From: Diplolepis rosae
Lineage: Eukaryota > Arthropoda > Insecta > Hymenoptera > Diplolepididae
DNA: 64,000 nt
Assembly: GCA_030998225.1 (NCBI GenBank)
Contig: JAPYXD010000308.1
Location: forward strand, 4,350,001 to 4,414,000
Direction: 5' to 3'
Made by a program: the position numbers and the translations under genes. This document shows positions 1 through 64,000 of the stretch, one piece after another (position 1 is the stretch's first letter; every line of letters begins with the position of its first letter). The notes under the pieces were generated by a model. It was not told where the DNA came from and ran no database searches. It saw nothing but the letters and a program-made list of their open reading frames with translations.

Positions 1-1
1 G

Positions 2-2573
2 GCGTCTACAATTAAAAAACCTATTAAAATACTCTCCTGGAACGCCAGAAGTTTTCTAAAGCATAAAAAGGATGTAGAGACTGCTCTCGTGGATATTGAC
101 GTCTTCGTCTGCGTCGAAAGTTGGCTACACAAAAATATCACGAACATCAAGTTTCCAGGTTTCGTAAGTTATAGGCTAGATAGAACACACTCTTCTGGAG
201 GAGGCATTTTGTTACTAATTCGATCGAATTTAGCTTATCGCGAAATACAAATTTTTGACATACCTGACAGCACATTTGAAATATGCGGAATCAAAATCAA
301 TAATATCGAACCAGCCGTTAGTCTAATTGCATGCTATAGAGTCCCTGTCCCTGTCTTTTCACTCGAAGAATGGGACAAAGTTTTTCAAAATTTCAAAAAT
401 GAAAAAAATTGCATAATTGTTGGTGATTTTAATTCTCATCATGTAGATTGGAATTGTAATAAATCGGACACCAACGGTGAAAACTTACTCGAATGTATTG
501 ATAAATACAAGTTTTTTATTCATAACCAGGACTCATACTCTCACATTGACGCTACCTCCTCCTCGAATATTGACTTAATTTTGTCGACCGAAAATATAGC
601 CGAAAAAATAGATGTTCAAGTGAACGACGAGACTTGGGGCTCTGACCACTATCCAATTTATGTTAACTTCTGCGCGGAAAAACACATTTATCATAAAAAA
701 AGCCACAAAATTAGATCGACACAAACAAATTGGGATAATGTATCGCAAACTCTGATATACTCGTTTCTTAATTTTTTAACCAACGATTACTGTAACTCAA
801 GCGCAAGTCATAAATATGAATATTTGGTTAATCAAATAACCTCAGTCGTCACAGGTAACACGCCCAAAAAAAATTTAGTAAATATCAAAATCCATTGCAA
901 TCCTGTAAAATGGTGGGATGAGGAATGTAACAAGGTCAAAAAGCAGAGAAGTGCAGCTTTTAAAAAATGGGAAAAAACTAAGGACCTTGATGATCTTGTA
1001 GAATATGAAAAACTACTTGCTTTATCGAAAAAAACATTCGAAAGAAAAAAGAAAGAAAGTTACATTAAGTTCGCGAATACCATCAACTTTTTAACTGACG
1101 GTCGCTATGTTTGGAATACCAGCAAAATACTCAAAAACAAATGGATTATGATTAATGTTTCGCATGTTCCAGAAAACTTGCAACTTGACAAAAAATTAGA
1201 CATCCTTAACAAACTCTGCTCTTCAATCTCAACACGAACAAACACCGATTATCTACCAAAATGTCAATCAAATGATCTCCTCGAAACCCCCTTCAATTTT
1301 GTTGAATTTAATCATACATTGGACACTCGTAACATTAACTCATCACCTGGTCTTGACGGTATAGATTACTATACTCTGCAAAAGCTTCCGATTAAATACA
1401 AGCTCCTTCTTCTCGATATTCACAATGAAATGTACCAAACTGGCGATTTTCCTCCGGACTGGAAAAAATCTTATGTGCACCTTATAGCAAAACCAGAAAA
1501 CAAAGGCTATAGGCCGATTGCACTCACTTCTGCTTTATGTAAATTGTTCGAAACAATGATCAAGAGTAAATTACAATGGTGGGTGGAATCGCAAAATATA
1601 CTTCCAAATAGCCAGAGTGGCTTTCGTAAAAGTCAGTCGTGTCACGACAACTTGCTTAATTTGACGATCTCTGTTCAAACAGCTTTCCGTATAAAAAAAG
1701 ATATGTTTGCGGCCTTTCTTGATGTAAAAGGTGCTTTTGACAATGTAGATACAAAAATTTTACTCGACAAGCTTGCAAATATTGGCTGTCCGCTGATGCT
1801 AATCAAATTTATAACGTTCATTACAATGGAAAGACTTGTTTATGCCGATGTAATCAGCGAACCGTAACTAATGTTTAAAGGCGTCCCCCAAGGAGGTGTC
1901 TTGAGCCCTCTTTTATACATTATTTTTGTAGCCGATATTGTGAATAACATATCATGCCGAGTTTCTGTATCTCAATTCGCAGATGACATCGCGATATACG
2001 CCACTAGCTTAAAAGCCCTTAAAAAAGGCTCTAGAACAGATAAGCATAAATCTTTCTAATATCAATTTATCTCTTGCTCCTGAGAAAACTATATTTATGC
2101 ACTTTAATAATAAAGACATTAAGCCTGGGGAATCTGCAATTAAATTGGATGATTTACTGATCAAATCTAGCGAAAAAACAAAATTTCTAGGAATAACATT
2201 TGATTATAAACTTTCATTTTTCCAACAAATTAATAAAGTCAGATCACGATGCGCTAGGGCAATCAACTTAATTAAATATCTTCAAGGAATTTGGTGGGGT
2301 GCCGATCCTGCGACTCTCCTCACACTCTATAAAAGCTATGTTAGATCTATAATAGAATATGGTCTGTACGTTTACTATCCTAAGCACAAGGAGCATCAGA
2401 ATAAATTAGAGAAAATTCAATACAGCGCCATTAGATTTGCATTAGGATATCGCATGACGACTCCCACTAGAATCTTGCTAGCAGAATCGAAACTCCCGAC
2501 AATACGTGAGCGCGCAAAGTTCCTCTGTAACTCTTATATATCCAAATTTTATCAAATGAGAACCTATCTATAA
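2..2573 (+). pseudogene. LINE ORF2: APE endonuclease and reverse transcriptase, broken
   Basis: This is the polyprotein that nicks the target and reverse-transcribes the LINE RNA. The frame is open from base 2, and the text before the GTG at 89 already reads like the start of an endonuclease domain (ILSWNARS), so the true start is off-window. Visible motifs are GDFN near 420-433 and SDHYPI near 641-658 (endonuclease catalytic centre), LDVKGAFD near 1715-1740 (RT motif A), GVPQGG near 1880 (motif B), FADDIAIYA near 1975-2001 (catalytic motif C) and FLGITFD near 2188 (C-terminal RT/thumb). A TAA at 1865-1867 interrupts the frame between motifs A and B. Between about 2040 and 2097 the frame shifts, with motif C before and the thumb region after. 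It is a pseudogene. Confidence 0.88.
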
Positions 2574-2656
2574 ATAAGACTGTCAAAAAGTACTATAATC
2601 AAAATAAGAAAAGTAAACGTAAAAAGAATAGACTATACGAATCCTGAATCTTAAAT

Positions 2657-3873
2657 TTGTTTTGCTCTGTTAAAAATATGGCGAAATCTCGAAATTATAA
2701 CATGTATCTCTATGACTACAATATCATTATGAACCTAACTCCGTACAAAAAAATAACAGAACTGTCAACCCATCAATATAAGAGTTTAGAAAAAGTATGT
2801 AATGAATTGGACACTCCGAACACTAGATTATTTTATACCGACGGCAGCAAAAGTCCAACTACAGTAAAACCTATCGTAGCCGACACTCTCCTAATGAACA
2901 TCCCACTCTGACGCTTCACATTATTGGTCGAGAAATGTGCATGGTCAGGGCCGTCTTAAATACCGTCTTTGGAGGGTCCTCATATTTTTGTAAAACGTCT
3001 TAGTAATTTTCTTTTTCAATGAATATTTCAAATTATATATTAATTTAATTAATGATTATATTTGAATTATAAAATTTAATTACAATTTAACTTCGAAAAA
3101 TTGGAGAATGTTCATAACCAATTATATTTCAACTTATTAAGATCTTAAATATGTATGAACAGTCGTGCAACATAACCTCAACTGTCATCTATACATTTTC
3201 CACTAAAAGAACTAAGTTTTTTTTATAGTTTTTTATTGACTGAATTTATCCATGAAATTTTTAAATTATCAACAAAAAGAACTGATTATTTTTCAAACTA
3301 ACTTTTACTCACCTGTTTGCACAAAAGTAAACACAAAAAATATGTACAAGCCGGTACACGTGTGTTACTAAACACAGGGGCACCTGTTGCCACAGCACTG
3401 AACCAAGCTAGTAATAAGTCCCTAGCAATCATCGCATGTCATTGGTACCCATCGTAGCCGAACTTGTCTCCCATATGTGTCGGCTACGATAGGTTTTACT
3501 GTACTCTCTCAACTGGTTCAGCATGCGTAAACGTCAAAGAAAAAATTACAATTAAAAGGAGCTTGAACAAAAAAACACCTGTCTTCACCGCTGAATGTAT
3601 TGCTATGAGAGACTCGTTGGACCTAGCGCTTAAAAACACTGATGCCTGCAATATCATTTTCTGTAACTCGCTTAGTGTTCTTCAATGCTTACAAAACCCT
3701 CTTTTTAATATCAATAGCAATCCATATCTTTACGAAATTAAACTCAAATATTATGAATTCCAAAAGCGGAAAAGCGAAACGGGAGGCATTGAAATTTATT
3801 GGGTCCCCTCACATTCAGCGATTGCCGGTAATGAGATTGCAGACACAGAAGCAAAACATGCAGCAAACAGTTA
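2657..3873 (+). pseudogene. LINE RNase H domain, split by a MITE
   Basis: This is the C-terminal RNase H domain, which removes RNA from the RNA:DNA hybrid. The first part (2657-2861) ends with the catalytic YTDGSK motif. The second part (from 3504) has TAEC with the second acidic residue, then NSLSVLQ where the usual pattern is DS, so the third catalytic aspartate looks replaced by asparagine. It ends with HSAIAGNEIAD. Removing the 640-bp element plus one TA (642 bp) rejoins the halves in the same frame. The next insertion sits at the stop codon: without it the frame ends NS-TAA at 3872-3873 plus 13084. The frame differs from that of the upstream RT segment, so there is another frameshift between 2573 and 2657. 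Confidence 0.8.
2862..3501. mobile_element. 640-bp TA-duplicating MITE (Tc1/mariner-like ends)
   Basis: Perfect 25-bp terminal inverted repeats begin CAGTAAAACC at 2862-2886 and end at 3477-3501. TA flanks both ends (2860-2861 and 3502-3503). CAGT termini with a TA target duplication fit the Tc1/mariner group, and no transposase is encoded, so this is a non-autonomous element. The insertion point is proved by the host: excision with one TA restores the RNase H frame. The interior is AT-rich, with a second partial copy of the terminal motif near 3450. Confidence 0.85.
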
Positions 3874-6677
3874 CAATGCTTGAGTTTTCAAGTTATTTTT
3901 AGATTTCACGCTTTCGTTTATCGAGTCGAAATTAAGAATTGTATTTTTCTCGAGTACGTGCAAAAGAGGCGCGAAGCAGACCACGAATTTGAATTTACGA
4001 AGTATATAGTTCAAGAAATAACACTTTTCTTCAATTTCTTGAAGAAAGTCTGCATGAAATAAACATCAGTATGATCTTGGAAAATTTCATGAGGATTTCA
4101 ACACTTCAAAAATAAACTTTCAGTGAAATTTAGTGACAATAAATGTATAAAATTTGAATCAATATATAATTTTCCATTCAAATTAATATACTTCTTACTA
4201 ATTTTGTACATTTAACAATTTTTCAATTAGAACAATATTTTCTATCAAGATAAAATGAACATAAAATTCAAGTTCATAATTTATGTTTTCAGTTATATGT
4301 TAGAAATATTTTCATCTCACATTTTTGTAGCAAAAGCACAAACTTTTCATTCCAAAACTTAAAATCTCTACGGAAATGGAAAATTGTCTAATAGCAGTAG
4401 ATAAATTAAAAAGCTAAAATATGTGTTTATTGGTATTTCCATATTAACATATAAATATCAATCAACTTTAAATTTTACATAAAAATGTTCGTTCGAAGTG
4501 TTCAAATCTTGTTACAATTTGACAAGATTTTATGGAGGAGTGCAATCTTTTGGATGAAATATTTTGTAGTTCTTAATTTGTCTGTCCGTCTGAAATCGTA
4601 GTAAGATTCGAACAGTAAACAACAAATTTTCCAATAGAATTCAGGATCAATAATAATTGATTCAGGAAATACTTCAACTCTGTAGAGCATTTTTGTATTT
4701 CGAATTCAAAATGTGTGCTTAAGCCACAAAAAAGAAAGCTGAAAATGTAGATATAAAACTAATTATGTCGTGTTTATGTCTTCTTAATGGAAAATACTTT
4801 GCATATAATTCTCTAATTCGATATTTTTTTAATGTATGAACATTCAAGAAATTGATAAATATTCCATCTTTTTATAGGAACTAAAAATTTCCGGATAATG
4901 CTTTGATTGAGAAAGCTAAAAATTTGTCAAATATTGATATAAGTTGCAATTTTACAATTGCATTATTTTTCAAATATTTTAACATCTTTTCAATCTTTAT
5001 AATTCTTACAGAAGTTTATTTCATGTGAGTGACTTTTTCTTTTTCTAATGAAAGATTTCGTAATTCTAAATTCGGCCCAATTCGTAACATTGTAAAAAGA
5101 TTTTAAAACTTCATAAAATTTTTTTTTCTGTTTTATTCAAAGTCAATAAATATTCAATGTTTGGAATCGAAATATTAAGTAAATGATTTTTAATTTCTGG
5201 GAATAAACTGCTTTAATAAGACAATCTTTCTTCTTTGTGAGAAATCTCAATTTTAAAATTAAAATTCTACGCATAGGATACAAAAACATAATATGAAAAT
5301 ACTTTTATTACAGAATTTTGAAATATACAAGTTGACCAATTTTTAATCGAGTAAATCGGCTACTTTAAGCAAAAAATTATGTTAAAAATGTTTTATCAAA
5401 AAAAAATAAGACACATTAAATTACGGTTTAAAATCCACATTCATAGATTGATGGTAAAAGCAGTTTAAAGTTTTTTAATCTTACGTTTTAGTGACGTATG
5501 CACAGACTTTTAATCAGATAAATGAAATGCTTTATAGAAAGTCAAAATTTTCTTATTATTGCACTTAATCAAATTTATAAAGTAAAAATATTTTTTAATT
5601 GATGCTTTAACTCAATTCTTTAAACATTCATTAATTGAAAATTGTACTCAAAATTTAATCTTGCAGCGTTCCAATATTCCCACAATGTTACAAAATCTTA
5701 TTAATCATTATTTTAATCGAATTATTTTCAAAATATTTAAAAAATAAATGTAAATATTTTGATTAAATACTCTGTCAAATTTTGCATTTGACTGATCTTG
5801 GAAAAATTGATGAAAGTTTTGAATACCGATAGAAGAAACTTTAAATGAAATTTTATGTCCATAAATGCTTAAAGTTCTATTTAGAAATATCAACTACAAC
5901 ATTCTCAAATTTTATAAATAAACTACTAAATTCAAAATGTTTCGGATTTTATTAAAAACTATACAAATTTCAAATATGAATCAGTCAAAATCTACTGACT
6001 ATCAGTGAAATTTGACTGATTTAAATAACTAAAAACAGGTTACTGTGAATCAGTCAAATTTCACTGATTACTTCAGTGAAAAGTAACTGATTTAACAGTG
6101 AAAAATATTGTTTCCACTGATGATTCAGTGAAAAGGCAAATCACTGATTCAATCAGTGAAAATTTGACTGATTCAGATTTAGAGTGTATACAAATTTCAA
6201 ATATAAAGTGTACTCTGTACATTAATCAAACAAATTTAGAAGATGAATATTTTAATAAATATTCCTAAATATTATTGGAATATGATACATATCGATTTAG
6301 AAAAACTTCTTCAAAGTACTCAGACATTTTTCTTATTTTACGACATTTTTGCACCATGTTTGACCTTTGGGTAGGACTCAAGAAAACAATTGTAGACATA
6401 CTTTCATTACTTAGTAAAATACTATGAAGACTTGCTTTTTAAATTAAAGCGAAAACTTTTAAAACCTTTAACAATCGGTTGCATAGATTCGGCTCTAATC
6501 TTGGACGCAATTAGAGAAATAGGTTTCTTTGCTTTTTTTAGATCTAGTTTTTGCCTTACACATAAATGAAAGAAAACACATTTGAAATATTAAAATAAAA
6601 AAGCTGGTTCATTCTTAGAGAATCCCAAATATTCTGAAATAAAACTCCTTTCCACACCACCACGGAGGTAGAGTTTA
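3874..6677 (+). repeat. Left arm of the fold-back element
   Basis: The whole arm is the reverse complement of 10279-13081. It is AT-rich and non-coding, with short reading frames only. It contains the CAGTGAAA/CAGTCAAA cluster at 5978-6174. Compared by eye, the arms differ by occasional single bases: for example GGTAAAAGC near 5455 is GGTAAGAGC in the other arm's complement. Confidence 0.88.
5978..6174. repeat. Cluster of CAGTGAAA / CAGTCAAA motifs with inverted ends (left arm)
   Basis: About 200 bp built from repeated TCAGTGAAA and ATCAGTCAAA in both orientations. It starts GAATCAGTCAAA and ends with the inverse, TTGACTGATTC. An 18-bp direct repeat, TATACAAATTTCAAATAT, lies on both sides (5960-5977 and 6187-6204). 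It looks like a small element caught inside the arm, or an array of binding sites. The same block occurs in the right arm. Confidence 0.6.
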
Positions 6678-7357
6678 CTAGTAATAGTTCAATAAATTTT
6701 ATGTACATTTTCAAGGCACATCGTTTTTCCTTTTGCAAAAATTTTTAAAACTTCTAATTTTTCAAGTAATTGGGAGAAGTACATTTAAAAAAAAAATTGT
6801 TTTCTCTACTTCCACTCGCGCTAGCTTAACAAATTTTCAGAATTTTACGATTTTATTAATATTGTATTAAGTGTCTACATTTTCTGAAACTATCTACAGG
6901 AGAAAAATTTTAATACTTTAGTAAAGAAAGTTTTCTGAAAAGTTGTAGCTCAATCAGATTAATAGCCAAAAAGTTACCAATGTTTTAAATCGCAAACGAA
7001 CGGTATAGAGGTCAAATTGGAGACGAAAACAAATAATAATAGCAACCTTCTTTTGTTTTCTTCTAAGATATACTTGATTCTCGCTTTATGCGTTATTTGA
7101 GAAGGCAAGAGTGTGGATTCTTCATATTTTTATCGTAATTCTTTATTGAAAACGGCAAAAGTAAGAATATTATATTATTATTTGGTGATACGTGAGTGCT
7201 CTTACGTACGTTATTGTTTGATGCTTGTGGGTAAGTTTATTTTGTGAAACGTAATTTGTGTGCAGATTACAAATTATTCACATTCGCTCAATTTTATCGA
7301 CATTTCATCTTATTAATTCTTTTCAAATAATTCTGTTTTCCTTCGTCGTATAATTTA
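6678..7357. other. Spacer upstream of the transposase gene
   Basis: This is single-copy sequence between the left arm and the transposase start. It is AT-rich and no reading frame is supported. It should hold the promoter and 5' UTR of the transposase, but no promoter element stands out. Confidence 0.4.
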
Positions 7358-9586
7358 TTGTTCACAATGAGTAATCCGGTTGACCCAAATTCGAGTGTTT
7401 TGAAGGACAGCCAGGTTCAAACGAAGGTTGACCACCGTTTGAACTCTGGTTCACCCGACTGTCAACCCGCTAGAAAAGTCATGAAAAATGCAAAAAACTT
7501 TCAGTTGGGATGGTTTGAGGAATTTCCGTCGTGGAGAGAGTGGGTGGTTACATTAGCAGATGAAACAAGATTTCATTGCAAAATTTGCAATAAAACGTTG
7601 CTATGTGGCAAATCGGAAATTGAAAAGCATGAAGCATCTTTATCACACAGAAAGAAGCAAGAGTTTTCAAATAAATTAGAATGTTATGGAGTAGTAAGTG
7701 AAAATTCTTCTAATGTAACTGCCAATTCTTACAGTGTTGAACCTTGTGTAGCAAGTTCTTCTGCTTCAGAATTCACAAATTCCACGATTCCGGAAAGTGT
7801 TACTTTCAAACAGAAAGTACAAGAAGCAGAGATTAGGATTAGTACATTTTTCGTAGAGCATAATTTACCATTCGCGATTTCATCAGAATTGATAGGACTT
7901 TTCCAAGATATGGAACCTTCGGTTTTAAAAGACGTTAGATTGAGCCACACTAAAATGGTCCTAGTTGTAAATAACGTCGTATGTGCTGCTGAAACTGATC
8001 GCATGGCAAATATTTTGCGTAAGCAATCATTTTCAGTGTACGAAGACGAAACGACCGACAGGACTCTAGAAAAGTGGCTGTCATTAATGGTTCGATATGT
8101 GGAGCCAACGACATTTTCTATCAGGGTGGAATTGTTCCAGCTTATTAATGTAAATGCTTCGGATTGTTCTGCCTCTAAAATTTTTGATGCGTTCGAAAAA
8201 GCATTGTCCGGACAGAAAATCCCTTTATCTAATATCTGTGCTTTAGCTTGTGATAATGCACAGGTGATGGTCGGCAATAGGTCCTCATTTAAATCAAAAT
8301 TAAAGGAAAAAAGTCCCCGTTTAATTGTTATCCCGTGTGTCTCGCATTCGTCAGCAATTGTAGCAAAATATGCTTGTGCCACAATCCCAGATGTATAGGA
8401 TTTAATCAAAGATTTGCCAGCTTTTCTTAATGCTAGCTCCAAGCGAACGGCTATTTTTCGATCGATTGTTTTGGAATTAGGAAATGACTATCAAAAAATT
8501 CCTAGTAATTCTGAAACTCGCTGGCTTGTCCGCTATCGATGCATAGATATTATAATAAAGAATTGGGAAGTTATTCTTCAGTATCTTATGGTCCTCGTAT
8601 CTGAGAAGGTAGAGAAGGCCAAAGACTTGTTAGGAAAAATGCAGAATCCTTTGACACTCGCATATTTCCTATTCTTGAAATTTACTTTGAATAGGTTCAA
8701 CGTATACAATGCGAAATTTCAAAGTCGCGAAACAATGGTTCAGGAACTCCAGCCAAACTCGGCTAAATTCTTCGTATGGATTCTTAGCAGTTATTTGAAA
8801 GAGGGTCTTGTTCAACCGAATTTATTCTTTCAAATCATTAGAAATGTTAACTTTGCAGATCCTAGTAATCAAAAGCCGCTTCAAGACATTGACGTTGGTA
8901 AGGAAACGCGAGAATATTTCCAGCAGCAACTTACAAACAAGAAGTTGCAAATAGTAGAAGTTGATCTATTTCTTCGTAATTGCTTGAAATTTTATGTCAC
9001 AGCAAGCGAAGAAATTCGCAATCGACTTCCTTTTGATGACATCTTTTTGTCTTGCGTTGCTGTTTTCCGGCCTCAAGTAGCTTTCTATGCTGATCGAAGC
9101 GAAACTTTTCCTAGGGTCTGGAAAGTTTGTCAAGATTTAGGGTCGTTTGATAGAATAGGTGTACAAAAAGAGTGGGATTCTTTACTCAAAATCAGACAGG
9201 AACTCAAAGAAAAGTGGTCGAATTTATCTTTTGACGAAATGTGGTCTAGTATCGGTGTATCTTCGACGAGTACAGGAGAAAAACTTTTTCCAAATTTGAC
9301 CTCAGTATTGAATCATGTTCGGAGTCTTCCTCATTCAAATGCTGAGGCGGAGCGAGGTTTCTCCATGCTCACGGACGCGAAAACTCCCAAAAGAAATCGC
9401 TTAGGAAACAGGACAGTCAACTCAATTTGTGTTACTCGATCAGCCCTAAAGGCGAGAGCTGAAACAGCCAGAACAACGAGCATCACTTCGAAGCATTTGC
9501 GAATAATGACCGAAAATCTATATGAGATGGCAGAAAGTGATAGGGAAAGTGGTTTGTGGCTCTTCGCTCACGAAGGAGAGGATTAA
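7358..9586 (+). pseudogene. hAT-superfamily (ZBED/SCAND3-like) transposase with one in-frame stop
   Basis: A DDE transposase of the hAT type, about 742 codons, open throughout except for TAG at 8396-8398 (codon 347). The start may be 7358 or the next ATG at 7367. An N-terminal zinc finger of the pattern C74-x2-C77-x13-H91-x5-H97 should bind DNA. The RNase-H-like core shows YEDETTD around residue 230 (first acidic region), ACDNAQVMVG around 298 (second), IPCVSH near 325 and SETRW after the stop. The C-terminal hAT dimerisation region reads SNAEAERGFSML and contains the expected catalytic glutamate. No frameshift is visible, so the stop is recent, read through, or a base error. Confidence 0.85.
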
Positions 9587-9831
9587 TTCTAATGGCCAAG
9601 GCATGGCGTTAATCAATTTCAAACCCCTTTCTTATTCACAAAATAATGACATTTTATTTCTTATATCAGAGATACGTTCTTTATTCCTTTCTTCGCGTTA
9701 CATTTGTAGCGTTTTTTACCACTTTGCTTCATTTTTTTCCTTTTTTCTTTTTGATTGAAAGCAAAAACCCTTTTCGTTTCGTAGGACGTGGACTAGGCCT
9801 ACTGGGGATACCACGTAATAAAAACGAGCCT
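9587..9831. other. 3' flank of the transposase gene
   Basis: T-rich sequence between the transposase stop and the first inverted-repeat copy. It probably contains the 3' UTR. No clear AATAAA signal was picked out and no other gene is seen. Confidence 0.35.
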
Positions 9832-10278
9832 TAAACTCTACCTCCGTGGTGGTGTGGAAAGGAGTTTTATTTCAGAATATTGGGGATTCTCTAAGAATGA
9901 ACCAGCTTTTTTATTTTAATATTTCAAATGTGTTTTCTTTCTTTTATGTTTAAGGCAAAAACTAGATCTAAAAAAAGCAAAGAAACCTATTTCTCTAATT
10001 GCGTCCAAGATTAGAGCCGAATCTATGCAACCGATTGTTAAAGGTTTTAAAAGTTTTCGCTTTAATTTAAAAAGCAAGTCTTCATAGTATTTTACTAAGT
10101 AATGAAAGTATGTCTACAATTGTTTTCTTGAGTCCTACCCAAAGGTCAAACATGGTGCAAAAATGGCGTAAAATAAGAAAAATGTCTGAGTACTTTGAAG
10201 AAGTTTTTCTAAATCGATATGTATCATATTCCAATAATATTTAGGAATATTTATTAAAATATTCATCTTCTAAATTTG
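9832..10278 (-). repeat. Extra tandem copy of the inner end of the right arm
   Basis: This 447-bp block repeats the innermost part of the right arm (from TAAACTCTACC to CTAAATTTG) in the same orientation and directly adjacent to it. The left arm has one copy only. A few differences separate it from the neighbouring copy, such as ATTGGGG against ATTTGGG and ATGGCG against ATGTCG. It breaks the symmetry of the palindrome. Confidence 0.8.
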
Positions 10279-13081
10279 TAAACTCTACCTCCGTGGTGGT
10301 GTGGAAAGGAGTTTTATTTCAGAATATTTGGGATTCTCTAAGAATGAACCAGCTTTTTTATTTTAATATTTCAAATGTGTTTTCTTTCGTTTATGTATAA
10401 GGCAAAAACTAGATCTAAAAAAAGCAAAGAAACCTATTTCTCTAATTGCGTCCAAGATTAGAGCCGAATCTATGCAACCGATTGTTAAAGGTTTTAAAAG
10501 TTTTCGCTTTAATTTAAAAAGCAAGTCTTCATAGTATTTTACTAAGTAATGAAAGTATGTCTACAATTGTTTTCTTGAGTCCTACCCAAAGGTCAAACAT
10601 GGTGCAAAAATGTCGTAAAATAAGAAAAATGTCTGAGTACTTTGAAGAAGTTTTTCTAAATCGATATGTATCATATTCCAATAATATTTAGGAATATTTA
10701 TTAAAATATTCATCTTCTAAATTTGTTTGATTAATGTACAGAGTACACTTTATATTTGAAATTTGTATACACTCTAAATCTGAATCAGTCAAATTTTCAC
10801 TGATTGAATCAGTGATTTGCCTTTTCACTGAATCATCAGTGGAAACAATAATTTTAACTGTTAAATCAGTTACTTTTCACTGAAGTAATCAGTGAAATTT
10901 GACTGATTCACAGTAACCTGTTTTTAGTTATTTAAATCAGTCAAATTTCACTGATAGTCAGTAGATTTTGACTGATTCATATTTGAAATTTGTATAGTTT
11001 TTAATAAAATCCGAAACATTTTGAATTTAGTAGTTTATTTATAAAATTTGAGAATGTTGTAGTTGATATTTCTAAATAGAACTTTAAGCATTTATGGACA
11101 TAAAATTTCATTTAAAGTTTCTTCTATCGGTATTCAAAACTTTCATCAATTTTTCCAAGATCAGTCAAATGCAAAATTTGACAGAGTATTTAATCAAAAT
11201 ATTTACATTTATTTTTTAAATATTTTGAAAATAATTCGATTAAAATAATGATTAATAAGATTTTGTAACATTGTGGGAATATTGGAACGCTGCAAGATTA
11301 AATTTGAGTACAATTTTCAATTAATGAATGTTTAAAGAATTGAGTGAAAGCATCAATTAAAAAATATTTTTACTTTATAAATTTGATTAAGTGCAGTAAT
11401 AAGAAAATTTTGACTTTCTATAAAGCATTTCATTTATCTGATTAAAAGTCTGTGCATACGTCACTAAAACGTAAGATTAAAAAACTTTAAACTGCTCTTA
11501 CCATCAATCTATGAATGTGGATTTTAAACCGTAATTTAATGTGTCTTATTTTTTTTTGATAAAACATTTTTAACATAATTTTTTGCTTAAAGTAGCCGAT
11601 TTACTCGATTAAAAATTGGTCAACTTGTATATTTCAAAATTCTGTAATAAAAGTATTTTCATATTATGTTTTTGTATCCTATGCGTAGAATTTTAATTTT
11701 AAAATTGAGATTTCTCACAAAGAAGAAAGATTGTCTTATTAAAGCAGTTTATTCCCAGAAATTAAAAATCATTTACTTAATATTTCGATTCCAAACATTG
11801 AATATTTATTGACTTTGAATAAAACAGAAAAAAAATTTTTATGAAGTTTTAAAATCTTTTTACAATGTTACGAATTGGGCCGAATTTAGAATTACGAAAT
11901 CTTTCATTAGAAAAAGAAAAAGTCACTCACATGAAATAAACTTCTGTAGGAATTATCAAGATTGAAAAGATGTTAAAATATTTGAAAAATAATGCAATTG
12001 TAAAATTGCAATTTATATCAATATTTGACAAATTTTTAGCTTTCTCAATCAAAGCATTATCCGGAAATTTTTAGTTCCTATAAAAAGATGGAATATTTAT
12101 CAATTTCTTGAATGTTCATACATTAAAAAAATATCGAATTAGAGAATTATATGCAAAGCATTTTCCATTAAGAAGACATAAACATGACATAATTAGTTTT
12201 ATATCTACATTTTCAGCTTTCTTTTTTGTGGCTTAAGCACACATTTTGAATTCGAAATACAAAAATTCTCTACAGAGTTGAAGTATTTCCTGAATCTATT
12301 ATTATTGATCCTGAATTCTATTGGAAAATTTGTTGTTTACTGTTCAAATCTTACTACGATTTCAGACGGACAGACAAATTAAGAACTACAAAATATTTCA
12401 TCCAAAAGATTGCACTCCTCCATAAAATCTTGTCAAATTGTAACAAGATTTGAACACTTCGAACGAACATTTTTATGTAAAATTCAAAGTTGATTGATAT
12501 TTATATGTTAATATGCAAATACCAATAAACACATATTTTAGCTTTTTAATTTATCTACTGCTATTAGACAATTTTCCATTTCCGTAGAGATTTTAAGTTT
12601 TGGAATGAAAAGTTTGTGCTTAGGCTACAAAAATGTGAGATGAAAATATTTCTAACATATAACTGAAAACATAAATTATGAACTTGAATTTTATGTTCAT
12701 TTTATCTTGATATAAAATATTGTTCTAATTGAAAAATTGTTAAATGTACAAAATTAGTAAGAAGTATATAAATTTGAATGGAAAATTATATATTGATTCA
12801 AATTTTATACATTTATTGTCACTAAATTTCGCTGAAAGTTTATTTTTGAAGTGTTGAAATCCTCATGAAATTTTCCAAGATCATACTGATGTTTATTTCA
12901 TGCAGACTTTCTTCAAGAAATTGAAGAAAAGTGTTATTTCTTGAACTATATACTTCGTATATTCAAATTCGTCGTCTGCTTCGCGCCTCGTTTGCACGTA
13001 CTCGAGAAAAATACAATTCTTAATTTCGTCTCGATACACGAAAGCGTGAAATCTAAATATAACTTGAAAACTCAAGCATTG
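10279..13081 (-). repeat. Right arm of the fold-back element
   Basis: Inverted copy of 3874-6677. It carries the same motif cluster and the same small open frames as the left arm, in mirror image. Near-identity over 2.8 kb of non-coding DNA implies recent formation or gene conversion between the arms. Confidence 0.88.
10782..10979. repeat. Cluster of CAGTGAAA / CAGTCAAA motifs (right arm)
   Basis: Mirror copy of the left-arm cluster, with GAATCAGTCAAA at one end and the inverse at the other, flanked by the same 18-bp repeat in complement. Its presence in both arms shows that the cluster predates the arm duplication or was spread by conversion. Confidence 0.6.
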
Positions 13082-13540
13082 TAACGAAGTCCATCTTCGT
13101 GCACCTTCGGCTATACACGAAGCTGGTTACCGCAGCGTGTAGCAGAGCCGACACACTGACACGCCACGTTTGCATGTGTTTCTCCCAGATGGGAACGTGG
13201 TGGGGGCCGAAAAATCCCACGTTCTGGAGACACTGATCTACACCCTCCACTATGCATAAGAACACTAATCAAAGAGCCCAATATTGTTGCGTGTTCCTGC
13301 ATTCTAAACTTTCTTAAAAAATGTTCCTTACGCATCTAGTTTATTCTTAATAAGAGAAAAAAGTGTTTCTGTATAAATGTAAACAGCTATATAAACAAAT
13401 GCAATCTCAACTGTAATATATCCATCATATGCTCTAAATTTCTTTGTAAGCGTATAAATCCAAATGTAAAGCGAATAAATCTGTATTTGATTTGATAGCT
13501 TCCAATAAAAAAAAAAAAAAAAAAAAAGAAAAAAAAAAGA
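13082..13540 (+). other. 3' end of the interrupted LINE with poly(A) tail
   Basis: The LINE resumes at 13084 after the TA at 13082-13083. The first base completes its TAA stop. The rest is 3' UTR, ending in AATAAA at 13504 and an A-rich run to about 13540. A stretch near 13187-13240 resembles a hAT MITE and may be a small insertion inside the UTR. Confidence 0.7.
13187..13235. repeat. Possible decayed hAT MITE fragment
   Basis: The text GGTGGGGGCCG...TCCCACGTTCTGG...CACTG resembles the right inverted repeat of the intact MITE at 15569-15730. The matching left end could not be placed with confidence and no target duplication was found. Confidence 0.35.
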
Positions 13541-13567
13541 AGAGGAAAATAGTATTAGATTTTTAAC

Positions 13568-13879
13568 CAAACGACTTTCCTTGAAATCATGACCATACAC
13601 AAATGTCGTAGGTCGTTGTTGATCTGTTTCATTATCACGGCTTCTCAGAATTCTGTCTTTAACGTTCAACACTATGTTCGCTGCAACATTTCCTTGGGAC
13701 CTGTATATATCCCTTCGAACCTAAACCTAGAGAAAAACAAAATGTTTCAATCAAAAGTATATATGTAAATTAATATTTAATTCATTAAATTTGAATAGAA
13801 GAAAAATTGGTGCACACCTCATGTTTTCGTGCATGTATAGGATTTAAATGTTGTGTGTTCTTTCCTCCTGGGTGGAACC
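13568..13879 (-). pseudogene. Two candidate coding exons, possibly of a FLYWCH-type gene
   Basis: Read on the minus strand, exon A (13879-13818, 62 bp) follows an ACAG acceptor and ends GAG at a GTGTGC donor. A 97-bp intron (13817-13721) ends TTTAG. Exon B (13720-13568, 153 bp) then continues in the same phase with no stop, up to a possible GTTAAA donor. The two exons give about 71 residues in one frame, rich in charged residues, including NPIHARKHEVRRDIY. The H-x-NP...R-x2-I pattern recalls the tail of FLYWCH zinc fingers, but that match is from memory and weak. No upstream exon was found, and the LINE lies just downstream. It could be a gene remnant or a transposon gene fragment. Confidence 0.3.
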
Positions 13880-14383
13880 CTGTATCAAGCCACAACAACT
13901 TAATTATAATGATAAATAAATAAAATAAAATTTATAATATTACAAAAAAAATACATATAATAATAATTTCTAATTTTAAGATTTATTTTCTTTACTTACA
14001 TTTAGAATTCAATCACGTCTTGATTTTGGAGGTTAGAAATGTGAATCATAATTTTAATACTTTATTAGAATCATCTTGTTTGTTGCAATTAATAATTATA
14101 TTTTAACTTACCTAATTAGAAATATTAAATTCTATGCATGGAGCGGGGATATGTAGTGTGTACCAAAGGTCAAGATGTTTCCGTATTTTAAGAGGTTAAT
14201 TTCAACTTACCATGAACGTTTTTATCCCGATATTACCGATGAATGACACCACTGAAACTTAATTCAGTTTTTACTTATGTAAATCCGTATAATCAAATTG
14301 CTCATCATTGAAGATCGCGCCAAAATCGTGTTTATCGTAAATAAGGTTTTAAAAAGGCCGTTCTATGGAAGCAACCTTTTTCT
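13880..14383. other. AT-rich stretch with no recognised gene
   Basis: No reading frame, RNA gene or clear repeat is supported here. Given the polypurine tract and LTR that follow, part of it may be the 3' internal region of an LTR retrotransposon. Confidence 0.4.
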
Positions 14384-14394
14384 AAGGGGAGGAG
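14384..14394 (+). other. Polypurine tract before an LTR
   Basis: AAGGGGAGGAG lies directly before the TGTGACG that begins the LTR, the expected place for the plus-strand primer of an LTR retrotransposon. It argues that the LTR is a 3' LTR or a solo LTR retaining its internal edge. Confidence 0.6.
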
Positions 14395-15510
14395 TGTGAC
14401 GATAGTCGATTTTGCCACTAGAGGCGCTTTGATTTCTGCGCGAAAGTTTAAATGATCTCGAGTTAAATATTCGGTGAAATAAAAGAATAGTTTTATAATT
14501 ATTCATGAAATAAATAATTAGAAATAAATTAATGAGATTGGCATAGAATAAGAGCTATTCGACATACAGAAATATAATGAATATGAATGCTGCATGATAT
14601 CAGTATAGTTATTATGTGTTTATTCTACAGTTAATAATTAAGAACCAAATGCGACTAGCCTTTATAATATTTAGAATATGTGCTTTGAGCAAAGCATTTA
14701 TTATTTAAAGACTTTTCTTAGAACCTAAGTAGAACATAAAATTATTATCAAATTCAGGCGCCAGAATATCGCGACATAGGACTATTATAATTATCTTCTG
14801 AATAACCAGGACACATTAATTATATTAGAATAAACAAATAGGATCTAAGTGTGACAGGTAGTTTACTTCTAAAAGACGATGATAGTTTTACGACATAGAT
14901 TTCATAGGAATTTCGAGTATGTGATACGTGACTATAAGCTTGACCGGCAGCCCTTGATGCTGTGGTCCACGTGCATTTAAGAAAAAAGTAGGGATATATA
15001 GATCTAGAACTTATGTTAATGAGTAGGGATTTATAATCGATACTATTGGCTAGCCGCACTAGTTCTAATTAGTGGGAAGACGCAAGGATGGTGCGCAACT
15101 ACACATATGACGGTGCAGCTCGCGAGACTTCGTCGCTGAAGATCAGATTTTTTCTGACCATTGAACTTAATCGATCCGCGCGCGAAATTGTGACCGATCA
15201 GTTCTTTGACTGAAGTTGAATGTAAATTATAAGTTCGTGTTATATGTAACATTTCAAATATATATATATGTTTATCTTGCCTATTTAAATAATCATTATC
15301 GTTTATTTAATTACCCTATTTATATTAAAATTATATTAAATAGTTTTATTTTTTTCCAAGAAGTGTTTCCACTCTAGGTGAGGTGAGTTTCCACTCTTAA
15401 AACGTGGAGAGCTCACATCCAGCCATCCAAGTTCAAAATTTTATTCAAATTTAAATAATGAAATTTAAAATTACCGACGGTTCTCGCTTGAATTGACTCG
15501 GCGCGTCACA
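14395..15510 (+). mobile_element. LTR of a retrotransposon, 1116 bp
   Basis: The ends TGTGACG (14395-14401) and CGTCACA (15504-15510) are perfect 7-bp inverses with TG...CA termini, and a polypurine tract sits just upstream. No second copy lies in the window and the flanks show no 5-bp duplication, so it is probably the 3' LTR of an element whose body is lost or displaced by the LINE. Small open frames inside are not supported as genes. Confidence 0.65.
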
Positions 15511-15568
15511 TGGGTATCGAGGTGCTGCCCTCTTCACAACTTTCAGCCGTTTCCATGGCGACGCGTGT

Positions 15569-15730
15569 CAGTGATCCCAGAACGTGGGAGCTGGCGGCCC
15601 CCACCATAGATGCCTCGAGCTCATTGTGTCTTCCTCATTCAACCAATCTATGGCAGTCGAGCGAGGAAGAAGCCATGAGCTGGTGGGGTCTATGGTGGGG
15701 GCCGCCAGCTCCCACGTTCTGGGATCACTG
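15569..15730. mobile_element. 162-bp hAT-type MITE with perfect 8-bp target duplication
   Basis: Perfect 42-bp inverted repeats (15569-15610 and 15689-15730) begin CAGTGATCCCAGAACG. ACGCGTGT is duplicated at 15561-15568 and 15731-15738. An 8-bp duplication and CAGTG ends are the hAT signature. Its 42-bp arms would make a strong hairpin. There is no coding capacity. Confidence 0.92.
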
Positions 15731-15738
15731 ACGCGTGT

Positions 15739-16604
15739 TTCTCGCAGTGTCTTCTGAATTCGAAAACACGGAGATGCTCGAAAATCTTCGAGAGACTTCG
15801 GCTCTCTCCTTATTTCGTCTATATATAGCATATATACGAAATAATATAAAAGTAAAAGCAAGCGTTCCCTAACTTTCTGAGTTTCTGCGATTTCTTCGAT
15901 TCGATGTCTCATGCATCTCGTCGTCTGCTCGCCCGGCGACTTCTGTTTACAAAATTTGACAGGTGACAAATTTTGTAAAAACTCTTAAATAATGTTGATG
16001 ACGTGACATAAATTTTATGAATTTCAGGAAATGTTAAATAATTCTTTCGAGTGTGTGATCTGCAAGGAATATTTATTCGATACTATTTGTTTGTAGAATT
16101 TAAATGCAGAATTTGAGGTTAGGTTCATAACCTGTTGTATTCAAGTAGTTTTATTTTTTAACTTTCTTTGAATTTACTCATTTGATTTTGAATATTATAA
16201 ATTCAGAATGTTAATTACTTGCATTTTTATGTAAATTTTAAAAATAATAATCATTTTTAATTAATAAATTCTGTCATAATTACATTTCTTGTAATTCTAT
16301 TTTATGAGAATATAAAAACACTCCTTTAAAGATAAAATGTGGAAACCTAGCTTCAAGTTTGCTTACGTAGGAAAATTCCAAATGAAATGGAAGTCTTAAA
16401 AGGTCACTCTTAATAACAGAAATACAATAAAAACAGAATACGAATTGTATTGTAAACGATTGTTCACTTTAAATACATTATTTTCTATCGAAAATATTGG
16501 TTTTCAATCTGTTAATGCTGAAATTCCAGTGACAGATACGCAATTCAGAACACCTCAAAGCCCATTCAAATTTAACGCAATTGAATGGTTTTTTGTTTCC
16601 TGGG
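15739..16604. other. AT-rich stretch, no gene recognised
   Basis: Short frames only. The minus-strand frame that starts at 15969 runs into the MITE and has no recognisable domain. A TATATA-rich spot sits near 15825-15840, with no other promoter evidence. Confidence 0.4.
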
Positions 16605-16606
16605 TA

Positions 16607-18847
16607 AGTGCTTTTTATAAGTGATTAATTAAAAGCTTACAAAAAAATCATAAGTGGACAGATTAAAAAATAATGAGGTATTGAAAATTGCTTAATTAGT
16701 AATATTTCCAATTTTAAATTGAATAAGTTGGGAATATTTAAATAAAAAGATCTACAAATAATTATAGTGGTTCCTCTTTACAAAAATTTTAATTGCAAAC
16801 AATTCCAATTGTAAAATGACCTCGATTTTTAAGCGTTTTTCAAATAAATCTATATAATTTAAAGTAATTTTAGTTATATATCTAAAAAATTGAAATAGTC
16901 CTTGGACTTTAGAAAACTAGGAAATTTATTCATGGAAATCATTTCAAATGAAACAATTACTTTTTGTGCCCTCTTTTGAGGATATTGTTAGAATTTCCTT
17001 TTCTCACAATTTTACTGGGAATTCTTATATAAATCAGCATCACCTTCGGTAAGTACGCTTTATTTCACTCTCTAAATCAAAATAAGTGCACTCAGAAAAA
17101 AGGTTTGATTGAATCAAAGAAAATTATTTGCTTGAAAGACTTTCTTTGATTTAAAGAAATCATTTGTTTAAATGAAATAAAATTTTTTTAATTCAAACAT
17201 AATGTCTTTAAACGAAATAAATACTTGTTTGTATCAAATTAATTTTTCTTCAAAGCAAAGAAATTAATTCAATGATATATGGTCAAAGATATAAATTGTT
17301 TGATGGAAGGCAGAAATTTATTTGATTCGAACCAATATTTATTTGGCCCAAAGATATTTTGTTTGAATCAAAAAAATTTGGTTTCATTAAGGTAGTTTTT
17401 ATCTACGAAAAGTAAACCTCAGGCAAAAATAGATAATTTTGCTTTCAAGAATAACAATATTATTATTATTGAAGGGATATTTTGGAAGAGAAAAGATTAA
17501 TTTCCATGAAAAAAATTTGAAATACAGGAAAATAATTTTATTAATAAATTTTATTTTTGCGCCAACTTTTTTTCTTATCGCTTCTTACCAAATTTTAAAA
17601 AATTATGCGATTCTAATAAGTCATGAATCATTTTTTCAGAGAAAAGATTTCTCACAACTTAACCATTTCCAATCTTCGAAAATGAATAAATTATTATCAA
17701 ATTCAGCAATTTGTTTTTAAAAATTTCGTTTTGGAAAATGTTTTTTTATTGGTTTCAGCCATTAATGAATTTATTTTTAAAAATCAGAAACGGTGAAGTT
17801 ATGGGAATCTTTTCTCTGAAAAAATGATTCATGATTTATTAGAATCACATAATTTTTTAAAATTTTATAAGAAGCGATAAGAAAAAAAGTTGGGTTCAAA
17901 ATAAAATTTATTAATAAAATTATTTTTCTGTGTTTAAAATTTTTTTTATGGAAAATAATCTTTTCTCTTTCAAAATAGCCCTTCAATAATAATATTGCTA
18001 TTCTTAAAGGTAAAATTATCAATTTTTGCCTGATGTTTACTTTTCGTGGATGAAAACTACCTTAATGAAACAAAATTTTTTTGATTCAAACAAAACATCT
18101 TTGGACCAAATAAATATTTGTTCGAATCAAATAAATTTCTGCCTTCAATCAAACAATTTATATCTTTGACCATATATCATCGAATTAATTTCTTTGTTTT
18201 GAAGAAAAATTAATTTGATTCAAACAAATATTTAGTTCGTTTAAAGACATTTTGTTTGAATCAAACAAATTTTATTTCATTTAAACAAATCATTTCTTTA
18301 AATCAAAGAAAGTCTTTCAAGCAAATAATTTTCTTTGATTCAATCAAATCTTTTTTCTGAGTGCACTTATTTTGATTTAGATAGTGAAATAAAGCGTATA
18401 CTTAACGAAGGTGATCCTGATTTATATAAGAATTCCCAGTAAAATTGTGAGAAAAGGAAATTCTAACAATATCCTCAAAAGAGGGCACAAAAAGTAATTG
18501 TTTCATTTGAAATGATTTCCATGAATAAATTTCCTAGTTTTCTAAAGTTCAAGGACTATTTCAATTTTTTCGATATATAACTAAAATTATTTTAAATTAT
18601 ATAGATTTATTTTAAAAACGCTTAAAAATCGAGGTCATTTTACAATTGGAATTGTTTGCAATTAAAATTTTTGTAAAGAGTAACCACTATAATTATTTGT
18701 AGATCTTTTTATTTAAATATTCCCAACTTATTCAATTTAAAATTGGAAATATTACTAATTAAGCAATTTTCAATACCTCATTATTTTTTAATCTGTCCAC
18801 TTATGATTTTCTCATAAGCTTTTAATTAATCACTTGTAAAAAGCACT
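16607..18847. mobile_element. 2.24-kb palindromic (fold-back) element, non-coding
   Basis: The arms 16607 to about 17650 and about 17803-18847 are inverted copies with modest divergence, around a loop of about 150 bp. The ends are AGTGCTTTTTATAAGTG and its inverse with one change, flanked by TA at 16605-16606 and 18848-18849. No transposase is present, and the frames inside mirror each other across the palindrome. TA duplication fits mobilisation by a Tc1/mariner-like or other TA-targeting enzyme. Confidence 0.78.
17108..17390. repeat. TTTGATTCAAA-type motif cluster inside the palindrome
   Basis: Repeated variants of TTTGATTCAAA and TTTGAATCAAA occur every 20-40 bp. The mirror cluster lies at about 18065-18350 in the other arm. 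The half-palindromic motif repeated near mid-arm could be a binding site array or simply low-complexity expansion. Confidence 0.5.
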
Positions 18848-18849
18848 TA

Positions 18850-19340
18850 TAGCCTTAAAAAAGCCTTTAAAAATTAAAAAAATTTTGAGTTCAAACGATT
18901 CTAAAACTCTTTCATTTTTAGATCATTGTATCATTAATTCATCTGATTTACATTGTACTTTTGTAAAATTTCAATAACTGTAATTTAATTTTCATTTGCA
19001 AGACTGTAAGAGTATTGGATTTAAATTTTAAACTCAAAATTTCAATTTCTCATTTCGACCAAAAATATTGACAGTAACCAAACCCACAGCTCCTACTTGA
19101 TTCACACGGACTTTACCTTGAAAGCAATTCAGTTTACACAAATGTTTTTCCACAATTTTGAATTTTTCAAAAAAATAATAGTGCCGAGACGTAAAGAAAA
19201 TTAACACTGACGTCTGTGCACTATTATTTTGTTGAAAAATTAAAAATTGTGGAAGAACAACTAAATTGCTCTTATGGCAAAGCATCACATGCTCTTAAGT
19301 CTAAATTTTCAATTAACTAATTAATTTAAAATTTTATTTT
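18850..19340. other. AT-rich stretch, nothing recognised
   Basis: No supported gene, RNA or repeat. Confidence 0.4.
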
Positions 19341-19670
19341 TGAGCGCGCCTAGGGCACGCGATTTGATCGTTGTGCTTCGGGCTCCGTAATACTCGATCG
19401 TCGCGCTGCACGCTCCGTTCTTTCTGGACCTTGCGCTTCGCGCTCGGTCTTGTGCTCTTCGCATACATTTAAATTTATTTCTTATAATTTGATACTGAAG
19501 CTCAAACCAATTTTATATTAATATTACAGATGATGTGAATTACACATTTTCTCAAAGTCACTCTATTTCTTTTTGAATTTAAGTGAAACAGGAGATTCAA
19601 TTTACTTAAGGCTCTATCAGCCTTAAGGAACACATTCTCATCATGACGCTGGCGCTTCGCGCTCGATTTT
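19341..19670. repeat. Cluster of GC-rich CGCTTCGCGCTCG-type motifs
   Basis: Variants of GCGCTTCGCGCTCG and GCGCTGCACGCTCC recur near 19345, 19372, 19400, 19432 and 19650 in otherwise AT-rich DNA. The motif is partly self-complementary and CpG-dense. No function is known to me. Confidence 0.5.
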
Positions 19671-19755
19671 CTGTATACATTTCGGTAACTTTTTAATAAA
19701 TTACATGATTAAAATAATTTATTTTCTTCCAAATCTCTCAAAAAAAAAAACAATC

Positions 19756-20517
19756 GTAGACTTTATTTAAGGAAACAATTTTGCAGAACAACGCTTATTT
19801 CGTATCTCACGCATATTTTGGTGAAAAAAATCGAATTTTTTTAATATTAAAAATCAAAACATAAAATATACATCCTGTCCCGAAATTTCTTAATGAGAAT
19901 TTGTAGACTTCATTCAGGCAAACAATTTTCCATCCAAACGTTTTTTTTGTATCTCACATATTTTGTCTACAAAATGGAATTTTAGAATTTTAATCGTATT
20001 TTTTGGAATTGAAACGAAAAATATATGTTTTATTAGAAACTGTATGAGACAAAACTTGTAGATCTTTTTGAAACGAACAATTTTGTATACCTACGTTTTT
20101 TTCGTATTTCACATATTATTGTTAAAAAATTGAATTTTGGATTTTCAATAGTTTTTTTTAAATTAAAAAGAAAAATATGCATCTTATGGAAAAATGTTAC
20201 AATTTAAATTTGTAGGTCTTTATGTAGTTAATAATATTGTATCATAACGTTTTTTCGTATCTCGTATAATTTAAATGGAATTTTGATATTGACTTTTTTT
20301 GAATTTGAATATGCTGTAACATTTCTAATTTTGATTTAATCAAAAAATGTTATCAGGACAATTTGTAGAGATTTATGAGCACTATCAAAAACCAGTATTG
20401 AAATTTTTTATTTTTTCAAAAAGTTCTTTTCAAAAACACAAAAGTAGTGCTCAATCCCTCAATTTTGATTGGATGTGGCTGGTTAACGAACTTGTCCTTA
20501 CTTTTTCGGCTCCGATA
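19756..20517 (+). repeat. Diverged ~153-bp tandem repeat, about five units
   Basis: Units begin GTAGA or GTAGG at 19756, 19903, 20058, 20212 and 20365 (spacing 147, 155, 154, 153). Shared text includes AACAATTTTG followed by CGTTTTTTTCGTATCTCACATAT and then an A/T-rich tail; the last unit has diverged most. It is followed by CAGACAGACAGACA near 20583-20600. Confidence 0.6.
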
Positions 20518-22300
20518 AAGTGTGCCAAAGCTCAATTCAATCTGATAATTCTATCGAGAGTTATGCCGCACACGACCTACTACAGACAGACAGACAGACA
20601 CTTTCGTAAAAACCGTTTTTTCTGACTTAGCGGGTCTCAAAACGTAAAGATTTGATGAAAATTTCGAAAGTCATTTTTCACATAAAACCAATAACTTCTC
20701 ATCCATGATGAGAATGTAAAAAAAAGAATTAAAAATACGAAAATAAAAAATTAAACTTTTTAAAAATAAGAAACTAATTCTCTTTCTATTGCGTACATCT
20801 TCAAATTATAATAATTAAATATTGATTTTTCATTCATGTACTTATCTTTCACTGACAGAAAGTTAATTTAGCAATGCATGTTCACTGTAACCTGTTTCAA
20901 TATCAAAATGATACTATAAAGCAAAATAAAATACACATAAAGTAACATTGAAACACTTTACACGTCGCTTTTCCTTGCTTTGTTTACCAATTCTTTATTT
21001 TCTTCAATATAATATTTAAATGTAAATTTTTCAAGGGCGCTTACTGTTTTCTGGTATCTCAGCGGGTGGAGGGGATTGGAGGGAGATACATTTAGCGCCT
21101 CTATAATGCTTTCGAGGAACTAATTTGATTGGAACCTACGGTGTGGTGAGAGGCAAGAGGAGACCGGTAAAAACCCGCCGAAAGCGACGTCTGCATTTAA
21201 GTCTACCGAACTATAATTGGCCGCATCTATTTTGACTGCTCCGATGTAAGACTATATGCGCATGTGCAGTTCAATTTTTACATTATATTCCTCTGTAACA
21301 GAATACACAACTTTCCGTTACTCTCAGCTGTAACGGAAAAACACATAAAAATTTTTTCGGTGGATTCGAGAAAGAATTATCGATTTTTCAAGTTTCGCGA
21401 GTATTTCGCAGGTAAAAATTAATGCATTCAGTAAATGAATAATGTATAGACCGAATTCAAGCGGACTGTCAGTGAAATAAAGTGCTCTTTATAAATAATG
21501 TTGAAAAGTCAGTGGCAGCTGTCATTAAAATGAAACAATTTTTGTAAATATTGCCTTCTGTAATCGGTGCTCGGTAGGAGATCGCTCACCTCTTGCAGAC
21601 TACAGCCTGCAATGATAATACACAACTAAAATTATAATTAATGCGATTTTTTTCTACAGAATTCGCTTTTCATGCTAGAACAATTATTCAAAATTTTGTG
21701 AGTTAATATTTGCTAGTCAAACTTTTCATCCACACTATTTTTTGCAACTGTAATTTAAAAAATTGACCACAAACATAATAAATATGCATTATTTCGAAAA
21801 GGATGAATATTTATACAAAATTAGTAATCTTCCAAATTTCCCATAACACCTTCTCATTAAATAAAGATAGTTCAGAATTCATAAATGCACACATGATGAG
21901 TGTCCACATGATGAGCAGTGATAATTTATTGCAGCTTATTGTACGTAGAAGACTGTATTCTATATTTTTTAGTGTAACTATTACGTGTTGCTTTGTTGAG
22001 AAAAATATTGCAATAAAGACGTTTTATACGTTTTAAGGAAGTCAAGTTTAAAACTTGCACATATTTTAAAACGATATTATGAAGTTACGTTTATTAATTC
22101 TATTATCATTGGTAAAATACGCAATTGAAATAAAAGTATCTTAATTAAATTTACAAGCTGTAAAACCGTGGATCAACCAGGCTACGTGACAGATAATTCT
22201 CGTCCTTGTTTTTATCTCTGAAAAATAAAATTATTGTATTTATTCCTACACCTGCTAATTCAAATTTGATCCCAGAATCATAATTGCAATGTTTTAAATG
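20518..22300. other. Mostly unassigned AT-rich sequence
   Basis: A CAGA microsatellite lies near 20583-20600. The open frame ending at 20625 includes that microsatellite and has no domain. Around 21060-21260 the base composition is more balanced, but nothing is recognised. The open frame at 21803-22036 has no support. Confidence 0.35.
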
Positions 22301-22347
22301 TTTTTTTAATCGTTTTTTCAATCGTTCTTTTAATCGTTCTCTGACCG
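22301..22347. repeat. Short tandem TTTTTTAATCG repeat
   Basis: Four degenerate units of 11-12 bp ending in AATCG or GACCG. Confidence 0.55.
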
Positions 22348-22381
22348 TACTCTCAATGGGGTCCGCTAAGCTTTATGCCAT

Positions 22382-22573
22382 TGTCATGATGAGTTAGCGA
22401 CCTAGGGTTGGCAGCACTACCCACACTTGGCGCGGCCCCCTCCCCTCCCGACTAGAGGCAGTCTAGCCCGAGCACTCATGGGCTCAACACGCGTCTTCGT
22501 CTTACTCAATAAAGACATATTTAATTACTAATGGCACGTCTCATTTATTTCATGAACTTCACACAACATAACA
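22382..22573 (+). mobile_element. 5' LTR of a Gypsy-like retrotransposon, about 192 bp
   Basis: The right end is fixed by the primer-binding site that starts at 22574. The left end is inferred: TGTCATGATGA at 22382 matches 8 of 11 bases of the inverse of the terminal CAACATAACA region, giving TG...CA ends. An AATAAA signal lies near 22509. A longer LTR beginning further left is possible. Confidence 0.55.
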
Positions 22574-22590
22574 TGGCGCAGTCGGTAGAG
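22574..22590 (+). other. Primer-binding site (TGGCGCAGTCGG type)
   Basis: TGGCGCAGTCGGTAGAG follows the LTR with no spacer. From memory, several insect Gypsy elements use a similar site matched to a serine tRNA; the tRNA should be checked. Confidence 0.7.
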
Positions 22591-22932
22591 TCGTCGGGAA
22601 CAGTGTAAAGATTCTCGTCGTTCGTGATTATCGTACAACACGATAAGTATATTTATCTCCTTCGTTTTTCCCTTTGCCCTGCGTCCACCCCTAGAGTGGC
22701 GTAGAGCAAATAAAACGTGCGAGTACCGCGAGTGAGTACAAGGCAGAGCACGTGGCTCGCTAGAAGCCGGGAGAAAAACGCATAAAGTGTCAAGCTAGAG
22801 GCAAACGGAAATTCAGTTCCAGGAAACGTGTCCGAACGCGCGCTTGAAGAGAAGTCGCAGGAGACGACAACACGCGAGAACACGGACAGCAACCGTACAG
22901 ACGCAGATTCGGTATTAGAAAATATTGACACA

Positions 22933-23735
22933 ATGGAGGCCTCTACCATGAAGACACCACCACCACTGTCGTTTGACGGCAATATCAAGGAAAACTGGAA
23001 AAAGTGGAAACAAAGGTTCGATCTGTACATGGAAGCCACTGCCCTAGACACAAAGCCTGAAGCAAGAAGAATCGCTGTTTTCCTACATACGATAGGAGAG
23101 GAAGCGTTAGAAAAATATAATACGTTTAATCTAAGTGCAGATGACAAAAAGAAATTCGATGCAGTAGCGGCGGCATTTGAGAATTACTGCACGCCGAAAG
23201 CGAACGAAACTGTAGAAAGACATGTGTTTTTCACGCGCGTGCAACAGAGCGGTGAAAATTTCACAAATTATTTAACAGACTTAAAAAAGTTAAGTGCTAC
23301 GTGTGGTTTTGGTGCGCTTCAAGACAGTCTAATAAAAGACAGAATCGTGTGTGGAATGCGCGACACTGAACTAAGAAATCGCCTACTACGTGAGGACGAT
23401 TTAAATCTAGAAAAGTGCATAAAAATCTGCCGAGCAGTAGAGCTGGCAGAGATTCAAACGAAAACGATTGGTGAAGAATCTAAAATTCATGCGGTGAACA
23501 GGAAAACCGAAAAGCACGCGGCGGCTGGCAATTCTTGGAAGCAGACCTCGAGCGGCGCGCGCGGCAACAACACGGGCGGAAGTGGCAAGGCGCGCGGCGG
23601 CATCAACAACAAGGCAAGCGGTGGCGCTGGGAGAAGCTCGCCATCTTCGTCCAACCAACAGCGGACATCCTGCCAGCGATGCGGCCGTCAGCATGCGTAT
23701 CGTCAATGCTCGGCGTTCGGTAAAGAATGTAATGT
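22933..23735 (+). pseudogene. Gypsy-like gag, truncated by the Penelope insertion
   Basis: Gag builds the retrotransposon particle and binds its RNA. The frame is open from 22828, but the first ATG is at 22933 (METs before it are absent), so that start is preferred. A capsid-like region opens with LSFDGNIKENWKKWKQRFDLY and includes FFTRVQQSGENFTNYLTDL. A glycine- and serine-rich linker follows, then a zinc knuckle CQRCGRQHAYRQC and the start of a second (FGKEC). The frame then runs into foreign sequence at about 23736 and stops at 23772. Protease, RT and integrase, which should follow, are not in the window. Confidence 0.85.
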
Positions 23736-23783
23736 ATTCTGTAATATTTATTTTGGCTTGGGGTCAGCTTAGTTTCTAATTAT

Positions 23784-23803
23784 TTATGTCATCGAGGACA
23801 TAA
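23784..23803. other. 7-bp stem hairpin next to the hammerhead-like core
   Basis: TTATGTC, loop ATCGAG, GACATAA. The same hairpin lies at about 60653-60672 in block A2. It may be part of the ribozyme region or a separate RNA structure of the terminal repeat. Confidence 0.5.
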
Positions 23804-23820
23804 ACATTAGGAAGGCAAAC

Positions 23821-23850
23821 GTTTCGGCCACAGATGGGGGCCCTCTTCAG
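23821..23850 (-). ncRNA. Hammerhead-ribozyme-like core in block A1
   Basis: On the minus strand CTGAAGA (23850-23844) is followed by GGGCC...TGGCC and GAAAC (23825-23821). These match the hammerhead core pattern CUGANGA, stem II, GAAA. An ATGTC or ATGTT that could be the cleavage site lies downstream, in the order of a type I hammerhead. Stem II needs a bulged G, and stem I is not convincing. PLE terminal repeats are known to carry hammerheads, which raises the prior. Confidence 0.35.
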
Positions 23851-26800
23851 TGCCAATTAGCTTAATTGTAACCTTTAAATATTTATTAACTAATACATGC
23901 AATTAAGAAATATATGGTATTTTTTGTTTTTTTGTTTTTTTTTTCTTTTGCTTATTAATTAAAAATAGAGTAAACATGCAGAAAAACTTATGAGTAAGCG
24001 AGTTTCTAGGTGTGAAGAACAAGGCCGTTCCAAAGACTGCTCCAACAAGTAATCCTCTCCCACAGGAACCGTGAAAAATGCGGCCGCGGAACGCCCTCCC
24101 TCAAGGGCACATATATAAACACAATTATTTCAAACCAGAAAGAAACAACACACGGGAGAATATAACGTGGGTCCTTGGTAAAGCACGCACAGCAAACCAC
24201 ACATATGCACGAGCACCAGAAGTAAAGGACACTGAAGTTAAAACAATCAGAACATTGCAATTGGTACAGAAAAATTTTTATTTATTTTCTCAAAAACCAC
24301 AGAGATGACAGACGGATGTAAGTCCACCACTCTGCCACATGGCTAGAAGAAAACTGATTTGGGAATAACATGTGTTTAGGAAGACAAGTGTTCAGAGTTT
24401 GACGTATATGGAGAGCATTCTCCATGATAGGTCAGGTTCCAACACCAAGGGTTATACACAGTCAAAATTTACTTTAATGTCCCCGGCACTTGAGATTCCT
24501 ATGTGCTCAAGCGTCCAAGGAAAGCAAACCCCTACCACGTGTTCGAAGAATTCTGTAAGGAAAGGCACTCAATACGGTCCCGGCGTCGTAAAAATTATAC
24601 ACATTTTTGTGGATATAGAAAGTAAAATGCAGCTAAGGTGGAAATTCACGAAAAATTAATTTCCTGGTTTTTCGAAACCTCTGATTCTTAATAACTGGAA
24701 CCCGGAAAAATACAATATTAAGTTTATAAGTATGATGTCCGAGTTTTTCGGATTATAAGACTGCTGTAAGTGGTAAAATATTACGCGAGCTATTCAAACT
24801 CTGATTTGAATAGAGAGATCAATTAATACGGTAGCACTACGGATTCTGAGACTAATAAAAAGTTGCAAAGTGATGCGCGAGCACTTCAGACTCTGACTTT
24901 AAGTGAGGTGGCCAAGTAATGCGCGAGTTCTTGGGAGTATGAGAATTTTTATAAAGTGGCCAAGTAATACGCGAGATTTCCGGACTCTGACTTTAAGTAA
25001 GGTGGCCAAGTAATGCGTGAATTTTTAGGAGTATAAGAATTTTTATAAAGTGGCCAAGTAATACGCGAGATTTCCGGGCTCTGACTTAAAATAAGGTGGC
25101 CAAGTAATGCGCGAGTTCTTAGGAGTATAAGAGTTTTTATAAGTAGCCAAGTAATACGCGAGTTAAACGAAGTCTGTCTTAAAAAGAGTGGCCAAGTAAT
25201 GCGCGAATTCTTAGGAGTATAAGAATTGTTATAAAGTGGCCAACTAATACGCGAGATTTCCGGACTCTGACTTAAAGTAAAGTGGCCAAGTAATGCGCGA
25301 GTTCTTAGGATTATAAGAATTTTTCTAAAGTGGCCAAGTAATACGCGAGATTTCCGGACTCTGACTTTAAATAAGGTGGCCAAGTAATGCGCGAATTCTT
25401 AGGAGTATAAGAATTGTTATAAAGTGACCAAGTAATACGCGAATTCATAGGAGTATAAGAATTTTTCTAAAGTGGTCAAGTAGTACGCGAGATTTCGGGA
25501 CTCTGACTTTAAGTAAGGTGGCCAAGTAATACGCGAGTTCTTAGGAGTATAAGAATTTTTATAAGAGGCCAACTAATACGCGAGATTTCCGGACTCTGAC
25601 CTTAAATAAGGTGGCCAAGTAATGCGCGAATTCTTAGGAGTATAAGAATTGTTATAAAGTGGCCAACTAATACGCGAGATTTCCGGACTCTGACTTAAAG
25701 TAAAGTGGCCAAGTAATGCGCGAGTTCTTAGGATTATAAGAATTTTTCTAAAGTGGCCAAGTAATACGCGAGATTTCCGGACTCTGACTTTAAATAAGGT
25801 GGCCAAGTAATGCGCGAATTCTTAGGAGTATAAGAATTTTTCTAAAGTGGCCAAGTAATACGCGAGATTTCCGGACTCTGACCTTAAGTAAGGTGGCCAA
25901 GTAATGCGCGAGTTCAATGGACCTCATGACTGATATAAATACATAAGTGGCCTCGTAATACGCGAGTTAGACGAAGCCTGTCCTGAAAAGAGTGGCCAAA
26001 TAATGCGCGAGATTTCCGGACTCTGACTTTAAGTAAGGTGGCCAAGTAATGCGCGAGTTCTTCTGAGTATAAGAATTTTTATAAGTAGCCAAGTAATACG
26101 CGAGTTACACGAAGTCTGTCTTGAAAAGAGTGGCCAAGTAATGCGCGAATTCTTAGGAGTATACGAATGGTTATACAGTGTCCAACTACTTCGCGAGATT
26201 TCCGGACTCTGACTAGAACTAAAGTGGCCAAGTAATGCGCGAGTTCTTAGAAGTATAAGATTTTTACAAGTGGCCAACTAATACGCGAGTTAAACGAAGT
26301 CTGTCTTGAAAAGAGTGGCCAAGTAATGCGCGAATTCTTAGGAGTAAGAGAATTTCTATAAAGTGGCTAAGTAATACGTGAAAATTCCGTACTCTGACTT
26401 AAAGTAAAGTGTCCAAGTAATGCGCGAGTTCTTAGGAGTGTAAGAATTTTTATAGAGTGGCCAAGTAATACGCGAATTCATAGGAGTATAAGAATTTTTC
26501 TAAAGTGGTCAAGTAGTACGCGAGATTTCCGGACTCTGACTTTAAGTAAGGTGGCCAAGTAATGCGCGAGTTCTTAGGAGTATAAGAATTTTTATAAGTA
26601 GCCAAGTAATACGCGAGTTAAACGAAGTCTGTCTTAAAAAGAGTGGCCAAGTAATGCGCGAATTCTTAGGAGTATAAGAATTTTTCTAAAGTGGCCAAGT
26701 AATACGCGAGATTTCCGGACTCTGACTTTAAATAAGGTGGCCAAGTAATGCGCGAATTCTTAGGAGTATAAGAATTTTTATAAAGTGGCCAAGTAATACG

Positions 26801-29800
26801 CGAGATTTCCGGGCTCTGACTTAAAATAAGGTGGCCAAGTAATGCGCGAGTTCTTAGGAGTATAAGAGTTTTTATAAGTAGCCAAGTAATACGCGAGTTA
26901 AACGCAGTCTGTCTTGAAAAGAGTGGCCAAGTAATGCGCGAATTCTTAGGAGTATAAGAATTGCTATAAAGTGGCCAAGTAATACGCGAGATTTCCGGAC
27001 TCTGACTTAAAGTAAAGTGGCCAAGTAATGCGCGAGTTCTTAGGATTATAAGAATTTTTCTAAAGTGGCCAAGTAATACGCGAGATTTCCGGACTCTGAA
27101 TTTAAATAAGGTGGCCAAGTAATGCGCGAATTCTTAGGAGTATAAGAATTTTTCTAAAGTGGCCAAGTAATACGCGAGTTACACGAAGTCTGTCTTGAAA
27201 AGAGTGGCCAAGTAATGCGCGAATTCTTAGGAGTATAAGAATTGTTATAAAGTGGCCAACTAATACGCGAGATTTCCGGACTCTGACTAGAACTAAAGTG
27301 GCCAAGTAATGCGCGAGTTCTTAGAAGTATAAGAATTTTTACAAGTGGCCAAGTAATACGCGAGTTAAACGAAGTCTGTCTTGAAAAGAGTGGCCAAGTA
27401 ATGCGCGAATTCTTAGGAGTAAGAGAATTTTTATAAAGTGGCCAAGTAATACGTGAAAATTCCGTACTCTGACTTAAAGTAAAGTGGCCAAGTAATGCGC
27501 GAGTTCTTAGGAGTGTAAGAATTTTTATAAAGTGGCCAAGTAATACGCGAATTCATAGGAGTATAAGAATTTTTCTAAAGTGGTCAAGTAGTACGCGAGA
27601 TTTCCGGATTCTGACTTTAAGTAAGGTGGCCAAGTAATGCGCGAGTTCTTAGGAGTATAAGAATTTTTATAAGTAGCCAAGTAATATGCGAGTTACACGA
27701 AGTCTGTCTTGAAAAGAGTGGCCAAGTAATGAGCGAATTCTTAGGAGTATAAGAATTTTTCTAAAGTGGCCAAGTAATACGCGAGATTTCCGGACTCTGA
27801 CATTAAATAAGGTGGCCAAGTAATGCGCGAATTCTTAGGAGTATAAGAATTTTTATAAAGTGGCCAAGTAATACGCGAGATTTCCGGGCTCTGACTTAAA
27901 ATAAGGTGGCCAAGTAATGCGCGAATTCTTAGGAGTATAAGAATTTTTATAAAGTGGCCAAGTAATACGCGAATTCATAGGAGTATAAGAATTTTTCTAA
28001 AGTGGCCAAGTAGTACGCGAGATTTCCGGACTCTGACTTTAAGTAAGGTGGCCAAGTAATACGCGAGTTCTTAGGAGTATAAGAATTTTTATAAGAGGCC
28101 AACTAATACGCGAGATGTCCGGACTCTGACTTTAAATAAGGTGGCCAAGTAATGCGCGAATTCTTAGGAGTATAAGAATTTTTCTAAAGTGGCCAAGTAA
28201 TACGCGAGTTACACGAAGTCTGTCTTGAAAAGAGTGGCCAAGTAATGCGCGAATTCTTAGGAGTATAAGAATTGTTATAAAGTGGCCAACTAATACGCGA
28301 GATTTCCGGACTCTGACTAGAACTAAAGTGGCCAAGTAATGCGCGAGTTCTTAGAAGTATAAGAATTTTTACAAGTGGCCAACTAATACGCGAGTTAAAC
28401 GAAGTCTGTCTTGAAAAGAGACGCCAAGTAATGCGCGAATTTTTAGGAGTATAAGAATTTTTATAAATAGGCCAAGAAATACGTGAAAATTCCGTACTCT
28501 GACTTAAAGTAAAGTGTCCAAGTAATGCGCGAGTTCTTAGGAGTGTAAGAATTTTTATAGAGTGGCCAAGTAATACGCGAATTCATAGGAGTATAAGAAT
28601 TTTTCTAAAGTGGTCAAGTAGTACGCGAGATTTCCGGAATCTGACTTTAAGTAAGGTGGCCAAGTAATGCGTGAGTTCTTAGGAGTATAAGAATTTTTAT
28701 AAGTAGCCAAGTAATACGCGAGTTACACGAAGTCTGTCTTGAAAAGAGTGGCCAAGTAATGCGCGAATTCTTAGGAGTATAAGAATTTTTCTAAAGTGGC
28801 CAAGTAATACGCGAGATTTCCGGACTCTGACTTTAAGTAAGGTGGCCAAGTAATGCGCGAATTCTTAGGAGTATAAGAATTTTTATAAAGTGGCCAAGTA
28901 ATACGCGAGATTTCCGGGCTCTGACTTAAAATAAGGTGGCCAAGTAATGCGCGAGTTCTTAGGAGTATAAGAGTTTTTATAAGTAGCCAAGTAATACGCG
29001 AGTTAAAAGAAGTCTGTCTCAAAAAGAGTGGCCAAGTAATGCGCGAATTCTTAGGAGTATAAGAATTGCTATAAAGTGGCCAACTAATACGCGAGATTTC
29101 CGGACTCTGACTTAAAGTAAAGTGGCCAAGTAATGCGCGAGTTCTTAGGATTATAAGAATTTTTCTAAAGTGGCCAAGTAATACGCGAGATTTCCGGACT
29201 CTGAATTTAAATAAGGTGGCCAAGTAATGCGCGAATTCTTAGGAGTATAAGAATTTTTCTAAAGTGGCCAAGTAATACGCGAGTTACACGAAGTCTGTCT
29301 TGAAAAGAGTGGCCAAGTAATGCGCGAATTCTTAGGAGTATAAGAATTGTTATAAAGTGGCCAACTAATACGCGAGATTTCCGGACTCTGACTTGAAGTA
29401 AAGTGGCCAAGTAATGCGCGAGTTCTTAGAAGTATAAGAATTTTTACAAGTGGCCAACTAATACGCGAGTTAAACGAAGTCTGTCTTGAAAAGAGTGGCC
29501 AAGTAATGCGCGAATTCTTAGGAGTAAGAGAATTTTTAAAAAGTGGCCAAGTAATACGAGATAATTCCGTACTCTGACTTAAAGTAAAGTGGCCAAGTAA
29601 TGCGCGAGTTCTTAGGAGTGTAAGAATTTTTATAAAGTGGCCAAGTAATACGCGAATTCATAGGAGTATAAGAATTTTTCTAAAGTGGTCAAGTAGTACG
29701 CGAGATTTCCGGACTCTGACTTTAAGTAAGGTGGCCAAGTAATGCGCGAGTTCTTAGGAGTATAAGAATTTTTATAAGTAGCCAAGTAATACGCGAGTTA

Positions 29801-32800
29801 AACGAAGTCTGTCTTAAAAAGAGTGGCCAAGTAATGCGCGAATTCTTAGGAGTATAAGAATTTTTCTAAAGTGGCCAAGTAATACGCGAGATTTCCGGAC
29901 TCTGACATAAAGTAAGGTGGCCAAGTAATGCGCGAATTCTTAGGAGTATAAGAATTTTTATAAAGTGGCCAAGTAATACGCGAGATTTCCGGGCTCTGAC
30001 TTAAAATAAGGTGGCCAAGTAATGCGCGAATTCTTAGGAGTATAAGAATTTTTATAAAGTTGCCAAGTAATACGCGAATTCATAGGAGTATAAGAATTTT
30101 TCTAAAGTGGCCAAGTAGTACGCGAGATTTCCGGACTCTGACTTTATTTAAGGTGGCCGAGTACTACTCGAGTTCATTGGACTAAGAGAATTTTTATAGG
30201 AGGCCAACTAATACGCGAGATGTCCGGACTCTGACCTTAAATAAGGTGGCCAAGTAATGCGCGAATTCTTAGGAGTATAAGAATTGTTATAAAGTGGCCA
30301 ACTAATACGCGAGATTTCCGGACTCTGACTTAAAGTAAAGTGGCCAAGTAATGCGCGAGTTCTTAGGATTATAAGAATTTTTCTAAAGTGGCCAAGTAAT
30401 ACGCGAGATTTCCGGACTCTGACTTTAAATAAGGTGGGCAAGTAATGCGCGAATTCTTAGGAGTATAAGAATTTTTCTAAAGTGGCCAAGTAATACGCGA
30501 GATTTCCGGACTCTGACCTTAAGTAAGGTGGCCAAGTAATGCGCGAGTTCAATGGACCTCATGACTGATATAAATACATAAGTGGCCTCGTAATACGCGA
30601 GTTAGACGAAGCCTGTCCTGAAAAGAGTGGCCAAATAATGCGCGAGATTTCCGGACTCTGACTTTAAGTAAGGTGGCCAAGTAATGCGCGAGTTCTTCTG
30701 AGTATAAGAATTTTTATAAGTAGCCAAGTAATCCGAGTGTTAAACGAAGTCTGTGTTAATAAGAGTGGCCAAGTAATGCGCGAATTCTTAGGAGTATAAG
30801 AATTGCTATAAAGTGGCCAACTAATACGCGAGATTTCCGGACTCTGACTTAAAGTAAAGTGGCCAAGTAATGCGCGAGTTCTTAGGATTATAAGAATTTT
30901 TCTAAAGTGGCCAAGTAATACGCGAGATTTCCGGACTCTGACTTTAAATAAGGTGGCCAAGTAATGCGCGAATTCTTAGGAGTATAAGAATTTTTATAAA
31001 GTGGCCAAGTAATACGCGAATTCATAGGAGTATAAGAATTTTTCTAAAGTGGCCAAGTAGTACGCGAGATTTCCGGACTCTGACTTTAAGTAAGGTGGCC
31101 AAGTAATACGCGAGTTCTTAGGAGTATAAGAATTTTTATAAGAGGCCAACTAATACGCGAGATTTCCGGACTCTGACCTTAAATAAGGTGGCCAAGTAAT
31201 GCGCGAATTCTTAGGAGTATAAGAATTGTTATAAAGTGGCCAACTAATACGCGAGATTTCCGGACTCTGACTTAAAGTAAAGTGGCCAAGTAATGCGCGA
31301 GTTCTTAGGATTATAAGAATTTTTCTAAAGTGGCCAAGTAATACGCGAGATTTCCGGACTCTGACTTTAAATAAGGTGGCCAAGTAATACGCGAGTTCTT
31401 AGGAGTATAAGAATTTTTATAAGTGGCCAACTAATAAGCGAGATTTCCGGACACTGACGTTGAATAAGGTGGCCAAGTACTGCGCGAATTCTTAGGAGTA
31501 TAAGAATTGTTATAAAGTGGCCAACTAATACGCGAGATTTCCGGACTCTGACTTAAAGTAAAGTGGCCAAGTAATGCGCGAGTTCTTAGGATTATAAGAA
31601 TTTTTCTAAAGTGGCCAAGTAATACGCGAGATTTCCGGACTCTGACTTTAAATAAGGTGGCCAAGTAATGCGCGAATTCTTAGGAGTATAAGAATTTTTC
31701 TAAAGTGGCCAAGTAATACGCGAGATTTCCGGACTCTGACCTTAAGTAAGGTGGCCAAGTAATGCGCGAGTTCAATGGACCTCATGACTGATATAAATAC
31801 ATAAGTGGCCTCGTAATACGCGAGTTAGACGAAGCCTGTCCTGAAAAGAGTGGCCAAATAATGCGCGAGATTTCCGGACTCTGACTTTAAGTAAGGTGGC
31901 CAAGTAATGCGCGAGTTCTTCTGAGTATAAGAATTTTTATAAGTAGCCAAGTAATACGCGAGTTACACGAAGTCTGTCTTGAAAAGAGTGGCCAAGTAAT
32001 GCGTGAATTCTTAGGAGTATAAGAATTGTTATAAAGTGGCCAACTAATACGCGAGATTTCCGGACTCTGACTAGAACTAAAGTGGCCAAGTAATGCGCGA
32101 GTTCTTAGAAGTATAAGAATTTTTACAAGTGGCCAACTAATGCGCGAGTTAAACGAAGTCTGTATTGAAAAGAGTGGCCAAGTAATGCGCGAATTCTTAG
32201 GAGTAAGAGAATTTTTATAAAGTGGCCAAGTAATACGTGAAAATTCCGTACTCTGACTTAAAGTAAAGTGGCCAAGTAATGCGCGAGTTCTTAGGAGTGT
32301 AAGAATTTTTATAAAGTGGCCAAGTAATACGCGAATTCATAGGAGTATAAGAATTTTTCTAAAGTGGTCAAGTAGTACGCGAGATTTCCGGACTCTGACT
32401 TTAAGTAAGGTGGCCAAGTAATGCGCGAGTTCTTAGGAGTATAAGAATTTTTATAAGTAGCCAAGTAATACGCGAGTTAAACGAAGTCTGTCTTAAAAAG
32501 AGTGGCCAAGTAATGCGCGAATTCATAGGCGTATAAGAATTTTTCTAAAGTGGCCAAGTGATACGCGAGATTTCCGGACTCTGACTTTAAATAAGGTAGC
32601 CAAGTAATGCGCGAATTCTTAGGAGTATAAGAATTTTTATAAAGTGGCCAAGTAATACGCGAGATTTCCGGACTCTGACTTAAAATAAGGTGGCCAAGTA
32701 ATGCGCGAATTCTTAGGAGTGTAAGAATTTTTATAAAGTGGCCAAGTAATACGCGAATTCATAGGAGTATAAGAATTTTTCTAAAGTGGCCAAGTAGTAC

Positions 32801-33989
32801 GCGAGATTTCCGGACTCTGACTTTAAGTAAGGTGGCCAAGTAATACGCGAGTTCTTAGGAGTATAAGAATTTTTATAAGTAGCCAAGTAATACGCGAGTT
32901 AAACGAAGTCTGTCTTAAAAAGAGTGGCCAAGTAATGCGCGAATTCTTAGGAGTATAAGAATTTTTATAAAGTGGCCAAGTAATACGCGAGATTTCCGGA
33001 CTCTGACCTTAAGTAAGGTGGCCAAGTAATGCGCGAGTTCTTAGGATTATAAGAATTTTTCTAAAGTGGCCAAGTAATACGCGAGATTTCCGGACTCTGA
33101 CCTTAAGTAAGGTGGCCAAGTAATGCGCGAGTTCTTAGGAGTATAAGAATTTTTCTAAAGTGGTCAAGTAATACGCGAGATTTCCGGACTCTGACTTTAA
33201 ATAAGGTGGCCAAGTAATGCGCGAATTCTTAGGAGTATAAGAATTTTTCTAAAGTGGCCAAGTAATACGCGAGATTTCCGGACTATGACCTTAAGTAAGG
33301 TGGCCAAGTAATGCGCGAGTTCAATGGACCACATGACTGATATAAAGACATTAGTGGTCTCGTAATACTCGAGTTAAACGAAGTCTGTCTTTAATAGAGT
33401 GTCCAAGTAATGCGCGAATTCTTAGGAGTGTAAGAATTTTTATAAAGTGGCCAAGTAATGCGCGAGATTTCCGGACTCTGACTTAAAGTAAAGTGGCCAA
33501 GTAATGCGCGAGTTCTTAGGATTATAAGAATTTTCCTAAAGTGGCCAAGTAATACGCGAGATTTCCGGACTCTGACTTTAAATAAGGTGGCCAAGTAATG
33601 CGCGAATTCTTAGGAGTATAAGAATTTTTCTAAAGTGGCCAAGTAATACGCGAGATTTCCGGACTCTGACCTTAAGTAAGGTGGCCAAGTAATGCGCGAG
33701 TTCAATGGACCACAGGACTGATATAAATACATAAGTGGTCTCGTAATACGCGAGTTAAACGAAGTCTGTCTTGAAAAGAGTGGCCAAGTAATGCGCGAAT
33801 TCTTAGGAGTGTAAGAATTGTTATAAAGTGGCCAACTAATACGCGAGATTTCCGGACTCTGACTTAAAGTAAAGTGGCCAAGTAATACGCGAGTTCTTAG
33901 GATTATAAGAATTTTTCTAAAGTGGCCAAGTAATACGCGAGATTTCCGGGCTCTGACTTAAAATAAGGTGGCCAAGTAATGCGCGAATT

Positions 33990-36850
33990 CTTAGGAGTAT
34001 AAGAATTTTTCTAAAGTGGCCAAGTAATACGCGAGATTTCCGGACTCTGACCTTAAGTAAGGTGGCCAAGTAATGCGCGAGTTCAATGGACCACAGGACT
34101 GATTTAAATACATAAGAGGTCTCGTAATACGCGAGTTAAACGAAGTCTGTCTTGAAAAGAGTGGCCAAGTAATGCGCGAATTCTTAGGAGTGTAAGAATT
34201 GTTATAAAGTGGCCAACTAATACGCGAGATTTCCGGACTCTGACTTAAAGTAAAGTGGCCAAGTAATGCGCGAGTTCTTAGGATTATAAGAATTTTTCTA
34301 AAGTGGCCAAGTAGTACGCGAGATTTCCGGACTCTGACTTTAAGTAAGGTGGCCAAGTAATACGCGAGTTCTTAGGAGTATAAGAATTTTTATAAAGTGG
34401 CCAAGTAATACGCGAGTTTTCCGGGCGATGACTTAAAATAAGGTGGCCAAGTAATGCGCGAGTTCTTAGGAGTATAAGAGTTTTTATAAGTAGCCAAGTA
34501 ATACGCGAGTTAAACGAAGTCTGTCTTAAAAAGAGTGGCCAAGTAATGCGCGAATTCTTAGGAGTATAAGAATTGCTATAAAGTGGCCAACTAATACGCG
34601 AGATTTCCGGACTCTGACTTAAAGTAAAGTGGCCAAGTAATGCGCGAGTTCTTAGGATTATAAGAATTTTTCTAAAGTGGCCAAGTAATACGCGAGATTT
34701 CCGGACTCTGACTTTAAATAAGGTGGCCAAGTAATGCGCGAATTCTTAGGAGTATAAGAATTTTTATAAAGTGGCCAAGTAATACGCGAATTCATAGGAG
34801 TATAAGAATTTTTCTAAAGTGGCCAAGTAGTACGCGAGATTTCCGGACTCTGACTTTAAGTAAGGTGGCCAAGTAATACGCGAGTTCTTAGGAGTATAAG
34901 AATTTTTATAAGAGGCCAACTAATACGCGAGATTTCCGGACTCTGACCTTAAATAAGGTGGCCAAGTAATGCGCGAATTCTTAGGAGTATAAGAATTGTT
35001 ATAAAGTGGCCAACTAATACGCGAGATTTCCGGACTCTGACTTAAAGTAAAGTGGCCAAGTAATGCGCGAGTTCTTAGGATTATAAGAATTTTTCTAAAG
35101 TGGCCAAGTAATACGCGAGATTTCCGGACTCTGACCTTAAGTAAGGTGGCCAAGTAATGCGCGAGTTCAATGGACCACAGGACTGATATAAATACATAAG
35201 TGGTCTCGTAATACGCGAGTTAAACGAAGTCTGTCTTGAAAAGAGTGGCCAAGTAATGCGCGAATTCTTAGGAGTGTAAGAATTGTTATAAAGTGGCCAA
35301 CTAATACGCGAGATTTCCGGACTCTGACTTAAAGTAAAGTGGCCAAGTAATGCGCGAGTTCTTAGGATTATAAGAATTTTTCTAAAGTGGCCAAGTAATA
35401 CGCGAGATTTCCGGGCTCTGACTTAAAATAAGGTGGCCAAGTAATGCGCGAATTCTTAGGAGTATAAGAATTTTTCTAAAGTGGCCAAGTAATACGCGAG
35501 ATTTCCGGACTCTGACCTTAAGTAAGGTGGCCAAGTAATGCGCGAGTTCAATGGACCACAGGACTGATATAAATACATAAGTGGTCTCGTAATACGCGAG
35601 TTAAACGAAGTCTGTCTTGAAAAGAGTGGCCAAGTAATGCGCGAATTCTTAGGAGTGTAAGAATTGTTATAAAGTGGCCAACTAATACGCGAGATTTCCG
35701 GACTCTGACTTAAAGTAAAGTGGCCAAGTAATACGCGAGTTCTTAGGATTATAAGAATTTTTCTAAAGTGGCCAAGTAGTACGCGAGATTTCCGGACTCT
35801 GACTTTAAGTAAGGTGGCCAAGTAATACGCGAGTTCTTAGGAGTATAAGAATTTTTATAAAGTGGCCAAGTAATACGCGAGATTTCCGGGCTCTGACTTA
35901 AAATAAGGTGGCCAAGTAATGCGCGAGTTCTTAGGAGTATAAGAATTTTTATAAGTAGCCAAGTAATACGCGAGTTAAACGAAGTCTGTCTTAAAAAGAG
36001 TGGCCAAGTAATGCGCGAATTCTTAGGAGTATAAGAATTGCTATAAAGTGGCCAACTAATACGCGAGATTTCCGGACTCTGACTTAAAGTAAAGTGGCCA
36101 AGTAATGCGCGAGTTCTTAGGATTATAAGAATTTTTCTAAAGTGGCCAAGTAATACGCGAGATTTCCGGACTCTGACTTTAAATAAGGTGGCCAAGTAAT
36201 GCGCGAATTCTTAGGAGTATAAGAATTTTTATAAAGTGGCCAAGTAATACGCGAATTCATAGGAGTATAAGAATTTTTCTAAAGTGGCCAAGTAGTACGC
36301 GAGATTTCCGGACTCTGACTTTAAGTAAGGTGGCCAAGTAATACGCGAGTTCTTAGGAGTATAAGAATTTTTATAAGAGGCCAACTAATACGCGAGATTT
36401 CCGGACTCTGACCTTAAATAAGGTGGCCAAGTAATGCGCGAATTCTTAGGAGTATAAGAATTGTTATAAAGTGGCCAACTAATACGCGAGATTTCCGGAC
36501 TCTGACTTAAAGTAAAGTGGCCAAGTAATGCGCGAGTTCTTAGGATTATAAGAATTTTTCTAAAGTGGCCAAGTAATACGCGAGATTTCCGGACTCTGAC
36601 TTTAAACAAGGTGGCCAAGTAATGCGCGAATTCTTAGGAGTATAAGAATTTTTATAAAGTGGCCAAGTAATACGCGAATTCATAGGAGTATAAGAATTTT
36701 TCTAAAGTGGCCAAGTAGTACGCGAGATTTCGGGACTCTGACTTTAAGTAAGGTTGCCAAGTAATACGCGAGTTCTTAGGAGTATAAGAATTTTTATAAG
36801 AGGCCAACTAATACGCGAGATTTCCGGAATCTGACCTTTAATAACGTGGC
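33990..36850. repeat. Tandem higher-order block, 1465-bp period
   Basis: Several distinctive stretches recur exactly 1465 bp apart: 33991 and 35456, 34284 and 35749, 34920 and 36385. Each block is about 31 monomers. Copies are nearly identical, so the duplication is recent. Confidence 0.75.
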
Positions 36851-39800
36851 CAAGTACTGCGCGAATTCTTAGGAGTATAAGAATTGTTATAAAGTGGCCA
36901 ACTAATACGCGAGATTTCCGGACTCTGACTTAAAGTAAAGTGGCCAAGTAATGCGCGAGTTCTTAGGATTATAAGAATTTTTCTAAAGTGGCCAAGTAAT
37001 ACGCGAGATTTCCGGACTCTGACCTTAAGTAAGGTGGCCAAGTAATGCGCGAGTTCAATGGACCTCATGACTGATATAAATACATAAGTGGCCTCGTAAT
37101 ACGCGAGTTAGACGAAGCCTGTCCTGAAAAGAGTGGCCAAATAATGCGCGAGATTTCCGGACTCTGACTTTAAGTAAGGTGGCCAAGTAATGCGCGAGTT
37201 CTTCTGAGTATAAGAATTTTTATAAGTAGCCAAGTAATACGCGAGTTACACGAAGTCTGTCTTGAAAAGAGTGGCCAAGTAATGCGTGAATTCTTAGGAG
37301 TATAAGAATTGTTATAAAGTGGCCAACTAATACGCGAGATTTCCGGACTCTGACTAGAACTAAAGTGGCCAAGTAATGCGCGAGTTCTTAGAAGTATAAG
37401 AATTTTTACAAGTGGCCAACTAATACGCGAGTTAAACGAAGTCTGTCTTGAAAAGAGTGGCCAAGTAATGCGCGAATTCTTAGGAGTAAGAGAATTTTTA
37501 TAAAGTGGCCAAGTAATACGTGAAAATTCCGTACTCTGACTTAAAGTAAAGTGGCCAAGTAATGCGCGAGTTCTTAGGAGTGTAAGAATTTTTATAAAGT
37601 GGCCAAGTAATACGCGAATTCATAGGAGTATAAGAATTTTTCTAAAGTGGTCAAGTAGTACGCGAGATTTCCGGACTCTGACTTTAAGTAAGGTGGCCAA
37701 GTAATGCGCGAGTTCTTAGGAGTATAAGAATTTTTATAAGTAGCCAAGTAATACGCGAGTTAAACGAAGTCTGTCTTAAAAAGAGTGGCCAAGTAATGCG
37801 CGAATTCTTAGGAGTATAAGAATTTTTCTAAAGTGGCCAAGTAATACGCGAGATTTCCGGACTCTGACTTTAAATAAGGTGGCCAAGTAATGCGCGAATT
37901 CTTAGGAGTATAAGAATTTTTATAAAGTGGCCAAGTAATACGCGAGATTTCCGGGCTCTGACTTAAAATAAGGTGGCCAAGTAATGCGCGAATTCTTAGG
38001 AGTATAAGAATTTTTATAAAGTGGCCAAGTAATACGCGAATTCATAGGAGTATAAGAATTTTTCTAAAGTGGCCAAGTAGTACGCGAGATTTCCGGACTC
38101 TGACTTTAAATAAGGTGGCCAAGTAATGCGCGAATTCTTAGGAGTATAAGAATTTTTCTAAAGTGGCCAAGTAATACGCGAGATTTCCGGACTCTGACTT
38201 AAAGTAAAGTGGCCAAGTAATGCGCGAGTTCTTAGGATTATAAGAATTTTTCTAAAGTGGCCAAGTAATACGCGAGATTTCCGGACTCTGACTTTAAATA
38301 AGGTGGCCAAGTAATGCGCGAATTCTTAGGAGTATAAGAATTTTTCTAAAGTGGCCAAGTAATACGCGAGATTTCCGGACTCTGACCTTAAGTAAGGTGG
38401 CCAAGTAATGCGCGAGTTCAATGGACCACAGGACTGATATAAATACATAAGTGGTCTCGTAATACGCGAGTTAAACGAAGTCTGTCTTGAAAAGAGTGGC
38501 CAAGTAATGCGCGAATTCTTAGGAGTATAAGAATTGTTATAAAGTGGCCAACTAATACGCGAGATTTACGGACTCTGACTAGAACTAAAGTGGCCAAGTA
38601 ATGCGCGAGTTCTTAGAAGTATAAGAATTTTTACAAGTGGCCAAATAAAACGCGAGTTAAAGGAAGTCTGTCTTGAAAAGTGTGGCCAAGTAATGCGCGA
38701 ATTCTTAGGAGTAAGAGAATTTTTATAAAGTGGCCAAGTAATACGTGAAAATTCCGTACTCTGACTTAAAGTAAAGTGGCCAAGTAATGCGCGAGTTCTT
38801 AGGAGTGTAAGAATTTTTATAAAGTGGCCAAGTAATACGCGAATTCATAGGAGTATAAGAATTTTTCTAAAGTGGTCAAGTAGTACGCGAGATTTCCGGA
38901 CTCTGACTTTAAGTAAGGTGGCCAAGTAATGCGCGAGTTCTTAGGAGTATAAGAATTTTTATAAGTAGCCAAGTAATACGCGAGTTAAACGAAGTCTGTC
39001 TTAAAAAGAGTGGCCAAGTAATGCGCGAATTCTTAGGAGTATAAGAATTTTTCTAAAGTGGCCAAGTAATACGCGAGATTTCCGGACTCTGACCTTAAGT
39101 AAGGTGGCCAAGTAATGCGCGAGTTCTTAGGATTATAAGAATTTTTCTAAAGTGGCCAAGTAATACGCGAGATTTCCGGACTCTGACCTTAAGTAAGGTG
39201 GCCAAGTAATGCGCGAGTTCTTAGGATTATAAGAATTTTTCTAAAGTGGCCAAGTAATACGCGAGATTTCCGGACTCTGACTTTAAATAAGGTGGCCAAG
39301 TAATGCGCGAATTCTTAGGAGTATAAGAATTTTTCTAAAGTGGCCAAGTAATACGCGAGATTTCCGGACTCTGACCTTAAGTAAGGTGGCCAAGTAATGC
39401 GCGAGTTCAATGGACCACAGGACTGATATAAATACATAAGTGGTGTCGTAATACGCGAGTTACACGAAGTCTGTCTTGACAAGAGTGGCCAAGTAATGCG
39501 CGAATTCTTAGGAGTGTAAGAATTTTTATAAAGTGGCCAAGTAATGCGCGAGATTTCCGGACTCTGACTTAAAGTAAAGTGGCCAAGTAATGCGCGAGTT
39601 CTTAGGATTATAAGAATTTTTCTAAAGTGGCCAAGTAATACGCGAGATTTCCGGACTCTGACTTTAAATAAGGTGGCCAAGTAATGCGCGAATTCTTAGG
39701 AGTATAAGAATTTTTCTAAAGTGGCCAAGTAATACGCGAGATTTCCGGACTCTGACCTTAAGTAACGTGGCCAAGTAATGCGCGAGTTCAATGGACCACA

Positions 39801-42191
39801 GGACTGATATAAATACATAAGTGGTCTCGTAATACGCGAGTTAAACGAAGTCTGTCTTGAAAAGAGTGGCCAAGTAATGCGCGAATTCTTAGGAGTGTAA
39901 GAATTGTTATAAAGTGGCCAACTAATACGCGAGATGTCCGGACTCTGACTGTAAGTAAAGTGGCCAAGTAATGCGCGAGTTCTTAGGATTATAAGAATTT
40001 TTCTAAAGTGGCCAAGTAATACGCGAGATTTCCGGGCTCTGACTTAAAATAAGGTGGCCAAGTAATGCGCGAATTCTTAGGAGTATAAGAATTTTTCTAA
40101 AGTGGCCAAGTAATACGCGAGATTTCCGGACTCTGACCTTAAGTAATGTGGCCAAGTAATGCGCGAGTTCAATGGACCACAGGACTGATATAAATACATA
40201 AGTGGTCTCGTAGAACGCGAGTTAAACGAAGTCTGTCTTGAAAAGAGTGGCCAAGTAATGCGCGAATTCTTAGGAGTATAAGAATTGTTATAAAGTGGCC
40301 AAATAATACGCGAGATTTCCGGACTCTGACTTAAAGTAAAGTGGCCAAGTAATGCGTGAGTTCTTAGGATTATAAGAATTTTTCTAAAGTGGCCAAGTAA
40401 TACGCGAGATTTCCGGACTCTGACTTTAAGTAAGGTGGCCAAGTAATGCGCGAGTTCTTAGGAGTATAAGAATTTTTATAAAGTGGCCAAGTAATACGCG
40501 AGATTTCCGGGCTCTGACTTAAAATAAGGTGGCCAAGTAATGCGCGAGTTCTTAGGAGTATAAGAGTTTTTATAATTAGCCAAGTAATACGCGAGTTAAA
40601 CGAAGTCTGTCTTAAAAAGAGTGGCCAAGTAATGCGCGAATTCTTAGGAGTATAAGAATTGCTATAAAGTGGCCAACTAATACGCGAGATTTCCGGACTC
40701 TGACTTAAAGTAAAGTGGCCAAGTAATGCGCGAGTTCTTAGGATTATAAGAATTTTTCTAAAGTGGCCAAGTAATACGCGAGATTTCCGGACTCTGACTT
40801 TAAATAAGGTGGCCAAGTAATGCGCGAATTCTTAGGAGTATAAGAATTTTTATAAAGTGGCCAAGTAATACGCGAATTCATAGGAGTATAAGAATTTTTC
40901 TAAAGTGGTCAAGTAGTACGCGAGATTTCCGGACTCTGACTTTAAGTAAGGTGGCCAAGTAATACGCGAGTTGTTAGGAGTATAAGAATTTTTATAAGAG
41001 GCCAACTAATACGCGAGATTTCCGGACTCTGACCTTAAATAAGGTGGCCAAGTAGTACGCGAATTCTTAGGAGTATAAGAATTGTTATAAAGTGGCCAAC
41101 TAATACGCGAGATTTCCGGACTCTGACTTAAAGTAAAGTGGCCAAGTAATGCGCGAGTTCTTAGGATTATAAGAATTTTTATAAAGTGGCCAAGTAATAC
41201 GCGAATTCATAGGAGTATAAGAATTTTTCTAAAGTGGCCAAGTAATACGCGAGATTTCCGGACTCTGACTTTAAGTAAGGTGGCCAAGTAATACGCGAGT
41301 TCTTAGGAGTATAAGAATTTTTCTAAAGTGGCCAAGTAGTACGCGAGATTTCCGGACTCTGACTTTAAGTAAGGTGGCCAAGTAATACGCGAGTTCTTAG
41401 GAGTATAAGAATTTTTATAAGAGGCCAACTAATACGCGAGATTTCCGGACTCTGACCTTAAATAAGGTGGCCAAGTAATGCGCGAATTCTTAGGAGTATA
41501 AGAATTGTTATAAAGTGGCCAACTAATACGCGAGATTTCCGGACTCTGACTTAAAGTAAAGTGGCCAAGTAATGCGCGAGTTCTTAGGATTATAAGAATT
41601 TTTCTAAAGTGGCCAAGTAATACGCGAGATTTCCGGACTCTGACTTTAAGTAAGGTGGCCAAGTAATGCGCGAATTCTTAGGAGTATAAGAATTGTTATA
41701 AAGTGGCCAAGTAATACGCGAATTCATAGGAGTATAAGAATTTTTCTAAAGTGGTCAAGTAGTACGCGAGATTTCCGGATTCTGACTTTAAGTAAGGTGG
41801 CCAAGTAATACGCGAGTTCTTAGGAGAATAAGACTTTTTATAAGAGGCCAACTAATACGCGAGATTTCCGGACTCTGTCAGTAAAGAAGGTGGCCAAGTA
41901 CTGCGCGAATTCTTAGGAGTATAAGAATTGTTATAAAGTGGCCAACTAATACGCGAGATTTCCGGACTCTGACTTAAAGTAAAGTGGCCAAGTAATGCGC
42001 GAGTTCTTAGGATTATAAGAATTTTTCTAAAGTGGCCAAGTAATACGCGAGATTTCCGGACTCTGACTTTAAATAAGGTGGCCAAGTAATGCGCGAATTC
42101 TTAGGAGTATAAGAATTTTTCTAAAGTGGCCAACTATTACGCGAGATTTCCGGACTCTGACATTAAGTAAGGTGGCCAAGTAATGCGCGAG

Positions 42192-45100
42192 TTCAATGGA
42201 CCTCATGACTGATATAAATACATAAGTGGCCTCGTAATACGCGAGTTAGACGAAGCCTGTCCTGAAAAGAGTGGCCAAATAATGCGCGAGATTTCCGGAC
42301 TCTGACTTTAAGTAAGGTGGCCAAGTAATGCGCGAGTTCTTCTGAGTATAAGAATTTTTATAAGTAGCCAAGTAATACGCGAGTTACACGAAGTCTGTCT
42401 TGAAAAGAGTGGCCAAGTAATGCGTGAATTCTTAGGAGTATAAGAATTGTTATAAAGTGGCCAACTAATACGCGAGATTTCCGGACTCTAACTAGAACTA
42501 AAGTGGCCAAGTAATGCGCGAGTTCTTAGAAGTATAAGAATTTTTACAAGTGGCCAACTAATACGCGAGTTAAACGAAGTCTGTCTTGAAAAGAGTGGCC
42601 AAGTAATGCGCGAATTCTTAGGAGTAAGAGAATTTTTATAAAGTGGCCAAGTAATACGTGAAAATTCCGTACTCTGACTTAAAGTAAAGTGGCCAAGTAA
42701 TGCGCGAGTTCTTAGGAGTGTAAGAATTTTTATAAAGTGGCCAAGTAATACGCGAATTCATAGGAGTATAAGAATTTTTCTAAAGTGGTCAAGTAGTACG
42801 CGAGATTTCCGGACTCTGACTTTAAGTAAGGTGGCCAAGTAATGCGCGAGTTCTTAGGAGTATAAGAATTTTTATAAGTAGCCAAGTAATACGCGAGTTA
42901 AACGAAGTCTGTCTTAAAAAGAGTGGCCAAGTAATGCGCGAATTCTTAGGAGTATAAGAATTTTTCTAAAGTGGCCAAGTAATACGCGAGATTTCCGGAC
43001 TCTGACTTTAAATAAGGTGGCCAAGTAATGCGCGAATTCTTAGGAGTATAAGAATTTTTATAAAGTGGCCAAGTAATACGCGAGATTTCCGGGCTCTGAC
43101 TTAAAATAAGGTGGCCAAGTAATGCGCGAATTCTTAGGAGTATAAGAATTTTTATAAAGTGGCCAAGTAATACGCGAATTCATAGGAGTATAAGAATTTT
43201 TCTAAAGTGGCCAAGTAGTACGCGAGATTTCCGGACTCTGACTTTAAGTAAGGTGGCCAAGTAATACGCGAGTTCTTAGGAGTATAAGAATTTTTATAAT
43301 AGGACAACTAAAACGCGAGATTTCCGGACTCTGACTTTAAATAAGGTGGCCAAGTAATGCGCGAATTCTTAGGAGTATAAGAATTGTTATAAAGTGGCCA
43401 ACTAATACGCGAGATTTCCGGACTCTGACTTAAAGTAAAGTGGCCAAGTAATGCGCGAGTTCTTAGGATTATAAGAATTTTTCTAAAGTGGCCAAGTAAT
43501 ACGCGAGATTTCCGGACTCTGACTTTAAGTAAGGTGGCCAAGTAATGCGCGAGTTCAATGGACCTCATGACTGATATAAATACATAAGTGGCCTCGTAAT
43601 ACGCGAGTTAGACGAAGCCTGTCCTGAAAAGAGTTTCCAAATAATGCGCGAGATTTCCGGACTCTGACTTTAAGTAAGGTGGCCAAGTAATGCGCGAGTT
43701 CTTAGGATCATAAGAATTTTTCTAAAGTGGCCAAGTAATACGCGAGATTTCCGGACTTTGACCTTAAGTAAGGTGGCCAAGTAATGCGCGAGTTCAATGG
43801 ACCACAGGACTGATATAAATACATAAGTGGTCTCGTAATACGCGAGTTAAACGAAGTCTGTCTTGAAAAGAGTGGCCAAGTAATGCGCGAATTCTTAGGA
43901 GTATAAGAATTGTTATAAAGTGGCCAACTAATACGCGAGATTTACGGACTCTGACAATAACTAAAGTGGCCAAGTAATGAGCGAGATCTTAGAAGTATAA
44001 GAAATTTTACAAGTGGCCAACTAAAACGCGAGTTAAACGAAGTCTGTCTTGAAAAGAGTGGCCAAGTAATGCGCGAATTCTTAGGAGTAAGAGAATTTTT
44101 ATAAAGTGGCCAAGTAATACGTGAAAATTCCGTACTCTGACTTAAAGTAAAGTGGCCAAGTAATGCGCGAGTTCTTAGGAGTGTAAGAATTTTTATAAAG
44201 TGGCCAAGTAATACGCGAATTCATAGGAGTATAAGAATTTTTCTAAAGTGGTCAAGTAGTACGCGAGATTTCCGGACTCTGACTTTAAGTAAGGTGGCCA
44301 AGTAATGCGCGAGTTCTTAGGAGTATAAGAATTTTTATAAGTAGCCAAGTAATACGCGAGTTAAACGAAGTCTGTCTTAAAAAGAGTGGCCAAGTAATGC
44401 GCGAATTCTTAGGAGTATAAGAATTTTTCTAAAGTGGCCAAGTAATACGCGAGATTTCCGGACTCTGACCTTAAGTAAGGTGGCCAAGTAATGCGCGAGT
44501 TCAATGGACCACAGGACTGATATAAATACATAAGTGGTCTCGTAATACGCGAGTTAAACGAAGTCTGTCTTGAAAAGAGTGGCCAAGTAATGCGCGAATT
44601 CTTAGGAGTATAAGAATTGTTATAAAGTGGCCAACTAATACGCGAGATTTCCGGACTCTGACTTTAAGTAAGGTGGCCAAGTAATGCGCGAGTTCTTAGG
44701 AGTATAAGAATTTTTATAAGTAGCCAAGTAATACGCGAGTTAAACGAAGTCTGTCTTAAAAAGAGTGGCCAAGTAATGCGCGAATTCTTAGGAGTATAAG
44801 AATTTTTCTAAAGTGGCCAAGTAATACGCGAGATTTCCGGACTCTGACCTTAAGTAAGGTGGCCAAGTAATGCGCGAGTTCTTAGGAGTATAAGAATTTT
44901 TCTAAAGTGGCCAAGTAATACGCGAGATTTCCGGACTCTGACCTTAAGTAAGGTGGCCAAGTAATGCGCGAGTTCTTAGGATTATAAGAATTTTTCTAAA
45001 GTGGCCAAGTAATACGCGAGATTTCCGGACTCTGACTTTAAATAAGGTGGCCAAGTAATGCGCGAATTCTTAGGAGTATAAGAATTTTTATAAAGTGGCC

Positions 45101-48100
45101 AAGTAATACGCGAATTCATAGGAGTATAAGAATTTTTCTAAAGTGGTCAAGTAGTACGCGAGATTTCCGGACTCTGACTTTAAGTAAGGTGGCCAAGTAA
45201 TACGCGAGTTCTTAGGAGAATAAGACTTTTTATAAGAGGCCAACTAATACGCGAGATTTCCGGACTCTGACCTTAAATAAGGTGGCCAAGTACTGCGCGA
45301 GTTCTTAGGAGTATAAGAATTGTTATAAAGTGGCCAACTAATACGCGAGATTTCCGGACTCTGACTTAAAGTAAAGTGGCCAAGTAATGCGCGAGTTCTT
45401 AGGATTATAAGAATTTTTCTAAAGTGGCCAAGTAATACGCGAGATTTCCGGACTCTGACTTTAAATAAGGTGGCCAAGTAATGCGCGAATTCTTAGGAGT
45501 ATAAGAATTTTTCTAAAGTGGCCAAGTATTACGCGAGATTTCCGGACTCTGACATTAAGTAAGGTGGCCAAGTAATGCGCGAGTTCAATGGACCTCATGA
45601 CTGATATAAATACATAAGTGGCCTCGTAATACGCGAGTTAGACGAAGCCTGTCCTGAAAAGAGTGGCCAAATAATGCGCGAGATTTCCGGACTCTGACTT
45701 TAAGTAAGGTGGCCAAGTAATGCGCGAGTTCTTCTGAGTATAAGAATTTTTATAAGTAGCCAAGTAATACGCGAGTTACACGAAGTCTGTCTTGAAAAGA
45801 GTGGCCAAGTAATGCGTGAATTCTTAGGAGTATAAGAATTGTTATAAAGGGGCCATCTAATACGCGAGATTTCCGTACTGTTAATAGATCTAAAGTGGCC
45901 AAGTAATGCGCGAGTTCTTAGAAGTATAAGAATTTTTACAAGTGGCCAACTAATACGCGAGTTAAACGAAGTCTGTCTTGAAAAGAGTGGCCAAGTAATG
46001 CGCGAATTCTTAGGAGTAAGAGAATTTTTATAAAGTGGCCAAGTAATACGTGAAAATTCCGTACTCTGACTTAAAGTAAAGTGGCCAAGTAATGCGCGAG
46101 TTCTTAGGAGTGTAAGAATTTTTATAAAGTGGCCAAGTAATACGCGAATTCATAGGAGTATAAGAATTTTTCTAAAGTGGTCAAGTAGTACGCGAGATTT
46201 CCGGACTCTGACTTTAAGTAAGGTGGCCAAGTAATGCGCGAGTTCTTAGGAGTATAAGAATTTTTATAAGTAGCCAAGTAATACGCGAGTTAAACGAAGT
46301 CTGACTTAAAAAGAGTGGCCAAGTAATGCGCGAATTCTTAGGAGTATAAGAATTTTTCTAAAGTGGCCAAGTAATACGCGAGATTTCCGGACTCTGACTT
46401 TAAATAAGGTGGCCAAGTAATGCGCGAATTCTTAGGAGTATAAGAATTTTTATAAAGTGGCCAAGTAATACGCGAGATTTCCGGGCTCTGACTTAAAATA
46501 AGGTGGCCAAGTAATGCGCGAATTCTTAGGAGTATAAGAATTTTTATAAAGTGGCCAAGTAATACGCGAATTCATAGGAGTATAAGAATTTTTCTAAAGT
46601 GGCCAAGTAGTACGCGAGATTTCCGGACTCTGACTTTAAGTAAGGTGGCCAAGTAATACGCGAGTTCTTAGGAGTATAAGAATTTTTAAAAGAGGCCAAC
46701 TAATACGCGAGATTTCCGGACTCTGACCTTAAATAAGGTGGCCAAGTAATGCGCGAATTCTTAGGAGTATAAGAATTGTTATAAAGTGGCCAACTAATAC
46801 GCGAGATTTCCGGACTCTGACTTAAAGTAAAGTGGCCAAGTAATGCGCGAGTTCTTAGGATTATAAGAATTTTTCTAAAGTGGCCAAGTAATACGCGAGA
46901 TTTCCGGACTCTGACCTTAAGTAAGGTGGCCAAGTAATGCGCGAGTTCAATGGACCTCATGACTGATATAAATACATAAGTGGCCTCGTAATACGCGAGT
47001 TAGACGAAGCCTGTCCTGAACAGAGTGGCCAAATAATGCGCGAGATTTCCGGACTCTGACTTTAAGTAAGATGGCCAAGTAATACGCGAGTTCTTAGGAT
47101 TATAAGAATTTTTCTAAAGTGGCCAAGTAATACGCGAGATTTCCGGACTCTGCCCTTAAGTAAGGTGGCCAAGTAAGGCGCGAGTTCAATGGACCACAGG
47201 ACTGATATAAATACATAAGTGGTCTCGTAATACGCGAGTTAAACGAAGTCTGTCTTGAAAAGAGTGGCCAAGTAATGCGCGAATTCTTAGGAGTATAAGA
47301 ATTGTTATAAAGTGGCCAACTAATACGCGAGATTTACGGACTCTGACTAGAACTAAAGTGGCCAAGTAATGCGCGAGTTCTTAGAAATATAAGAATTTTT
47401 ACAAGTGGCCAACTAAAACGCGAGTTAAACGAAGTCTGTCTTGAAAAGAGTGGCCAAGTAATGCGTGAATTCTTAGGAGTATAAGAATTGTTATAAAGTG
47501 GCCAACTAATACGCGAGATTTCCGGACTCTAACTAGAACTAAAGTGGCCAAGTAATGCGCGAGTTCTTAGAAGTATAAGAATTTTTACAAGTGGCCAACT
47601 AATACGCGAGTTAAACGAAGTCTGTCTTGAAAAGAGTGGCCAAGTAATGCGCGAATTCTTAGGAGTAAGAGAATTTTTATAAAGTGGCCAAGTAATACGT
47701 GAAAATTCCGTACTCTGACTTAAAGTAAAGTGGCCAAGTAATGCGCGAGTTCTTAGGAGTGTAAGAATTTTTATAAAGTGGCCAAGTAATACGCGAATTC
47801 ATAGGAGTATAAGAATTTTTCTAAAGTGGTCAAGTAGTACGCGAGATTTCCGGACTCTGACTTTAAGTAAGGTGGCCAAGTAATGCGCGAGTTCTTAGGA
47901 GTATAAGAATTTTTATAAGTAGCCAAGTAATACGCGAGTTAAACGAAGTCTGTCTTAAAAAGAGTGGCCAAGTAATGCGCGAATTCTTAGGAGTATAAGA
48001 ATTTTTCTAAAGTGGCCAAGTAATACGCGAGATTTCCGGACTCTGACTTTAAATAAGGTGGCCAAGTAATGCGCGAATTCTTAGGAGTATAAGAATTTTT

Positions 48101-48980
48101 ATAAAGTGGCCAAGTAATACGCGAGATTTCCGGGCTCTGACTTAAAATAAGGTGGCCAAGTAATGCGCGAATTCTTAGGAGTATAAGAATTTTTATAAAG
48201 TGGCCAAGTAATACGCGAATTCATAGGAGTATAAGAATTTTTCTAAAGTGGCCAAGTAGTACGCGAGATTTCCGGACTCTGACTTTAAGTAAGGTGGCCA
48301 AGTAATACGCGAGTTCTTAGGAGTATAAGAATTTTTATAAGAGGCCAACTAATACGCGAGATTTCCGGACTCTGACCTTAAATAAGGTGGCCAAGTAATG
48401 CGCGAATTCTTAGGAGTATAAGAATTGTTATAAAGTGGCCAACTAATACGCGAGATTTCCGGACTCTGACTTAAAGTAAAGTGGCCAAGTAATGCGCGAG
48501 TTCTTAGGATTATAAGAATTTTTCTAAAGTGGCCAAGTAATACGCGAGATTTCCGGACTCTGACCTTAAGTAAGGTGGCCAAGTAATGCGCGAGTTCAAT
48601 GGACCTCATGACTGATATAAATACATAAGTGGCCTCGTAATACGCGAGTTAGACGAAGCCTGTCTTGAAAAGAGTGTCCAAATAATGCGCGAGATTTCCG
48701 GACTCTGACTTTAAGTAAGGTGGCCAAGTAATGCGCGAGTTCTTAGGATTTTTAGAATTTTTCTAAAGTGTGCAAGTAATATGCGAGATTTCCGGACTCT
48801 GTCCTTAAGTAAGGTGGCCAAGTAATGCGCGAGTTCAATGGACCACAGGACTGATATAAATACATAAGTGGTCTCGTAATACGCGAGTTAAACGAAGTCT
48901 GTCTTGAAAAGAGTGGCCAAGTAATGCGCGAATTCTTAGGAGTATAAGAATTGTTATAAAGTGGCCAACTAAAACGCGAG
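42192..48980. repeat. Higher-order block duplicated with 3392-bp offset
   Basis: The rare TTCAATGGACCTCATG half occurs at 42192, 43554, 45584 and 46946. The first and third, and the second and fourth, are both 3392 bp apart, and each pair is 1362 bp internally. The surrounding monomer order is also repeated, with small rearrangements after about 47400. Confidence 0.7.
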
Positions 48981-51900
48981 ATTTACGGACTCTGACTAGA
49001 ACTAAAGTGGCCAAGTAATGCGCGAGTTCTTAGAAGTATAAGAATTTTTACAAGTGGCCAACTAAAACGCGAGTTAAACGAAGTCTGTCTTGAAAAGAGT
49101 GGCCAAGTAATGCGCGAATTCTTAGGAGTAAGAGAATTTTTATAAAGTGGCCAAGTAATACGTGAAAATTCCGTACTCTGACTTAAAGTAAAGTGGCCAA
49201 GTAATGCGCGAGTTCTTAGGAGTGTAAGAATTTTTATAAAGTGGCCAAGTAATACGCGAATTCATAGGAGTATAAGAATTTTTCTAAAGTGGTCAAGTAG
49301 TACGCGAGATTTCCGGACTCTGACTTTAAGTAAGGTGGCCAAGTAATGCGCGAGTTCTTAGGAGTATAAGAATTTTTATAAGTAGCCAAGTAATACGCGA
49401 GTTAAACGAAGTCTGTCTTAAAAAGAGTGGCCAAGTAATGCGCGAATTCTTAGGAGTATAAGAATTTTTCTAAAGTGGCCAAGTAATACGCGAGATTTCC
49501 GGACTCTGACCTTAAGTAAGGTGGCCAAGTAATGCGCGAGTTCAATGGACCACAGGACTGATATAAATACATAAGTGGTCTCGTAATACGCGAGTTAAAC
49601 GAAGTCTGTCTTGAAAAGAGTGGCCAAGTAATGCGCGAATTCTTAGGAGTGTAAGAATTGTTATAAAGTGGCCAACTAATACGCGAGATTTCCGGACTCT
49701 GACTTAAAGTAAGGTGGCCAAGTAATGCGCGAGTTCTGAAGAGTATAAGAATTTTTATAAGTAGCCAAGTAATACGCGAGTTAAACGAAGTCTGTCTTAA
49801 AAAGAGTGGCCAAGTAATGCGCGAATTCTTAGGAGTATAAGAATTTTTCTAAAGTGGCCAAGTAATACGCGAGATTTCCGGACTCTGACCTTAAGTAAGG
49901 TGGCCAAGTAATGCGCGAGTTCTTAGGATTATAAGAATTTTTCTAAAGTGGCCAAGTAATACGCGAGATTTCCGGACTCTGACCTTAAGTAAGGTGGCCA
50001 AGTAATGCGCGAGTTCTTAGGATTATAAGAATTTTTCTAAAGTGGCCAAGTAATACGCGAGATTTCCGGACTCTGACTTTAAATAAGGTGGCCAAGTAAT
50101 GCGCGAATTCTTAGAAGTATAAGAATTTTTCTAAAGTGGCCAAGTAATACGCGAGATTTCCGGACTTTGACCTTAAGTAAGGTGGCCAAGTAATGCGCGA
50201 GTTCAATGGACCACAGGACTGATATAAATACATAAGTGGTGTCGTAATACGCGAGTTAAACGAAGTCTGTCTTAAAAAGAGTGTCCAAGTAATGCGCGAA
50301 TTCTTAGGAGTGTAAGAATTTTTATAAAGTGGCCAAGTAATGCGCGAGATTTCCGGACTCTGACTTAAAGTAAAGTGGCCAAGTAATGCGCGAGTTCTTA
50401 GGATTATAAGAATTTTCCTAAAGTGGCCAAGTAATACGCGAGATTTCCGGACTCTGACTTTAAATAAGGTGGCCAAGTAATGCGCGAATTCTTAGGAGTA
50501 TAAGAATTTTTCTAAAGTGGCCAAGTAATACGCGAGATTTCCGGACTCTGACCTTAAGTAAGGTGGCCAAGTAATGCGCGAGTTCAATGGACCACAGGAC
50601 TGATATAAATACATAAGTGGTCTCGTAATACGCGAGTTAAACGAAGTCTGTCTTGAAAAGAGTGGCCAAGTAATGCGCGAATTCTTAGGAGTGTAAGAAT
50701 TGTTATAAAGTGGCCAACTAATACGCGAGATTTCCGGACTCTGACTTAAAGTAAAGTGGCCAAGTAATACGCGAGTTCTTAGGATTATAAGAATTTTTCT
50801 AAAGTGGCCAAGTAATACGCGAGATTTCCGGACTCTGACTTTAAGTAAGGTGGCCAAGTAATGCGCGAGTTCTTAGGAGTATAAGAATTTTTATAAGTAG
50901 CCAAGTAATACGCGAGTTAAACGAAGTCTGTCTTGAAAAGAGTGGCCAAGTAATGCGCGAATTCTTAGGAGTAAGAGAATTTTTATAAAGTGGCCAAGTA
51001 ATACGTGAAAATTCCGTACTCTGACTTAAAGTAAAGTGGCCAAGTAATGCGCGAGTTCTTAGGAGTGTAAGAATTTTTATAACGTGGCCAAGTAATACGC
51101 GAATTCATAGGAGTATAAGAATTTTTCTAAAGTGGCCAAGTAGTGCGCGAGATTTCCGGACTCTGACTTTAAGTAAGGTGGCCAAGTAATGCGCGAGTTC
51201 TTAGGAGTATAAGAATTTTTATAAGTGGCCAAGTAATACGCGAGTTAAACGAAGTCTGTCTTGAAAAGAGTGGCCAAGTAATGCGCGAATTCTTAGGAGT
51301 AAGAGAATTTTTATAAAGTGGCCAAGTAATACGTGAAAATTCCGTACTCTGACTTAAAGTAAAGTGGCCAAGTAATGCGCGAGTTCTTAGGAGTATAAGA
51401 ATTTTTATAAGTGGCCAAGTAATACGCGAGATTTCCGGACTCTGACTTTAAGTAAGGTGGCCAAGTAATGCGCGAGTTCTTAGGAGTATAAGAATTTTTA
51501 TAAGTAGCCAAGTAATACGCGAGTTAAACGAAGTCTGTCTTGAAAAGAGTGGCCAAGTAATGCGCGAATTCTTAGGAGTAAGAGAATTTTTATAAAGTGG
51601 CCAAGTAATACGTGAAAATTCCGTACTCTGACTTAAAGTAAAGTGGCCAAGTAATGCGCGAGTTCTTAGGAGTGTAAGAATTTTTATAAAGTGGCCAAGT
51701 AATACGCGAATTCATAGGAGTATAAGAATTTTTCTAAAGTGGTCAAGTAGTACGCGAGATTTCCGGACTCTGACTTTAAGTAAGGTGGCCAAGTAATGCG
51801 CGAGTTCTTAGGAGTATAAGAATTTTTATAAGTAGCCAAGTAATACGCGAGTTAAACGAAGTCTGTCTTAAAAAGAGTGGCCAAGTAATGCGCGAATTCT

Positions 51901-54900
51901 TAGGAGTATAAGAATTTTTCTAAAGTGGCCAAGTAATACGCGAGATTTCCGGACTCTGACTTTAAATAAGGTGGCCAAGTAATGCGCGAATTCTTAGGAG
52001 TATAAGAATTTTTATAAAGTGGCCAAGTAATACGCGAGATTTCCGGGCTCTGACTTAAAATAAGGTGGCCAAGTAATGCGCGAATTCTTAGGAGTATAAG
52101 AATTTTTATAAAGTGGCCAAGTAATACGCGAATTCATAGGAGTATAAGAATTTTTATAAAGTGGCCAAGTAGTACGCGAGATTTCCGGACTCTGACTTTA
52201 AGTAAGGTGGCCAAGTAATACGCGAGTTCTTAGGAGTATAAGAATTTTTATAAGAGGCCAACTAATACGCGAGATTTCCGGGCTCTGAGTTTAAATATTG
52301 TGGCCAAGTAATGCGCGAATTCTTAGGAGTATAAGAATTGTTATAAAGTAGCCAACTAATACGCGAGATTTCCGGACTCTGACTTAAAGTAAAGTGGCCA
52401 AGTAATGCGCGAGTTCTTAGGATTATAAGAATTTTTCTAAAGTGGCCAAGTAATACGCGAGATTTCCGGACTCTGACCTTAAGTAAGGTGGCCAAGTAAT
52501 GCGCGAGTTCAATGGACCTCATGACTGATATAAATACATAAGTGGCCTCGTAATACGCGAGTTAGACGAAGCCTGTCCTGAAAAGAGTTGCCAAATAATG
52601 CGCGAGATTTCCGGACTCTGACTTTAAGTAAGGTGGCCAAGTAATGCGCGAGTTCTTAGGATCATAAGAATTTTTCTAAAGTGGCCAAGTAATACGCGAG
52701 ATTTCCGGACTCTGACCTTAAGTAAGGTGGCCAAGTAAGGCGCGAGTTCAATGGACCACAGGACTGATATAAATACATAAGTGGTCTCGTAATACGCGAG
52801 TTAAACGAAGTCTGTCTTGAAAAGAGTGGCCAAGTAATGCGCGAATTCTTAGGAGTATAAGAATTGTTATAAAGTGGCCAACTAATACGCGAGATTTACG
52901 GACTCTGACTAGAACTAAAGTGGCCCAGTAATGCGCGAGTTCTTAGGAGTATAAGAATTTTTATAAGTGGCCAAGTAATACGCGAGTTAAACGAAGTCTG
53001 TCTTGAAAAGAGTGGCCAAGTAATGCGCGATTTCTTAGGAGTAAGAGAATTTTTATAAAGTGGCCAAGTAATACGTGAAAATTCCGTACTCTGACCTTAA
53101 GTAAGGTGGCCAGGTAATGCGCGAGTTCAATGGACCACAGGACTGATATAAATACATAAGTGGTCTCGTAATACGCGAGTTAAACGAAGTCTGTATTGAA
53201 AAGAGTGGCCAAGTAATGCGCGAATTCTTAGGAGTGTAAGAATTGTTATAAAGTGGCCAACTAATACGCGAGATTTCCGGACTCTGACTTTAAGTAAGGT
53301 GGCCAAGTAATGCGCGAGTTCTTAGGAGTATAAGAATTTTTATAAGTAGCCAAGTAATACGCGAGTTAAACGAAGTCTGTCTTAAAAAGAGTGGCCAAGT
53401 AATGCGCGAATTCTTAGGAGTATAAGAATTTTTCTAAAGTGGCCAAGTAATACGCGAGATTTCCGGACTCTGACCTTAAGTAAGGTGGCCAAGTAATGCG
53501 CGAGTTCTTAGGATTATAAGAATTTTTCTAAAGTGGCCAAGTAATACGCGAGATTTCCGGACTCTGACCTTAAGTAAGGTGGCCAAGTAATGCGCGAGTT
53601 CTTAGGATTATAAGAATTTTTCTAAAGTGGCCAAGTAATACGCGAGATTTCCGGACTCTGACTTTAAATAAGGTGGCCAAGTAATGCGCGAATTCTTAGG
53701 AGTATAAGAATTTTTCTAAAGTGGCCAAGTAATACGCGAGATTTCCGGACTCTGACCTTAAGTAAGGTGGCCAAGTAATGCGCGAGTTCAATGGACCACA
53801 GGACTGATATAAATACATAAGTGGTCTCGTAATACGCGAGTTAAACGAAGTCTGTCTTAAAAAGAGTGGCCAAGTAATGCGCGAATTCTTAGGAGTATAA
53901 GAATTTTTCTAAAGTGGCCAAGTAATACGCGAGATTTCCGGACTCTGACCTTAAGTAAGGTGGCCAAGTAATGCGCGAGTTCAATGGACCACAGGACTGA
54001 TATAAATACATAAGTGGTCTCGTAATACGCGAGTTAAACGAAGTCTGTCTTGAAAAGAGTGGCCAAGTAATGCGCGAATTCTTAGGAGTATAAGAATTGT
54101 TATAAAGTGGCCAACTAATACGCGAGATTTCCGGACTCTGACTTTAAGTAAGGTGGCCAAGTAATGCGCGAGTTCTTAGGAGTATAAGAATTTTTATAAG
54201 TAGCCAAGTAATACGCGAGTTAAACGAAGTCTGTCTTAAAAAGAGTGGCCAAGTAATGCGCGAATTCTTAGGAGTATAAGAATTTTTCTAAAGTGGCCAA
54301 GTAATACGCGAGATTTCCGGACTCTGACCTTAAGAAAGGTGGCCAAGTAATGCGCGAATTCTTAGGAGTGTAAGAATTTTTCTAAAGTGGCCAAGTAATA
54401 CGCGAGATTTCCGGACTCTGACCTTAAGTAAGGTGGCCAAGTAATGCGCGAGTTCAATGGACCACAGGACTGATATAAATACATAAGTGGTCTCGTAATA
54501 CGCGAGTTAAACGAAGTCTGTCTTGAAAAGAGTGGCCAAGTAATGCGCGAATTCTTAGGAGTATAAGAATTGTTATAAAGTGGCCAACTAATACGCGAGA
54601 TTTCCGGACTCTGACTTAAAGTAAAGTGGCCAAGTAATGCGCGAGTTCTTAGGAGTATAAGAATTTTTATAAGTAGCCAAGTAATACGCGAGTTAAACGA
54701 AGTCTGTCTTGAAAAGAGTGGCCAAGTAATGCTCGAATTGTTAGGAGTAAGAGAATTTTTTTAATGTGGCCAAGTAATACGTTAAAATTGCGTACTCTGA
54801 ATTAAAGTAAAGTGTCCAAGTAATGCGCGAGTTCTTAGGAGTGTAAGAATTTTTATAGAGTGGCCAAGTAATACGAGAATTCATTGGAGTATAAGAATTT

Positions 54901-57900
54901 TTCTAAAGTGGCCAAGTAGTGCGCGAGATTTCCGGACTCTGACCTTAAGTAAGGTGGCCAAGTAATGCGCGAGTTCTTAGGATTATAAGAATTTTTCTAA
55001 AGTGGCCAAGTAATACGCGAGATTTCCGGACTCTGACCTTAAGTAAGGTGGCCAAGTAATGCGCGAGTTCTTAGGATTATAAGAATTTTTCTAAAGTGGC
55101 CAAGTAATACGCGAGATTTCCGGACTCTGACCTTAAGTAAGGTGGCCAAGTAATGCGCGAGTTCTTAGGATTATAAGAATTTTTCTAAAGTGGCCAAGTA
55201 ATACGCGAGATTTCCGGACTCTGACTTTAAATAAGGTGGCCAAGTAATGCGCGAATTCTTAGGAGTATAAGAATTTTTCTAAAGTGGCCAAGTAATACGC
55301 GAGATTTCCGTACTATGACTTTAAGTAAGGTGGCGAAGTAATACGCGAGTTCAATGGACCACAGGACTGATATAAATACCTAAGTGGTCTCGTAATACGC
55401 GAGTTACACGAAGTCTGTCTTGAAAAGAGTGGCCAAGTAATGCGCGAATTCTTAGGAGTGTAAGAATTTTTATAAAGTGGCCAAGTAATGCGCGAGATTT
55501 CCGGACTCTGACTTAAAGTAAAGTGGCCAAGTAATGCGCGAGTTCTTAGGATTATAAGAATTTTCCTAAAGTGGCCAAGTAATACGCGAGATTTCCGGAC
55601 TCTGACTTTAAATAAGGTGGCCAAGTAATGCGCGAATTCTTAGGAGTATAAGAATTTTTCTAAAGTGGCCAAGTAATACGCGAGATTTCCGGACTCTGAC
55701 CTTAAGTAAGGTGGCCAAGTAATGCGCGAGTTCAATGGACCACAGGACTGATATAAATACATAAGTGGTCTCGTAATACGCGAGTTAAACGAAGTCTGTC
55801 TTGAAAAGAGTGGCCAAGTAATGCGCGAATTCTTAGGAGTGTAAGAATTGTTATAAAGTGGCCAACTAATACGCGAGATTTCCGGACTCTGACTTAAAGT
55901 AAAGTGGCCAAGTAATGCGCGAGTTCTTAGGAGTATAAGAATTTTTATAAGTAGCCAAGTAATACGCGAGTTAAACGAAGTCTGTCTTGAAAAGAGTGGC
56001 CAAGTAATGCGCGAATTCTTAGGAGTAAGAGAATTTTTATAAAGTGGCCAAGTAATACGTGAAAATTCCGTACTCTGACTTAAAGTAAAGTGGCCAAGTA
56101 ATGCGCGAGTTCTTAGGAGTGTAAGAATTTTTATAAAGTGGCCAAGTAATACGCGAATTCATAGGAGTATAAGAATTTTTCTAAAGTGGCCAAGTAGTAC
56201 GCGAGATTTCCGGACTCTGACTTTAAGTAAGGTGGCCAAGTAATGCGCGAGTTCTTAGGAGTATAAGAATTTTTATAAGTGGCCAAGTAATACGCGAGTT
56301 AAACGAAGTCTGTCTTGAAAAGAGTGGCCAAGTAATGCGCGAATTCTTAGGAGTAAGAGAATTTTTATAAAGTGGCCAAGTAATACGTGAAAATTCCGTA
56401 CTCTGACTTAAAGTAAAGTGGCCAAGTAAGGCGCGAGTTCTTATGAGTATAAGAATTTTTATAAGTGGCCAAGTAATACGCGAGTTAAACGAAGTCTGTC
56501 TTGAAAAGAGTGGCCAAGTAATGCGCGAATTTTTAGGAGTATAAGAATTGTTATAGAGAGGCCAACTAATACGCGAGATTTCCGGACTTTGACTTAAAGT
56601 AAGGTGGCCAAGTAATGCGCGAATTCTTAGGAGTATAAGAATTTTTCTAAAGTGGCCAAGTAATACGCGAGATTTCCGGACTCTGACTTTAAATAAGGTG
56701 GCCAAGTAATGCGCGAATTCTTAGGAGTATAAGAATTTTTATAAAGTGGCCAAGTAATACGCGAGATTTCCGGGCTCTGACTTAAAATAAGGTGGCCAAG
56801 TAATGCTCGAATTCTTAGGAGTATAAGAATTTTTATAAAGTGGCCAAGTAATACGCGAATTCATAGGAGTATAAGAATTTTTCTAAAGTGGCCAAGTAGT
56901 ACGCGAGATTTCCGGACTCTGACTTAAAGTAAAGTGGCCAAGTAATGCGCGAGTTCTTAGGATTATAAGAATTTTTCTAAAGTGGCCAAGTAATACGCGA
57001 GATTTCCGGACTCTGACTTTAAATAAGGTGGCCAAGTAATGCGCGAATTCTTAGGAGTATAAGAATTTTTCTAAAGTGGCCAAGTAATACGCGAGATTTC
57101 CGGACTCTGACCTTAAGTAAGGTGGCCAAGTAATGCGCGAGTTCAATGGACCTCATGACTGATATAAATACATAAGTGGCCTCGTAATACGCGAGTTAGA
57201 CGAAGCCTGTCCTGAAAAGAGTGGCCAAATAATGCGCGAGATTTCCGGACTCTGACTTTAAGTAAGGTGGCCAAGTAATGCGCGAGTTCTTCTGAGTATA
57301 AGAATTTTTATAAGTAGCCAAGTAATACGCGAGTTACACGAAGTCTGTCTTGAAAAGAGTGGCCAAGTAATGCGCGAATTCTTAGGAGTATAAGAAATGT
57401 TATAAAGTGGCCAACTAATACGCGAGATTTCCGGACTCTGACTAGAACTAAAGTGGCCAAGTAATGCGCGAGTTCTTAGAAGTATAAGAATTTTTACAAG
57501 TGGCCAACTAATACGCGAGTTAAACGAAGTCTGTCTTGAAAAGAGTGGCCAAGTAATGCGCGAATTCTTAGGAGTAAGAGAATTTTTATAAAGTGGCCAA
57601 GTAATACGTGAAAATTCCGTACTCTGACTTAAAGTAAAGTGGCCAAGTAATGCGCGAGTTCTTAGGAGTATAAGAATTTTTATAAGTGGCCAAGTAATAC
57701 GCGAGTTAAACGAAGTCTGTCTTGAAAAGAGTGGCCAAGTAATGCGCGAATTTTTAGGAGTATAAGAATTGTTATAGAGAGGCCAACTAATACGCGAGAT
57801 TTCCGGACTTTGACTTAAAGTAAGGTGGCCAAGTAATGCGCGAATGCTTAGGAGTATAAGAATTGTTATAAAGTGGCCAACTAATACGCGAGATTTCCGA

Positions 57901-57938
57901 ATTCTGACCTAAATAAGGTAGCCAAGTAATGCGCGAGT

Positions 57939-58042
57939 TTCAACAAAATCTGGCCCAGATAAAATGGCCAGATGTGAGATCATAAAACCTGAAGGGACGA
58001 CTGAAATACATGGTGGAGTCCCAATTTCTCAGGTCAGATTTT
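57939..58042 (-). other. PLE 3' untranslated segment between gene and satellite
   Basis: About 100 bp of non-satellite sequence. In PLE sense it runs from the stop codon to the first satellite monomer with no block-A sequence between, which shows that the downstream repeat opens with satellite. It contains a short inverted pair, TCTGGCC and GGCCAGA. Confidence 0.6.
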
Positions 58043-60575
58043 TTATGACCCTTTTTTAAGTATAGGGTTGTAAATCTTAGAAAGGTTTTCTATGTCAGTT
58101 CTAAGATTCACTGCATCGTCCGTACCTGCAATGTGACACATTTCCAACAGTAATCTTTTTTTATAGTGTATTTCGTTAGCTAGGATTTTTGTTCTGTCAA
58201 AATCGAAGAAATGGTCTTTCTCAATTGTATGTTTAGTTAGTGCATTTTGTTTATTAGGGCTTTCTCTAATGTTGTTTTTATGTTCTTTTAACCTGTTTTT
58301 AAGGAACCTTTTAGTTTGACCTATATAGACGGCTTTGCAATCATTCCCTTTGCAAGGAACGCTGTAGACGATGTTGGACGATAGTTCTTTAGGAATTTTA
58401 TCTTTGGTTGGCTTGAATATCATTTTTAGATTTTTTTGATTTTTATACGCGGTTTTCAAGTTGTAGCTGTGTAGGATTCCCGATATTTTTTCTGACAGAC
58501 CTTCGATATAAGGAATGCTAATGAAAGGTTTGATTTCCGCGTTTATGTCGATATGATTGTTGCCTAATCGTGTTTTTTGTTCAAGGGTAAGAAGTCTCTG
58601 GTTAATAATGTCTTGTGTGAAACAAGGTGGGTAGTCATTTTCATCTAGTGTATCTGTAATTAATTTAAGGTTGTTTTTTTGAAATTTCTTGTCTGAAAGT
58701 AAAATTGCTCTGTCAACCAAGTTGTTAATTACACTTTTTTTATATCTAAGGGGGTGGTGGGAGTTGAAGTTAAGGTATCTGCCTGACCAACTAGGCTTTC
58801 TATACCAATTGAAAGATAGTTTTTGGTTCTGTTTCCTCGTGATAGAGACGTCTAAGAAATTGATAGCACCACCGACCTCTTTTTCTAGAGTGAATTCAAT
58901 ATTGAGGGGGTTAGTATTGAAAATTTGTAAAATGCGGTCAACATGTGTGTTGGGAACCATGATGAAAATATCGTCAACGTAACGAAAATAGACAGGTACT
59001 TCAAAGTCAAGGTTGGAAAGTCTGTCTTTCTCTAGGTCATCCATCACTAAATCAGCAAGGACGGGGGAGAAAGGAGAACCCATTGGTAATCCACGTTTTT
59101 GGAAATAAGTTTTGCCCTCAAAGTTAAAATCTGTGCTGTCTAAGCATAATCGCAACCCTTCTTCGAAATCTCTCCATGGTAATGATACTTTGCGACGAAT
59201 CTCATCCCATCTACTTTTTACTGCAGAGATAGCTGCTTCCTTGGGTACATTTGTGAAGAGAGAGACTACATCTAATGAGGCCAGAACATAGTTATCCGGG
59301 ACGTTCACATTTTTAAGTTTTTTAACTAATTCAAAACTGTTGATGATTTTTGATCTAGGTGGGGTAGTGTTTTTGGATATGGTAGAGCTGAAGAATGAAG
59401 CTAGATTGTAAGTTGGGCTGCCCTCATAGGAAACAATTGGTCTAACAGGAATACTTTCTTTTGTGAATTTTGGGTAATCCGTAAAATCTCGAGGGAACGG
59501 CATTGGAAGACTTTAAATCCTTAGCTAACAGGTTGTTAATTAGACTCTTGTTTTCCCATGATTTGACTAGAGAATTGACTTTATTTTGTATTTTAGTTGT
59601 TGTGTCTTTGGGGCGGACTTGGTATGTGTTCTCGTCTTGTAAAAGGTTTTTAACTTTCTCATTATAATCTGTTCGCGTCAAGGCTACTGTGGTGTTACCT
59701 TTGTCTGCCCTGGTAAAAACTATGTCCGGATTATTTTTAACGAAATTTCTAGCTTCTTTGATTTCTTTAACAGGCTGTACGAATTTAGATTTATGCTCGT
59801 TGCCACATTTTTTAAAATTATTAACAGCATTTGCGACTTTAAGTCGCATTTCATCATGTGATTCCGGATTAATTTTATTAATGTTAGATTCAATGTCCGC
59901 GATGATAGTATAAGTAGGAATTTCCCGTTTTTTAATAGTAACCCCGAAATTTATACCTAAGCTAGCTATTTTTGCGACATTTTCCGGGATTTGATTTCCT
60001 GTCAGGTTTTTGAACCACTTTTGGTTGAGTTTGCTGTTTGAAACAGTCTTTTTATTGTAATGTATCGCGTTAATTAGACAATCCAATTTCCTTTTGCACT
60101 TTAATTTACTTTCCTCGAATTGGCGCGAGACTTTCCTGGATTCAAATTCAAAAAATCTGTCGAACACGTGGTCTGGAAAAACAGCAAAAATTCTATTTTC
60201 AAGATGTCCAACCCGATTCTCGAGATTCCTTAAATGTGCGCATATATCGCGAATCTCGAGATTCAGAATGGACTTCTGAAAGGTGATATGCAAGTTTGAG
60301 AAACGTTTACCCATACTTCTGGAATTGAACCCGATGGTTTGAGTTCCAAGTACTTGTAAGTGTTTGGGAACAACTTCAAGTTTCCTACAACGTAATAGAA
60401 AAATTCTTTGATTAAAACTTTTTGCAATTTCCAGATTCGATTGAGACCATTTTTTGAGGAGTGATGCCTCCTCATATCCATATCTTTCTTCAATTTGTTT
60501 GTAAAAACCCATCCCATTTCTACCCCCCTGATTGTTGCCATTTGTAAAATTATATCGTGACATGTTTCCGTACAT
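58043..60575 (-). pseudogene. Penelope-like polyprotein: reverse transcriptase plus GIY-YIG endonuclease, one frameshift
   Basis: Two overlapping frames, 60575-59442 (377 residues) and 59503-58043 (486), make one PLE protein of about 840 residues. The upstream part has a PLE-specific N-terminus, DKGNTTVALTRTDY, and ends at the conserved YGLPKIHK. The downstream part continues with IPVRPIVS, LASLDVVSLFTNVP (RT motif A), GLPMGSPFSPVLADL (motif B), YVDD (catalytic motif C) and then the endonuclease: VYSVPC-x4-C, AVYIGQTKRFLKNRLKEH, LLLEM and YNPIL, which hold the expected Y, R, H, E and N. The frame changes in an A4 run near 59485, where one extra A would explain it. All catalytic motifs look intact. 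The enzyme should copy its RNA at nicked DNA ends. Confidence 0.9.
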
Positions 60576-60604
60576 GTTCCTTGTTACATTGACCCACAGT
60601 TATA

Positions 60605-61611
60605 ATTCTGTAATATTTATTTTGGCTTGGGGTCAGCTTAGTTTCTAATTATTTATGTCATCGAGGACATAAACATTAGGAAGGCAAACGTTTCGGCCAC
60701 AGATGGGGGCCCTCTTCAGTGCCAATTAGCTTAATTGTAACCTTTAAATATTTATTAACTAATACATGCAATTAAGAAATATATGGTATTTTTTGTTTTT
60801 TTGTTTTTTTTTTTTCTTTTGCTTATTAATTAAAAATAGAGTAAACATGCAGAAAAACTTATGAGTAAGCGAGTTTCTAGGTGTGAAGAACAAGGCCGTT
60901 CCAAAGACTGCTCCAACAAGTAATCCTCTCCCACAGGAACCGTGAAAAATGCGGCCGCGGAACGCCCTCCCTCAAGGGCACATATATAAACACAATTATT
61001 TCAAACCAGAAAGAAACAACACACGGGAGAATATAACGTGGGTCCTTGGTAAAGCACGCACAGCAAACCACACATATGCACGAGCACCAGAAGTAAAGGA
61101 CACTGAAGTTAAAACAATCAGAACATTGCAATTGGTACAGAAAAATTTTTATTTATTTTCTCAAAAACCACAGAGATGACAGACGGATGTAAGTCCACCA
61201 CTCTGCCACATGGCTAGAAGAAAACTGATTTGGGAATAACATGTGTTTAGGAAGACAAGTGTTCAGAGTTTGACGTATATGGAGAGCATTCTCCATGATA
61301 GGTCAGGTTCCAACACCAAGGGTTATACACAGTCAAAATTTACTTTAATGTCCCCGGCACTTGAGATTCCTATGTGCTCAAGCGTCCAAGGAAAGCAAAC
61401 CCCTACCACGTGTTCGAAGAATTCTGTAAGGAAAGGCACTCAATACGGTCCCGGCGTCGTAAAAATTATACACATTTTTGTGGATATAGAAAGTAAAATG
61501 CAGCTAAGGTGGAAATTCACGAAAAATTAATTTCCTGGTTTTTCGAAACCTCTGATTCTTGATAACTGGAACCCGGAAAAATACAATATTAAGTTTATAA
61601 GTATGATGTCC
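60605..61611 (-). repeat. Block A2: non-satellite part of the 5' Penelope terminal repeat
   Basis: Direct repeat of block A1, offset 36869 bp before the T tract and 36871 after it. It lies 29 bp upstream of the PLE start codon in gene sense, where a promoter-bearing terminal repeat is expected. Only a few substitutions separate it from A1. Confidence 0.85.
60690..60719 (-). ncRNA. Hammerhead-ribozyme-like core in block A2
   Basis: Same sequence as the core in block A1: CTGAAGA at 60719-60713 and GAAAC at 60694-60690 on the minus strand. It sits between the satellite and the PLE gene, so self-cleavage would release the 5' end of the PLE transcript. The same reservations about stems I and II apply. 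Confidence 0.35.
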
Positions 61612-64000
61612 GAGTTTTTCGGATTATAAGACTGCTGTAAGTGGTAAAATATTACGCGAGCTATTCAAACTCTGATTTGAATAGAGAGATCAATTAATAC
61701 GGTAGCACTACGGATTCTGAGACTAATAAAAAGTTGCAAAGTGATGCGCGAGCACTTCAGACTCTGACTTTAAGTGAGGTGGCCAAGTAATGCGCGAGTT
61801 CTTGGGAGTATGAGAATTTTTATAAAGTGGCCAAGTAATACGCGAGATTTCCGGACTCTGACTTTAAGTAAGGTGGCCAAGTAATGCGTGAATTTTTAGG
61901 AGTATAAGAATTTTTATAAAGTGGCCAAGTAATACGCGAGATTTCCGGGCTCTGACTTAAAATAAGGTGGCCAAGAAATGCGCGAGTTCTTAGGAGTATA
62001 AGAGTTTTTATAAGTAGCCAAGTAATACGCGAGTTAAACGAAGTCTGTCTTAAAAAGAGTGGCCAAGTAATGCGCGAATTCTTAGGAGTATAAGAATTGT
62101 TATAAAGTGGCCAACTAATACGCGAGATTTCCGGACTCTGACTTAAAGTAAAGTGGCCAAGTAATGCGCGAGTTCTTAGGATTATAAGAATTTTTATAAA
62201 GTGGCCAAGTAATACGCGAATTCATAGGAGTATAAGAATTTTTATAAGAGGCCAACTAATACGCGAGATTTCCGGACTCTGACTTTAAATAAGGTGGCCA
62301 AGTAATGCGCGAATTCTTAGGAGTATAAGAATTGTTATAAAGTGGCCAACTAATACGCGAGATTTCCGGACTCTGACTTAAAGTAAAGTGGCCAAGTAAT
62401 GCGCGAGTTCTTAGGATTATAAGAATTTTTCTAAAGTGGCCAAGTAATACGCGAGATTTCCGGACTCTGACTTTAAATAAGGTGGCCAAGTAATGCGCGA
62501 ATTCTTAGGAGTATAAGAATTTTTCTAAAGTGGCCAAGTAATACGCGAGATTTCCGGACTCTGACCTTAAGTAAGGTGGCCAAGTAATGCGCGAGTTCAA
62601 TGGACCTCATGACTGATATAAATACATAAGTGGCCTCGTAATACGCGAGTTAGACGAAGCCTGTCCTGAAAAGAGTGGCCAAATAATGCGCGAGATTTCC
62701 GGACTCTGACTTTAAGTAAGGTGGCCAAGTAATGCGCGAGTTCTTCTGAGTATAAGAATTTTTATAAGTAGCCAAGTAATACGCGAGTTACACGAAGTCT
62801 GTCTTGAAAAGAGTGGCCAAGTAATGCGCGAATTCTTAGGAGTAAGAGAATTGTTATAAAGTGGCCAACTAATACGCGAGATTTCCGGACTCTGACTTAA
62901 AGTAAAGTGGCCAAGTAATGCGCGAGTTCTTAGGATTATAAGAATTTTTCTAAAGTGGCCAAGTAATACGCGAGATTTCCGGACTCTGACTTTAAATAAG
63001 GTGGCCAAGTAATGCGCGAATTCTTAGGAGTATAAGAATTTTTCTAAAGTGGCCAAGTAATACGCGAGATTTCCGGACTCTGACCTTAAGTAAGGTGGCC
63101 AAGTAATGCGCGAGTTCAATGGACCAAAGGACTGATAAAAATACACCAGTCAACTCCTATTACGCGCGTTAAACGAAGTCTGTCTGGAAAAGAGTGGCCA
63201 AGTAATGCGCGAATTCTTAGGAGTATAAGAATTGTTATAAAGTGGCCAACTAATACGCGAGATTTACGGACTCTGACTAGAACTAAAGTGGCCAAGTAAT
63301 GCGCGAGTTCTTAGAAGTATAAGAATTTTTACAAGTGGCCAACTAATACGCGAGTTAAACGAAGTCTGTCTTGAAAAGAGTGGCCAAGTAATGCGCGAAT
63401 TCTTAGGAGTAAGAGAATTTTTATAAAGTGGCCAAGTAATACGTGAAAATTCCGTACTCTGACTTAAAGTAAAGTGGCCAAGTAATGCGCGAGTTCTTAG
63501 GAGTGTAAGAATTTTTATAAAGTGGCCAAGTAATACGCGAATTCATAGGAGTATAAGAATTTTTCTAAAGTGGTCAAGTAGTACGCGAGATTTCCGGACT
63601 CTGACTTTAAGTAAGGTGGCCAAGTAATGCGCGAGTTCTTAGGAGTATAAGAATTTTTATAAGTAGCCAAGTAATACGCGAGTTAAACGAAGTCTGTCTT
63701 AAAAAGAGTGGCGAAGTAATGCGCGAATTCTTAGGAGTATGAGAATTTTTCTAAAGTGGCCAAGTAATACGCAAATTTCCGGACTCTGACTTTAAGTACG
63801 GTGGCCAAGTAATGCGCGAGTTCTTGGGATCATAAGAGTTTTTCTGAAGTGGCCAAGTAATACGCGAGATTTCCCGACTCTGACTTTAAGTAAGGTGGCC
63901 AAGTAATGCGCGAGTTCTTAGGAGTATAAGAATTTTTCTAAAGTGGCCAAGTAATACGCGAGATTTCCGGACTTTGACCTTAAGTAAGGTGGCCAAGTAA
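61612..64000. repeat. Start of the second satellite array
   Basis: The same 47-bp satellite beginning with the same decayed edge monomers as array 1 (24748-24900 matches about 61619-61771). The arrays stay in register for the first ~580 bp and then diverge in the order of halves from about 62190. The array continues off the window. Confidence 0.93.

Follow-up and report, generated by a model that had tools for sequence, protein, structure and literature searches.

The canonical endonuclease-bearing Penelope elements, PAc of Anolis and Penelope of D. virilis, resemble the locus described here in their gene for reverse transcriptase (RT) and GIY-YIG endonuclease, in the direct pseudo-LTRs (pLTRs) that a truncated tandem copy provides, and, as far as the candidate motif found here goes, in a hammerhead near the pLTR/ORF joint (PMC11167929, PMC8969392). 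In contrast to the present locus, no satellite between gene and pLTR is described in the available parts of these sources. Pen1 of Adineta vaga, with pLTRs of ~0.2 kb, likewise forms a partial tandem and has a spacer between element and 3' pLTR. According to the sections at hand, this spacer consists of 0.9-1.5 kb of unrelated host DNA and is variable between copies (PMC3846280), whereas here it is 33 kb of satellite with an edge common to both arms. The Terminons of rotifer telomeres are also very large members of the Penelope class, with hammerhead motifs and head-to-tail arrays. As far as the excerpted description goes, they do not have the endonuclease layout of canonical elements, and their growth at telomeres comes from accessory genes instead of a satellite (PMC6431247).

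Outside this class, the Ogre LTR elements of Lathyrus are comparable. Tandem repeats at a fixed place downstream of their coding region, in the 3'-UTR, are reported to have grown into satellite arrays (PMC7004042, in part). These are plant LTR elements with many known copies, whereas here a Penelope element is described from one locus, with the satellite next to block A in two arms and next to the gene once. A satellite connected to Penelope sequences is HviSat02-2707 of the fish Harttia, according to the portion of PMC11955569 available; its monomer has 2.7 kb, whereas here monomers of 45-54 bp lie within the element unit. Penelope elements are listed among satellite sources in a review (PMC12692304, in part). 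In titles and abstract openings, with subscription journals mostly outside the scope, no precedent was found for a long satellite lying between the gene and the pLTR of a Penelope unit; the parts seen of PMC3833285 and PMC9026859 were not helpful in this respect.

The window, a stretch of 64,000 nucleotides from Diplolepis rosae, contains on its plus strand a gag-like ORF, block A1, ~33 kb of satellite, a Penelope gene on the minus strand, block A2 and again satellite up to the window end. Read in gene sense, the unit consists of leader and gene, ~0.1 kb, the satellite array and block A, with a minimal hammerhead-like motif and an AATAAA shortly before its end. The anatomy was read from this single locus, and the mechanism was inferred from it. 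The features are as follows.

22786 to 23735, plus strand: gag-like ORF of an LTR retroelement, the insertion target, with its CCHC knuckle cut by the A1 end (ORF and relatives P0121, P0122).
23736 to 24735, minus strand (gene sense): block A1, the 3'-terminal pLTR of the full unit (self-comparison, alignment).
23747 to 23752, minus strand: AATAAA hexamer; in gene sense, A1 ends 11 nt after it (pattern scan).
23814 to 23854, minus strand: minimal hammerhead-like motif in A1 (fold and pattern scan; no Rfam match).
24735 to 57966, minus strand: satellite array 1, 705 monomers of 45-54 bp, both edges decayed (core sites, TRF).
58043 to 60575, minus strand: Penelope-like gene with RT and GIY-YIG-like endonuclease, one frameshift (ORFs 60599-59442 and 59512-58043, Pfam).
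60576 to 60604, minus strand: 29-nt leader between A2 and ATG (start codon set by comparison with P0001).
60605 to 61606, minus strand: block A2, the upstream pLTR and end of the presumed 5'-truncated upstream unit (self-comparison, alignment).
60683 to 60723, minus strand: minimal hammerhead-like motif in A2 (fold and pattern scan).
61606 to 64000, minus strand: satellite of the upstream unit (arm 2), cut by the window end (comparison with array 1).

Elsewhere in the window, a hAT-type transposase was found at 3870-13085 (ORFs 7331-8398 and 8399-9586, Dimer_Tnp_hAT match). It is enclosed by inverted repeats of 2.8 kb (3870-6678 and 10278-13085), which are 98.9% identical and unusually long for terminal inverted repeats of a hAT element; a 447-bp tandem duplication is present at 9832-10726. 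A palindrome-like foldback region of 2.2 kb occupies 16605-18849 (inverted self-match at 92%). An ORF of 186 aa at 2013-2573 resembles by eye the end of a LINE-type reverse transcriptase, with no Pfam match at E 1e-3. At 19937-20263, a 154-bp repeat occurs in 2.1 copies with 74% matches; its consensus is unrelated to the satellite.

The initial annotation had assigned the element to the Penelope-like class, which is borne out by its gene for RT and endonuclease of the Penelope type. The two overlapping ORFs represent one gene broken by a frameshift. Pfam detected RVT_1 with 42.6 bits, and GIY-YIG in the window ORF with 21.8 bits, just below the cut-off of 22.6. The best relative, the unbroken protein P0001 of a public record (843 aa), shares 98% identity with the 489-aa piece across 99% of the latter and gave no GIY-YIG match at E 1e-3; for the relative P0004 this domain was matched with 29.1 bits. 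In an alignment of 14 proteins the endonuclease positions Y, C, YxG, R, H and E are invariant, and the RT motifs are conserved with insect relatives. Hence, a Penelope-type RT, judged by Pfam and alignment, and a C-terminal GIY-YIG endonuclease were both found. Among 120 listed of 706 matches, the species-named relatives are insects (sawflies, ants, wasps, a bee and mosquitoes) with 38-45% identity. An insect host is thus probable, although similarity between retroelements is no proof of it. A sequence search of solved structures gave no match, and in viral contigs no other Penelope locus was confirmed. The stop codon (58045-58043) lies ~60-105 bp from the first satellite monomer, in agreement with the earlier statement that gene and satellite meet within ~100 bp.

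As initially described, A1 (23736 to ~24735) and A2 (60605 to ~61606) are near-identical direct repeats on either side of the gene, and both enter the same satellite via the same decayed monomers. For the arms 23736-25322 and 60605-62192, 2 substitutions and 3 gap columns were counted in 1,586 aligned bases that extend through the decayed edge; the divergence is 0.13% in substitutions. A has the same terminal base at both joints, with gag at 23736 and with the gene leader at 60605. With A1 and A2 flanking the gene and a common end base, the arrangement is that of a partial tandem with direct pLTRs, and the identification of A as pLTR of a Penelope-like element is supported. Since satellite and A are connected via the same edge in each arm, the satellite belongs to the structure of the element.

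The further claim that satellite and A form one terminal repeat of more than 34 kb was not upheld. Exact collinearity of the arms stops at 25322/62192, after 1.6 kb of which roughly 0.4-0.6 kb is satellite. There follow 279 nt in arm 1 versus 92 nt in arm 2, and past this stretch 25602-26161 equals 62285-62844 with zero differences (~2.2 kb across one gap); afterwards the arms part, and the array of arm 2 leaves the window at 64000. Windows of 200 bp from this last identical zone also match other places of the array at 100%, and for 200-bp windows of the arm-2 satellite the best matches in array 1 reach 94-100%, at scattered places. Beyond the collinear part, the arrays of both arms are close kin but mutually shuffled. 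What was termed a terminal repeat is the 3' part of a unit gene-satellite-A.

In the predicted fold of the gene-sense A end, two stems, GGCA/UGCC and GGCC/GGCC, surround a hammerhead core, and a real stem III is lacking. The energy is not exceptional (the two folded stretches have z-scores of -1.66 and -1.70), and Rfam found no hammerhead. A structural hammerhead pattern, written after the fold, matched twice in the window, at both A ends, and not once in 40 simulated windows. The core motif alone was rejected as evidence; a loose pattern gave 6 matches in the window versus a mean of 4.85 in 20 shuffles. From fold and pattern, the motif is a hammerhead-like candidate for a minimal type I hammerhead in the pLTR. 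Minimal type I hammerheads without helix III are reported to sit in the pLTRs of Penelope elements (PMC7761336, in part), and reverse transcription has been shown to start internally in the RNA, close to where pLTR and ORF meet (PMC11167929, in part). In gene sense, an AATAAA lies 11 nt upstream of the A end, and the ATG follows 29 nt downstream; such a terminus would thus result from initiation within the RNA as well as from initiation at a processed RNA end.

At the other joint, the gag ORF (22786-23772) reads across the junction into A1. Its protein shares 71% identity with a gag of Rhagoletis pomonella, and the Rhagoletis protein P0122 shows how an intact gag continues beyond the cut CCHC knuckle. 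P0121, from another public record, matches in 307 of 314 residues; of the 7 differences, 6 are substitutions and one concerns the start residue. It carries the same fused tail read from A1, so that the joint does exist and did not arise from a mistake in the present assembly. If P0121 represents an allele, its divergence is larger than between the arms, which would fit arms that were homogenised or a tandem that formed later. On protein data, this hints that the gag insertion may be older than the arm divergence implies.

Array 1 contains 706 core sites from 24772 to 57966 and hence 705 monomers, 177 of them distinct. The 705 spacings are 48 bp (257), 46 bp (250), 45 bp (93), 47 bp (71) and 54 bp (34), and TRF reported higher-order periods of 94 and 186 bp. 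Minus-strand self-comparison revealed no inverted satellite copies; the array has one orientation. At its edges the best-match identity is 0.73, 0.71 and 0.83 for the first three monomers and 0.93 and 0.74 for the last two, whereas a perfect twin exists for 19 of 20 sampled inner monomers. Unequal exchange is expected to leave such a pattern, with a homogenised centre and decay at the edges. Internal duplications of several kb were also detected by self-comparison. A permissive profile scan showed no satellite relic above noise left of 24740 in the window or inside the gene. The satellite had no match in viral contigs; six bacterial contigs gave one chance-like match each and no array.

These data are best explained by a partial tandem of an endonuclease-bearing Penelope-like element in which a tandem repeat of the 3' region grew into the ~33-kb array; we assign this reading a probability of roughly 0.6. 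A 5'-truncated upstream unit (satellite and A2) would precede a full unit (gene, satellite and A1) inserted in the gag gene. A partial tandem accounts for the direct repeats of A flanking the gene and for the identical base at which A is joined to gene and target. The order, the shared ends and the shared satellite edge are observed. The tandem repeat in the 3' region would be ancestral to both units, and unequal exchange or slippage may have enlarged it to a homogenised array of ~33 kb, leaving decaying monomers at both edges. Such growth would require no copying of a 33-kb RNA. Precedents exist for both parts. Partial tandems and pLTRs of Penelope elements are described in the available parts of PMC8969392, PMC11167929 and PMC3846280, the first of which derives a pLTR from a full-length copy with a 5'-truncated tandem neighbour; for growth in place, the Ogre repeats of Lathyrus are the corresponding case. 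Some hints speak against growth in place, namely the wider count of private differences given below, the substitutions of P0121, and the restriction to a single locus without a short-array copy as comparison.

In a rival reading, which is considered doubtful, a founder copy captured a host satellite between its gene and its 3' pLTR and passed it on to its descendants. Pen1_Av, with its spacer of captured host DNA, offers a model (PMC3846280, in part), and no match of the satellite to the rest of the element emerged from the permissive profile scan. However, both array edges are decayed monomers grading into the element and not sharp joints. Furthermore, the same satellite edge is present in both arms, whereas Pen1 spacers differ between copies as far as described (PMC3846280); a spacer differing between copies was not found when the two arms of this locus were compared.

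It is improbable that reverse transcription copies satellite and A as a whole, as a genuine terminal repeat tens of kb long, and that the element thereby disperses megasatellites. The junction of satellite and A in both arms fits this model, and the available part of PMC6431247 describes giant sizes for the Penelope-related Terminons. The end of arm collinearity after 1.6 kb (~2.2 kb with one gap), followed by shuffled arrays, argues against it, as do the run of the arm-2 array out of the window and the evidence from one insertion at the DNA level. The array is poor in poly(A) hexamers on its gene-sense strand (1 AATAAA, 3 ATTAAA), which might favour this model, but the plus strand is equally poor (1 AATAAA, 2 ATTAAA). 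Thus, there is no sign of selection, and avoidance of poly(A) signals on the gene-sense strand was rejected.

The relative age of the array duplications also bears on whole copying. A wider count of private differences, based on unique 25-mers, gave 0.45-1.96% over five duplicated block pairs (27 differences in 2,844 bases for the first pair) versus 0.13% in the arms. By this count, the large duplications would be older than the arm pair and the array possibly long when the tandem formed, which would favour whole copying. Many of these differences are clustered, and keeping isolated ones alone removes the contrast: 37 of 289 differences are isolated, 11 of these private, in 12,551 aligned bases versus 2 in 1,586 for the arms. 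By this stricter count, which is not decisive as it keeps 37 of 289 differences, the large duplications would be no older than the arm pair, which would favour growth in place. The counts disagree, and the dating of the duplications before the arm pair was dropped.

We likewise regard it as hardly probable that the satellite functions within an enlarged pLTR, with multi-kb arrays copied and amplified by reverse transcription at each jump; if true, a Penelope retroelement would seed megasatellites around the genome. A DNA-level tandem duplication or an assembly error, for which the single locus and the difficulty of assembling long tandem arrays might be put forward, is very improbable, because A is joined at the same base on both sides, as expected from retro-insertion, and because another public record, differing by 6 substitutions, contains the same fusion of gag and A1; this record covers the gag-A1 joint and not 57966 or 60605.

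The growth of satellites from tandem repeats inside plant Ogre elements and Helitrons is reported in the available parts of PMC7004042 and PMC12628747. Under the partial-tandem reading, a homogenised 33-kb array between a Penelope gene and its pLTR would extend this route of satellite growth to the third retroelement class. With arms only 0.13% apart, the locus is young enough to test whether the array travels with the element or grows in place.
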